DNA of 64,000 nucleotides. It comes from Pycnococcus provasolii (taxonomy: Eukaryota > Chlorophyta > Pseudoscourfieldiophyceae > Pseudoscourfieldiales > Pycnococcaceae). Shown piece after piece: positions 1 to 64,000 of the stretch (positions within the stretch are counted from its first letter, which is position 1; each line of letters starts with the position of its first letter). The translations under genes and the position numbers were made by a program. The stretch covers positions 124,001 to 188,000 of the forward strand of contig OW568892.1 in NCBI GenBank assembly GCA_938743325.2, read 5' to 3'. The notes under the pieces are model-generated. The model was given only the letters and a program-made list of their open reading frames with translations. It did no database searches and was not told the origin of the DNA.

Positions 1-1161
1 GACGACGTACTGGCGCCACGGGCGCGCCTCGTACAACGCCTCGAGATTGTCGTCCATCGTGTCCATCCACATGTTGCACTTGCCATCGCCCATGAAAGTC
101 TCGAAGAAGCCCTTCGTCTCCTTCGCGATCTTGGCGCGATCCGCTTCCGTCTTGTGCCACGGCACCGGGCGCTTCATCGCGAGCGGCGTCGTCATGTGCA
201 TGCCACCGGCGTCGAAGACGTCGCACGGCTCCGCCTCGCGCAGGTAGACGTGCAGGTGCGGGACGCCGTTCGACACCTTGTACAGGTCCTCGGCGGCGTA
301 CGCGCGGTAGAAGGGGCACGTGATTCCGTCGAAGCTGAGGATGACGAGCTTCGTTCCCGCCGCGTTGGCCGCCTTCTTCGCCTCGGCCATGAGCGTGCTG
401 TCCGGTCCACCGTTGATGCTCTTGATGGTGGCGTCAGGCGCGAGGTCACCGACGTTCGGCGACTTTTCGACGTACCCGGGCGTGGTGGCGGGGCGGTGCT
501 CGCAGTACTTCTCCCACGTGATTCCCTTGTTGTGCGGCGCGCCCGCCTTCTTCATCTCCGTTCGGTCCATGACCATCATGCCACCCATCATCGTGTCCTT
601 GACTCGTCCGTGCATCTTCGGGTCGAAGGTTCCCGGCGCGTCCTTGAACGGCTTTCCCACGCTGCTGGGCACCATGAAGTCCGCCACTTCCTTCTGCGTG
701 CAGTCGTTGTTGTGCTCGGTCACCTTCATCAAGCCGTTCATCATCGAGCGCATGTTGCCCTACATTAATTTACACGAAGTTGTTTTTTTCGTTTTTTTGG
801 GGGGGGAGGGCGGGAGGGGGTTCGTGAGTGCGTGATCAAGGCGCGCGGGCAGACGTGTGTTTTTGTTTGTTTGTTTGTTTGTTTGTTTGTCTCAGAGAGC
901 ACGAGATCGCGCGAGAATGAGCGCCCTGTGACGAAAACGAGGAGGCTGCCATGTTTGCTCGATCGATCCATCCCAACCACCCCTGGAGCACCCACCTTAA
1001 GAGAAGGGAAGGGAAGGGAATGGAAGTGCACCACCCGCTTCATCTTTTTTAAGAAGAAGAAGAAAAAACAAACAAAAACCAAAAGAAAAACATACCTGCA
1101 TCATGCCCGCCATCATCGGGCTCTTAAAGATGGTACGTTCGTCTCCGCCGCAGCAGCCCAT
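1..1161 (-). CDS. Deiodinase-like thioredoxin-fold protein, two exons, 3' part beyond the window
   Basis: I read exon 1 as 1161-1096 (22 codons, beginning MGCCGGDE) and exon 2 as 759-1. The intron at 1095-760 has donor GTATGT and acceptor TGTAG and keeps the frame. The 275 visible residues contain a peroxiredoxin-like entry (GDLAPDATI, about 126-134), then SFDGITCPFYR (about 164-174), PHLHVYLREAEPCDVF (about 189-204) and MDTMDDNLEALYEARPWRQY (about 254-273). These align with the iodothyronine deiodinase family in order: the Sec-containing active-site loop, the YIEEAH strand and the VDTM...YGALPERLY block. Cys170 stands where animal deiodinases have selenocysteine, so this is a Cys-type homologue; its substrate is unknown and thyroid-hormone activity should not be assumed. 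Gly2 with Cys3/Cys4 suggests N-myristoylation plus palmitoylation and membrane attachment. An in-frame TAG directly before exon 2 supports the splice. The stop codon lies left of the window. Confidence 0.72.
760..1095 (-). other. Spliceosomal intron of the deiodinase-like gene
   Basis: The intron is 336 bp with donor CAG|GTATGT and acceptor TTAATGTAG|GGC. It joins phase 0 to phase 0. It holds simple sequence: a run of TTTG-type repeats (861-890 on the plus strand), an A-rich stretch at 1050-1090 and a G-run at 797-806. A TTAAT branch-like element lies just before the acceptor. Confidence 0.7.
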
Positions 1162-1602
1162 GGTAACTTAAGTAGTGTAAAGGAAGTAGTGTAAAGGAAG
1201 AGAGTGATCCAGAAAATGAAGAAGTGGAGAATGGAGATGAATGGAGACAAGTGACGTGCTCAAGGGTAGGTAACCTGACACTTCACGTGAGAAGAAGAAG
1301 AAGAAGGCCGAGCCGAGCCGAGGTGCGTCGAACGAGGCTTCGAAACGAAACCCAAAGGCCGCTCCAAGGCCGAGCACGAACCAGGCCGAGCTCTACAAGG
1401 TTAGCAAGGGACGACTACTAAGGTTAGTTACGGGCGGCGGCGAATATCTAACTAACGTCGAGAATAACCTTAGGCCAGGCAGTTAACGTTCACCACAAGG
1501 TTGCTTGTCGTAGTTCACAGTAGTACCAGAGGAGTACCCTTGGACGTCTCGTAACAAGGACAGACTCTATAGAAAGCCTTAGGTGCCACATCACATCAGG
1601 TG

Positions 1603-1704
1603 TCACGTGATGTCCCGTGACTTTAGAGAGGAAATCACCACCCTATGAGGAATCACGTGATGGTCCGTCCCCCTCCCTGGGCTTTTTTGGAATCTGTCAC
1701 GTGA
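1603..1704. promoter_or_regulatory. Cluster of three TCACGTGA palindromes
   Basis: The 8-bp palindrome TCACGTGA occurs at 1603-1610, 1653-1660 and 1697-1704, three times in 102 bp. Its CACGTG core is the classic E-box/G-box bound by bHLH or bZIP factors in many eukaryotes. The cluster is 440-540 bp upstream of the deiodinase-like start codon at 1161. The regulatory role is inferred from clustering and position. Confidence 0.35.
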
Positions 1705-2109
1705 TACTTGGGAAAATCGGGGGAAAATGACAAGAGGTTCCAAATGGGCGGGAGCCGGTAGAGGTGTGGCCGTGTGGTCCCTCCCTCATTCCGATGTGGT
1801 AAGATCTGTAGAAGTAGGTGCGAATTCGGTCGTCGAGCAATCGGCAAGGCTGGCAAGGGAACCTAAGAAAAGAAAAAGCAAAAGAAAAGGGGGCTTGCCT
1901 CTCCCCTCTTCACTTCAGCTCTTCTTTTCAGTTTTCGCCACAGGAAGAGAGTAGTCCACACTCCACAGGATCCTCCTCCCTCCTCCTCCTCCTGAGCCCT
2001 TACAACTCGTTCGTGACGTCAACTCCTCCTTCCCGTCTTCCCGAGGGGGCACCCTTCTTGTGCTTGTGGGACCCCGGGGGGGGCAGCCCGGTCTATTCCC
2101 TCCCTTTTG

Positions 2110-2500
2110 TGACTTGTTGTTCCCTTCCTGTTTCTTGCCTTGCAGCACCACCTTGCAGCCTTGTGATGCTTTCCCATTCCCCCTCGCCTCTTTGCTTTGC
2201 CATGGTCTCGGAGATGGCAATGGGCGAGAACGGCGCAGCCGGGCGAGTCTTGTTGGATTAGGTGAGGGCGAGCAACGGCTTAAGCAGCCGTGCGAGTCTT
2301 GTAGAGCTTACGGTTTTGTTGAGCTTAAGTACGATAGTACTAGTATATTCGAGACACACTCAGCTCAGCTCGTAGCTCCGGCGTAGCAACTTGTTCAGGT
2401 GACTTGTTCCCTTCCCCGTCGGCCTTGTTCCCTTCGGCCACCTTGCAGCCTTGCTTTCCCATTCCACCTCTCCTCTTGGATCATGGCAATGGTCTCGGAG
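2110..2500 (+). repeat. Imperfect direct duplication of a pyrimidine-rich block
   Basis: The block at about 2110-2225 (TTGTTCCCTTCC, then CCTTGCAGCC, CTTTCCCATTCC and CATGGTCTCGGAGAT in that order) recurs at about 2399-2500 with the same words in the same order and a few small gaps. No protein is encoded in a consistent frame. It looks like a local segmental duplication in noncoding DNA. Confidence 0.55.
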
Positions 2501-2713
2501 ATAATAGGTCGTCGTCGTGTGTGTGTGTGTGTGTGTTTACACTTTTACCACCTACTTATACCACGCCTCATCTCTCCGATGTTCACTACTTACGTAGCTG
2601 TGAACTCCTCGTGAAGTCTTGAGGATGGGAACGTAGTACCTGCCTTACGACTTGACTTGACTTGACATTGCCCACCCTGAATGAAATAACTAACTCATAG
2701 ACTACTCACTTAC

Positions 2714-3406
2714 TCAACCAGCGGCGGCAACGGCAACGCGCTCGAACGTCTGATCGCACACGATGGCGTCGTCGCTCGCACTCCCGTCGTCCAAACGACG
2801 CAGGAACGTTCGGCGAACGACCATCGTCCCGTCCGTCGCGCTCAAGTACCGCTCAGTCGTCTCCCAACCCAGCGGCGTGCCGCTCTCCGTGATGTGGCGC
2901 ACACCACCCTGACGGCTCACCAGAGCGGTATGCCTGTGTACCGTCGCAGCGTCCTTTCCGAAAATGTCGCTCGCGCCACTGAAACTCTCCTCCCACTCGC
3001 CGAGCGGGTACGTGATCGTGCGACTCGCACCACGACCAGGCTTGCGCGTTGTCACGTCCCACGCACCAGGCTCTTGCTCGTTAGGCGACCACTCCTGCAC
3101 GTACTCCTCCCGAACGATCGAGCGCGCCGCGTCGACGTCGTGCCCGTGCGCCACCAGATACTGCACGTTCGCGTTGAGATCGTCCCCCTCTTCCACAATC
3201 GGAACACGCGACCACGTCCCCAGTAGCCACGACGCGTCGAGACTGTCTTCGTTGTCTTCGCTTCTTCCCTGTGGAGGTACCATGGGTACGTTTCCCATCA
3301 TCGCGCGAATCACTGAGGGACGTCTCACAGCACGAGTACCCAAGGAAACACGGCCAATTGGCGGAGAAGGAGAAGAGCGGGTGCGAAAAGGCAAGGCGGG
3401 CGCCAT
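2714..3406 (-). CDS. Putative organelle-targeted FABP/lipocalin-like beta-barrel protein
   Basis: I chose the ATG at 3406 (230 aa), which gives an N-terminus beginning MAPALPFRTRSSPSPP. This stretch is rich in Ser, Pro and Arg with almost no acid over about 38 residues and resembles a plastid or mitochondrial transit peptide. An upstream in-frame ATG at 3472 is possible. The mature part has LLGTWSRV (GTW at 63-65), the first-strand signature of calycin-type barrels. It continues with alternating strands and ends with the CDQTFERV motif, as fatty-acid-binding proteins end with CTRVYEKV-like strands. Length fits one barrel plus a transit peptide. A ligand cannot be named. The fold assignment is a recognition by eye. 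THOC2 lies just downstream on the same strand. Confidence 0.55.
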   Translation of the reverse strand: MAPALPFRTRSSPSPPIGRVSLGTRAVRRPSVIRAMMGNVPMVPPQGRSEDNEDSLDASWLLGTWSRVPIVEEGDDLNANVQYLVAHGHDVDAARSIVREEYVQEWSPNEQEPGAWDVTTRKPGRGASRTITYPLGEWEESFSGASDIFGKDAATVHRHTALVSRQGGVRHITESGTPLGWETTERYLSATDGTMVVRRTFLRRLDDGSASDDAIVCDQTFERVAVAAAG

Positions 3407-3499
3407 ATATGCAGAGTGATCTCTGGGGACTCTCTGAGAGGAGGGAGAGGTTTGGTTTATCCAAAATCCCAACCGAACCTTGAAGGGGGGGAGGACGTT

Positions 3500-3577
3500 C
3501 GGGTTAGGGTTAGGGTTAGCGCTTGGGGCTTGGGCTTGGGACTTGGGCTTGGGACTTGGGACTTGGGCTGTGGGTGG
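3500..3577. repeat. Telomere-like TTAGGG run followed by CTTGGG(A) tract
   Basis: Three tandem GGGTTA units (3501-3519) run into GCGC and then about eight degenerate CTTGGG/ACTTGGG units up to about 3570. It lies between the beta-barrel gene and the 3' end of THOC2. A related sequence in inverted orientation sits just 5' of THOC2. Confidence 0.8.
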
Positions 3578-3660
3578 TTTAAAATGTGACGGCCGTTGGA
3601 CAAAAGAGTAAAGTACATTCCATTACTGAGTGAATAAAGGAGCGCTCGATCTTCGCAACC

Positions 3661-6600
3661 TTAGTTCCGTCCACGGCGCGCACCTCCGCGCGGGGGAGGA
3701 GGCTCATCGCGACGATCCATCTCGCGACGGTCGCGAGGACCGTCGCGAGGACCGCCGCGAGGAGGAGGGCCGCCACCGCGTGGGTCGTCGCGAGGGTCGC
3801 CGCGGTGCGACGGCGGAGGGGCGTCGCGACGACCACCCTGCACCTGCGGTGGCGGAGGACCGCCGCGCATGTCGCGGCGATCGCGGTCGTCGCGGCGGTC
3901 GCGATCACCTCGCACAGGCGGCGGCGGATCGGCGCCACGCGGCGGAGATCGGCGCAAAGATGGATGCATCTGCGCTTCTCTATCGCGACTCTCGCGATCG
4001 CGCTTTCCCAGAACTCCGCCGCCACCACGGCGTGAACGACCGCCGTCTCCAGAAGGAGGGGGTGCGGCAGCTGCACCGTCTCTCGGACCCATCGCAGCCG
4101 CGGCCGCGGCTGCCGCCGCCGACTTGGACGATGCGGCGGCAGACTTGTTTCCATTGTCCACATCCATGGCGGTAGCTTGCTTCTTCGGCGCCTGAGCGGC
4201 AGCCGCAGCAGCGGCCGCGGCAGCAGCTGCTGCTGTCTTAGAAGATGTGGTAGCAGCCTTAGAAGATGTGGCAGCAGCCTTAGAAGATGCGGCAGCCTTC
4301 TTGTTGCCACCATCCGTCTCCATCGGATTAAAAGGAGCAGCTCCGATGGAGAGCTTTTTGGACGTTTCCTTGTTGCTCGCATCCTTCTTCTCACCGCCGT
4401 CCTCCTCCTTGCTCTTCTTCGGCTTCTTCGGCAGCTTCAGGCTCAGCTGCGCGTGGTACCTCGTCGCGAGCACCTTCAGATCCTCCATGTCGCTTGACTT
4501 CAGCTTCGTCACCTCGTCGTTCAGGCGCTCGACATGCTCTTTAGCCGTTGGGAAGAAATCGGCGATTCGAGTCAGCAGCGTCAGCGCGTTGCGCACCTCG
4601 CTGTGGTCGCTCCCGCCGAGGCAGGCGAGGAACTGCGTCGTCAGCTTCTTGTGCCACAAGCTTGCCAACTTCTCAAACTCCTTGAAAGACACCTGGCCGT
4701 CGCCATCGCCGTTCTCCTCGCCGACAACACCGCCGACAACGCGTGAAAAATTCTGCGAAAGTCCAGGGCGGCTGCCAGCCTCGGCGTCGAACGTGCTCTC
4801 ATCGCTGCACCATTTCGAGATGAGACCCAGCACCTCGCGCATGAATGTGCCAAGTCTGCCAGCCTCGTGGCGCGTGCTAAAGAACATCGCGGAGCTCATG
4901 TGCTTGACCACGGTGTCGAGGTAGTGCACGGTCGACAAGTTTGGTGTTCCCATCTCGTGCACGCGAAGCATGAATCGTGCGCAAAAGGCGGCGTCGACGG
5001 GCGAGAAGAGTGCGCGAGGGAGAACGCAGTGCTGCACTACCATCTCCATCGTCACGACTCGATTCGGCTCTCCGTTGTCAGCACTGAGCCACGTATCCGA
5101 GAACCAAAGTCCCTTCTCACGCACCAGCCGCTGCCGTGCCGTACGCTCCTCCTCCACATGCGCCTGCTCAGCCTTCTCAAGCCTTGTCCTGATTTCCACC
5201 AGGCGATCGCGCTCCGTCTTTTTCGCCTTCAACTGCTGCTGATCCATGCCGTGAGACTGGGGATTCGCCATCACCCTGTTAATGGCTACAATCCCTGCTT
5301 GCAGCTTGTCTTTCTCCGATGCGTACTTATCTGTCGGCACAGAAAGCGTTGGAAGGCTGGATGCCCAAAAACTCAAGTAAAACTGAGGGCTGATGGATGT
5401 CCACGCCGATGCGGGGCACATGCGACGAACTTCCGAAATCAGTCGCTCCCAGCTCCACTCGACGGCAGCGGCGCCGGGCATGTCCGTCGGGGCGGACAAG
5501 CGAAGCGCGGTTGTCGATGCCCAGTCCTTGGGATCCGCGGGGCAGGCGCAGAGAACGCCGCTCAAAATTGGGCGATACATGGCAAATAAAACTGCCGGAT
5601 CGAGCTTGAGGTCGAGCATGCGCTGCATGGGAGGCAGCACCGCGGCGTACTTGGACATGTCCAGCTGCACCTCCTGAATGAAAGAGATGAACTGCAGCAG
5701 CGCCTCCGATGCTCTGTCGAACAGCTCGCCCAGCACCTTCAGAGGCGTGCCATCCTCCTGCGCCTCGCGCGAAAGCACAATCTCGTCTCGCGTGCGCGCG
5801 ATGAGAACCACAAGCTTCATTCCCATCGACAGCTTCTCATCTCCCGCGGCACGATCAAGGCCGAGAGTTCCAGCAAGTCGCGCTAGCGTTCGGCGCGTGA
5901 TCGGCTTCGTCTGCTGCTCCTTCTGCGCCTGTGTCATGATTGCCTCGTGTCGCAGCTGGCGGTGCCCCGCCATGCATTCCAGCTGCGCGTCGCTGAGATC
6001 CTCGAGAGGCTCCACCAGCGCCATGCGCGATATGAGCTCTTTGAGCACCGTCAAGCTGAGACCGCTGTCGCGTGCGAGCAGGCTCTGTACGACGTATTGT
6101 AGGATCGCCTCGAGGTCCAGCTGCTTGTGCTTCTTGCAGAGCGCGCTGGTCCCGCTCGCCAAGTTGATGAGCCAGTCGGAGAGATTCAGGCCATCCTTTT
6201 TCAGCCCGCCTCGCGATTTCAGCGTGAGCCTCTCAAGAAGCACGAATGTCAGCACATCGTGGTCGACCGAAGTGAGCCTGCCCGTCACGTCCACCACCGG
6301 CTCGACGAGGTTGCCATACGCCTCAATCTGCTCCACGATTGCGGTGAGAACGGGATACGGGTTGCCGTGAGCAACCTTGGCCATGTGCTTTTCCACCAAT
6401 TTCGTCGCCTCGCGGTCCTTCGTCACGCGCCGCATCATGCGCCTGGTTGCGAGGACCGAGTTCTTGTGCGCTCGGTGCAGCTCCGGCACGTAGCACGTCC
6501 ACATCGGAACGGGTATCCTCACATCGCTTAGCCACGCAGCCTCCGCCGTGACGGCGGCAGCTTCATCGTCCTGCCCAGCCGCGGCGCTGGTTGCGGGCAC

Positions 6601-8436
6601 CGCCACGCCCTGCGCCACCTCGTCTTTCTGCGCGTACGACGTCGCGCGCTGCAGCGCGTTGCGCCATGCGCCGTAGCACCGGAAACGTGCCTCGTACCGC
6701 ATTGTTTGCAGCACATTCCACGCCTCGCTGGACGCCGCGTTGTTCGCCGTGAGCAGGCTGAGTGCGGGAAGTCCCGCTGAGCTCATGAATTGTTCCGCAT
6801 CAGCGAGAGCGCGCGCCTTCTTCTCCGAGTCGCCCGCCGCCGCCGCGGCATCGACATGCGCGCGCATGCAGCGGCACGCGCGTGCATGAAGCGAGGCATC
6901 GTACGCGAGTCGTGGTCCCAGCAAAGCGAACAAAGCGAAGGCTTCTCTTGGAATTTCGTGCCGCGCGTCGCCCGGCGTCACCTGCACCGGTCCCATCGCA
7001 ACGCCCTTGGGGAATAGCGCGCGTCTGGGCTCCTCGAGCAGAGCGCGAGCGCGCGCGATGATTCCGTCGCGCACGGTCGGGACGGATGTGGGATCCGTGC
7101 CACCAACGCCGACGAGCGCGACGAATAGCTTGCGTGTCGCCTCGTGCTTCCAGTGCCCGAGCTTGAAGAGATGTCCAAGCACGCCTAGCTTTTGATCGTG
7201 CGCAAGCTTGTGCGTCTCGTCGCCATTCAGCGCGCCTACAGGAAGCAGATCGAGAGGCAGCTGTGAGCGACCAGCCGCCTCCTCGGCTGCCGATGCAGCC
7301 TTTGTGTTCCCATTTTCGTCCTTCGCATTGAGGCTGACGACACCAATTTTTGTATTCTCCGCGTGCGAGCGCACGACAGCCGGCTTGACGAGCGCGTTCG
7401 TCTGCTCGAGTGACGGGTGAAGGTGCGGCCACAGCGTTCCCATGGAGACGATGTTGTTTCCCACGGCGGCGGCGACGACTCCGTAGACGGCGTCAGGGGT
7501 TGCTTCGTCGGGCCAGGACGTTGCTGCGGGAGGTGCGGCGACGGCGGACTTTCCTGCTTGCATCGCGTGGAATGCGCGAAGACGCACGCCGAGCACATGC
7601 ACGATTCCTGTTTGCGCTTCGTCGTTTCCGAATAGTTTGCTGAGTATTTCCGCGTACCGCGCGTCGTGCGGGAAGCTGGCCCATGCGCTGAACACGACGT
7701 CCATGACTCTGTTGGGGTCGAGGTCGAATCTGCCAACAAGTGCGAGTGCGAACTGCGTGGCCCACTGTACGGACTCCGGTCCTGCAGGCATGCTTCCCAT
7801 GGCGAAGAGTCGTTCGAAGAGTTTGGCGAACCCTTCCGACGACTCGCGGAGGAGGTTGTATTTCGCTTGCGTGTAGAACATTTTCGTGTGTATCCTGACT
7901 TCTTTTCTCTTGTAGGCAGCCATGTCTGTGATGGCGCCAGCTTCCGCCAGTAAGTCCGGCGGTGCGCGACACATGAGTTCTGCGCGTGAAATTAATGACG
8001 CGTCCAGGAGTGTTTTCGTCGCGTCGCCTAGCGCTTGTTTCGCCTGTTCGACGGTTCTTTTATCTGATGATTTCGGCAGCGCGTTCGCCTCGAGCGCCAT
8101 CCACACGCACCACAGCGATTCGAGAAAGCATCCTGCGGGAACGATCATCTGGGAGGAGGCGGCGTGTTCTTCTTCAACGTCATTCGACAATGACGAAGAC
8201 GAATTCTTCTTCTTTTTCGCCGCAGACGCCGACGCCGACGCCGACGACGAAGACGATAAGAGCGCGACGAGCGTGTCGTGATCTGTGGTCATGAGCCCAC
8301 GTGCGATCGCCCAGCATATTTCGTATGAAAGAGTCAAGGAATCGGACTCTTCTAAGGTCAACCCCGAGGAGACGGACCAGGCACCACCACCACCACCCTT
8401 CTTGCAGAGAAAACGCCAAGAAGACTCGTGCGCCAT
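3661..8436 (-). CDS. THOC2: THO complex subunit 2 (THOC2/Tho2)
   Basis: THOC2 is the large scaffold of the THO/TREX complex, which couples nuclear transcription to mRNP assembly and export. The 1,591-aa protein is nearly the size of human THOC2 (about 1,590 aa). The clearest match is the Tho2 C-terminal region: a SPQFYLSFW block, a charged helix with KAEQAHVEEERTARQR, then HCVLPRALFSPVDAAFCARF, then KEFEKLASLWHKKLT and VRNALTLLTRIADFFP. These correspond in order to human ISPQFYATFW, CIFPRCIFSAIDAVYCARF, YENFRHVVHKWHYKLT and IRNILIVLTKILPWYP. The tail is low complexity: Ala/Ser/Lys runs including poly-Ala, then a long Arg/Gly/Asp/Pro RGG-like segment likely to contact RNA. I chose the ATG at 8436 (MAHESSWRF). 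The frame is open upstream, but those codons come from telomere-like repeat. Single exon. Confidence 0.94.
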   Translation of the reverse strand: MAHESSWRFLCKKGGGGGAWSVSSGLTLEESDSLTLSYEICWAIARGLMTTDHDTLVALLSSSSSASASASAAKKKKNSSSSLSNDVEEEHAASSQMIVPAGCFLESLWCVWMALEANALPKSSDKRTVEQAKQALGDATKTLLDASLISRAELMCRAPPDLLAEAGAITDMAAYKRKEVRIHTKMFYTQAKYNLLRESSEGFAKLFERLFAMGSMPAGPESVQWATQFALALVGRFDLDPNRVMDVVFSAWASFPHDARYAEILSKLFGNDEAQTGIVHVLGVRLRAFHAMQAGKSAVAAPPAATSWPDEATPDAVYGVVAAAVGNNIVSMGTLWPHLHPSLEQTNALVKPAVVRSHAENTKIGVVSLNAKDENGNTKAASAAEEAAGRSQLPLDLLPVGALNGDETHKLAHDQKLGVLGHLFKLGHWKHEATRKLFVALVGVGGTDPTSVPTVRDGIIARARALLEEPRRALFPKGVAMGPVQVTPGDARHEIPREAFALFALLGPRLAYDASLHARACRCMRAHVDAAAAAGDSEKKARALADAEQFMSSAGLPALSLLTANNAASSEAWNVLQTMRYEARFRCYGAWRNALQRATSYAQKDEVAQGVAVPATSAAAGQDDEAAAVTAEAAWLSDVRIPVPMWTCYVPELHRAHKNSVLATRRMMRRVTKDREATKLVEKHMAKVAHGNPYPVLTAIVEQIEAYGNLVEPVVDVTGRLTSVDHDVLTFVLLERLTLKSRGGLKKDGLNLSDWLINLASGTSALCKKHKQLDLEAILQYVVQSLLARDSGLSLTVLKELISRMALVEPLEDLSDAQLECMAGHRQLRHEAIMTQAQKEQQTKPITRRTLARLAGTLGLDRAAGDEKLSMGMKLVVLIARTRDEIVLSREAQEDGTPLKVLGELFDRASEALLQFISFIQEVQLDMSKYAAVLPPMQRMLDLKLDPAVLFAMYRPILSGVLCACPADPKDWASTTALRLSAPTDMPGAAAVEWSWERLISEVRRMCPASAWTSISPQFYLSFWASSLPTLSVPTDKYASEKDKLQAGIVAINRVMANPQSHGMDQQQLKAKKTERDRLVEIRTRLEKAEQAHVEEERTARQRLVREKGLWFSDTWLSADNGEPNRVVTMEMVVQHCVLPRALFSPVDAAFCARFMLRVHEMGTPNLSTVHYLDTVVKHMSSAMFFSTRHEAGRLGTFMREVLGLISKWCSDESTFDAEAGSRPGLSQNFSRVVGGVVGEENGDGDGQVSFKEFEKLASLWHKKLTTQFLACLGGSDHSEVRNALTLLTRIADFFPTAKEHVERLNDEVTKLKSSDMEDLKVLATRYHAQLSLKLPKKPKKSKEEDGGEKKDASNKETSKKLSIGAAPFNPMETDGGNKKAAASSKAAATSSKAATTSSKTAAAAAAAAAAAAAQAPKKQATAMDVDNGNKSAAASSKSAAAAAAAAAMGPRDGAAAAPPPSGDGGRSRRGGGGVLGKRDRESRDREAQMHPSLRRSPPRGADPPPPVRGDRDRRDDRDRRDMRGGPPPPQVQGGRRDAPPPSHRGDPRDDPRGGGPPPRGGPRDGPRDRREMDRRDEPPPPRGGARRGRN

Positions 8437-8498
8437 CCGGAGGTTTGGGCTCGAGAGGTGTGCTTTCGAAATGGCGCCGCCGAACTGCGCCCAGGCCC

Positions 8499-8560
8499 GA
8501 ACCCTAGCGCTAACCCTAACCCTAGGCAATACCCTAATCAGAATGAATAATACCCTAATC
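8499..8560. repeat. Telomere-like CCCTAA run 5' of THOC2
   Basis: CGAACCCTAGCGCTAACCCTAACCCTAGG is followed by spaced TACCCTAATC units. Its reverse complement shares GGTTAGGGTTAGCGCT with the tract at 3500-3520, so THOC2 lies between two inverted telomere-like sequences. Confidence 0.8.
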
Positions 8561-8620
8561 CTCCTCCCTCGGTCCCTCCCCTCCCCTTTCTTTTTGCCTT
8601 TTAGCTTGCTTTTAGTACAT

Positions 8621-8690
8621 TACGGCTAGGGTTACGCTAGGGTTACGCTAGGGTTACGGATTAGGGCTAGGGTTACAGCTAGGGTTACGG
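8621..8690. repeat. Degenerate TAGGGTTACGC tandem repeat
   Basis: Six units of a roughly 12-bp TAGGGTTACGC/TAGGGTTACAGC motif stand in tandem. They are related to but not identical with a plain telomere repeat, and resemble the tracts at 16722-16757 and 63812-63935. Confidence 0.8.
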
Positions 8691-8891
8691 CAAATTGCGT
8701 TATCCGCGCCGTTATAGGTGCTTTCAGCATGTCATTTTTTGTATACGACACGTCCTAATTAGACTATGCTTAAGATGATGCCATGTCAAACTTTAACAGA
8801 TCTGAAAACTTGTTTTTTTCGAACGGTAGTACGGTTAGTACGGTACATATTTCGCGTCTAAAAAAGAAAGCACGCTCCTAGCTTGTGTGTA

Positions 8892-9278
8892 TGTCACGCC
8901 CCACGAGGGCTGATCCTCAGCTCCTCTCTACTTCGATTATTCTCGCTCCGTGCGCTCCTCAACGCCGATTCAAGCAGCTGCGGTGTGACTGGCAACGTTG
9001 CAGCAACTTACCTTAACCTCTGTTGGGTTACACGTTCACTCGCTCTCACTTCTCTCACGGTATTCACGCCACGCGCGTAAAAACTCGCCCCGTATGAACC
9101 GGGCGAACCGGGGCAAGGGCCCTAAGGTAACCCCTGACCGTTCCTTTCTGACTTACCCCTCTCCAGCCTGGCGGCCCCTCGTTTGCGAGTGCCGCCTCCT
9201 CCCTCTCCTTCCTCACCTCCCTCCGCGCCGTAGCCGTGGCTGCGCTCGCTCGTCACGCGCCCGAGTATGTGCCTGACA
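8892..9278 (-). mobile_element. Ty1/copia-type fossil: LTR-like copy A
   Basis: A 387-bp block begins TGTCACGCCCC and ends GTGCCTGACA, giving TGTCA/TGACA inverted ends typical of an LTR. Most of it recurs almost unchanged in copy B (ending 10210) and in copy C (ending 16312). It carries no gene and is a broken remnant. The near identity to copy B points to a fairly recent origin. Confidence 0.6.
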
Positions 9279-9280
9279 GC

Positions 9281-10210
9281 TGTCACGCCCCACGAGGGCT
9301 GATCCTCAGCTCCTCTCTACTCTCCCCCCCATCACATCTGCAGCTGCTTTGTGTAGCACCGGTTGTTGTCGTCCATTCCTGCCGACGTTGCAGCTGGTGC
9401 TCCTGTTGTGCCTGCTAATTCCTGCGCGAGCTGGCCTCGGTTGAGTCTGCCTCCTGGGCTTCGTCTCCAGCCTTGTTGTGAACTGCTAGCCTGGTTGTCT
9501 GGGCTTGTCGGTGCTTGCATTCACCAGCGATTCACGCCAGCAGTCTGCTATTCACCTGACGACTAGCCACGCTTCGGTTGCCTCTCGTTGCACGCTGTGC
9601 AAGCTTGGCACTTTCTCAATTAACGCGCTCCTCACGCGCTGCTGTCTCCTGCAGCTGTCTTCCTGGGTTCCTGCCGTGTACGTAGCGTACCGGCTTAAAT
9701 CACCGCCGTCTGCTGCGGCTTTACCTGCTGCTGAGTGCCTTAACGCCTTCCTGTGTCTGCGTTCAGCTCCGTTGCGTGCGTTGAACCCTAGCTCAGTTCA
9801 ATCGCCAACGAATTCCTCTCTCCTCTGGCTGTACGGGTCAGCCCTCGTAGTTTTTACGTGTTCTTCGATTATTCTCGCTCCGTGCGCTCCTCAACGCCGA
9901 TTCAAGCAGCTGCGGTGTGACTGGCAACGTTGCAGCAACTTACCTTAACCTCTGTTGGGTTACACGTTCACTCGCTCTCACTTCTCTCACGGTATTCACG
10001 CCACGCGCGTAAAAACTCGCCCCGTATGAACCGGGCGAACCGGGGCAAGGGCCCTAAGGTAACCCCTGACCGTTCCTTTCTGACTTACCCCTCTCCAGCC
10101 TGGCGGCCCCTCGTTTGCGAGTGCCGCCTCCTCCCTCTCCTTCCTCACCTCCCTCCGCGCCGTAGCCGTGGCTGCGCTCGCTCGTCACGCGCCCGAGTAT
10201 GTGCCTGACA
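9281..10210 (-). mobile_element. Ty1/copia-type fossil: copy B with LTR-like ends and a gag start
   Basis: The block starts with the same TGTCACGCCCCACGAGGG and ends with the same GTGCCTGACA as copy A, two bases to its left. It is longer and includes on the minus strand a piece (ending at about 9520) matching the N-terminus of the gag-like frame of copy C, preceded by the shared leader/LTR region. The element is broken and lacks pol. High similarity among copies suggests a young family. Confidence 0.6.
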
Positions 10211-10578
10211 TGTAGATTTACTTTGACCATAAATATTTTGGAATTTTACATAAACTTTTTTGTACGGCGAGGTGGTGGTGCGCGCGTTGTCGCAGCGCGT
10301 GCGCGAGGTCTTCGGCACGTCGTGCACGCCGACGCTTAGCTTAAAATCACGTCTGGGTGGTCGGGAAGACGTCACGAAGCAAACCCCGAATCGGCAATTT
10401 TCGACCTTTTTTTGGTCGATCCAAACCCCTACTTCCTTTCTCAGACCGAACTCGTGGCTGTCGGACCTGGTAATCGAGAAATACGACTTGATGTACCACT
10501 ATCTTTGAGTTTTCAGAGCGTCCCCCACTACTCTATCCGGCTGGGCCAGGAAAGCACAGGCAACAGGAGCCTGGTGAT

Positions 10579-10634
10579 ACCTACTGTATGCGTGGTGGGA
10601 GCCCCCTCCCCTGGAGTGACCACCTACAGTAGGT
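10579..10634. repeat. Inverted repeat (hairpin) with 10-bp perfect arms
   Basis: ACCTACTGTA at 10579-10588 pairs perfectly with TACAGTAGGT at 10625-10634. An inner GTGGT/ACCAC pair extends the stem. The loop is G/C-rich. It stands about 30 bp from the 21-base C-run. It could be a small mobile-element remnant or a structured transcript; neither is shown. Confidence 0.5.
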
Positions 10635-10662
10635 GACCAGCAGGTGACCAGGTGCCCCCTGG

Positions 10663-10683
10663 CCCCCCCCCCCCCCCCCCCCC
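10663..10683 (+). repeat. Poly-C tract (21 C) followed by CA repeats
   Basis: An uninterrupted run of 21 C runs into a CACACA/CCCACACA microsatellite to about 10701. A matching long G-run lies at 18851-18876. Such runs can form i-motif or G-quadruplex structures and are hard to sequence accurately. Confidence 0.9.
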
Positions 10684-11097
10684 ACACACACACCCACACA
10701 CTCACCAGGCAATGCGAGGAGGGAATATTCGGGAATGGGCACCAAACACGCTGATCACGTACTCGAAGAAGGCCTAACGAATGCTCTCGAACTTCGAACG
10801 AGAAGGCCTCACGTGTCCCCGTTTGGGAGTGGGGACTTCCCCATTCATCACATGAGCTCCCCTGGCAGCCTGGGGGCCTTCCACCTGGCAGAATATGTAC
10901 CCGGTAATGTAAGTTCAGAGTGCTTGATTTGATTGATTGATTTGATCGGAGGCCTTCCCCTCCCCCCTTCCCCTTCCCCTTAAAAAACGGGGATCATTCT
11001 CAACTTCACCACAGCACGCGCAGCACAGCACAGTACATCACTCGCAATCCTGCACTCGCACTCGTCCCTCCCCTTCTCAATCACAATCACAATCACA

Positions 11098-12177
11098 ATG
11101 TCCTCCTTTGCTGACTCTGACTCCATGTTCCGCGTTCACTCGCCTGCTGAAGTTCTCAGCTTCTGGTTCTCGGACTCGTCTCTGAATAGTACTAACGATG
11201 TTGCCGAGTTTTCGACGTTAAGTGACGATGCGTACCTTTCGCGCATGGTCGCTTCCGTCTGGCCGGGACTGGGATTCAAGTATGAACTGAAACACGTTCC
11301 TGGTGGGGCCGCCGCCGCTGTGGAAACCTCGGAGTCGGAAACCTCGTACTTCGTCACCGAAGATGACGACGAACTTGACACGTCAGGCTTGTACATCTAC
11401 GACGAGTGCGAGCAGTTCTTGCCGGCTATGCAGGCGGCGGCGCGCATGAAGCTCGGATGGACCGAGGAAAACGACCACGCCATATTAGCGAGAATCATAC
11501 TCCTCGACCAGATGTTCAGCCTACTGCACCGAGGACGAGGAGAAGAGTACCCATTCCTCACGGAAAAACTTGTCGAACAGTGCGGAGACATGGCGCGATG
11601 TGAAGCGCGACGATTCATCGACGACGCAGAAACGAACGACACGCTGCCGCTCGCTCACCTCATGTTCCTCGTCTCGCCCATGATGAGGTCAGAGGATATC
11701 ACCGACCACAACGTCGCGTGCGAATTCGTCAAGAGGCACAGCAAGATCTACGAAGGCAAGGAAAACTTCAAACAGCTCGTCGCGTCGATGGAGGAACACC
11801 GAAACGTGCTCAAGCGATTCCGAAGGTTCCCGCACCGAAACGCAAAGTGCGCGCGCAAGTCCACGCCGGAGGAACGCGAGTGGCTCAACAACAAGCAGCT
11901 CAAACCGTCGTGGGCAGAAGAGTACAGGAACTACAAACTCCCCATGCAGCGAACGACGTCCGGATCGACTCTGCTCAACGACACCGTCGTCACCGCCGCC
12001 AAGCGTGTCTCGAAGCAGGACGCGGAACCTCCGGCGTCGCCGAAGACGCCAAAGACGCCAAAGACAAAGTCCAAAGTGACCAAGCCGACCGCGAAGAAAA
12101 CGGCGACGACAGTGGCGGCGGCGAAGACACCCACCACCAGCAAGACGGTCGCAAAGAAGCGCGCAGTCGCCAAATAA
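11098..12177 (+). CDS. DUF924 family protein with a basic histone H1-like tail
   Basis: The 359-aa protein starts at ATG 11098 after a (CAATCA)n leader. Its core matches the DUF924 family, an all-helical domain of unknown biochemical function found in bacteria and eukaryotes. The matching motifs are EVLSFWF near the N-terminus, an ARIILLDQMFSLLHRG block (family: LLDQ..R..FRG), HLMFLVSPMMRSED (family: PL.HSED), and the closing RFRRFPHRN with STPEEREWL (family: RFGRFPHRN..LGR.ST.EE..FL). Family members usually end about here. This protein adds about 70 residues rich in Lys, Ala, Pro and Thr with SPKTPKTPKTK and KPTAKK repeats, resembling a histone H1 C-terminal tail and perhaps binding nucleic acid. 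It is convergent with the oxygenase gene, with 180 bp between stops. Confidence 0.85.
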   Translation: MSSFADSDSMFRVHSPAEVLSFWFSDSSLNSTNDVAEFSTLSDDAYLSRMVASVWPGLGFKYELKHVPGGAAAAVETSESETSYFVTEDDDELDTSGLYIYDECEQFLPAMQAAARMKLGWTEENDHAILARIILLDQMFSLLHRGRGEEYPFLTEKLVEQCGDMARCEARRFIDDAETNDTLPLAHLMFLVSPMMRSEDITDHNVACEFVKRHSKIYEGKENFKQLVASMEEHRNVLKRFRRFPHRNAKCARKSTPEEREWLNNKQLKPSWAEEYRNYKLPMQRTTSGSTLLNDTVVTAAKRVSKQDAEPPASPKTPKTPKTKSKVTKPTAKKTATTVAAAKTPTTSKTVAKKRAVAK

Positions 12178-12357
12178 AGAGTTTGGAAATGAAAAGGAAT
12201 AATACCAGATGCGTGTACAGCACAGCTCGATACAGTACATAGACTAACTATATGACATTTTTTATTCTAAAAACAAGAGAGCGAACTGATTTATTTGTAA
12301 TCAAGGCTTGGGTCCACCTTTTATTGTACCAATCATATCATGTTGTTACATCTTCCT

Positions 12358-13236
12358 CTAGTGCATCCACAGCGTCAATGCCGCGCGCACGTATCCCGTA
12401 TCTTCCAGGGAGAGCACTTCGTGGTCAATTGCGCCAGACAAAAATACGACGGCGCATCCCGCGGATGGAATCACATCCTCGTATCCGTTCGCTGGTGAGG
12501 GACGGTAGAGCCGAAGAGCGCCGCCATCCTTTCCGTCGGGCGAAGCACTGCTGAGGTAAAGAACGATGGTGAGCCGCCGTCTCTGCGTCGTCAGAATTCC
12601 GTCATTTTCGTTGTTGTTGCTGTCGTCGTCGTCGTCGTCGTCCGCGCCGAGAGGAAGGGCATCCCTGTGCCTTGCATACCGTCCTGACGTTCGGTAAACC
12701 GCCAGCTGCACCTCGCGTCCGCCACGCAGCCTTGCTCCCGCATCTCTAGCAATGTCGTCGCCGAGACGGTGCAAAGCTTCGTACGCGCGCGCCAACGCCG
12801 GCCGATCTGTCAGCGGCGGTTTTTCTCTGTGCAGCCATGCGTGTACGTCCGTCCTGTACGGTGTCTCTTGCGAGTCGTCGGATGCGAGGGTGGGTGCAGT
12901 GAACGTGTCGTCGATTTCCAACACGTCATCGAGCGCCGCTTTTGCGATTAATGAAGAGACGGCGCCATCCACGACAAGGAATCCGTGCTCTAGGAGTGAG
13001 GTGGCGGCTGGTGACGAGGTTGATGCGCGGTCCATACGAATGACGCTCCTGCAAGCTAAGAGCGCACCACCTGCTTGTTCATCCAAGAGCAAGCAGAGTT
13101 CAGTCTCACTCATATCCTCGACGACTTCTTCGACGACATCTTCATCGTCCTCTTCGCCTTCAAATTCACCGAACGACGACGACGACGACGACGACGACGA
13201 GGCGCGAAGTTCGTGGGGGGAGATGGATGCGGCCAT
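12358..13236 (-). CDS. 2-oxoglutarate/Fe(II)-dependent oxygenase (prolyl 4-hydroxylase-like)
   Basis: I chose the ATG at 13236 (292 aa, MAASISPHEL). The frame is open upstream to 13383, but that part lies in spacer with telomere-like sequence. The C-terminal half is a double-stranded beta-helix dioxygenase: QLAVYRTSGRYARHRD gives the HxD iron ligands (His190, Asp192), RRLTIVLYLSS is the following strand, and AIDHEVL supplies the distal iron ligand His272. Arg284 of YVRAALTLW is placed to bind 2-oxoglutarate. The order and spacing match P4H-type enzymes, which hydroxylate prolines or other residues; the substrate is unknown. Asp/Ser/Glu-rich low-complexity stretches occur near the N-terminus and between HxD and the distal His. 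No signal peptide is evident. Confidence 0.82.
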   Translation of the reverse strand: MAASISPHELRASSSSSSSSSFGEFEGEEDDEDVVEEVVEDMSETELCLLLDEQAGGALLACRSVIRMDRASTSSPAATSLLEHGFLVVDGAVSSLIAKAALDDVLEIDDTFTAPTLASDDSQETPYRTDVHAWLHREKPPLTDRPALARAYEALHRLGDDIARDAGARLRGGREVQLAVYRTSGRYARHRDALPLGADDDDDDDSNNNENDGILTTQRRRLTIVLYLSSASPDGKDGGALRLYRPSPANGYEDVIPSAGCAVVFLSGAIDHEVLSLEDTGYVRAALTLWMH

Positions 13237-13321
13237 GGGGTAGGTTACGCCACGGTGGTTACAGTTTAAAGCATTCCCCGACTCCGCTGACCAACCCTGA
13301 GGAAGGAGGGGGGAAACGAAA

Positions 13322-13350
13322 TCTAGGGTTCGTATTAGGGTTTTAATTAG
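13322..13350. repeat. Short telomere-like sequence 5' of the oxygenase gene
   Basis: CTAGGGTTCGTATTAGGGTTTTAATTAGG contains two to three spaced TAGGGTT words about 90 bp upstream of the oxygenase start. It may act as a telo-box promoter element or be a relic of telomeric DNA. Confidence 0.5.
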
Positions 13351-13383
13351 GTCGGGCGAAGTGGTTGATGCTTGCATGCTCAC

Positions 13384-13975
13384 AGATGATCTTTCCCCAT
13401 GTTGTCCATGTCTGCCGAGCTAGGAAAACGACCCTTACTGTGTTAGGAACGTTTTGTAAAATTTTGGTGAGTGGACAACTTGGGGAAAACTGTGAAAACC
13501 GTGAAATTGATACATCATGAACTACATGTGTGTTTTGATGTGTGTGCTTGTCGCTCAACCTACGGGAACCTTTTGATTTGCCTCCATGAACAACCGAACT
13601 GTGACCATACATAAGACTCAGCAACTTTTCATGTTTCAGTCTCGATGGAGGCGGTACATCAACTTGGCGCGCTCCTTTTGTGGGCAAATGCACATGTGCT
13701 TGTGTGCCCACCTTGCACCTCACGTGGGTGTCGCGTAGGGGCGCGCGCGGGGCATGGGCGGTGGCATGGTGCGGTACTACTCCTATGCGACCGAACGAGC
13801 GCAAGATGTTGCGCATGCGCGACTGTACGCGCTGCGCATGCCACATGGCACGTGACCGAGCGCGCTGGGCAGCGCCATCTGAGGGAAATGGGGGCTGGCA
13901 GAGCTCTGGAATCCCTCCGGGGACCCATTTGCCAGGCACCCACATCGGCACGTTTGGTCGGGACGGAGATCATAT
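13384..13975. other. Spacer, no gene recognised
   Basis: The open frames here are short, mutually overlapping and show no domain. The left half is AT-richer; the right half (13660-13960) is GC-rich with alternating purine/pyrimidine words such as GCGCATGCGC. Nothing more specific is visible. Confidence 0.4.
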
Positions 13976-14036
13976 TTTAGGGTTTCCCTGTAACCCTAGA
14001 TAACCCTAGATAACCCTAGATAGCCCTAGATTTTTC
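13976..14036. repeat. Telomere-like (CCCTAGATAA)n tract
   Basis: AGGGTTTCCC is followed by four tandem units of a 10-bp TAACCCTAGA variant. It marks the left edge of the mosaic region that contains the Fanzor and topoisomerase II fragments. Confidence 0.8.
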
Positions 14037-14167
14037 GTTTCCCCCCCTCCTCCCTGAGGACGGCGAGCCTCATCGCCGGAACGGGTCTCCGCGCGCACGC
14101 GTTCGCAAGGCGCGGAGTGCAGCACTGCACAGCTGATGGCGCGACCACCCAACGAAGGGGCTTCGCG

Positions 14168-14400
14168 TCACTCTCGGATGTGTTTCAAAAAGATGTTTCG
14201 CGCGGCGTTCTCGTCGCGTCCGCACATGTAGTACGTACAAGACGGACACCTGAACGTCTCGCTCGCTCCGATCTTGTTGTGCAGGGCGCCGCAACTGAAG
14301 CGCCACAGGTCTTGGTCGTGTACTCCTCACCAACCACGCACACCTCTTTCCCTAACATCTGCGACCGCGCGACGAGCGCTTGGCGAAACGCGAAGTGCCG
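14168..14400 (-). pseudogene. Fanzor/TnpB-type nuclease, C-terminal fragment with OrfB zinc ribbon
   Basis: Reading minus from 14400, RHFAFRQALVARSQMLGKEV and VGEEYTTKTCG match the segment before and into the zinc ribbon of TnpB and its eukaryotic relative Fanzor (family: E.YTSKTC..CG). The second half is in a neighbouring frame: CGALHNK, ASETFRCPSC and GRDENAARNIFLKHIRE, then TGA at 14170-14168. CPSC is the second Cys pair, and RDENAARNI matches the conserved RD.NAARN motif carrying the last RuvC acidic residue. The change of frame lies between the two Cys pairs, near 14300. About 75 codons remain, versus several hundred in a full Fanzor. The fragment continues the topoisomerase II frame without a stop, so the two are physically fused. 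IS607-like or other Fanzor carriers are possible sources. Confidence 0.7.
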
Positions 14401-14775
14401 GTCGTCGTAGTTGCTCGAAGTGAGCAGGTGTCCGAAGATGAGCTCGGGAACGTACACGCCCTCCTCCTTGTGCATGTCGACGGGTATGCCCGATCCGTTG
14501 TTGTATACGCTGATGGTGTTCAGAGCGGTGTCAATGTCGACTGCGATGGTGTCCTGCTTGGCGTCGCGCACCTTGTTGTCAGCGGCGTTGACAAGAATCT
14601 CGTCGAATATCTTGTAGAGTCCAGGAACGTACGTGACGTTTTTGAGCACCATGCGTTCGCTGTCGTGCACCCACATGGTCGCCGTTGACTTTTCGATGGA
14701 GCCCACGTACGTGTCCGGTCGGAGTAGGATGTGCTCGAGCTGAGTTTTTTTCTGGTACCTCTCTTCGATGGACAT
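14401..14775 (-). pseudogene. TOP2: DNA topoisomerase II, N-terminal ATPase fragment
   Basis: From ATG 14775, 125 codons read cleanly: MSIEERYQKKTQLEHILLRP, then TYVPGLYKIFDEILVNAADN, NNGSGIPV and YVPELIFGHLLTSSNYDD. These match the start of the GHKL ATPase domain of eukaryotic topoisomerase II nearly residue for residue, including the Glu/Asn ATP-binding motif (FDEILVNAADN) and the NNG.GIP loop. The next conserved element, GGRNGYGAKL, is missing; the frame instead enters Fanzor-like sequence. The intact frame suggests recent capture of a host gene piece. The complete gene should be elsewhere in the genome. A few acidic residues upstream (to about 14810) may also belong to it. Confidence 0.85.
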
Positions 14776-14835
14776 GTCGTCTGAGGGTGTATCATCGTTG
14801 CAAGGCGCGCCCTCGGAGAACTGTGTATCATCGTA

Positions 14836-15108
14836 CCTGGGCCAACTATCGTGTACGAGGACAATACAGCTGCCATCACAATTCTGCGTGACATTGTCTA
14901 TAGTGGACGCACTAAACACATCGATGTGCGGCTACAAGATGTGCGCGATCAGGTGCGGCGTCTAGTGTTGGAGCTGCGATACATCGACACAAAAGATCAA
15001 TTGGCTGATCTTCTTACTAAGGGGCTATCGCGTGATGATTTCTGCAGGTTGCGTGACAGGACACTGTGCAGGGAGTTTGTACCCCGAGACCCTGCTCGGG
15101 AGGAGTGA
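14836..15108 (+). mobile_element. Ty1/copia fossil: C-terminal end of the RT-RNase H region
   Basis: The plus strand encodes PTIVYEDNTAAI, SGRTKHIDV and KDQLADLLTKGL in order, the hallmark C-terminal segment of copia-type RNase H. Only about 90 codons of pol remain, so the element is a broken fragment. It abuts the topoisomerase II piece, which points the opposite way. It is separate from copy C, whose gag-like frame is on the minus strand. Confidence 0.85.
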
Positions 15109-15149
15109 GCGAGGGCGTTTAGTTCTCGCAGGTTCTGTTTTGGGGTTTT

Positions 15150-15178
15150 GATGGATTAGGGTTTATAGGTTTAGGGTT
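15150..15178. repeat. Telomere-like GGATTAGGGTTTATAGGTTTAG
   Basis: Two to three TAGGGTTT-like words lie exactly between the two oppositely oriented copia pieces. A repair or insertion junction at telomere-like DNA would explain the position; that is inference. Confidence 0.55.
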
Positions 15179-16312
15179 GGCTGACATGCACCCCTGACTG
15201 ACTCAGCGCCAGCTTGAGAGCAGTGTACATAGTGATGTATTCTGGCCTGCTGCGGTGCTCTCGCCACCAATTCTCGGCCACGCTGTCTGAGACTAGGAAC
15301 GCATTGATGGTGTGGTTCAGCGTTTGAGGTGACTGCATCACGCTCGCGCGGTCACAGCGCTCGTTGAGCCGTTTGAGCTTCTGCTCACATTCTTGCGGTG
15401 TTTCGCCTCCGTGGAGTCCCACGTCCTTCGATTCCCGCTCCACTACGTCAGCGCCAGCGTTGTTGTCGTCCATTCCTGCCGACGTTGCAGCTGGTGCTCC
15501 TGTTGTGCCTGCTAATTCCTGTGCAAGCTGGCCTCGGTTGAGTCTGCCTCCTGGGCTTCGTCTCCAGCCTTGTTGTGAACTGCTAGCCTGGTTGTCTGGG
15601 CTTGTCGGTGCTTGCATTCACCAGCGATTCACGCCAGCAGTCTGCTATTCACCTGACGACTAGCCACGCTTCGGTTGCCTCTCGTTGCACGCTGTGCAAG
15701 CTTGGTACTTTCTCAATTAACGCGTTCCTCACGCGCTGCTGTCTCCTGCAGCTGTCTTCCAATTGATTGGGTTCCTGCCGTGTACGTAGAGTACCGGCTT
15801 AAATCACCGCCGTCTGCTGCGGCTTTACCTGCTGCTGAGTGCCTTAACTCCTTCCTGTGTCTGCGTTCAGCTCCGTTGCGTGCGTTGAACCCTAGCTCAG
15901 TTCAATCGCCAACGAATTCCTCTCTCCTCTGGCTGTACGGGTCAGCCCTCGTAGTTTTTACGTGTACTTCGATTCTTCTCGCTCCGTGCGCTCCTCAAAC
16001 CGATTTAAGCAGCTGCGGTGTGATTGACAACTTTGCAGCAACTTACCTTAACCTCTGTTGGGTTACACGTTCACTCACTCTCACTTCTCTCACGGTATTC
16101 ACGCCACGCGCGTAAAAACTCGCCCCGTATGAACGGGCGAACCGGGGCAAGGGCCCTAAGGGAACCCCCGACCTTTCCTTTCTGACTCACCCCTCTCCAG
16201 CCTGGCGGCCCCTCGTTTGCGAGTGCCGCCTCCTACCTCTCCTTCCTCACCTCCCTCCGCGCCGTAGCCGTGGCTGCGCTCGCTCGTCACGCGCCCACGT
16301 ATGTGCCTGACA
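15171..16312 (-). mobile_element. Ty1/copia-type fossil: copy C, LTR/leader plus gag-like frame
   Basis: The right part (about 15620-16312) repeats the LTR/leader of copy B, ending GTATGTGCCTGACA. On the minus strand from 15617 a gag-like frame of about 149 codons follows. It begins like the piece in copy B and then has a helical, Trp-Trp-containing stretch (NAFLVSDSVAENWWREH) reminiscent of retrotransposon gag. Pol is absent here. The element is broken. It is slightly more diverged from copies A and B than they are from each other. Confidence 0.6.
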
Positions 16313-16881
16313 ATGAGGCCCTTGGTCGGCCCAGAGGCGTCCTGTGGGCGAGCCACTAGATGGGCTCGTCCGATGAGTATCTTGTAATCGATCATTCTAC
16401 TCTTTGTCTACCTTTTCCGTAGTCAGAGGGGAGACCAAACTGATTCTCAGTGGTGGCCACTACCAGTGGTTATTACTACTTCATATATACTTCCAGCGTA
16501 ACTTCACTTAAGGCCTTTAAGGTCAAGTTCACGTCTGTAGAGAGTATAGGTTTCAGTCAAAACCAGAGCCGCCAGAGCCACCACCCCCGAGGAGTGCGAG
16601 CGCGTCGTCGAGGTCCATGATTGCTTACATGGGCCGCAATGAAAGCTGAAATTGAAGCGCTGGTACAATATTTCTTGACCAAACAAAAACTGTTAGGCCC
16701 GGGCCCTGGGCCCCGCGCTTAGGGTTACTAACTAGGGTTACCAACTAGGGTTACCAAAGTAGCCCCTACGGTAGCCCCTGGGATAAGTGAGCGTCGGCCG
16801 GGCCTCCACGCTGGCGCTTTTCCTTCCTTCAACTTCCTTGCCCATTTCGCCAATATCCATATATCTGTGTCACGAGCGGTC
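16313..16881. other. Spacer 5' of the amidohydrolase
   Basis: No gene is supported. On the minus strand a tiny frame near 16618-16553 begins MDLDDALALLGGGG and stops after 21 codons; I cannot assign it. A telomere-like block at 16722-16757 lies about 125-160 bp before the amidohydrolase start and may be part of its promoter. Confidence 0.4.
16722..16757. promoter_or_regulatory. Triple TAGGGTTACCAACT repeat (telo-box-like)
   Basis: Three copies of a TAGGGTTAC(T/C)AA word stand in tandem upstream of the amidohydrolase gene. AAACCCTA/TAGGGTT telo-boxes are promoter elements in plants. Here the same word also occurs in non-promoter spacers, so a regulatory role is only possible. Confidence 0.35.
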
Positions 16882-18240
16882 ATGCCCTCTCCTCCACCGT
16901 CTCCCGCGTATTTGGTTCTGCACGGCGGCTCCATCTTGCAATTCCTCTCGCTGCCAGAATCCGTCCAAGCTGGCGTCTCGCCGTCGTCGCAGCTCCGCCA
17001 GCCGGCACCCAGGCCACGCGCATCCCTCCGTGCGGCGGATGTCGTCGTCGACGCAGTCTCCGGACGCATCGCCGCCATATGCAACAACAGCGCAGAAACC
17101 GAGGCGTTTCTTGAGGGACTGCACACACACACGACCTTCATCAACATCCGCGACCGTATCGTTATGCCCGGCATGCTCGACGCACACGTGCACGTTACCG
17201 CGTCGTCAGCAGACCTTAGGGCGGCGGCGTCCACCTTACCTAGCCTCATGACTGCGCGCGCCGTCCCGATCCTGCAGGGCATGATACGAAGAGGGTTTAC
17301 TACAGTGCGTGACTGCGGGGGCGCAGATGCAGGACTCGCCGCGGCGATCGAAGAAGGCACCATCGAACTCGCACCACGCGTTCTCTTCTGTGGAAAGGCG
17401 CTCAGCCCAACGGGTGGGCACGGCGACTTTCGAGGCGCTGGCGAACCTTTCTTGCCGCTATGCAGGTGCTGCCAAGGTGGGAACTCCACGATTGGACGCG
17501 TCGCGGATGGCGTCGACGCCGTTCGGGAAGCGGTGCGGGACGAAGTGCGTAAGGGTGCGGCGCACATTAAGGTGATGGCGAGCGGAGGCGTCTCAAGTCC
17601 AACGGATCGCATCACAAATCTGCAATATTCGGAGGACGAATTGCGCGCGATCGTTGACGAAGCTGCAATGGCTGGACTCGGCGTCGCAGCGCACGCGTAC
17701 ACGAGCGAGGCGATCAGACGTGCAGTCAAAGCTGGCGTACGCTCCATTGAGCACGGCAACCTCGCGGACGAAGAGGCGATCGCAGACATGCTCGCGGCAC
17801 ACGCCTTTCTCGTGCCAACGATCATCACCTACGAAAGGCTGAGAGAGGAGGGTGAGCAGGCTGGCATGCCGAGAGAGCTCGTGCACAAGGTGGGCGATCT
17901 CGTCGAGCGTGGCGTTGACGTACTACGCATGGCGGAGGAGAAGGGGCTTCCCATCGCCTATGGCAGCGACTTGCTTGGCGCCATGCATCCGTACCAGGCG
18001 GCCGGCATTGCCCTACACTTGCAGGCGCAGTCGCCATCTGCCGTGCTCGCGGCTCTTACCATTGGGCCAGCGCGTCTTTTCGACCTTGAGGACGAAATTG
18101 GCGTCATCAAGCGTGGTGCGATTGCAGACCTCCTCGTCGTCGCTGGCGGAGATGTCACCTCCGACCCGACCATCTTGATGAACGAAGAGAACCTTGTGTA
18201 CGTGGTGAAGAGTGGGCGCATCGTCGTCGACAGAAGCTAA
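16882..18240 (+). CDS. Metal-dependent amidohydrolase (imidazolonepropionase/prolidase-like)
   Basis: I start at ATG 16882; the frame opens at a GTG five codons earlier, which a eukaryote would not use. The 452-aa enzyme has all the ligands of the amidohydrolase superfamily: PGMLDAHVHV (His102, His104) on strand 1, IKVMASGG with Lys230 as the likely carboxylated bridging lysine, AHAY (His271), SIEHGN (His291) and YGSDLLG (Asp363) as the catalytic acid. The N- and C-terminal strands form the usual composite domain (VVDAVSGRIAAI and ADLLVVAGGD). This pattern, with Lys in place of a metal-binding His and two zinc ions, is that of Xaa-Pro dipeptidase-like and related members hydrolysing N-acylated or peptide substrates. 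The exact substrate is unknown. No intron and no clear targeting signal. Confidence 0.88.
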   Translation: MPSPPPSPAYLVLHGGSILQFLSLPESVQAGVSPSSQLRQPAPRPRASLRAADVVVDAVSGRIAAICNNSAETEAFLEGLHTHTTFINIRDRIVMPGMLDAHVHVTASSADLRAAASTLPSLMTARAVPILQGMIRRGFTTVRDCGGADAGLAAAIEEGTIELAPRVLFCGKALSPTGGHGDFRGAGEPFLPLCRCCQGGNSTIGRVADGVDAVREAVRDEVRKGAAHIKVMASGGVSSPTDRITNLQYSEDELRAIVDEAAMAGLGVAAHAYTSEAIRRAVKAGVRSIEHGNLADEEAIADMLAAHAFLVPTIITYERLREEGEQAGMPRELVHKVGDLVERGVDVLRMAEEKGLPIAYGSDLLGAMHPYQAAGIALHLQAQSPSAVLAALTIGPARLFDLEDEIGVIKRGAIADLLVVAGGDVTSDPTILMNEENLVYVVKSGRIVVDRS

Positions 18241-19295
18241 GATTGCTGAGCAAGTCAGTCATGGAGTGTACTTTTAATAACTACCTTTACAGTACCTACT
18301 TTGTACAACGGACGGTCGTCCAGTCACACGATTCACATGACACGAGACTCATCTTCGTTGTCGAAGTTTCCCCTGGGCCCCAACCCCTATCCCCCAACCC
18401 CTAAAGAAGCTCGATTTGATATTTTTCCTTCATCAGGCAAAAGGGCGACCCCGGGGAAACGTGGCGCACTCTCCTTGCTTCCCGCTTCTTCGCGCCGCCG
18501 CCAGTAGTCCTGTAGTCTGGTCTGGGGAACCGGATGTACCACCTACGTTGGAGTCTACCTTTCCTAAAGATAAAGGTTATGTTGCGCGCGTGTCTCTCCC
18601 CAATCCCCACCCTTCCTCTATCGTAGGGTACCCGTACCGTGGTAGCGAGGAGGCGAGTCCCTTCCGACCCGTTTCCGACTTTCCGTTCCGTTTCTCTCTT
18701 CTCCCTCCCTATTATCCTGCCTGAGATCTCAAGCTACCTTCCGACACAACACACAAGGGCAAGGGGGGGAAGAAGGCGGGAAGGCAAGGCAGAAAGGGGG
18801 AAGAACGAGCCCGCCTCGCTTTTCTTCTGTCGACTCCCACCACAAGACAAGGGGGGGGGGGGGGGGGGGGGGGGGGAACGACGGAACGCAAAAACGGCGT
18901 AATGCAAGGGCGTTCGCACTGGGCGAAATGCAAGGGCGAAATGCAAGGGCGAAACAAGGGCGAAAGGTCTGCTTGTGGAGTTTGGGGGTTTGACAACCAG
19001 CACTGATTGGATTGGGGTTTGGAACAGGTCGGCCGAATCCGTCCCCACTTGCGACAAGTGTGCTCCCACGACCACAGGGGTACATTTATACACGCGCGCA
19101 TCACCGTCTAGATAGACGTATCGGCGCAGCGCAGCAGCACATCGTGGCGTCGGCGTACCACGTACCACGTACCACAACACTTACTTCTGTGCCTCTCGCT
19201 CCTCTCATCCTTCCCATCTCTCAGCACTTGCACAGGTTCACATCCTGTCACTTCAGCTTGTGACCAGTCTTTTGCTTTCAGGCAGTGAGTGAGTG
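18241..19295. other. Spacer and probable promoter of the giant gene
   Basis: No gene is supported. It contains a 26-base G-run (18851-18876), three GGGCGAAATGCAA-like units (about 18918-18966) and a triple GTACCAC repeat (about 19156-19176) about 120 bp before the giant gene. The remainder is C/T-rich on one strand without clear motifs. Confidence 0.5.
18851..18876 (+). repeat. Poly-G tract (26 G)
   Basis: The 26-base uninterrupted G homopolymer can form G-quadruplexes and is prone to length error. Short GGGCGAAA repeats follow within 50-90 bp. Confidence 0.9.
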
Positions 19296-19634
19296 ATGGC
19301 GCCGACATCACGGACATCATCGACGACGTCGCGACGACGACGCGGCTGGCGCACGAAGTGGCTAGACGACGACGTGCCAGAATCAAGTCTAGCAAACGGC
19401 TCGCCGCCCTGGCGAACCAATAATCCCACGATGCAAGACACGTTCTTGCAGCTTACAGACCCGTCAAAAGACTGCGACAGTCTTAAGAAAAAGGCCGACG
19501 ACGGCCACGGCGGCGGCGCGTGCCAGATCGCACGACGACGACGACGACGCGCGACGTCAAACGAGTGTGGCGAACATGTCGCGACGAAAAAGTTATGCAC
19601 ACTCGGATTTTTTGCTTGCAGCTTAACGACGACG

Positions 19635-19667
<33 letters not shown>

Positions 19668-22600
19668 AGCGTCGTCGACGGCGGCGGCGGCGGCCGCGGC
19701 GGCGATGGTGGCGGCGAGCAGAAGCCAACACCGCATCGTCGTCGCAGGCAATGCTATCGACGCGCTGGTATCTCTCTGATGCATAGCAAGAGCTGCACAC
19801 TTCTAACGCGTGCGTGGATGCTGCTTCTTGTGGCATACGTATCGCTCATTCCCGTTGCTTTCACGGGGATGCGCCTCGAGAAGGGTGTGACGCGCAGCGG
19901 CTTTGTCAGCCAGGGCTTCTACAAGTACTACCACGTCGAGGTGGCATGCCCAGAGGCGGCACAGGAGGTCACCTTCCACGTCGTTGCGACAAACGGAGAC
20001 CCAGACCTGTACGTCAGCCAGACGGCGCAGCAGCCCAGCGCACACCTGTACACGTGGTTAAGCAGTTCAACGAACGCGTCCGAGACGATCCGCATTAGTA
20101 CGCCGAGCAGCGGCATGTACTACCTTGGCGTGCATGGCAAGACGACTGCCACGTTCAAGATTCAGGCGCTCATGAAGATGTACTCTGGAAAACACATGTG
20201 CCAAGGCTTCCGTATCGACGACCAGGCACTCGCCGATGATCCGGCGGACGGCTCGTTCCTCCTCGAGAACCGAATGACTGTCGCGGGCAACGTGGACTTG
20301 CAGGCTAGCCTGCACGTGAAAGACGACGCGGTGCTCGGCGATACCATGGATGACCTCAATATTTTGAAGGGACGGGCAATACTTGGGACATACTCCACGC
20401 AGGAGTACACCATGCACCGCGAGGATGTCACCGCGCTCGACGGAGGTGGTCTGACACTGCGAGCCGCCTTCTCGTACGGAGCACGAGGTGGCGATCTCAC
20501 GCTCAACGCAGGTAATGGAACCGGAGGTGGAGGTGGAGCAGTGTTCCTCATGGCTGGTAATAGCACACGTGGGCCGGGAGGACACCTCATGCTGCGCACA
20601 GGCTTTGGCGTTGGATTGCATGATCAGCTCATCGGTGGTGCTGGTGGAAACTTCAGCCTAAACCTTGGAGATGGTGACACGGGAAATGCGGGTAATGTTT
20701 CAATCGTTGCAGGGTTGACTACGGACGCACACAGCACTGGTGGAGCCGTGACAATTATGGCCGGCGATGGGATGAATGCAACGCGTGGTCGAGGCGGCAC
20801 CATGACGCTCGCCGCTGGCCATGGTCTCGGAACGGGCAGCGACTGTGAGCTGACATCCTACTGCTGCGTGCGCAAACCTGTGCGGACTGGCAGTCACATC
20901 ACAAAGGAATTTTGGACTACACTGACCACAAACAGTCCAAACTACTGCGAGGGTGTCGTCGTCACGGCGGAACAATATAACGCCGTGCTACGCGGATGCG
21001 ATGTGGACTGTGCAATTTCCGCCGAAGAGGCAGCATCAGTATCCTCGTCGGCGGCGTCGACGACCGATGCATCGAGTTCATTTTACGGCTTGGACACGAC
21101 TACGGTCACCCCAGTCACCACCACCACCACCGCCACTGGCACCACCACCAATCCACTCGCCGAGCTCTACTACATGTGTGGAACGCTTCCCGTTCGAAAG
21201 GATTTGTACGACGCCATTCGCGTGGGCTGCACTCAATTTTGCATGGGAGGAGCAGTCGAGGTGTTTGGTGGTAACTCCACCGGCGGTGTTGGTGGACTCG
21301 TTCATCTCGTCGGCGGATCATCGCACGCCAGCGATGTCATGGGCCACGGCGGTGATGTGTGGGTGGAGGCAGGCTCCGCATACGCCGGCACGGGAGGATC
21401 TCTCTACCTGACCTCGGGCAGATCGACGAACGCTACAAGTGGCAGCGTCGTAATCCGCACCGAATCAAGCGGAGCTTACGGTGTTTCGGGCGACGTTGCT
21501 CTGCAGACTGGAAGCTCGTGCAACGGCGACAGCGGTGCTATTCAGCTCTTCACAGGCGTCGCCGTCAACGGATCTGGAGGTGATCTCAGCCTTCACGTCG
21601 GCGCTGGCGACACCGGAGCCGGTGGCAGCGTCAATGTCGAGGCTGGCGCTACCTCAGCTGACAGCGAATCAGGCGGATCCGTTTTCGTCACCGCCGGCGC
21701 AGGCACGAGCACTATCGGAGGTCGTGGCGGCAACGTTGCGATCTCGGCTGGTGATGCGTATGGTGCTTCAAATACTGTTAACGGGGTTGCCGTACGCAGA
21801 AAACTGCTGGACATATCAGACTGCAACGGCGGTGCCGGTGGTATCACAGACTGTGGAGACGGCGGCGCGGTGGAGATCAATGCAGGGCGTGCCATCGGTG
21901 GAACAGGAGGCGGTGTGCACGTTTCAGGAGGATTCTCTGAACAGGGAATGGGTGGACACACGATTGTTCAAGGAGGAGGTTCCAAGGCTGGATACGGTGG
22001 AGATCTAGTGCTTGATGCAGGTGACAGCGAAGACGGCAATGAGGGTATCGTACGCATAGCATCAAATGCCGGCAGCCACATTCGAATGGGGCGAAGCAGG
22101 GTGCGAATGGTACCGGTGGACATCTTTGGTGATTTGATGGTTCACGGCGTCTTCGCGGCGACATCGGAGAAGGTGTACAAAGAATCGTACACTGACTTGA
22201 TTACACTGACGCAGTCGCAAAGCGTTGTTCTGCAAAATGAAATTCGAACCCCGAGGCTCACAGGCCTGGATCTCGAGGATGACTTGCAAGATGTACCAAC
22301 AAGCAACTTAGTCATTGATGCAGGCCTGGGGGGAACGGAAAAGCGCCTGTACATTGGCCCGATCGATACTTCAGGCATACATATAGGTGGACGCGTTGGA
22401 TCAGACATCTTGATCAGGCAGGGTTATTTGGTAGATGACGACAATGGCACGTACGACAAGCGCATAGAAGTTGACAACTACGGCGCCATCGTAATTTCAA
22501 CTTCAGGAGACTACATCGTCGACCCGCAGGCTCCTTGGGGAGACCGGCCTTACTTGAGGAGTGCACATGATCACGGCCATCCATTCCAGTATGGCGGAAA

Positions 22601-25600
22601 TCTCACGCTACGGACAGGTAGCTCCAACTTTGGACCGTCAGGAAACATTGACATCTTGACTGGTAAATCTCGCAATGGAGCAGGAGGCAACATTTCAGTA
22701 GTCGTCGGCATCGGAAATTATGGCGACGGGGGTAATGTGACCGTGCGTGCAGGTACAACGACATATGATGGAGGGCAAGGCGGAGTCGTAGCTATCTATG
22801 GTGGCAATAGTCTTGGAACTCATGGATACGCACCCGAGCATTTGAACGACGGTGTTAATAATGATGACTGCGCCGTCCACGAGTACTGTTGTGGGCAGGA
22901 AAGTCGCTGGAGTGCAACAGTCGGCGCGGGTGCGAACAAAGCAGTAGGATACTGCACAGGAATTTTAGTTCCTGCTGTTGCATACAGGGCCATAATCCGT
23001 GGTTGCCTGCAGGCTTGTGACTTTTATGGATACTTCCTTTGCGACGGAATTCATATCACCGATGAGCAATTCTATGCTGTGCGCAACCTACAATGTGATC
23101 AGCATTGTCTTGGAGGAAATGTCGATCTCAAGGGTGGCACCTCACATGCAGGAACAGGAGGTCATATTCGTTTGCATGGAGGTCTATCAGAATCAGAGCT
23201 CGCAAACAGCTTCGGAGGCGACTTAATCCTTGATGGAGGTTCTGCAAGGCAAGGAACAGGCGGTTCTGTCGTAATATCAAGCGGACACTCATCATACGCA
23301 GCGAGTGGAGACGTCATCATCCGCACAGAGATCAGCGCAAGACTCACAACTGGAAAAATCGACATGACAACAGGGTCCGCATGCGATGGAGACAGTGGTT
23401 CGATTCTACTCGCAACTGGAACAGCAACAAACGGTAAAGCTGGAAATATCACAATTCGCGCCGGATATGGTAATGCGAATGACGGAGGAGCTATCTCTGT
23501 GATCGGAGGAACAACCGCAGATGCGACCGCGGCGAACGCGATGGGCGGCGCGATCGAGGTGACGGGCGGCTCTGCGACGAGCGCGCTCGGAGGCATCGGT
23601 GGCGGCGTTTCGGTGTCTGCAGGCTACGGCGCGGACACGGGCGGCGCGGTGGTAGTGTCTGGCGGCGCAGGCGCCTCGGGCGACAGCGGCGACGTGATCG
23701 TGCTCACGCCTGATGCGGGCACGAGCGGCGTGAGCGGCGCCTTGTCCCTGACGAGCGGCGCGTCGACGGCAGGCCGCAGCGGCTCAGTGTCGGTGGTGAC
23801 GGGCGACGCCTCGGGCGGCGCTGCGGGCGACTTCACGGTGAGCGTCGGCGACGGCGACACCGGCGCGGGCGGTCTCGTGTCCTTGAGCGCGGGCGTGTCG
23901 ACGGCGGCCTTCGAGTCGGGCGGGCTTGTGTCCGTGTCCGGCGGATCTGGCGCGTCGTCTGAGGGCGGCCGCGGCGGCGTGGTGACGCTGTCTGGCGGCT
24001 CCTCGCTCGGCGAGACGGGCTGCGTGCTGACGGAGTACAACTGCAGCGGCGTGATCGTGCCTTCGACGGTGTACGAGGCTGTGAAGCGCGGATGCACGCG
24101 CGACTGCTCGTTCTACGGCGCGGACACGCACACGTTCATGTGCGGCACGATGCCGGTGAGCGCGGATGAGCACGCGCTTGTGCTCGGCGGATGCACGCAG
24201 TACTGCCTGGGCGGTGCCGTGGAGATGTCCGGCGGCGCCTCGTCTTCCGGCGTGGGTGGCGCGCTGACGCTTCTCGGCGGCTCGAGCTCGGGCGAGTCCG
24301 AGATGAGCCGCGGCGGCCACGTGGAGCTGGCGGCTGGCACGTCCGCGCGCGGCGTGGGCGGCAGCGTGCTTGTGAGCTCCGGCTTCAGCGAGACGGGCAC
24401 GAGCGGCGAGGTGATCGTACGCAGCGATCGCTCGGGCGTATCGGGCACGAGCGGCGCGGTGCTTGTTGCGTCCGGCCAGTCATGCGCGGGCGACAGCGGG
24501 TCGCTGACGCTGATCAGCGGCGCGTCTACGGGCGGCGCTGGCGGCGACATTCGCGTGGCGGTTGGCTCGGGCGACACGGGCGACGGCGGCTCAGTGGTTG
24601 TGAGCGCTGGCGACACGAGCGCCTCGTACGCGAGCGGCGGCGACGTGTTCGTGAGCGCGGGCACCGGCACGGACACGACGAGCGGCTCTGGCGGCTCCGT
24701 GAGCGTGCTCGGCGGTGAGGCGCTGGGCGAGACGGAGGGCGCGGGCGGCTCTGTGAGCGTGCTTGGCGGTCAGTCCGTGGGCGGCGTGGGCGGCAGCGTA
24801 TCTGTGGTGAGCGGCCGCAGCGTGACAGGCACGAGCGGATCCGTGCTCGTGCACACGCAGGACGCGGGCGTGTCGGGCACGAGCGGTCCCGTGACTGTGG
24901 AGACGGGCACGTCTTCGGCGGGCGCTTCGGGCGCGGTGCACGTGACCACGGGCGACGCGCGCGGCGGCGCCGGCGGCGACATCGCCGTGCGCGTGGGCGC
25001 GGGCGACACGGGTCCTGGCGGCGTGCTGACGCTGTCTGCGGGCCTGACGACCGCGGCGAACGCGACGGGCGGCGCGATCGAGGTGACGGGCGGCTCTGCG
25101 ACGAGCGCGCTCGGAGGCATCGGTGGCGGCGTTTCGGTGTCTGCAGGCTACGGCGCGGACACGGGCGGCGCGGTGGTAGTGTCTGGCGGCGCAGGCGCCT
25201 CGGGCGACAGCGGCGACGTGATCGTGCTCACGCCTGATGCGGGCACGAGCGGCGTGAGCGGCGCCTTGTCCCTGACGAGCGGCGCGTCGACGGCAGGCCG
25301 CAGCGGCTCAGTGTCGGTGGTGACGGGCGACGCCTCGGGCGGCGCTGCGGGCGACTTCACGGTGAGCGTCGGCGACGGCGACACCGGCGCGGGCGGTCTC
25401 GTGTCCTTGAGCGCGGGCGTGTCGACGGCGGCCTTCGAGTCGGGCGGGCTTGTGTCCGTGTCCGGCGGATCTGGCGCGTCGTCTGAGGGCGGCCGCGGCG
25501 GCGTGGTGACGCTGTCTGGCGGCTCCTCGCTCGGCGAGACGGGCTGCGTGCTGACGGAGTACAACTGCAGCGGCGTGATCGTGCCTTCGACGGTGTACGA

Positions 25601-28600
25601 GGCTGTGAAGCGCGGATGCACGCGCGACTGCTCGTTCTACGGCGCGGACACGCACACGTTCATGTGCGGCACGATGCCGGTGAGCGCGGATGAGCACGCG
25701 CTTGTGCTCGGCGGATGCACGCAGTACTGCCTGGGCGGTGCCGTGGAGATGTCCGGCGGCGCCTCGTCTTCCGGCGTGGGTGGCGCGCTGACGCTTCTCG
25801 GCGGCTCGAGCTCGGGCGAGTCCGAGATGAGCCGCGGCGGCCACGTGGAGCTGGCGGCTGGCACGTCCGCGCGCGGCGTGGGCGGCAGCGTGCTTGTGAG
25901 CTCCGGCTTCAGCGAGACGGGCACGAGCGGCGAGGTGATCGTACGCAGCGATCGCTCGGGCGTATCGGGCACGAGCGGCGCGGTGCTTGTTGCGTCCGGC
26001 CAGTCATGCGCGGGCGACAGCGGGTCGCTGACGCTGATCAGCGGCGCGTCTACGGGCGGCGCTGGCGGCGACATTCGCGTGGCGGTTGGCTCGGGCGACA
26101 CGGGCGACGGCGGCTCAGTGGTTGTGAGCGCTGGCGACACGAGCGCCTCGTACGCGAGCGGCGGCGACGTGTTCGTGAGCGCGGGCACCGGCACGGACAC
26201 GACGAGCGGCTCTGGCGGCTCCGTGAGCGTGCTCGGCGGTGAGGCGCTGGGCGAGACGGAGGGCGCGGGCGGCTCTGTGAGCGTGCTTGGCGGTCAGTCC
26301 GTGGGCGGCGTGGGCGGCAGCGTATCTGTGGTGAGCGGCCGCAGCGTGACAGGCACGAGCGGATCCGTGCTCGTGCACACGCAGGACGCGGGCGTGTCGG
26401 GCACGAGCGGTCCCGTGACTGTGGAGACGGGCACGTCTTCGGCGGGCGCTTCGGGCGCGGTGCACGTGACCACGGGCGACGCGCGCGGCGGCGCCGGCGG
26501 CGACATCGCCGTGCGTGTGGGCGCGGGCGACACGGGTCCTGGCGGCGTGCTGACGCTGTCTGCGGGCCTGACGACCGCGGCGAACGCGACGGGCGGCGCG
26601 ATCGAGGTGACGGGCGGCTCTGCGACGAGCGCGCTCGGAGGCATCGGTGGCGGCGTTTCGGTGTCTGCAGGCTACGGCGCGGACACGGGCGGCGCGGTGG
26701 TAGTGTCTGGCGGCGCAGGCGCCTCGGGCGACAGCGGCGACGTGATCGTGCTCACGCCTGATGCGGGCACGAGCGGCGTGAGCGGCGCCTTGTCCCTGAC
26801 GAGCGGCGCGTCGACGGCAGGCCGCAGCGGCTCAGTGTCGGTGGTGACGGGCGACGCCTCGGGCGGCGCTGCGGGCGACTTCACGGTGAGCGTCGGCGAC
26901 GGCGACACCGGCGCGGGCGGTCTCGTGTCCTTGAGCGCGGGCGTGTCGACGGCGGCCTTCGAGTCGGGCGGGCTTGTGTCCGTGTCCGGCGGATCTGGCG
27001 CGTCGTCTGAGGGCGGCCGCGGCGGCGTGGTGACGCTGTCTGGCGGCTCCTCGCTCGGCGAGACGGGCTGCGTGCTGACGGAGTACAACTGCAGCGGCGT
27101 GATCGTGCCTTCGACGGTGTACGAGGCTGTGAAGCGCGGATGCACGCGCGACTGCTCGTTCTACGGCGCGGACACGCACACGTTCATGTGCGGCACGATG
27201 CCGGTGAGCGCGGATGAGCACGCGCTTGTGCTCGGCGGATGCACGCAGTACTGCCTGGGCGGTGCCGTGGAGATGTCCGGCGGCGCCTCGTCTTCCGGCG
27301 TGGGTGGCGCGCTGACGCTTCTCGGCGGCTCGAGCTCGGGCGAGTCCGAGATGAGCCGCGGCGGCCACGTGGAGCTGGCGGCTGGCACGTCCGCGCGCGG
27401 CGTGGGCGGCAGCGTGCTTGTGAGCTCCGGCTTCAGCGAGACGGGCACGAGCGGCGAGGTGATCGTACGCAGCGATCGCTCGGGCGTATCGGGCACGAGC
27501 GGCGCGGTGCTTGTTGCGTCCGGCCAGTCATGCGCGGGCGACAGCGGGTCGCTGACGCTGATCAGCGGCGCGTCTACGGGCGGCGCTGGCGGCGACATTC
27601 GCGTGGCGGTTGGCTCGGGCGACACGGGCGACGGCGGCTCAGTGGTTGTGAGCGCTGGCGACACGAGCGCCTCGTACGCGAGCGGCGGCGACGTGTTCGT
27701 GAGCGCGGGCACCGGCACGGACACGACGAGCGGCTCTGGCGGCTCCGTGAGCGTGCTCGGCGGTGAGGCGCTGGGCGAGACGGAGGGCGCGGGCGGCTCT
27801 GTGAGCGTGCTTGGCGGTCAGTCCGTGGGCGGCGTGGGCGGCAGCGTATCTGTGGTGAGCGGCCGCAGCGTGACAGGCACGAGCGGATCCGTGCTCGTGC
27901 ACACGCAGGACGCGGGCGTGTCGGGCACGAGCGGTCCCGTGACTGTGGAGACGGGCACGTCTTCGGCGGGCGCTTCGGGCGCGGTGCACGTGACCACGGG
28001 CGACGCGCGCGGCGGCGCCGGCGGCGACATCGCCGTGCGCGTGGGCGCGGGCGACACGGGTCCTGGCGGCGTGCTGACGCTGTCTGCGGGCCTGACGACC
28101 GCGGCGAACGCGACGGGCGGCGCGATCGAGGTGACGGGCGGCTCTGCGACGAGCGCGCTCGGAGGCATCGGTGGCGGCGTTTCGGTGTCTGCAGGCTACG
28201 GCGCGGACACGGGCGGCGCGGTGGTAGTGTCTGGCGGCGCAGGCGCCTCGGGCGACAGCGGCGACGTGATCGTGCTCACGCCTGATGCGGGCACGAGCGG
28301 CGTGAGCGGCGCCTTGTCCCTGACGAGCGGCGCGTCGACGGCAGGCCGCAGCGGCTCAGTGTCGGTGGTGACGGGCGACGCCTCGGGCGGCGCTGCGGGC
28401 GACTTCACGGTGAGCGTCGGCGACGGCGACACCGGCGCGGGCGGTCTCGTGTCCTTGAGCGCGGGCGTGTCGACGGCGGCCTTCGAGTCGGGCGGGCTTG
28501 TGTCCGTGTCCGGCGGATCTGGCGCGTCGTCTGAGGGCGGCCGCGGCGGCGTGGTGACGCTGTCTGGCGGCTCCTCGCTCGGCGAGACGGGCTGCGTGCT

Positions 28601-31600
28601 GACGGAGTACAACTGCAGCGGCGTGATCGTGCCTTCGACGGTGTACGAGGCTGTGAAGCGCGGATGCACGCGCGACTGCTCGTTCTACGGCGCGGACACG
28701 CACACGTTCATGTGCGGCACGATGCCGGTGAGCGCGGATGAGCACGCGCTTGTGCTCGGCGGATGCACGCAGTACTGCCTGGGCGGTGCCGTGGAGATGT
28801 CCGGCGGCGCCTCGTCTTCCGGCGTGGGTGGCGCGCTGACGCTTCTCGGCGGCTCGAGCTCGGGCGAGTCCGAGATGAGCCGCGGCGGCCACGTGGAGCT
28901 GGCGGCTGGCACGTCCGCGCGCGGCGTGGGCGGCAGCGTGCTTGTGAGCTCCGGCTTCAGCGAGACGGGCACGAGCGGCGAGGTGATCGTACGCAGCGAT
29001 CGCTCGGGCGTATCGGGCACGAGCGGCGCGGTGCTTGTTGCGTCCGGCCAGTCATGCGCGGGCGACAGCGGGTCGCTGACGCTGATCAGCGGCGCGTCTA
29101 CGGGCGGCGCTGGCGGCGACATTCGCGTGGCGGTTGGCTCGGGCGACACGGGCGACGGCGGCTCAGTGGTTGTGAGCGCTGGCGACACGAGCGCCTCGTA
29201 CGCGAGCGGCGGCGACGTGTTCGTGAGCGCGGGCACCGGCACGGACACGACGAGCGGCTCTGGCGGCTCCGTGAGCGTGCTCGGCGGTGAGGCGCTGGGC
29301 GAGACGGAGGGCGCGGGCGGCTCTGTGAGCGTGCTTGGCGGTCAGTCCGTGGGCGGCGTGGGCGGCAGCGTATCTGTGGTGAGCGGCCGCAGCGTGACAG
29401 GCACGAGCGGATCCGTGCTCGTGCACACGCAGGACGCGGGCGTGTCGGGCACGAGCGGTCCCGTGACTGTGGAGACGGGCACGTCTTCGGCGGGCGCTTC
29501 GGGCGCGGTGCACGTGACCACGGGCGACGCGCGCGGCGGCGCCGGCGGCGACATCGCCGTGCGCGTGGGCGCGGGCGACACGGGTCCTGGCGGCGTGCTG
29601 ACGCTGTCTGCGGGCCTGACGACCGCGGCGAACGCGACGGGCGGCGCGATCGAGGTGACGGGCGGCTCTGCGACGAGCGCGCTCGGAGGCATCGGTGGCG
29701 GCGTTTCGGTGTCTGCAGGCTACGGCGCGGACACGGGCGGCGCGGTGGTAGTGTCTGGCGGCGCAGGCGCCTCGGGCGACAGCGGCGACGTGATCGTGCT
29801 CACGCCTGATGCGGGCACGAGCGGCGTGAGCGGCGCCTTGTCCCTGACGAGCGGCGCGTCGACGGCAGGCCGCAGCGGCTCAGTGTCGGTGGTGACGGGC
29901 GACGCCTCGGGCGGCGCTGCGGGCGACTTCACGGTGAGCGTCGGCGACGGCGACACCGGCGCGGGCGGTCTCGTGTCCTTGAGCGCGGGCGTGTCGACGG
30001 CGGCCTTCGAGTCGGGCGGGCTTGTGTCCGTGTCCGGCGGATCTGGCGCGTCGTCTGAGGGCGGCCGCGGCGGCGTGGTGACGCTGTCTGGCGGCTCCTC
30101 GCTCGGCGAGACGGGCTGCGTGCTGACGGAGTACAACTGCAGCGGCGTGATCGTGCCTTCGACGGTGTACGAGGCTGTGAAGCGCGGATGCACGCGCGAC
30201 TGCTCGTTCTACGGCGCGGACACGCACACGTTCATGTGCGGCACGATGCCGGTGAGCGCGGATGAGCACGCGCTTGTGCTCGGCGGATGCACGCAGTACT
30301 GCCTGGGCGGTGCCGTGGAGATGTCCGGCGGCGCCTCGTCTTCCGGCGTGGGTGGCGCGCTGACGCTTCTCGGCGGCTCGAGCTCGGGCGAGTCCGAGAT
30401 GAGCCGCGGCGGCCACGTGGAGCTGGCGGCTGGCACGTCCGCGCGCGGCGTGGGCGGCAGCGTGCTTGTGAGCTCCGGCTTCAGCGAGACGGGCACGAGC
30501 GGCGAGGTGATCGTACGCAGCGATCGCTCGGGCGTATCGGGCACGAGCGGCGCGGTGCTTGTTGCGTCCGGCCAGTCATGCGCGGGCGACAGCGGGTCGC
30601 TGACGCTGATCAGCGGCGCGTCTACGGGCGGCGCTGGCGGCGACATTCGCGTGGCGGTTGGCTCGGGCGACACGGGCGACGGCGGCTCAGTGGTTGTGAG
30701 CGCTGGCGACACGAGCGCCTCGTACGCGAGCGGCGGCGACGTGTTCGTGAGCGCGGGCACCGGCACGGACACGACGAGCGGCTCTGGCGGCTCCGTGAGC
30801 GTGCTCGGCGGTGAGGCGCTGGGCGAGACGGAGGGCGCGGGCGGCTCTGTGAGCGTGCTTGGCGGTCAGTCCGTGGGCGGCGTGGGCGGCAGCGTATCTG
30901 TGGTGAGCGGCCGCAGCGTGACAGGCACGAGCGGATCCGTGCTCGTGCACACGCAGGACGCGGGCGTGTCGGGCACGAGCGGTCCCGTGACTGTGGAGAC
31001 GGGCACGTCTTCGGCGGGCGCTTCGGGCGCGGTGCACGTGACCACGGGCGACGCGCGCGGCGGCGCCGGCGGCGACATCGCCGTGCGTGTGGGCGCGGGC
31101 GACACGGGTCCTGGCGGCGTGCTGACGCTGTCTGCGGGCCTGACGACCGCGGCGAACGCGACGGGCGGCGCGATCGAGGTGACGGGCGGCTCTGCGACGA
31201 GCGCGCTCGGAGGCATCGGTGGCGGCGTTTCGGTGTCTGCAGGCTACGGCGCGGACACGGGCGGCGCGGTGGTAGTGTCTGGCGGCGCAGGCGCCTCGGG
31301 CGACAGCGGCGACGTGATCGTGCTCACGCCTGATGCGGGCACGAGCGGCGTGAGCGGCGCCTTGTCCCTGACGAGCGGCGCGTCGACGGCAGGCCGCAGC
31401 GGCTCAGTGTCGGTGGTGACGGGCGACGCCTCGGGCGGCGCTGCGGGCGACTTCACGGTGAGCGTCGGCGACGGCGACACCGGCGCGGGCGGTCTCGTGT
31501 CCTTGAGCGCGGGCGTGTCGACGGCGGCCTTCGAGTCGGGCGGGCTTGTGTCCGTGTCCGGCGGATCTGGCGCGTCGTCTGAGGGCGGCCGCGGCGGCGT

Positions 31601-34600
31601 GGTGACGCTGTCTGGCGGCTCCTCGCTCGGCGAGACGGGCTGCGTGCTGACGGAGTACAACTGCAGCGGCGTGATCGTGCCTTCGACGGTGTACGAGGCT
31701 GTGAAGCGCGGATGCACGCGCGACTGCTCGTTTTATGGCTTATCGCCATCAGAGCTACTTTGTGGGGATTTGACAGTTTCATTTGAGATGTACAGTGCTG
31801 CAAATGGCTTGTGCAGCTCGACTTGTACTGGAGGAGATGTTGCTTTATTTGGCGGCGAATCGTTATCTGGGTTGGGAGGAAATGTGATACTTCGTGCTGG
31901 ATCAACTGAATCATTCGATGTCGATGGTCGTGGTGGTCATGTTGAGATTTCTGCTGGGCAATCGACCGGTGAGCTAGGCGGCTCAATATTTATGAGTAGC
32001 GGAGCCTCAGCTGGTTCTAGTGGTGAAGTCATTATTCGCTCTGAGAGCAGTGGAAATTCTGGTACTAGTGGACAACTGCTGATGCAATCTGGAAATTCGT
32101 GCAATGGTGATAGCGGTTCATTAACACTTGTTTCAGGGCGAGCAGAAGGAGGTTCTGGTGGTGACATTCAGCTACTCGTCGGTCGAGGTGATGCTGGTGA
32201 AGGTGGGGCTGTTGTTGTGACTGCGGGAGAAACAACAGCTGATAATGAAGCTGGTGGAAGTGTTTTCGTCAATGCAGGGTCTGGAGCATCCCAGCAAGGT
32301 GGAGCAGGTGGCTCTGTAGTGTTAAGTGCCGGAGATGCGACTGGCGACATTAGTGGTGATGGTGGCGCTACCGAGATATCTGGTGGAAATGCAATTGGAG
32401 GGAATGGTGGGGATGTTAGCATAATTGGCGGATATAGTACTGGAGCAAATGGAGGTAATGTGGTCATGCAAGCTGGCAGTTCCGGTGCTGGATTACCTGG
32501 TGATCTAATTCTTGATGCTGGTGATACAGGAGAGGTCGCTGGATCATCTAGACGTAAACTCCAAGGAACGGGTACAGAAGGCATGATTCGAATCGGTTCG
32601 AATGCAGCAAGTGCTGTCAGAATCGGAAGATCTGAAGTTAGACAGGTACAGACTGATATATTCGGAGATGTCACAATTCATGGTCAGCTCCAAACTACAA
32701 CAGACCAGTCATACAGTAATACATACGATGAGGTCTTCCGCGCATCAAATGACCAATTAACGTCTCAGGGTGAAATGCGAACGCCAGCGATTACTGGATT
32801 GGATCCAGAGGATCCAACCCCTACAGGTGTGAGTGGAGATCAAACGGGTCTCATTGTTGATGCAGGCAGTGGTGGGACTGGCGCTCTCGATATTGGACCT
32901 TCCCAGGCAGGAACGATCAATATTGGCAATGGAAATTCCCCAACTGTTCCTGTGACAATTAAGCAGGGTGAAGGAGATGATTCTGTTCGATTCCAAGCCA
33001 CACCTACTGGTGCTGTTGTGATCAATAGCCGAGATGGGACTAGCATATCAATTGGAGCTGACCCAGGACCTGGTAGCGTAATCGTTGGATCAGCAGAAAA
33101 GTCAATGTTAAAACAGACAGCTCAGGATATCGAATTAAATGCCATCGAGAAATTACGAATGAATTCGGGATCTGGAGGTATCAAAGGAATCGCAGATTTC
33201 TATGGATTTGTGCACTTCGAAGCAACCTCAAATAATGATGACGCCATCAAACTTGAGACTAAAAGCGATTATGGTGGAATCCTATTTAAGACACCATCAC
33301 ACACAAGAGGTTCGATTCAATTATCTGCAGGAGGTGGTGGAATTAAAGTGGAAACTCCAACGCAAATCAGTTTGAGCTCAGAACAATCTATATCCGCCAC
33401 GACCACATCGTTGAATACCATCTCAAAAGAGTCAACAAACATACATGCTTCAACAGATCTAAAACTGAAATCAGATCAAAAGACAACAATATCAACCGGA
33501 TCGACGCTGGACGTGTCGAGCACGGGCGCTGCGACGGTGGCGAGCGGATCGACGCTGGACGTGTCGAGCACGGGCGCTGCGACAGTGACGAGCGGATCGA
33601 CGCTCGATGTGTCGAGCACAGGCGCTGCGACAGTGACGAGCGGATCGACGCTCGGCGTGACAGTGGCGACCGACGCGACGGTATCTGCGGGCGGCGACGT
33701 GTCGATGACGAGCATGGGCAAGACGACTGTGACGTCGACCGGCTCCGACATCTCGGTGTCGGCGCCGAGCGCAGACGCGAAGGTGTCGATCGCGTCCGGC
33801 GGCTCGACGACGGTGACGAGCGGCGACGACGTCGACGTCATCGCGGAGGACGCAGTGACGATCATGTCAGGCGAGGGCGGCATGCGTCTGCAGTCGACTG
33901 GCCAGCTGGCCGCGTCGTTCTACGGCGCGGTGCAGCTGAGCAGCACGACCGGACCGATGTCCCTGAGCACGGGCGCGGGTGGCGCGTCGCTGGTGTCGCT
34001 GGGCGCGGTCCTCGTGGACGCTGACGGCTCTGGCACAGGCGGCCTCGAGGTCCGCGCCGGCGCATCGGGCGTGGACGTGGACGCGGTCGGCGACGTGTCA
34101 GTGACGAGCGATGCGTCGGTGAGCATGACGAGCGCGGCATCGACGACGGTGACGAGCGGATCGACGCTGGACGTGTCGAGCGTGGGCGCCACGACGGTGA
34201 CGAGCGGATCGACGCTGGACGTGTCGAGCACGGGCGCCGCGACGGTGGCGAGCGGATCGACGCTGGACGTGTCGAGCACGGGCGCTGCGACGGTGGCGAG
34301 CGGATCGACGCTGGACGTGTCGAGCACGGGCGCTGCGACAGTGACGAGCGGATCGACGCTCGATGTGTCGAGCACAGGCGCTGCGACAGTGACGAGCGGA
34401 TCGACGCTCGGCGTGACAGTGGCGACCGACGCGACGGTATCTGCGGGCGGCGACGTGTCGATGACGAGCACGGGCAAGACGACTGTGACGTCGACCGGCT
34501 CCGACATCTCGGTGTCGGCGCCGAGCGCAGACGCGAAGGTGTCGATCGCGTCCGGCGGCTCGACGACGGTGACGAGCGGCGACGACGTCGACGTCATCGC

Positions 34601-37600
34601 GGAGGACGCAGTGACGATCATGTCAGGCGAGGGCGGCATGCGTCTGCAGTCGACTGGCCAGCTGGCCGCGTCGTTCTACGGCGCGGTGCAGCTGAGCAGC
34701 ACGACCGGACCGATGTCCCTGAGCACGGGCGCGGGTGGCGCGTCGCTGGTGTCGCTGGGCGCGGTCCTCGTGGACGCTGACGGCTCTGGCACAGGCGGCC
34801 TCGAGGTCCGCGCCGGCGCATCGGGCGTGGACGTGGACGCGGTCGGCGACGTGTCAGTGACGAGCGATGCGTCGGTGAGCATGACGAGCGTGGCATCGAC
34901 GACGGTGACGAGCGGATCGACGCTGGACGTGTCGAGCGTGGGCGCCGCGACGGTGGCGAGCGGATCGACGCTGGACGTGTCGAGCGTGGGCGCTGCGACG
35001 GTGGCGAGCGGATCGACGCTGGACGTGTCGAGCACGGGCGCTGCGACGGTGGCGAGCGGATCGACGCTGGACGTGTCGAGCACGGGCGCTGCGACAGTGA
35101 CGAGCGGATCGACGCTCGGCGTGACAGTGGCGACCGACGCGACGGTATCTGCGGGCGGCGACGTGTCGATGACGAGCACGGGCAAGACGACTGTGACGTC
35201 GATCGGCTCCGACATCTCGGTGTCGGCGCCGAGCGCAGACGCGAAGGTGTCAATCTTGTCCGGCGGCTCGACGACGGTGACGAGCGGCGACGACGTCGAC
35301 GTCATCGCGGAGGACGCAGTGACGATCATGTCAGGCGAGGGCGGCATGCGTCTGCAGTCGACTGGCCAGCTGGCCGCGTCGTTCTACGGCGCGGTGCAGC
35401 TGAGCAGCACGACCGGACCGATGTCCCTGAGCACGGGCGCGGGTGGCGCGTCGCTGGTGTCGCTGGGCGCGGTCCTCGTGGACGCTGACGGCTCTGGCAC
35501 AGGCGGCCTCGAGGTCCGCGCCGGCGCATCGGGCGTGGACGTGGACGCGGTCGGCGACGTGTCAGTGACGAGCGATGCGTCGGTGAGCATGACGAGCGTG
35601 GCATCGACGACGGTGACGAGCGGATCGACGCTGGACGTGTCGAGCGTGGGCGCCGCGACGGTGACGAGTGGATCGACGCTGGACGTGTCGAGCGTGGGCG
35701 CTGCGACGGTGGCGAGCGGATCGACGCTGGACGTGTCGAGCACGGGCGCTGCGACAGTGACGAGCGGATCGACGCTCGACGTGTCGAGCACAGGCGCTGC
35801 GACAGTGACGAGCGGATCGACGCTCGGCGTGACAGTGGCGACCGACGCGACGGTATCTGCGGGCGGCGACGTGTCGATGACGAGCACGGGCAAGACGACT
35901 GTGACGTCGACCGGCTCCGACATCTCGGTGTCGGCGCCGAGCGCAGACGCGAAGGTGTCAATCTTGTCCGGCGGCTCGACGACGGTGACGAGCGGCGACG
36001 ACGTCGACGTCATCGCGGAGGACGCAGTGACGATCATGTCAGGCGAGGGCGGCATGCGTCTGCAGTCGACTGGCCAGCTGGCCGCGTCGTTCTACGGCGC
36101 GGTGCAGCTGAGCAGCACGACCGGACCGATGTCCCTGAGCACGGGCGCGGGCGGCGCGTCGCTGGTGTCGCTGGGCGCGGTCCTCGTGGACGCTGACGGC
36201 TCTGGCACAGGCGGCCTCGAGGTCCGCGCCGGCGCATCGGGCGTGGACGTGGACGCGGTCGGCGACGTGTCAGTGACGAGCGATGCGTCGGTGAGCATGA
36301 CGAGCGTGGCATCGACGACGGTGACGAGCGGATCGACGATGGACGTGTCGAGCGTGGGCGCCGCGACGGTTACGAGTGGATCGACGCTGGACGTGTCGAG
36401 CGTGGGCGCTGCGACGGTGGCGAGCGGATCGACGCTCGACGTGTCGAGCACAGCGGCTGCGACAGTGACGAGCGGATCGACGCTCGGCGTGACAGTGGCG
36501 ACCGACGCGACGGTATCTGCGGGCGGCGACGTGTCGATGACGAGCACGGGCAAGACGACTGTGACGTCGACCGGCTCCAACATCTCGGTGTCGGCGCCGA
36601 GCGCAGACGCGAAGGTGTCAATCTTGTCCGGCGGCTCGACGACGGTGACGAGCGGCGACGACGTCGACGTCATCGCGGAGGACGCAGTGACGATCATGTC
36701 AGGCGAGGGCGGCATGCGTCTGCAGTCGACTGGCCAGCTGGCCGCGTCGTTCTACGGCGCGGTGCAGCTGAGCAGCACGACCGGACCGATGTCCCTGAGC
36801 ACGGGCGCGGGTGGCGCGTCGCTGGTGTCGCTGGGCGCGGTCCTCGTGGACGCTGACGGCTCTGGCACAGGCGGCCTCGAGGTCCGCGCCGGCGCATCGG
36901 GCGTGGACGTGGACGCGGTCGGCGACGTGTCAGTGACGAGCGATGCGTCGGTGAGCATGACGAGCGTGGCATCGACGACGGTGACGAGCGGATCGACGCT
37001 GGACGTGTCGAGCGTGGGCGCCGCGACGGTGACGAGTGGATCGACGCTGGACGTGTCGAGCGTGGGCGCTGCGACGGTGGCGAGCGGATCGACGCTCGAC
37101 GTGTCGAGCACGGGCGCTGCGACAGTGACGAGCGGATCGACGCTCGATGTGTCGAGCACAGGCGCTGCGACAGTGACGAGCGGATCGACGCTCGGCGTGA
37201 CAGTGGCGACCGACGCGACGGTATCTGCGGGCGGCGACGTGTCGATGACGAGCACGGGCAAGACGACTGTGACGTCGACCGGCTCCGACATCTCGGTGTC
37301 GGCGCCGAGCGCAGACGCGAAGGTGTCGATCGCGTCCGGCGGCTCGACGACGGTGACGAGCGGCGACGACGTCGACGTCATCGCGGAGGACGCAGTGACG
37401 ATCATGTCAGGCGAGGGCGGCATGCGTCTGCAGTCGACTGGCCAGCTGGCCGCGTCGTTCTACGGCGCGGTGCAGCTGAGCAGCACGACCGGACCGATGT
37501 CCCTGAGCACGGGCGCGGGTGGCGCATCGCTGGTGTCGCTGGGCGCGGTCCTCGTGGACGCTGACGGCTCTGGCACAGGCGGCCTCGAGGTCCGCGCCGG

Positions 37601-40600
37601 CGCATCGGGCGTGGACGTGGACGCGGTCGGCGACGTGTCAGTGACGAGCGATGCGTCGGTAAGCATGACGAGCGTGGCATCGACGACGGTGACGAGCGGA
37701 TCGACGCTGGACGTGTCGAGCGTGGGCGCCGCGACGGTGACGAGTGGATCGACGCTGGACGTGTCGAGCGTGGGCGCTGCGACGGTGGCGAGCGGATCGA
37801 CGCTGGACGTGTCGAGCACGGGCGCTGCGACAGTGACGAGCGGATCGACGCTCGATGTGTCGAGCACAGGCGCTGCGACGGTGACGAGCGGATCGACGCT
37901 CGGCGTGACAGTGGCGACCGACGCGACGGTATCTGCGGGCGGCGACGTGTCGATGACGAGCACGGGCAAGACGACTGTGACGTCGACCGGCTCCGACATC
38001 TCGGTGTCGGCGCCGAGCGCAGACGCGAAGGTGTCGATCGCGTCCGGCGGCTCGACGACGGTGACGAGCGGCGACGACGTCGACGTCATCGCGGAGGACG
38101 CAGTGACGATCATGTCAGGCGAGGGCGGCATGCGTCTGCAGTCGACTGGCCAGCTGGCCGCGTCGTTCTACGGCGCGGTGCAGCTGAGCAGCACGACCGG
38201 ACCGATGTCCCTGAGCACGGGCGCGGGTGGCGCGTCGCTGGTGTCGCTGGGCGCGGTCCTCGTGGACGCTGACGGCTCTGGCACAGGCGGCCTCGAGGTC
38301 CGCGCCGGCGCATCGGGCGTGGACGTGGACGCGGTCGGCGACGTGTCAGTGACGAGCGATGCGTCGGTGAGCATGACGAGCGTGGCATCGACGACGGTGA
38401 CGAGCGGATCGACGCTGGACGTGTCGAGCGTGGGCGCCGCGACGGTGGCGAGCGGATCGACGCTGGACGTGTCGAGCACGGGCGCCGCGACGGTGGCGAG
38501 CGGATCGACGCTGGATGTGTCGAGCACGGGCGCTGCGACAGTGACGAGCGGATCGACGCTCGATGTGTCGAGCACAGCGGCTGCGACAGTGACGAGCGGA
38601 TCGACGCTCGGCGTGACAGTGGCGACCGACGCGACGGTATCTGCGGGCGGCGACGTGTCGATGACGAGCACGGGCAAGACGACTGTGACGTCGACCGGCT
38701 CCGACATCTCGGTGTCGGCGCCGAGCGCAGACGCGAAGGTGTCGATCGCGTCCGGCGGCTCGACGACGGTGACGAGCGGCGACGACGTCGACGTCATCGC
38801 GGAGGACGCAGTGACGATCATGTCAGGCGAGGGCGGCATGCGTCTGCAGTCGACTGGCCAGCTGGCCGCGTCGTTCTACGGCGCGGTGCAGCTGAGCAGC
38901 ACGACCGGACCGATGTCCCTGAGCACGGGCGCGGGTGGCGCGTCGCTGGTGTCGCTGGGCGCGGTCCTCGTGGACGCTGACGGCTCTGGCACAGGCGGCC
39001 TCGAGGTCCGCGCCGGCGCATCGGGCGTGGACGTGGACGCGGTCGGCGACGTGTCAGTGACGAGCGATGCGTCGGTGAGCATGACGAGCGTGGCATCGAC
39101 GACGGTGACGAGCGGATCGACGCTGGACGTGTCGAGCGTGGGCGCCGCGACGGTGGCGAGCGGATCGACGCTGGACGTGTCGAGCACGGGCGCCGCGACG
39201 GTGGCGAGCGGATCGACGCTGGATGTGTCGAGCACGGGCGCTGCGACAGTGACGAGCGGATCGACGCTCGATGTGTCGAGCACAGCGGCTGCGACAGTGA
39301 CGAGCGGATCGACGCTCGGCGTGACAGTGGCGACCGACGCGACGGTATCTGCGGGCGGCGACGTGTCGATGACGAGCACGGGCAAGACGACTGTGACGTC
39401 GACCGGCTCCGACATCTCGGTGTCGGCGCCGAGCGCAGACGCGAAGGTGTCGATCGCGTCCGGCGGCTCGACGACGGTGACGAGCGGCGACGACGTCGAC
39501 GTCATCGCGGAGGACGCAGTGACGATCATGTCAGGCGAGGGCGGCATGCGTCTGCAGTCGACTGGCCAGCTGGCCGCGTCGTTCTACGGCGCGGTGCAGC
39601 TGAGCAGCACGACCGGACCGATGTCCCTGAGCACGGGCGCGGGTGGCGCGTCGCTGGTGTCGCTGGGCGCGGTCCTCGTGGACGCTGACGGCTCTGGCAC
39701 AGGCGGCCTCGAGGTCCGCGCCGGCGCATCGGGCGTGGACGTGGACGCGGTCGGCGACGTGTCAGTGACGAGCGATGCGTCGGTGAGCATGACGAGCGTG
39801 GCATCGACGACGGTGACGAGCGGATCGACGCTGGACGTGTCGAGCGTGGGCGCCGCGACGGTGACGAGTGGATCGACGCTGGACGTGTCGAGCGTGGGCG
39901 CTGCGACGGTGGCGAGCGGATCGACGCTCGACGTGTCGAGCACGGGCGCTGCGACAGTGACGAGCGGATCGACGCTCGACGTGTCGAGCACGGGCGCTGC
40001 GACAGTGACGAGCGGATCGACGCTCGATGTGACAGTGGCGACCGACGCGACGGTATCTGCGGGCGGCGACGTTTCGATGACGAGCACGGGCAAGACGACT
40101 GTGACGTCGACTGGTTCTGATATCTCGGTGTCGGCGCCGAGCGCAGACGCGAAGGTGTCGATCGCGTCCGGCGGCTCGACGACGGTGACGAGCGGCGACG
40201 ACGTCGACGTCATCGCGGAGGACGCAGTGACGATCACGTCAGGCGAGGGCGGCATGCGTCTGCAGTCGACTGGCCAGCTGGCCGCGTCGTTCTACGGCGC
40301 GGTGCAGCTGAGCAGCACGACCGGACCGATGTCCCTGAGCACGGGCGCGGGTGGCGCGTCGCTGGTGTCGCTGGGCGCGGTCCTCGTGGACGCTGACGGC
40401 TCTGGCACAGGCGGCCTCGAGGTCCGCGCCGGCGCATCGGGCGTGGACGTGGACGCGGTCGGCGACGTGTCAGTGACGAGCGATGCGTCGGTGAGCATGA
40501 CGAGCGCGGCATCGACGACGGTGACGAGCGGATCGACGCTGGACGTGTCGAGCGTGGGCGCCGCGACGGTGACGAGCGGATCGACGCTGGACGTGTCGAG

Positions 40601-43600
40601 CGTGGGCGCTGCGACGGTGGCGAGCGGATCGACGCTCGACGTGTCGAGCACAGGCGCTGCGATAGTGACGAGCGGATCGACGCTCGATGTGTCGAGCACA
40701 GGCGCTGCGACAGTGACGAGCGGATCGACGCTCGGCGTGACAGTGGCGACCGACGCGACGGTATCTGCGGGCGGCGACGTGTCGATGACGAGCACGGGCA
40801 AGACGACTGTGACGTCGACCGGCTCCGACATCTCGGTGTCGGCGCCGAGCGCAGACGCGAAGGTGTCGATCGCGTCCGGCGGCTCGACGACGGTGACGAG
40901 CGGCGACGACGTCGACGTCATCGCGGAGGACGCAGTGACGATCATGTCAGGCGAGGGCGGCATGCGTCTGCAGTCGACTGGCCAGCTGGCCGCGTCGTTC
41001 TACGGCGCGGTGCAGCTGAGCAGCACGACCGGACCGATGTCCCTGAGCACAGGCGCGGGCGGCGCATCGCTGGTGTCGCTGGGCGCGGTCCTCGTGGACG
41101 CTGACGGCTCTGGCACAGGCGGTCTCGAGGTCCGCGCCGGCGCATCGGGCGTGGACGTGGACGCGGTCGGCGACGTGTCAGTGACGAGCGATGCGTCGGT
41201 GAGCATGACGAGCGTGGCATCGACGACGGTGACGAGCGGATCGACGCTGGACGTGTCGAGCGTGGGCGCCACGACGGTGACGAGTGGTTCGACGCTGGAC
41301 GTGTCGAGCACGGGCGCCGCGACGGTGGCGAGCGGATCGACGCTGGACGTGTCGAGCGTGGGCGCTGCGACGGTGGCGAGCGGATCGACGCTCGATGTGT
41401 CGAGCACGGGCGCTGCGACGGTGACGAGCGGATCGACGCTCGATGTGTCGAGCACGGGCGCTGCGACAGTGACGAGCGGATCGACGCTCGGCGTGACAGT
41501 GGCGACCGACGCGACTGTATCTGCGGGCGGCGACGTGTCGATGACGAGCACGGGCAAGACGACTGTGACGTCGACCGGCTCCGACATCTCGGTGTCGGCG
41601 CCGAGCGCAGACGCGAAGGTGTCGATCGCGTCCGGCGGCTCGACGACGGTGACGAGCGGCGACGACGTCGACGTCATCGCGGAGGACGCAGTGACGATCA
41701 CGTCAGGCGAGGGCGGCATGCGTCTGCAGTCGACTGGCCAGCTGGCCGCGTCGTTCTACGGCGCGGTGCAGCTGAGCAGCACGACCGGACCGATGTCCCT
41801 GAGCACGGGCGCGGGTGGCGCGTCGCTGGTGTCGCTGGGCGCGGTCCTCGTGGACGCTGACGGCTCTGGCACAGGCGGCCTCGAGGTCCGCGCCGGCGCA
41901 TCGGGCGTGGACGTGGACGCGGTCGGCGACGTGTCAGTGACAAGCGATGCGTCGGTGAGCATGACGAGCGCGGCATCGACGACGGTGACGAGCGGATCGA
42001 CGCTGGACGTGTCGAGCGTGGGCGCCGCGACGGTGACGAGCGGATCGACGCTGGACGTGTCGAGCACGGGCGCTGCGACAGTGACGAGCGGATCGACGCT
42101 CGACGTGTCGAGCACGGGCGCTGCGACAGTGACGAGCGGATCGACGCTCGATGTGTCGAGCACAGGCGCTGCGACAGTGACGAGCGGATCGACGCTCGGC
42201 GTGACAGTGGCGACCGACGCGACGGTATCTGCGGGCGGCGACGTGTCGATGACGAGCACGGGCAAGACGACTGTGACGTCGACCGGCTCCGACATCTCGG
42301 TGTCGGCGCCGAGCGCAGACGCGAAGGTGTCGATCGCGTCCGGCGGCTCGACGACGGTGACGAGCGGCGACGACGTCGACATCATCGCGGAGGACGCAGT
42401 GACGATCATGTCAGGCGAGGGCGGCATGCGTCTGCAGTCGACTGGCCAGCTGGCCGCGTCGTTCTACGGCGCGGTGCAGCTGAGCAGCACGACCGGACCG
42501 ATGTCCCTGAGCACGGGCGCGGGTGGCGCATCGCTGGTGTCGCTGGGCGCGGTCCTCGTGGACGCTGACGGCTCTGGCACAGGCGGCCTCGAGGTCCGCG
42601 CCGGCGCATCGGGCGTGGATGTGGACGCGGTCGGCGACGTGTCAGTGACGAGCGATGCGTCGGTGAGCATGACGAGCGCGGCATCGACGACGGTGACGAG
42701 CGGATNNNNNNNNNNNNNNNNNNNNNNNNNNNNNNNNNNNNNNNNNNNNNNNNNNNNNNNNNNNNNNNNNNNNNNNNNNNNNNNNNNNNNNNNNNNNNNN
42801 NNNNNNNNNNNNNNNNNNNNNNNNNNNNNNNNNNNNNNNNNNNNNNNNNNNNNNNNNNNNNNNNNNNNNNNNNNNNNNNNNNNNNNNNNNNNNNNNNNNN
42901 NNNNNCCGATGTCCCTGAGCACGGGCGCGGGTGGCGCGTCGCTGGTGTCGCTGGGCGCGGTCCTCGTGGACGCTGACGGCTCTGGCACAGGCGGCCTCGA
43001 GGTCCGCGCCGGCGCATCGGGCGTGGACGTGGACGCGGTCGGCGACGTGTCAGTGACGAGCGATGCGTCAGTGAGCATGACGAGCGCGGCATCGACGACG
43101 GTGACGAGCGGATCGACGCTAGACGTGTCGAGCGTGGGCGCCACGACGGTGACGAGCGGATCGACGCTGGACGTGTCGAGCACGGGCGCCGCGACGGTGA
43201 CGAGCGGATCGACGCTGGACGTGTCGAGCACGGGCGCCGCGACGATGGCGAGCGGATCGACGCTCGATGTGTCGAGCACGGGCGCTGCGACGGTGACGAG
43301 CGGATCGACGCTGGACGTGTCGAGCACGGGCGCTGCGACGGTGGCGAGCGGATCGACGCTGGACGTGTCGAGCACGGGCGCCGCGACCGGTGACGAGCGG
43401 ATCGACGCTCGACGTGTCGAGCACGGGCGCCGCGACGGTGGCGAGCGGATCGACGCTGGACGTGTCGAGCACGGGCGCTGCGACAGTGACGAGCGGATCG
43501 ACGCTCGATGTGTCGAGCACAGCGGCTGCGACAGTGACGAGCGGATCGACGCTCGGCGTGACAGTGGCGACCGACGCGACGGTATCTGCGGGCGGCGACG

Positions 43601-46600
43601 TGTCGATGACGAGCACGGGCAAGACGACTGTGACGTCGACCGGCTCCGACATCTCGGTGTCGGCGCCGAGCGCAGACGCGAAGGTGTCGATCGCGTCCGG
43701 CGGCTCGACGACGGTGACGAGCGGCGACGACGTCGACGTCATCGCGGATGACGCAGTGACGATCACGTCAGGTACGGGCGGCATGCGTCTGCAGTCGACT
43801 GGCCAGCTGGCCGCGTCGTTCTACGGCGCGGTGCAGCTGAGCAGCACGACCGGACCGATGTCCCTGAGCACGGGCGCGGGTGGCGCATCGCTGGTGTCGC
43901 TGGGCGCGGTCCTCGTGGACGCTGACGGCTCTGGCACAGGCGGCCTCGAGGTCCGCGCCGGCGCATCGGGCGTGGACGTGGACGCGGTCGGCGACGTGTC
44001 AGTGACGAGCGATGCGTCGGTGAGCATGACGAGCGCGGCATCGACGACGGTGACGAGCGGATCGACGCTGGACGTGTCGAGCGTGGGCGCCGCGACGGTG
44101 GCGAGCGGATCGACGCTGGACGTGTCGAGCACGGGCGCCGCGACGGTGGCAAGCGGATCGACGCTGGACGTGTCGAGCACGGGCGCCGCGACAGTGGCGA
44201 GCGGATCGACGCTCGATGTGTCGAGCACGGGCGCTGCGACAGTGACGAGCGGATCGACGCTCGACGTGTCGAGCACAGCGGCTGCGACAGTGACGAGCGG
44301 ATCGACGCTCGATGTGTCGAGCACAGGCGCTGCGACAGTGACGAGCGGATCGACGCTCGGCGTGACAGTGGCGACCGACGCGACGGTATCTGCGGGCGGC
44401 GACGTGTCGATGACGAGCACGGGCAAGACGACAGTGACGTCGACCGGCTCCGACATCTCGATGTCGGCGCCGAGCGCAGACGCGAAGGTGTCGATCGCGT
44501 CCGGCGGCTCGACGACGGTGACGAGCGGCGACGACGTCGACGTCATCGCGGAGGACGCAGTGACGATCACGTCAGGCGAGGGCGGCATGCGTCTGCAGTC
44601 GACTGGCCAGCTGGCCGCGTCGTTCTACGGCGCGGTGCAGCTGAGCAGCACGACCGGACCGATGTCCCTGAGCACGGGCGCGGGTGGCGCGTCGCTGGTG
44701 TCGCTGGGCGCGGTCCTCGTGGATGCTGACGGCTCTGGCACAGGCGGCCTCGAGGTCCGCGCCGGCGCATCGGGCGTGGACGTGGACGCGGTCGGCGACG
44801 TGTCAGTGACGAGCGATGCGTCAGTGAGCATGACGAGCGCGGCATCGACGACGGTGACGAGCGGATCGACGCTGGACGTGTCGAGCGTGGGCGCCGCGAC
44901 GGTGACGAGCGGATCGACGCTGGACGTGTCGAGCACGGGCGCCGCGACGGTGGCGAGCGGATCGACGCTGGACGTGTCGAGCACGGGCGCTGCGACGGTG
45001 GCGAGCGGATCGACGCTGGACGTGTCGAGCACGGGCGCTGCGACAGTGACGAGCGGATCGACGCTCGACGTGTCGAGCACAGCGGCTGCGACAGTGACGA
45101 GCGGATCGACGCTCGGCGTGACAGTGGCGACCGATGCGACGGTATCTGCGGGCGGCGACGTTTCGATGACGAGCACGGGCAAGACGACTGTGACGTCGAC
45201 CGGCTCCGACATCTCGGTGTCGGCGCCGAGCGCAGACGCGAAGGTGTCGATCGCGTCCGGCGGCTCGACGACGGTGACGAGCGGCGACGACGTCGACGTC
45301 ATCGCGGAGGACGCAGTGACGATCACGTCAGGTACGGGCGGCATGCGTCTGCAGTCGACTGGCCAGCTGGCCGCGTCGTTCTACGGCGCGGTGCAGCTGA
45401 GCAGCACGACCGGACCGATGTCCCTGAGCACGGGCGCGGGCGGCGCATCGCTGGTGTCGCTGGGCGCGGTCCTCGTGGACGCTGACGGCTCTGGCACAGG
45501 CGGCCTCGAGGTCCGCGCCGGCGCATCGGGCGTGGACGTGGACGCGGTCGGCGACGTGTCAGTGACGAGCGATGCGTCAGTGAGCATGACGAGCGCGGCA
45601 TCGACGACGGTGACGAGCGGATCGACGCTGGACGTGTCGAGCACGGGCGCCGCGACGGTGACGAGCGGATCGACGCTGGACGTGTCGAGCACGGGCGCCG
45701 CGACGGTGGCGAGCGGATCGACGCTGGACGTGTCGAGCACGGGCGCTGCGACAGTGACGAGCGGATCGACGCTCGATGTGTCGAGCACGGGCGCTGCGAC
45801 AGTGACGAGCGGATCGACGCTCGGCGTGACAGTGGCGACCGACGCGACGGTATCTGCGGGCGGCGACGTGTCGATGACGAGCACGGGCAAGACGACTGTG
45901 ACGTCGACCGGCTCCGACATCTCGGTGTCGGCGCCGAGCGCAGACGCGAAGGTGTCGATCGCGTCCGGCGGCTCGACGACGGTGACGAGCGGCGACGACG
46001 TCGACGTCATCGCGGAGGACGCAGTGACGATCATGTCAGGCGAGGGCGGCATGCGTCTGCAGTCGACTGGCCAGCTGGCCGCGTCGTTCTACGGCGCGGT
46101 GCAGCTGAGCAGCACGACCGGACCGATGTCCCTGAGCACGGGCGCGGGTGGCGCGTCGCTGGTGTCGCTGGGCGCGGTCCTCGTGGACGCTGACGGCTCT
46201 GGCACAGGCGGCCTCGAGGTCCGCGCCGGCGCATCGGGCGTGGACGTGGACGCGGTCGGCGACGTGTCAGTGACGAGCGATGCGTCAGTGAGCATGACGA
46301 GCGCGGCATCGACGACGGTGACGAGCGGATCGACGCTGGACGTGTCGAGCGTGGGCGCCGCGACGGTGGCGAGCGGATCGACGCTGGACGTGTCGAGCAC
46401 GGGCGCCGCGACGATGGCGAGCGGATCGACGCTCGATGTGTCGAGCACGGGCGCCGCGACGGTGGCGAGCGGATCGACGCTGGACGTGTCGAGCACGGGC
46501 GCTGCGACGGTGGCGAGCGGATCGACGCTGGACGTGTCGAGCACGGGCGCCGCGACGGTGACGAGCGGATCGACGCTCGACGTGTCGAGCACGGGCGCCG

Positions 46601-49600
46601 CGACGGTGGCGAGCGGATCGACGCTGGACGTGTCGAGCACGGGCGCTGCGACAGTGACGAGCGGATCGACGCTCGATGTGTCGAGCACAGCGGCTGCGAC
46701 AGTGACGAGCGGATCGACGCTCGGCGTGACAGTGGCGACCGACGCGACGGTATCTGCGGGCGGCGACGTGTCGATGACGAGCACGGGCAAGACGACTGTG
46801 ACGTCGACCGGCTCCGACATCTCGGTGTCGGCGCCGAGCGCAGACGCGAAGGTGTCGATCGCGTCCGGCGGCTCGACGACGGTGACGAGCGGCGACGACG
46901 TCGACGTCATCGCGGATGACGCAGTGACGATCACGTCAGGTACGGGCGGCATGCGTCTGCAGTCGACTGGCCAGCTGGCCGCGTCGTTCTACGGCGCGGT
47001 GCAGCTGAGCAGCACGACCGGACCGATGTCCCTGAGCACGGGCGCGGGTGGCGCATCGCTGGTGTCGCTGGGCGCGGTCCTCGTGGACGCTGACGGCTCT
47101 GGCACAGGCGGCCTCGAGGTCCGCGCCGGCGCATCGGGCGTGGACGTGGACGCGGTCGGCGACGTGTCAGTGACGAGCGATGCGTCGGTGAGCATGACGA
47201 GCGCGGCATCGACGACGGTGACGAGCGGATCGACGCTGGACGTGTCGAGCGTGGGCGCCGCGACGGTGGCGAGCGGATCGACGCTGGACGTGTCGAGCAC
47301 GGGCGCCGCGACGGTGGCAAGCGGATCGACGCTGGACGTGTCGAGCACGGGCGCCGCGACAGTGGCGAGCGGATCGACGCTCGATGTGTCGAGCACGGGC
47401 GCTGCGACAGTGACGAGCGGATCGACGCTCGATGTGTCGAGCACAGCGGCTGCGACAGTGACGAGCGGATCGACGCTCGGCGTGACAGTGGCGACCGACG
47501 CGACGGTATCTGCGGGCGGCGACGTGTCGATGACGAGCACGGGCAAGACGACAGTGACGTCGACCGGCTCCGACATCTCGGTGTCGGCGCCGAGCGCAGA
47601 CGCGAAGGTGTCGATCGCGTCCGGCGGCTCGACGACGGTGACGAGCGGCGACGACGTCGACGTCATCGCGGAGGACGCAGTGACGATCACGTCAGGTACG
47701 GGCGGCATGCGTCTGCAGTCGACTGGCCAGCTGGCCGCGTCGTTCTACGGCGCGGTGCAGCTGAGCACCACGACCGGACCGATGTCCCTGAGCACGGGCG
47801 CGGGTGGCGCATCGCTGGTGTCGCTGGGCGCGGTCCTCGTGGACGCTGACGGCTCTGGCACAGGCGGCCTCGAGGTCCGCGCCGGCGCATCGGGCGTGGA
47901 CGTGGACGCGGTCGGCGACGTGTCAGTGACGAGCGATGCGTCGGTGAGCATGACGAGCGCGGCATCGACGACGGTGACGAGCGGATCGACGCTGGACGTG
48001 TCGAGCGTGGGCGCCGCGACGGTGGCGAGCGGATCGACGCTGGACGTGTCGAGCACGGGCGCCGCGACGGTGACGAGCGGATCGACGCTGGACGTGTCGA
48101 GCACGGGCGCCGCGACAGTGGCGAGCGGATCGACGCTGGACGTGTCGAGCACGGGCGCTGCGACAGTGACGAGCGGATCGACGCTCGATGTGTCGAGCAC
48201 GGGCGCTGCGACAGTGACGAGCGGATCGACGCTCGGCGTGACAGTGGCGACCGACGCGACGGTATCTGCGGGCGGCGACGTGTCGATGACGAGCACGGGC
48301 AAGACGACTGTGACGTCGACCGGCTCCGACATCTCGGTGTCGGCGCCGAGCGCAGACGCGAAGGTGTCGATCGCGTCCGGCGGCTCGACGACGGTGACGA
48401 GCGGCGACGACGTCGACGTCATCGCGGATGACGCAGTGACGATCACGTCAGGTACGGGCGGCATGCGTCTGCAGTCGACTGGCCAGCTGGCCGCGTCGTT
48501 CTACGGCGCGGTGCAGCTGAGCAGCACGACCGGACCGATGTCCCTAAGCACGGGCGCGGGTGGCGCATCGCTTGTGTCGCTGGGCGCGGTCCTCGTGGAC
48601 GCTGACGGCTCTGGCACAGGCGGTCTCGAGGTCCGCGCCGGCGCATCGGGCGTGGACGTGGACGCGGTCGGCGACGTGTCAGTGACGAGCGATGCGTCGG
48701 TGAGCATGACGAGCGCGGCATCGACGACGGTGACGAGCGGATCGACGCTGGACGTGTCGAGCGTGGGCGCCGCGACGGTGGCGAGCGGATCGACGCTGGA
48801 CGTGTCGAGCACGGGCGCCGCGACGGTGACGAGCGGATCGACGCTGGACGTGTCGAGCACGGGCGCCGCGACGGTGGCGAGCGGATCGACGCTGGACGTG
48901 TCGAGCACGGGCGCTGCGACAGTGACGAGCGGATCGACGCTCGATGTGTCGAGCACGGGCGCCGCGACAGTGACGAGCGGATCGACGCTCGGCGTGACAG
49001 TGGCGACCGACGCGACGGTATCTGCGGGCGGCGACGTGTCGATGACGAGCACGGGCAAGACGACTGTGACGTCGACCGGCTCCGACATCTCGGTGTCGGC
49101 GCCGAGCGCAGACGCGAAGGTGTCGATCGCGTCCGGCGGCTCGACGACGGTGACGAGCGGCGACGACGTCGACGTCATCGCGGAGGACGCAGTGACGATC
49201 ACGTCAGGTACGGGCGGCATGCGTCTGCAGTCGACTGGCCAGCTGGCCGCGTCGTTCTACGGCGCGGTGCAGCTGAGCAGCACGACCGGACCGATGTCCC
49301 TGAGCACGGGCGCGGGTGGCGCGTCGCTGGTGTCGCTGGGCGCGGTCCTCGTGGATGCTGACGGCTCTGGCACAGGCGGCCTCGAGGTCCGCGCCGGCGC
49401 ATCGGGCGTGGACGTGGACGCGGTCGGCGACGTGTCAGTGACGAGCGATGCGTCGGTGAGCATGACGAGCGCGGCATCGACGACGGTGACGAGCGGATCG
49501 ACGCTGGACGTGTCGAGCGTGGGCGCCGCGACGGTGACGAGCGGATCGACGCTGGACGTGTCGAGCACGGGCGCCGCGACGATGGCGAGCGGATCGACGC

Positions 49601-52600
49601 TGGACGTGTCGAGCACGGGCGCTGCGACGGTGGCGAGCGGATCGACGCTGGACGTGTCGAGCACGGGCGCTGCGACAGTGACGAGCGGATCGACGCTCGA
49701 CGTGTCGAGCACAGCGGCTGCGACAGTGACGAGCGGATCGACGCTCGGCGTGACAGTGGCGACCGACGCGACGGTATCTGCGGGCGGCGACATGTCGATG
49801 ACGAGCACGGGCAAGACGACTGTGACGTCGACCGGCTCCGACATCTCGGTGTCGGCGCCGAGCGCAGACGCGAAGGTGTCGATCGCGTCCGGCGGCTCGA
49901 CGACGGTGACGAGCGGCGACGACGTCGACGTCATCGCGGATGACGCAGTGACGATCACGTCAGGTACGGGCGGCATGCGTCTGCAGTCGACTGGCCAGCT
50001 GGCCGCGTCGTTCTACGGCGCGGTGCAGCTGAGCAGCACGACCGGACCGATGTCCCTGAGCACGGGCGCGGGTGGCGCGTCGCTTGTGTCGCTGGGCGCG
50101 GTCCTCGTGGATGCTGACGGCTCTGGCACAGGCGGCCTCGAGGTCCGCGCCGGCGCATCGGGCGTGGACGTGGACGCGGTCGGCGACGTGTCAGTGACGA
50201 GCGATGCGTCGGTGAGCATGACGAGCGCGGCATCGACGACGGTGACGAGCGGATCGACGCTGGACGTGTCGAGCGTGGGCGCCGCGACGGTGACGAGCGG
50301 ATCGACGCTGGACGTGTCGAGCACGGGCGCCGCGACGATGGCGAGCGGATCGACGCTGGACGTGTCGAGCACGGGCGCTGCGACGGTGGCGAGCGGATCG
50401 ACGCTGGACGTGTCGAGCACGGGCGCCGCGACAGTGACGAGCGGATCGACGCTCGACGTGTCGAGCACAGCGGCTGCGACAGTGACGAGCGGATCGACGC
50501 TCGGCGTGACAGTGGCGACCGATGCGACGGTATCTGCGGGCGGCGACGTTTCGATGACGAGCACGGGCAAGACGACTGTGACGTCGACCGGCTCCGACAT
50601 CTCGGTGTCGGCGCCGAGCGCAGACGCGAAGGTGTCGATCGCGTCCGGCGGCTCGACGAGAGTGACGAGCGGCGACGACGTCGACGTCACCGCGGAGGAC
50701 GCAGTGACGATCACGTCAGGTACGGGCGGCATGCGTTTGGAGTCGACTGGCCAGCTGGCCGCGTCGTTCTACGGCGCGGTGCAGCTGAGCAGCACGACCG
50801 GACCGATGTCCCTGAGCACGGGCGCGGGTGGCGCGTCGCTTGTGTCGCTGGGCGCGGTCCTCGTGGACGCTGACGGCTCTGGCACAGGCGGTCTCGAGGT
50901 CCGCGCCGGCGCATCGGGCGTGGACGTGGACGCGGTCGGCGACGTGTCAGTGACGAGCGATGCGTCGGTGAGCATGACGAGCGCGGCATCGACGACGGTG
51001 ACGAGCGGATCGACGCTGGACGTGTCGAGCGTGGGCGCCGCGACGGTGACGAGCGGATCGACGCTGGACGTGTCGAGCGTGGGCGCCACGACGGTGGCGA
51101 GCGGATCGACGCTCGACGTGTCGAGCACGGGCGCTGCGACGGTGGCGAGCGGATCGACGCTGGACGTGTCGAGCACGGCGGCTGCGACAGTGACGAGCGG
51201 ATCGACGCTCGATGTGTCGAGCACGGCGGCTGCGACAGTGACGAGCGGATCGACGCTCGGCGTGACAGTGGCGACCGATGCGACGGTATCTGCGGGCGGC
51301 GACGTGTCGATGACGAGCACGGGCAAGACGACTGTGACGTCGACCGGCTCCGACATCTCGGTGTCGGCGCCGAGCGCAGACGCGAAGGTGTCGATCGCGT
51401 CCGGCGGCTCGACGACGGTGACGAGCGGCGACGACGTCGACGTCACCGCGGAGGACGCAGTGACGATCACGTCAGGTACGGGCGGCATGCGTCTGCAGTC
51501 GACTGGCCAGCTGGCCGCGTCGTTCTACGGCGCGGTGCAGCTGAGCAGCACGACCGGACCGATGTCCCTGAGCACGGGCGCGGGCGGCGCATCGCTGGTG
51601 TCGCTGGGCGCGGTCCTCGTGGACGCTGACGGCTCTGGCACAGGCGGCCTCGAGGTCCGCGCCGGCGCATCGGGCGTGGACGTGGACGCGGTCGGCGACG
51701 TGTCAGTGACGAGCGATGCGTCGGTGAGCATGACGAGCGCGGCATCGACGACGGTGACGAGCGGATCGACGCTGGACGTGTCGAGCGTGGGCGCCGCGAC
51801 GGTGACGAGCGGATCGACGCTGGACGTGTCGAGCACGGGCGCCGCGACGGTGGCGAGCGGATCGACGCTGGACGTGTCGAGCACGGGCGCTGCGACGGTG
51901 GCGAGCGGATCGACGCTGGACGTGTCGAGCACGGGCGCTGCGACAGTGACGAGCGGATCGACGCTCGATGTGTCGAGCACGGGCGCTGCGACAGTGACGA
52001 GCGGATCGACGCTCGGCGTGACAGTGGCGACCGACGCGACGGTATCTGCGGGCGGCGACATGTCGATGACGAGCACGGGCAAGACGACTGTGACGTCGAC
52101 CGGCTCCGACATCTCGGTGTCGGCGCCGAGCGCAGACGCGAAGGTGTCGATCGCGTCCGGCGGCTCGACGACGGTGACGAGCGGCGACGACGTCGACGTC
52201 ATCGCGGAGGACGCAGTGACGATCACGTCAGGTACGGGCGGCATGCGTCTGCAGTCGACTGGCCAGCTGGCCGCGTCGTTCTACGGCGCGGTGCAGCTGA
52301 GCAGCACGACCGGACCGATGTCCCTGAGCACGGGCGCAGGTGGCGCGTCGCTTGTGTCGCTGGGCGCGGTCCTCGTGGATGCTGACGGCTCTGGCACAGG
52401 CGGCCTCGAGGTCCGCGCCGGCGCATCGGGCGTGGACGTGGACGCGGTCGGCGACGTGTCAGTGACGAGCGATGCGTCGGTGAGCATGACGAGCGCGGCA
52501 TCGACGACGGTGACGAGCGGATCGACGCTGGACGTGTCGAGCGTGGGCGCCGCGACGGTGACGAGCGGATCGACGCTGGACGTGTCGAGCACGGGCGCCG

Positions 52601-55600
52601 CGACGGTGGCGAGCGGATCGACGCTGGACGTGTCGAGCACGGGCGCTGCGACGGTGGCGAGCGGATCGACGCTGGACGTGTCGAGCACGGGCGCTGCGAC
52701 AGTGACGAGCGGATCGACGCTCGACGTGTCGAGCACAGCGGCTGCGACAGTGACGAGCGGATCGACGCTCGGCGTGACAGTGGCGACCGATGCGACGGTA
52801 TCTGCGGGCGGCGACGTTTCGATGACGAGCACGGGCAAGACGACTGTGACGTCGACCGGCTCCGACATCTCGGTGTCGGCGCCGAGCGCAGACGCGAAGG
52901 TGTCGATCGCGTCCGGCGGCTCGACGAGAGTGACGAGCGGCGACGACGTCGACGTCACCGCGGAGGACGCAGTGACGATCACGTCAGGTACGGGCGGCAT
53001 GCGTTTGGAGTCGACTGGCCAGCTGGCCGCGTCGTTCTACGGCGCGGTGCAGCTGAGCAGCACGACCGGACCGATGTCCCTGAGCACGGGCGCGGGTGGC
53101 GCGTCGCTTGTGTCGCTGGGCGCGGTCCTCGTGGACGCTGACGGCTCTGGCACAGGCGGCCTCGAGGTCCGCGCCGGCGCATCGGGCGTGGACGTGGACG
53201 CGGTCGGCGACGTGTCAGTGACGAGCGATGCGTCGGTGAGCATGACGAGCGCGGCATCGACGACGGTGACGAGCGGATCGACGCTGGACGTGTCGAGCGT
53301 GGGCGCCGCGACGGTGACGAGCGGATCGACGCTGGACGTGTCGAGCACGGGCGCCGCGACGGTGGCGAGCGGATCGACGCTGGACGTGTCGAGCACGGGC
53401 GCTGCGACGGTGGCGAGCGGATCGACGCTGGACGTGTCGAGCACGGCGGCTGCGACAGTGACGAGCGGATCGACGCTCGATGTGTCGAGCACGGCGGCTG
53501 CGACAGTGACGAGCGGATCGACGCTCGGCGTGACAGTGGCGACCGACGCGACGGTATCTGCGGGCGGCGACGTGTCGATGACGAGCACGGGCAAGACGAC
53601 TGTGACGTCGACCGGCTCCGACATCTCGGTGTCGGCGCCGAGCGCAGACGCGAAGGTGTCGATCGCGTCCGGCGGCTCGACGACGGTGACGAGCGGCGAC
53701 GACGTCGACGTCACCGCGGAGGACGCAGTGACGATCACGTCAGGTACGGGCGGCATGCGTTTGGAGTCGACTGGCCAGCTGGCCGCGTCGTTCTACGGCG
53801 CGGTGCAGCTGAGCAGCACGACCGGACCGATGTCCCTGAGCACGGGCGCGGGTGGCGCGTCGCTTGTGTCGCTGGGCGCGGTCCTCGTGGACGCTGACAG
53901 CTCTGGCACAGGCGGCCTCGAGGTCCGCGCCGGCGCATCGGGCGTGGACGTGGACGCGGTCGGCGACGTGTCAGTGACGAGCGATGCGTCGGTGAGCATG
54001 ACGAGCGCGGCATCGACGACGGTGACGAGCGGATCGACGCTGGACGTGTCTAGCACGGGCGCCGCGACGGTGGCGAGCGGATCGACGCTGGACGTGTCGA
54101 GCGTGGGTGCCACGACGGTGGCGAGCGGATCGACGCTCGACGTGTCGAGCACGGGCGCTGCGACGGTGGCGAGCGGATCGACGCTCGATGTGTCGAGCAC
54201 GGGCGCTGCGACAGTGACGAGCGGATCGACGCTCGACGTGTCGAGCACAGCGGCTGCGACAGTGACGAGCGGATCGACGCTCGGCGTGACAGTGGCGACC
54301 GACGCGACGGTATCTGCGGGCGGCGACGTGTCGATGACGAGCACGGGCAAGACGACTGTGACGTCGACCGGCTCCGACATCTCGGTGTCGGCGCCGAGCG
54401 CAGACGCGAAGGTGTCGATCGCGTCCGGCGGCTCGACGACGGTGACGAGCGGCGACGACGTCGACGTCACCGCGGAGGACGCAGTGACGATCACGTCAGG
54501 TACGGGCGGCATGCGTTTGGAGTCGACTGGCCAGCTGGCCGCGTCGTTCTACGGCGCGGTGCAGCTGAGCAGCACGACCGGACCGATGTCCCTGAGCACG
54601 GGCGCGGGTGGCGCGTCGCTTGTGTCGCTGGGCGCGGTCCTCGTGGACGCTGACGGCTCTGGCACAGGCGGCCTCGAGGTCTGCGCCGGCGCATCGGGCG
54701 TGGACGTGGACGCGGTCGGCGACGTGTCAGTGACAAGCGATGCGTCGGTGAGCATGACGAGCGCGGCATCGACGACGGTGACGAGCGGATCGACGCTGGA
54801 CGTGTCGAGCACGGGCGCCGCGACGGTGGCGAGCGGATCGACGCTGGACGTGTCGAGCACGGGCGCTGCGACGGTGGCGAGCGGATCGACGCTGGACGTG
54901 TCGAGCACGGGCGCTGCGACGGTGGCGAGCGGATCGACGCTCGATGTGTCGAGCACGGCGGCTGCGACAGTGACGAGCGGATCGACGCTCGATGTGTCGA
55001 GCACAGCGGCTGCGACAGTGACGAGCGGATCGACGCTCGGCGTGACAGTGGCGACCGATGCGACGGTATCTGCGGGCGGCGACGTGTCGATGACGAGCAC
55101 GGGCAAGACGACTGTGACGTCGACCGGCTCCGACATCTCGGTGTCGGCGCCGAGCGCAGACGCGAAGGTGTCGATCGCGTCCGGCGGCTCGACGACGGTG
55201 ACGAGCGGCGACGACGTCGACGTCATCGCGGAGGACGCAGTGACGATCACGTCAGGTACGGGCGGCATGCGTTTGGAGTCGACTGGCCAGCTGGCCGCGT
55301 CGTTCTACGGCGCGGTGCAGCTGAGCAGCACGACCGGACCGATGTCCCTAAGCACGGGCGCGGGTGGCGCGTCGCTTGTGTCGCTGGGCGCGGTCCTCGT
55401 GGACGCTGACGGCTCTGGCACAGGCGGCCTCGAGGTCCGCGCCGGCGCATCGGGCGTGGACGTGGACGCGGTCGGCGACGTGTCAGTGACGAGCGATGCG
55501 TCGGTGAGCATGACGAGCGCGGCATCGACGACGGTGACGAGCGGATCGACGCTGGACGTGTCTAGCACGGGCGCCGCGACGGTGACGAGCGGATCGACGC

Positions 55601-57372
55601 TGGACGTGTCGAGCGTGGGTGCTGCGACGGTGGCGAGCGGATCGACGCTGGACGTGTCGAGCGTGGGCGCTGCGACGGTGGCGAGCGGATCGACGCTCGA
55701 TGTGTCGAGCACGGCGGCTGCGACAGTGACGAGCGGATCGACGCTCGATGTGTCGAGCACAGCGGCTGCGACAGTGACGAGCGGATCGACGCTCGGCGTG
55801 ACAGTGGCGACCGACGCGACGGTATCTGCGGGCGGCGACGTGTCGATGACGAGCACGGGCAAGACGACTGTGACGTCGACCGGCTCCGACATCTCGGTGT
55901 CGGCGCCGAGCGCAGACGCGAAGGTGTCGATCGCGTCCGGCGGCTCGACGACGGTGACGAGCGGCGACGACGTCGACGTCATCGCGGAGGACGCAGTGAC
56001 GATCACGTCAGGTACGGGCGGCATGCGTTTGGAGTCGACTGGCCAGCTGGCCGCGTCGTTTTATGGTTTAGTCTCGATTTTGAGTACTGATGACGATGTT
56101 GATATTCGAAGTGGTGGGTCGTCGCTTTCAATGGATGCTGGTTCTACCCAATATGCTGGCGTGGTTGCTATAGCTTCGAATTATGCGAGCAAGGTTAGAA
56201 TTGGCTCGGAGGGAACTTCGAGTGGCAAGGTGCAGTCTGACTTCTTTGGTGATGTCACTGTGCATGGTAATTTGGTTATCACTGATGAACTTACATATGA
56301 AGAGCATTACGCTTCGAAAGTTCATATAACTAATGAGCAAGATCTGATTGTTCAGCAACAAATTCGAGCGCCGTTTTTGACTGGCTTAGACACGGAGGAT
56401 GTTGACTCGACGAGGTCTTCGGATTTGCGGCTTGACTCTGGATCTGGCGGCACGTCGCACAAGATTTTAATTGGTTCGTTGAATGCAAAGGATGGAGTTG
56501 AAATAGGTGGCGTCTCTGGTGCGCCAATTGAGCTTAAGCAAGGCTCTGGTGACGAGGACAAGCGGTTTGCTGTAAATTCAGATGGGTCGGTGAGTGTTAG
56601 AAGCGCATATGGAAGTTCTCTTTCTATTGCAGATGATTATGGAAATGGAACAGTCAGCATTGCTTCGTCTGGATCTCGGAGCGTCGAGATCGGCTCAAAG
56701 GCAAGCACTGAAGTTTCGCTTTCTGCACGCTCAATTTCGCTTTCGGCAGACGACGATGCGAGCAGTGGAGGTGAAGTTAAGATCGACGGCGGTGACGGGT
56801 ATGAATCGATTGACGGTGGTGACGTTGAGCTTCTTGGTGGGTCCTTCTACGGCATGACGTACGGTGACATGCAGCGTTCCGCCGGTAATGTTCGCCTTGA
56901 CGGTGGAGCAAGCAGCACGGCGCAAGGTGGCAGTGTGATCATGCGTGCTGGTTCAGGTTACAAAGGTGACGCGAATGGACAAGTTAAGCTGCAAGACGCT
57001 GACGGGACGAGCAGACTCGAGGTGCAGGCGAATGGTACGATACGTAGCCACGGCGCCATGGACATGCAAGATAATTCGGGGGTTACGCGTTTTGCGGTCC
57101 AGTCGAACGGCGTTCTTCGCATGTCTGGTGCATACACGATGGAGCAAGTCAGTGCGTCTATGACTGTTCCCAGCGACGCGTCGGTTTACGTTATTTATGG
57201 CAATCTCGGCTCAAGTTTTCAGGTGAGTGCGCCATCTGGAACAGATTTCGTAGATGGGCAAATGATCATGGTGATCAATTCATCGAATAGGTGGTCGACG
57301 GGAGACGTAAACACTGTTGCCGGTGGAACGCGGTGGTTGATCTATGTTGCTGCGGAGGGTCGTTGGTTCTAA
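19296..57372 (+). CDS. Giant secreted or surface repeat protein, about 12,700 codons
   Basis: One frame runs from ATG 19296 to TAA 57372, broken only by a 200-N gap (42706-42905) and one extra C at 43387-43388. The frame shift lies within 500 bp of the gap inside a repeat, and coding resumes at once, so it is probably a sequence error. Order: low-complexity Arg/Asp/Gly N-terminus; hydrophobic segment at about residues 174-187 (WMLLLVAYVSLIPVAF), a signal peptide if translation starts at ATG 19779, otherwise a signal anchor; PPC-like domain at about 191-295 (GDPDLYVS, YYLGVHG); diverged GG-rich units with Cys motifs; first linker module; array R1 (23547-31730); second linker module; array R2 (33498-56057); third linker module; unique C-terminus ending LIYVAAEGRWF. 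The Gly/Ser/Val/Thr alternation suggests stacked beta strands, as in adhesins or beta-helical fibres. No C-terminal membrane anchor is seen. I do not recognise the full protein; an adhesive or cell-covering role is inference. Confidence 0.88.
19779..19868 (+). other. Signal peptide or signal anchor of the giant protein
   Basis: The ATG at 19779 opens MHSKSCTLLTRAW followed by MLLLVAYVSLIPVAFTG: a basic n-region, a hydrophobic core of about 16 residues and a small-residue exit. This is a textbook signal peptide if this ATG is used. The 161 codons upstream are open but of low complexity, with poly-Asp and poly-Arg. An acceptor-like TTGCTTGCAG at about 19609-19619 raises the possibility that the true 5' structure is spliced. 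Confidence 0.55.
19867..20178 (+). other. PPC-like (pre-peptidase C-terminal) domain
   Basis: Within the giant protein, GFYKYYHVEV, then GDPDLYVSQTA, an aromatic/Ser stretch (YTWLSSS), then SSGMYYLGVHG and TTATFKIQA follow the strand order of the PPC domain found at the ends of secreted bacterial and algal proteins. It directly follows the signal-like segment, which supports secretion. Confidence 0.65.
22045..22510 (+). repeat. Linker module M1 in the giant gene
   Basis: This encodes VDIFGDLMVHG, then RTPRLTGLDLEDD, VIDAGLGGT, LYIGPIDTSGIHIG and ILIRQG. The same order of motifs recurs at 32577-33060 and 56156-56680. The three copies are highly diverged in DNA but clearly homologous in protein. 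This one separates the first diverged GG-rich unit from the second. Confidence 0.8.
23547..31730 (+). repeat. Array R1: 1,524-bp coding tandem repeat, about 5.4 copies
   Basis: Units begin at about 23547, 25071, 26595, 28119, 29643 and 31167 (last one partial). Each unit encodes 508 residues of Gly/Ser-rich repeats (GGSVSVLGG, SGTSGAV, GDTGAGG types) and one Cys-rich insert (EYNCSGV, KRGCTRDCSFYG, FMCGTMPV, GGCTQYCLGG). The copies are almost identical at DNA level; one visible difference is C versus T at equivalent positions (T at 26516 and 31088; C at 24992, 28040 and 29564). GC content is much higher than in the homologous diverged units on either side. Confidence 0.95.
31731..32576 (+). 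repeat. Diverged R1-type unit at the right edge of array R1
   Basis: Protein motifs continue the R1 plan (GGDVALFGGES, GTSGQLLMQSG, GDSGSLTLVSG, GGSVVLSAG), but the DNA is AT-richer and differs at most third positions. It represents an unhomogenised flank. Similar diverged units lie left of the array at about 20440-22040 and 22600-23530. Confidence 0.8.
32577..33060 (+). repeat. Linker module M2 in the giant gene
   Basis: This encodes VRIGRSEVRQVQTDIFGD, VTIHG, RTPAITGLDPED, VDAGSGGTGALDIGP and VTIKQGEGD in the same order as M1 and M3. It stands between arrays R1 and R2. Confidence 0.8.
33498..56057 (+). repeat. Array R2: higher-order coding repeat, about 30 units
   Basis: Each unit is a 516-bp core (172 residues: STLGVTVATDATVSAGGDV, TSTGSDISVSAPSADAKVSI, GGMRLQSTGQLAASFYGAVQ, TGPMSLSTGAGGASLVSLGA, then ASGVDVDAVGDVSVTSDASV) plus 3-8 copies of a 48-bp, 16-residue subrepeat STLDVSS(T/V)GAATV(T/A)SG. 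Unit lengths are 660, 708, 756, 804 or 900 bp, that is 516 + 48n with n = 3 to 8. The left half is mostly 708 bp, the right half mostly 756 bp. All lengths keep the reading frame. The 200-N gap falls inside one unit, so the true copy number is unknown. Confidence 0.95.
42706..42905. other. Assembly gap (200 N) inside array R2
   Basis: The gap is exactly 200 N, a usual placeholder for a gap of unknown size. The sequence on the left ends at the start of the subrepeat block and resumes on the right at PMSLSTG of the core, so at least part of one unit is missing. Confidence 0.98.
56156..56680 (+). repeat. Linker module M3 in the giant gene
   Basis: This encodes SKVRIGSEG, SDFFGDVTVHG, RAPFLTGLDTED, RLDSGSGGT, ILIG and IELKQGSGDEDKRFAV, the third copy of the linker module. 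It stands between array R2 and the unique C-terminal region of about 230 residues. Confidence 0.8.
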
Positions 57373-57687
57373 AATGGGTGTGCATGGGTGGGGCTGAGTG
57401 TAAAAGCCTGTGTTGGGTAGTAATGAAAATGAACATAAAATGTTTGGGCAACCATTTATCTTCAACTGTTCCTTTCGTCCTTTCTTGTGTTGTAGTGCTC
57501 GTGATTTCTGTCGTCCCCGCCATGGAATCTTTGCTCGACTCATGAAAATGGGTCCAACGAGAGATCTAGTGGTACGTACGTCAGTGTAGGGTAGGGATCA
57601 AGGATGGATCTCATCAGAAACACAAATGCCCAATTTCCAAGGTCGATTTCACAAAACATGTGCAACAATCTGCCAATTCCCACCTTT
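57373..57687. other. Spacer between convergent giant gene and BAR gene
   Basis: This is about 315 bp between the stop codons of two convergent genes. It presumably holds both 3' UTRs; no canonical AATAAA stands out and no other feature is visible. Confidence 0.5.
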
Positions 57688-58785
57688 TTACTCGTAGTCG
57701 CTGTCGTCGTCATGGCGACCATGCGGTGGTGCCGCCGCGTTCTGCTTCTTTGCGTCTGCCCCGCCGCTGCCACGTGCTGATACCACCATTTCCTGCCGCT
57801 TGTCTTCGACGGGAATCTCCATGCACGATGCTGCCGTGGCGAACGATGCAGACTGTACGGAGATGGCTGCGTTGAGATATGCCTTGAAATGCATTGCGTC
57901 GGCAATGAGGCTGCGAAGTTCATCGTACACCTCGCTTTCGCAGGCTGAGTACGATGCTAGACTCGCCTGCAGCTTGACGTCTCGTGCTTGCTTTTTCTCC
58001 CATGTGGAATGCATTCGCCTCTCCACGCGCTCCTTTCCCGTGCCGTCGACATTGTCCGCCAGCTGGAGCTTGAGCTTGTCATGAGTCGCCAACAAGCTTT
58101 CCACCGCGCGACGATAGAAATCAAGTTCGAGTCGCCTGTCCTCGAGTTCACCCATGCGTTTTTTCACGGACTCTGCGTGCATCTTCCATGCGGCTATCGG
58201 GCGAAGCACCTCGCCCTCAAGACCGAGGCTGACGTCCTCGCCGAGCTTTCGCATTTCCTCGCCGGAACCTCGTCCTCCAGCGACCGTATGCTGCACTGGT
58301 GGCACCATTTCCGCCGCCCCCGTTTCTGGGTTGTACTCAAAGGAAAGAGGCAGGTTCGACTCGAGCGTTGACGCGACTTGCTGGAAGAATGCATCGTTCG
58401 CATGGCGAAGTGACTGACACTGTGTATATATATGTTTGTTTGTTGTTGTTTGTTGTTGTTAGTCAATTAGTTATTTGATGATGATGATGATACACCAGAA
58501 TGACGAATGATCCATCACCATTCACCATTCTTATGGAGGATGTCGTCTCCCTTCATAACAACAGCAAACGACCACCAACCAACGTACCACTTTCTCGCAC
58601 TTGTCGACGATCGCCTTGAAAGTTTTGACTTCGTCGTACATCAGCATGCACCGCGCGCTTTCGGTGTGCATGAACCGTTTCGCGCCCATTTTCAGGTACT
58701 GCTTCATGCCCTCGATCATCTTCCTTTTCGCGTGGTGCACCTTCGACCCTTCGCCGTTGCGCGGCGACGCGGACGCACTGCCCAT
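57688..58785 (-). CDS. BAR-domain protein, two exons
   Basis: Exon 1 is 58785-58588 (66 codons, MGSASASPRN...DKCEKV) with donor GTG|GTACGT. Exon 2 is 58413-57688, starting after TGTCAG (SLRHANDAFFQQ); an acceptor 6 bp earlier (after ACACAG) would add two residues in the same frame. The product is 307 aa. A long helical region with SLGLEGEVLRPIAAWKM, VKKRMGELEDRRLELDFYRR and ACESEVYDELRSLIAD has the heptad-like pattern and the P...W and R.L..D(F)Y signatures of amphiphysin/endophilin-type BAR domains, which dimerise into a crescent that binds and bends membranes, typically in endocytosis. No SH3 domain follows; the tail is short and acidic (DDDSDYE). It is therefore a BAR-only protein. Alternatives would be other membrane-binding coiled coils; I am fairly sure of the BAR assignment. 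Confidence 0.75.
58414..58587 (-). other. Spliceosomal intron of the BAR gene
   Basis: The intron is 174 bp with donor GTACGT and acceptor TGTCAG (a 168-bp version using ACACAG is also in frame). It contains TTG-type and GAT-type simple repeats. Without removal the exon-1 frame runs to a stop inside the intron and the BAR helix is broken. Confidence 0.7.
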
Positions 58786-59554
58786 GACTGACGAACTAAC
58801 TGACGAATTGACGATGACGCGGTCACGCGCACGGACTGTTGTTGTTGTTGTTGTTGTTGAGACTGACTTGAGAGAGTGCGAGTGACGAACGGCTGGAACT
58901 TGGAAGGAAGGAAGTCGAAAGTGCGCGAAGAAAAAAAAAGGTTTTCGAATCAAAAGGGACTAAAGGGACTGTGGGGGAGGGGGGAGGAAAACCTAACCTA
59001 GTACGCGGTAGGGAATGTTAACCAGTGGGGGAAGGAAAAAACAAAACTCAAAAAAAAAAAAAAGAGGAAACAACAACGGTTGGATTGGTCCTATCAGATC
59101 GTAATAATAATGAGGCACCTGGACATAACTAAGGTTAGGCGGGTGGAGGAAGTTGCGATATTTTTTTCCCCGTTTTTTTTGGAAAAAATTGACAACAACA
59201 ATCAATCACTCCAAAACCCCAACAAACCTCCGTTGGTTGGTTCACTCGACCTCATCTTTGTTGAATGATTAGTAGTTGGCATGTACACGACCTCAAGCGT
59301 GTCTGCGTGTGATACGACGTTCGAAGTCGCTGACGTTCACATCCTCCATGGGAGCGAGTACAAATTACAAATCAACAAATCAGGGAAACTCCGTCGTGAC
59401 AAAATTAACACACGTGTGCTTGCTGCGTCGGCCGAGTACATCGCCATCCAAGATCATTATCTATCTATCAAAAATAGAGGTCCATTTGACCATTTCACCG
59501 CCATACGGCGCCGCACCATACCAATACAAATGCAAGGTCCCATACTCGTCGCTG
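58786..59554. other. Spacer between BAR and exonuclease genes
   Basis: The BAR promoter side (58840-58860) has a GTT repeat. The rest is AT-rich with A- and T-runs at 59050-59065 and 59160-59185. A plus-strand frame at 59281-59637 (MYTTSSVSACDTTFEV) is open but overlaps the exonuclease 3' end and has no domain; I do not annotate it as a gene. Confidence 0.45.
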
Positions 59555-60448
59555 CTACCGTAGAACCCGCTCTGACGTCTTCTTATTCTTCTTCTCCTTT
59601 GGCGTCTTCTTCTTGTTGTCCTGCGGCTGTTGCTTGAGCTCCGGCTTGTTTTTTTTGGGAGAAGCCAATTTTGTTTTCTTCCACCGCTCGTACACCTTGA
59701 TCGAGATCCATGCATCATTGGCAGCGTAGAGAAGTTGTTCCTCCGGAATCTCCGTTAGAGGGCGGCTCCAGTCGAAACGCGCAAGCTTCTCCTTCCGTTC
59801 TTTTGTGTATGGTTCGCAGTTCAGATATTTCTCAGCAGCGCTTATGATGCCCCAAAGCCTGTGTCCAGCAGGATGAGGAGGGAGAGAAACAGCGAGGTCA
59901 ATCGTCTTCTTGGGCGTGATTTCGTGATTTTGATGAAGAAGTTTGACGTCTTCACCCAAGTCGAAGCCCACGAGCGTCTTTTTCTTGAGGATGTCACGAA
60001 GGCCATCGTACTTAAGAGCACGGGAATCGAAGACGTACACTTGTCCCGTTGGAGACGCGAGCTGCAGTAAGTGTGGTCCGTTTTTGGCTTTATTGGTCGT
60101 CGGCTTCGTCTCTGTGTCGAAGCCAATCACATCCCATTCACTGAGGTGCGCGCACGCCTTCTTTAATGTTGTGCATATCATCTTGTTGTCAGCAACAGTG
60201 TGACGAGCGCTACGAGGAATCACAACATGCACATCCTTCGCGGTGCGCATCTTGAACTTCCCCGCTACAGTCACCACGGAGAAGCGCGAGTTGCTGCGTC
60301 GTCGTGAAGCTGTGAGGATCTCCCTTGTTGTTGTCCTCGGCGTGACAAGTGGTGGAGCAAAAGCATTTCCTCCACCACTACCACCACCGCCGCGGCGCGG
60401 TAACGGCGAAATGATGGTGCTTCTGCATGCCGGCTTCATTGCCATCAT
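59555..60448 (-). CDS. 3'-5' exonuclease of the DnaQ/RNase D-WRN type
   Basis: The ATG at 60448 gives 297 aa; the frame opens upstream only at a GTG. The first about 70 residues are basic, Ser/Thr-rich and nearly free of acid, suggesting an organellar targeting peptide. The catalytic domain shows Exo I GFDTET (Asp111, Glu113), Exo II LVGFDLGEDVKLL (Asp167) and Exo III YAAND (Tyr241, Asp245), the DEDDy arrangement of RNase D, WRN exonuclease and plant WEX-like proteins. No HRDC or helicase domain follows; the C-terminus is a Lys-rich tail. The enzyme would trim DNA or RNA 3' ends. It is intronless. Confidence 0.87.
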   Translation of the reverse strand: MMAMKPACRSTIISPLPRRGGGGSGGGNAFAPPLVTPRTTTREILTASRRRSNSRFSVVTVAGKFKMRTAKDVHVVIPRSARHTVADNKMICTTLKKACAHLSEWDVIGFDTETKPTTNKAKNGPHLLQLASPTGQVYVFDSRALKYDGLRDILKKKTLVGFDLGEDVKLLHQNHEITPKKTIDLAVSLPPHPAGHRLWGIISAAEKYLNCEPYTKERKEKLARFDWSRPLTEIPEEQLLYAANDAWISIKVYERWKKTKLASPKKNKPELKQQPQDNKKKTPKEKKNKKTSERVLR

Positions 60449-61240
60449 CGTCGTCGTCGTCGTCTTCCAGCACGTAGCACGGCACAATAATGATGCACAT
60501 GCCACGGCATATGGGGGTTGCTAGGGTGAGTGTGAGCGAGACGGGAACTCGACGGGTTGTGGTGCTAACCCCTATTTGGCGTGGTGCCAATACGGGTGGA
60601 GTCCCCTTTTTTTTTTTCCAGACTATTGGGGTTACAAGAAGAAGTTCCTGCACCTAAACGAAGACAGAACAAGTAAATAAAGTATGTACACCATCAGACA
60701 CATCCACCCTACATACAAAGAAATACTCAAAACATCTCATTCAAGCCCATAAAAGTTCCCCTGCTAATTGAACAAGCCTCCCACATCCCTGGTTTACTAT
60801 TGTTGCTCCCAAACTCTTCTCCATGTGTTGGTTGACGTGTTAGGAGAGTGGTCTCATCCTGCGTATGTTGGGTGGACTTAAGAGTCGTGTTGGGTATGCA
60901 TGGTCCGTTTGCATTGGGCGTCGCTCTTGAATCTTGATTAAGGTGGCCAGTTAGCGTTGGGTGTTGGTTTGATTGAGGTGGGTAGTCAGTGTGCGTTGGG
61001 CGTCGGTCTTGGTTGAGGACTTGAGGTGGTCAGTTTGCTTTGGGTTTAGAATTATTCTCTTTGGTCTGTCTACTGGTTGGTGGGAGCAAGGGCATGTTGA
61101 CGTGGATAATATGCTCTTGATGAGAGTGTAGTAGTTGGAGACTTAGTTGGGGGTTTGGGAAGTTGTATTTGGGGGTTTGGGGAAGTTGGGTTCCAATTTC
61201 GCAGGGATTTCAATTTCATTTGTTGTTGGGTTGTTAATGG
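60449..61240. other. Spacer with degenerate GTTGGGCGTCGG repeats
   Basis: No gene is supported. At about 60905-61042 three to four degenerate copies of a word like GCGTTGGGCGTCGGTCTTGGTTGAGG(TGG)(T)CAGT recur about every 50 bp. The left part holds T-rich and low-complexity DNA. Confidence 0.45.
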
Positions 61241-62165
61241 TGCCATTGCTGGCGGATTGATGGTGCCGTTGAAGGCGGGATGAAGATGTGTTGGCGCACA
61301 GCCAATGAGGATGACAGCGGTGGTGCCATTGAAGGCGGATTGAGGGTGCCATTGAAGGCGGGATGAAGATGTGTTGGCGCACAGCCAATGAGGATGACAG
61401 CGGTGGTGCCATTGAAGGCGGATTGAGGGTGCCATTGAGGGCAGATTGAACATGAGTTGGCGCACAGCCGATGAGGATGACAGCGATGGTGCCATTGCTG
61501 TAATTTTGACAGCGATGGTGCCGTTGCTGGCGGATTGATGGTGCCGTTGAAGGCGGGATGAAGATGTGTTGGCGCACAGCCAATGAGGATGACAGCGGTG
61601 GTGCCATTGAAGGCGAATTGATGGTGCCGTTGAAGGCGGGATGAAGATGTGTTGGCGCACAGCCAATGAGGATGACAGCGGTGGTGCCATTGAAGGCGAA
61701 TTGATGGTGCCGTTGAAGGCGGGATGAAGATGTGTTGGCGCACAGCCAATGAGGATGACAGCGGTGGTGCCATTGAAGGCGGATTGAGGGTGCCGTTGAA
61801 GGCGGGATGAAGATGTGTTGGCGCACAGCCAATGAGGATGACAGCGGTGGTGCCATTGAAGGCGGATTGAGGGTGCCATTGAGGGCAGATTGAACATGAG
61901 TTGGCGCACAGCCGATGAGGATGACAGCGATGGTGCCATTGCTGTAATTTTGACAGCGATGGTGCCATTGCTGGCGGATTGAGGGTGCCGTTGAAGGCGG
62001 GATGAAGATGTGTTGGCGCACAGCCAATGAGGATGACAGCGGTGGTGCCATTGAAGGCGGATTGATGGTGCCGTTGAAGGCGGGATGAAGATGTGTTGGC
62101 GCACAGCCAATGAGGATGACATCGGTGGTGCCATTGAAGGCAGATTGAACATGAGTTGGCGCACA
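61240..62165. repeat. 83-bp minisatellite with longer variant units
   Basis: The marker GATGAAGATGTGTTGGCGCA recurs at about 61279, 61362, 61557, 61640, 61723, 61806, 62001 and 62084. The spacings are 83, 195, 83, 83, 83, 195 and 83 bp. The 195-bp intervals contain an extra unit type with AACATGAGTTGGCGCACAGC. Because 83 is not a multiple of three, all three minus frames stay open through the array; these frames encode the same peptide words in rotation and are not genes. Confidence 0.9.
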
Positions 62166-62312
62166 TGTCGCGCGGCATGGCGGTGTGGTGGCGCAGTGGT
62201 GTGGTGCGGTGGTGTGTGGTGTGTGTGTGGAATAAGTGCCTCCAACCTTCTAGAGTTGGTGAGGGTTTGGGCCCCCTCAAGATAAATATGGGTGAGTGTG
62301 GATGATTCGGGG

Positions 62313-62334
62313 ATATGTTATCAGGATAACGTAT
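62313..62334. repeat. Palindrome 1: 22-bp inverted repeat
   Basis: ATATGTTATC-AG-GATAACGTAT forms a near-perfect hairpin (one mismatch) with a 2-bp centre. It is the first of three adjacent palindromes. Confidence 0.75.
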
Positions 62335-62337
62335 CAG

Positions 62338-62369
62338 CAAGAAAATCCACATTAATGTGGATTTTCTTG
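62338..62369. repeat. Palindrome 2: perfect 32-bp palindrome
   Basis: The arm CAAGAAAATCCACATT is followed directly by its exact reverse complement, centred between 62353 and 62354. There is no loop. The centre reads CATTAATG, as in palindrome 3. Confidence 0.95.
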
Positions 62370-62431
62370 GTCCCCGTGAAGTGCGGACAAAAATGACATT
62401 AATGTCATTTTTGTCCGCTGTTCATGGGGAC
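62370..62431. repeat. Palindrome 3: 62-bp inverted repeat with a perfect 36-bp core
   Basis: The core arm GCGGACAAAAATGACATT (62383-62400) meets its exact reverse complement (62401-62418). The outer arms GTCCCC(G/A)TGAA extend pairing to 62370-62431 with three mismatches. The centre is again CATTAATG. Confidence 0.95.
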
Positions 62432-62840
62432 TTGCAAGGTCACGTGATGTGGACAGGTGAGGTGCCCCGAGTGGAGGTTGCCCGTTGCAAGGCGGCCCCG
62501 TGTGGAGGTTGCCTATTGCAAGGTGGCCCCACGGTTGTGTGTGGTGGGCTGTGGTTGTATGGGTTTCCCTGCTGCCATTGTCAACGCGTTTTTGTGTACG
62601 CACGAGTGGCGTACGCTTGTTGACCGGTGAAGAGAGAGAGAGAGAGAGAGAGTTTTAAGTGTAACTTGGCTCCGGCCTTGTGGAGTTAGGGTGGTAAAAC
62701 AACTAGGGTTGTCCGTTGTCGCCTGGTCGAGCCTCGTGGGCTCGCCTGGGGTGGTGGTGGTGGCGCTGGTGTGGAGGGAGATTGTGTGTGTGTGTTAGGA
62801 TTGCGTTGGTGTGACGTGAGTTAGTTACATTTCATTTACA
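62432..62840. other. Spacer with GTGGAGGTTGCC duplicates and GA repeats
   Basis: No gene is visible. Two copies of a GTGGAGGTTGCC(C/T)(G/A)TTGCAAGG(C/T)GGCCCC(G/A)(T/C)G block lie at about 62471-62535. A (GA)n run is at about 62632-62652 and G/T-rich simple sequence at 62745-62810. Confidence 0.5.
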
Positions 62841-62854
62841 CAAAAACGCGGACA

Positions 62855-63002
62855 ACGACCGCAGCAGCAGCAGGAGAGGAGGAGGATCCCAAAGGGACCA
62901 CGATCGCAGCAGCAGCAGCAGCAGCAACAACAGCAGGGAATCCCAAAGGGACCACGACCGCAGCAGCAGCAGCAGGAGAGGAATCCCAAAGGGACAACGA
63001 TC

Positions 63003-63033
<31 letters not shown>

Positions 63034-63057
63034 GAGGATCCCAAAGGGACCACGATC

Positions 63058-63098
<41 letters not shown>

Positions 63099-63222
63099 GG
63101 AATCCCAAAGGGACAACGATCGCAGCAGCAGCAGCAGCAGGAGGAGGATCCCAAAGGGACCACGACCGCAGCAGCAGCAGCACCAGCAGCAGCAGGAGGA
63201 GGATCCCAAAGGGACCACGATC

Positions 63223-63254
<32 letters not shown>

Positions 63255-63284
63255 GGAATCCGGAATCCCAAAGGGACAACGATC

Positions 63285-63336
<52 letters not shown>

Positions 63337-63403
63337 GAGGATCCCAAAGGGACCACGATCGCAGCAGCAGCAGCAGCAGGAGGATCCCAAAGGGACCACG
63401 ATC

Positions 63404-63438
<35 letters not shown>

Positions 63439-63470
63439 ATCCCACACGACCACAACGACCGCAGCAGCAG
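62855..63470. repeat. Composite CAG array with conserved 30-bp spacers
   Basis: Ten copies of an AGGA(T/A)TCCCAAAGGGAC(C/A)ACGA(T/C)CGC spacer alternate with pure (AGC)n runs of about 4 to 15 triplets; a degenerate eleventh spacer follows. Spacers fall into two forms (GAGGAGGATCCC...CCACG and GAGAGGAATCCC...CAACG) that partly alternate. Open minus frames here reading poly-Leu/Cys/Ala are products of the triplet repeat and not genes. Confidence 0.93.
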
Positions 63471-63496
63471 TTGGCGCGCACGCGCGTATAAATTAG

Positions 63497-63720
63497 TGTA
63501 TAAATTAGTTGGGGTCCCTGAGGAAGTGGGCGAACCAACCTCGTTAAAAAACGGGCTCGGGGGCTTTTATCAAAGCCTCCTCCACTATAAAACCCGAGAA
63601 GGCAACTCGTTAGAATAAATCCAAAACCCGAACTTGAAGACACTTGTCTCGTTCCAAAACCCGAACTGAGAAAAGGGTGGAAAACCCTTTGTCGTTTGCT
63701 TGTAACGAGGGGATCCACAG
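63497..63720 (+). mobile_element. Possible solo LTR-like sequence
   Basis: The block starts TGTATAAATTAG, contains TATAAAA (63586-63592) and ends GGATCCACA. It is followed two bases later by TGGTCCTGAGC, which resembles but does not equal the TGGTATCAGAGC primer-binding site of copia elements. No coding part follows in the window. This is a weak, pattern-based call for a fossil fragment. Confidence 0.2.
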
Positions 63721-63811
63721 TTGGTCCTGAGCATAAGACCTACAGGGAAGGGGGTACACCTAAGACCTACACAAGGGGGGACAAGGTCCCGACAACTGAG
63801 TAAGGTTCGGA

Positions 63812-63935
63812 CCAGGGTTTCTGACTAGGGTTTCTGCTAGGGTTACCGTCAGGGTTTCTACTAGGGTTACCGTTAGGGTCTCTGATTAGGGTTTCTGTTA
63901 GGGTTACGAACGCAACCCTAACCCTAAACCTGACA
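63812..63935. repeat. Telomere-like (TAGGGTTTCTG/TAGGGTTACCG)n tract
   Basis: About nine spaced TAGGGTT words alternate with TTCTG or TACCG fillers on the plus strand. The last stretch inverts to CAACCCTAACCCTAAACC at about 63911-63928, so both strand polarities meet here. Confidence 0.85.
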
Positions 63936-64000
63936 GGGAGCGGGCCGAGTTGGTTTCCAAAAAGGAACTGACAGGTGGCCCCGGGATCCTCAGATCCACG

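Follow-up and report, generated by a model that had tools for sequence, protein, structure and literature searches.

The nuclear genome of the green alga Pycnococcus provasolii holds a protein-coding gene, apparently with a single exon, that runs to about 12,500 codons as assembled. It lies in C32:124001-188000, the 64,000-nucleotide stretch of DNA analysed here (the window), in a host genome of 32.33 Mb in 46 contigs; the assembly, of P. provasolii CCAP190/2, is ucPycProv1.2 (PMC11130579). We hold it rather probable that the product is a secreted fibrous protein of the cell exterior, composed of a glycine-rich beta-solenoid and an octad beta shaft, with an array length set by recombination. 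The parts of the gene, in window coordinates, are as follows.

19779..57372, + strand: giant gene, apparently single-exon, 12,529 codons as assembled from the ATG at 19779 (67 of them within the N gap)
19779..19868, + strand: signal-peptide-like start (MHSKSCTLLTRAWMLLLVAYVSLIPVAFTG), containing the protein's only stretch above the hydropathy cut used
19950..20138, + strand: PPC-like stretch, Pfam PF04151, E 5.6e-4, below the cut-off
20433..23542, + strand: single-copy glycine-rich region with repeats of about 15 residues; of its two Cys-rich modules, one runs from 20844 and the other from 22869
21990..22572, + strand: joint module A (DIFGDLMVHG...TGLDLED), which has three copies in the gene
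23543..31732, + strand: array 1, in which a 508-aa unit with one Cys-rich module is present about 5.4 times
31733..33496, + strand: single-copy stretch in which part of the array-1 unit recurs in diverged form, together with joint module B and the first part of a diverged array-2 unit (26%)
32523-33101, + strand: joint module B, within that single-copy stretch
33497..56058, + strand: array 2, 29 units, in each of which about 169 aa are constant and the number of 16-aa repeats (SGSTLDVSSTGAATVT) varies
42706..42905, no strand: scaffold gap of 200 N inside array 2
43387..43388, + strand: one extra C relative to the neighbouring 48-base repeats, a frame break some 480 bases away from the gap
56092..56697, + strand: joint module C
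56059..57369, + strand: unique C-terminal region, without a stretch above the hydropathy cut

From stop to stop, the open frames occupy 19293-43751 (8,152 codons) and, shifted by one base, 43297-57372 (4,691 codons). The preliminary description had claimed continuous coding with one N gap and one base slip, and this is borne out: the frame is open over 19293-57372, interrupted only by the 200-N gap and, at about 43387, by one extra base, a single C in the repeat at 43384 that was located by lining up the 48-base inner repeats. That description began the gene at 19296, and on this point our reading departs from it. Among the in-frame ATGs (19296, 19431, 19779, 19818 and 19869), the probable start is the one at 19779, 161 codons downstream, where the signal-like segment sits, the protein's sole stretch above the hydropathy cut coming right after this ATG. 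The signal-like segment proposed earlier is present, in a position further along the frame. Codon usage is near neutral upstream of 19782 (0.02 bits per codon, vs 0.31 after it), with the long frame still the best of six; the hydropathy and codon-usage runs both began at 19782, one codon after the ATG. The predicted protein has a mass of 1.16 MDa, a pI of 4.05, 29 N-glycosylation sequons and 12,529 residues, an as-assembled length only, since the length of the 200-N gap is arbitrary. The giant size that had been claimed (about 12,700 codons) holds, with this lower count.

Two observations favor the earlier claim of one giant coding gene: its single-copy parts lack stops and its array-2 units are under constraint. 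Over the single-copy stretches 19782-23542, 31752-33653 and 56047-57369 the long frame has no stop in 2,328 codons (about 50 of which are codons of inner repeats), where a first-order random model predicts 43, 31 and 18, about 92 in total. The other five frames hold 10-53 stops each over the same parts, and the open frame is thus not a product of chance. By codon-usage score the long frame ranked first of six in all six gene stretches scored, with values near or below zero in three single-copy stretches (0.01, -0.04 and -0.13 bits per codon).

A second giant gene appears to be built of similar glycine-rich repeats. When the host genome was searched with the single-copy glycine-rich region, 73 matches were obtained, in the window gene, on C10 (218316-242121), on C28 (546195-549449) and on C6 (235713-236090). 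The C10 matches fall in an open frame of 8,944 codons (C10:217974-246237, minus strand), or 8,662 from a Met at codon 283, and here likewise the sole stretch above the hydropathy cut follows that Met. The C10 protein opens with a 1,170-aa region and continues with glycine-rich repeats, the last of them an array with 149 aa per unit (31 anchors) that reaches a 200-N gap; past the gap, the translations examined showed no C-terminal domain. The 1,170-aa region is single in the host genome, and it returned no relatives among 8,000 scored candidates in the protein search and no Pfam family at E up to 1. The joint module has three copies genome-wide, all in the window gene.

The C10 gene bears on how the frame slip should be interpreted. 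The assembly is described as built from 444-fold HiFi reads, with 50 contigs joined into 44 scaffolds and a stated quality of QV 58.2 (PMC11130579). These figures imply about six scaffold gaps, of which one lies inside the window gene and one in the related C10 gene. The C10 frame also slips, by one extra G about 1.2 kb from its gap. In both genes the slip lies near a scaffold gap (at about 0.5 and 1.2 kb), as expected for poorly supported contig ends, and we regard it as a probable artefact on the assembly side. Were the break genuine instead, the locus would comprise two genes or a decaying one, and only the first ~7,870 or the last ~4,660 codons would be translated. The extra C does stand in an assembly of that quality, and a metagenome sequence (P0002, see below) hints at a possible short form elsewhere. 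However, besides the position of the slips, the units on either side of the break belong to one repeat family and were pooled in the constraint test, and we judge a genuine break quite unlikely.

In array 1, successive copies of the 1,524-bp unit differ at 3 of 6,666 compared positions. Array 2 comprises 29 units anchored on AASFYGAVQL, with 141 inner 16-aa repeats counted; half of its 28 spacings (14) are 756 bp and ten are 708, with one each of 660, 804 and 900 and one of 1,357 that covers both the N gap and the slip. The two arrays of the preliminary description thus stand, as do its 508-aa units; its 172-aa unit is better described as a constant part (about 169 aa) with 16-aa repeats whose number varies.

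Pieces of the arrays were also found at eight other genomic places. Those from array 1 are a 3.3-kb piece on C28 (98.6% identity) and a degraded 0.5-kb piece on C6 (94.6%). Array-2 pieces of 0.86-1.15 kb, with best identities of 92.7-97.0% each, occur at six places: two on C34, in frame within related open frames that carry IQ/EF-hand-like sequence by our own reading; C11:880k and C3:64k, both in a segment that is duplicated and falls within a frame that we read as ABC-F-like; C11:823k; and C16, near the contig start. Two pairs of these six fragments are common through later segment duplication, and the other immediate flanks differ. On C28 (546.2-549.5k, L025-L026) the array-1 piece adjoins a methionine-synthase-like peptide, by our own reading of the translation. 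A separate repeat, with 75-82% identity by blast, is common to L026 (4267-5818 and 9256-9998), L039 (9202-10000) and L041 (9404-10000); on C28, C11 and C3 it lies about 2.7-3.7 kb from the array fragments.

Within array 2, 20 of 45 substitutions change the amino acid, vs 27.6 expected (P 0.011; 29 units, 161 codons each), and none of the 29 units contains a stop. A subset of 17 of the 29 units gave 13 amino-acid changes in 29 substitutions, vs 18.9 expected (P 0.016). These results should be read with some caution, since the reverse frame whose third positions face the coding third positions mirrors the constraint (21/44, P 0.021), as is expected from this geometry, and the test alone cannot separate the two; of the other five frames, it was the only one to give such a figure. 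The dispersed copies on C11 (two), C3 and C16 displayed no deficit, with 27 changes in 41 vs 29.2 expected and 3 stops, in a comparison of four copies with broken or short frames against the consensus of 17 array-2 units. For the in-frame C34 copies the figure was 19 of 44, vs 31.0 expected, which again looks like constraint; changes that predate their split from the array would look alike, and we give this figure no weight.

It could be argued that the arrays are mainly a selfish or neutral satellite expansion that keeps frame inside a shorter functional gene, giving length without function. The near identity of the units would agree with this, as would their extreme third-position GC and the scattering of pieces to eight other places, some in broken frames. 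The in-frame constraint on the constant part of array 2 and its 29 stop-free units count against it, and we find it unlikely as the main account; it is not, however, exclusive of the secreted-fibre explanation that we prefer.

Third-position GC separates the arrays from the rest of the gene. In 900-base windows the arrays give 0.83-0.89 (0.79 where the slip falls), vs 0.30-0.68 in windows that are mostly single-copy, with boundary windows between. When codons for the same amino acids were compared, array units reached 0.86-0.92, vs 0.28-0.53 in paralogous single-copy stretches, a contrast seen in 7/7 pairs from two genes, the pairs being hand-chosen and, with array units common to several, not independent. 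In the C10 gene the value rises on approach to the array and inside it, from 0.54 to 0.92, and is 0.68 in the N-terminal part; two nearby host genes have 0.69 and 0.71. Our preferred explanation is GC-biased conversion during homogenisation, which fits the very high third-position GC and would keep the units alike; a GC-biased founder unit may be an alternative source. The contrast, present in two genes, lets GC-biased conversion of coding DNA be tested cleanly in a natural setting.

Protein searches (5.8 billion proteins, 8,000 candidates scored each) yielded three proteins, of which two are near-identical and the third is a relative from a metagenome at about 50% identity; these searches rely on short exact words, so that distant relatives could be missed. 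No characterised relative of either giant gene was found in the searches made. The metagenome relative, P0003, shares 53% of 103 aligned residues with joint module A, and residues 2-144 of its 170 match window 21879-22307 at 50%, across glycine repeats and the joint module; its tail without a match is perhaps an intron or the gene end. Another metagenome protein, P0002, found on 2 contigs, fuses sequence like window 18534-18601 directly to about 56510, with some 37.9 kb missing. It may be a deletion allele, a gene-prediction artefact or a chimera, and there may be a form from which nearly all of the gene is absent. A literature search on giant proteins of prasinophytes, green algae, microalgae and Pycnococcus, with subscription papers mostly outside it, found no paper on these genes. 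As far as searched, the window and C10 genes are a new family, known in kind (giant repetitive surface proteins) and new in sequence and architecture.

Is the gene at home in the alga? Its setting is that of a green-alga nuclear gene, with a THO2-like neighbour gene and light-harvesting genes in the genome (51 matches to the family, and an Lhca3-like protein), which also holds a nuclear 18S rRNA gene with a group I intron (L035 1709-2054). A bacterial or viral adhesin or tail-fibre gene merely housed in the alga would account for PPC-like and DUF2345/VgrG-like likenesses, which belong to bacterial and phage families. Yet no relative was found in IMG/VR with the C-terminus, the joint alignment or a piece of array 1, in GTDB with a piece of array 1, or in phage records with the C-terminus, and the protein searches gave only the three proteins named above. 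Moreover, the codon usage of the arrays and of 19782-20432 matches two host genes, that of the other single-copy parts weakly. We therefore rejected the bacterial and the viral candidates within the databases searched, and consider a foreign origin very unlikely. In PHROGs, five pieces of the protein gave one match, to a tail-fibre family at E 0.9.

The secreted-fibre reading draws on periodicity and on weak profile matches. Glycine-rich parts show a 15-residue hydrophobic periodicity (z 4.7 and 5.5), and the spacing of the glycine-rich motif is 15 in 96 of 206 cases. In the constant part of array 2 the strongest lag is 8 (z 2.6), with lag 2 at z 2.5. The AlphaFold model of a piece of array 1 was poor overall (pLDDT 49, pTM 0.32); strands recur in it at intervals of about 15 residues, and its two small Cys modules, strand-strand-helix in form, have a block pLDDT of 58-78. 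The model of the C-terminal region was worse (pLDDT 38). The beta-rich repeats of the preliminary description agree with both periodicities and with the strands of the low-confidence array-1 model; with models this poor, the solenoid stays a putative fold.

The PPC domain claimed earlier appears as a weak match shortly after the signal-like segment, at 21.2 bits, below the gathering cut-off of 25.9. PPC normally adjoins peptidases; a Pfam scan of five pieces of the giant protein at E up to 1 listed no peptidase family, and no RTX family (PF00353, which we take to be the RTX nonapeptide repeat family). DUF2345 scored 20.8 and 23.1 bits, below its cut-off of 30.7, with E 3.6e-4 on one array-2 unit; seven shuffles gave no Pfam match. 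PDB sequence searches with pieces of the protein gave nothing better than E 0.026, a profile match of array 2 to the type VI secretion protein chain 6sjl, presumably VgrG. Octad-like beta repeats may be shared with the VgrG spike and the phage T4 gp5 needle (DUF2345, Gp5_trimer_C; PDB 6sjl). However, all scores lie below accepted cut-offs, the gene is algal and nuclear, and the protein looks secreted. VgrG and gp5 are trimers with interlocked strands; the predictions made here covered single chains. Together, the periodicities and sub-threshold matches point to a shaft-like beta structure and prove nothing.

Giant bacterial adhesins offer a second comparison. Cag_0614 of Chlorobium chlorochromatii, described as a giant adhesin of 36,805 aa, resembles our gene in giant size, internal repeats and a proposed role in cell-cell contact (PMC4053972). 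Such adhesins are described as haemagglutinin- or RTX-adhesin-like with calcium-binding domains (PMC4053972). The host here is a eukaryote. The RTX giant adhesin is a bacterial gene with calcium-binding nonapeptide repeats; the window gene is nuclear, and the scan of its five pieces listed none.

According to our explanation, the N-terminal segment would take the protein into the secretory pathway; an extracellular location is suggested by this one segment, hydrophobic by hydropathy. The product would be an acidic, extended fibre on the outside of the cell (wall, scale, flagellar hair or adhesive fibre). Its glycine-rich half would fold as a beta-solenoid with coils of about 15 residues, broken up by Cys-rich caps, and its second half an octad/16-residue beta shaft distantly like phage and T6SS needles, with the joint modules connecting segments. 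Protein length would follow array copy number, altered by unequal recombination. The textbook rise of a beta-solenoid is 0.48 nm per coil, which would give the two halves a length of some tenths of a micrometre. The cells are described as walled and 1.5-4 um in size (PMC11130579), and the Pycnococcaceae as with or without a scaly covering and cilia (PMC6492006). An acidic, Gly/Ser/Thr-rich secreted fibre fits such a wall or scaly covering, and a role as adhesin, scale or cell-covering protein is plausible in a family of walled or scaly algae. A compact picoplankton genome is not expected to keep two 27-38 kb genes for probable structural proteins, and both genes would give a direct handle on what builds the Pycnococcaceae cell covering.

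A bolder reading, rather doubtful though conceivable, is that prasinophytes of the Pycnococcaceae evolved needle- or fibre-like giants of their own, in which a glycine-rich solenoid of 15-residue coils is joined to an octad-repeat shaft with the working of phage or T6SS needles. On this reading the arrays are lengthened and made uniform by GC-biased recombination and donate in-frame segments of about 1 kb, as in the IQ/EF-hand-like C34 pair. If true, the array would be a source of new coding sequence for unrelated genes.

Several minor observations concern the surroundings. Immediately downstream of the giant gene, on the opposite strand, an ORF at 57691-58308 has a weak BAR-domain match, below cut-off. 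At 14188-14931 (minus strand) a short frame matches HATPase_c and may be a gene fragment or a split gene; to our reading it resembles the start of a DNA topoisomerase II. Two alike open stretches of 152 aa each (9490-9948 and 15657-16115) form a dispersed repeat inside the window, and tandem arrays with 83/444-bp units and a GCA-rich 55-bp array lie at 61238-62148 and 62960-63470. Elsewhere in the genome, C31:133-143k and C31:360-367k each hold a cluster of six light-harvesting-like matches with equal scores and mixed orientations.
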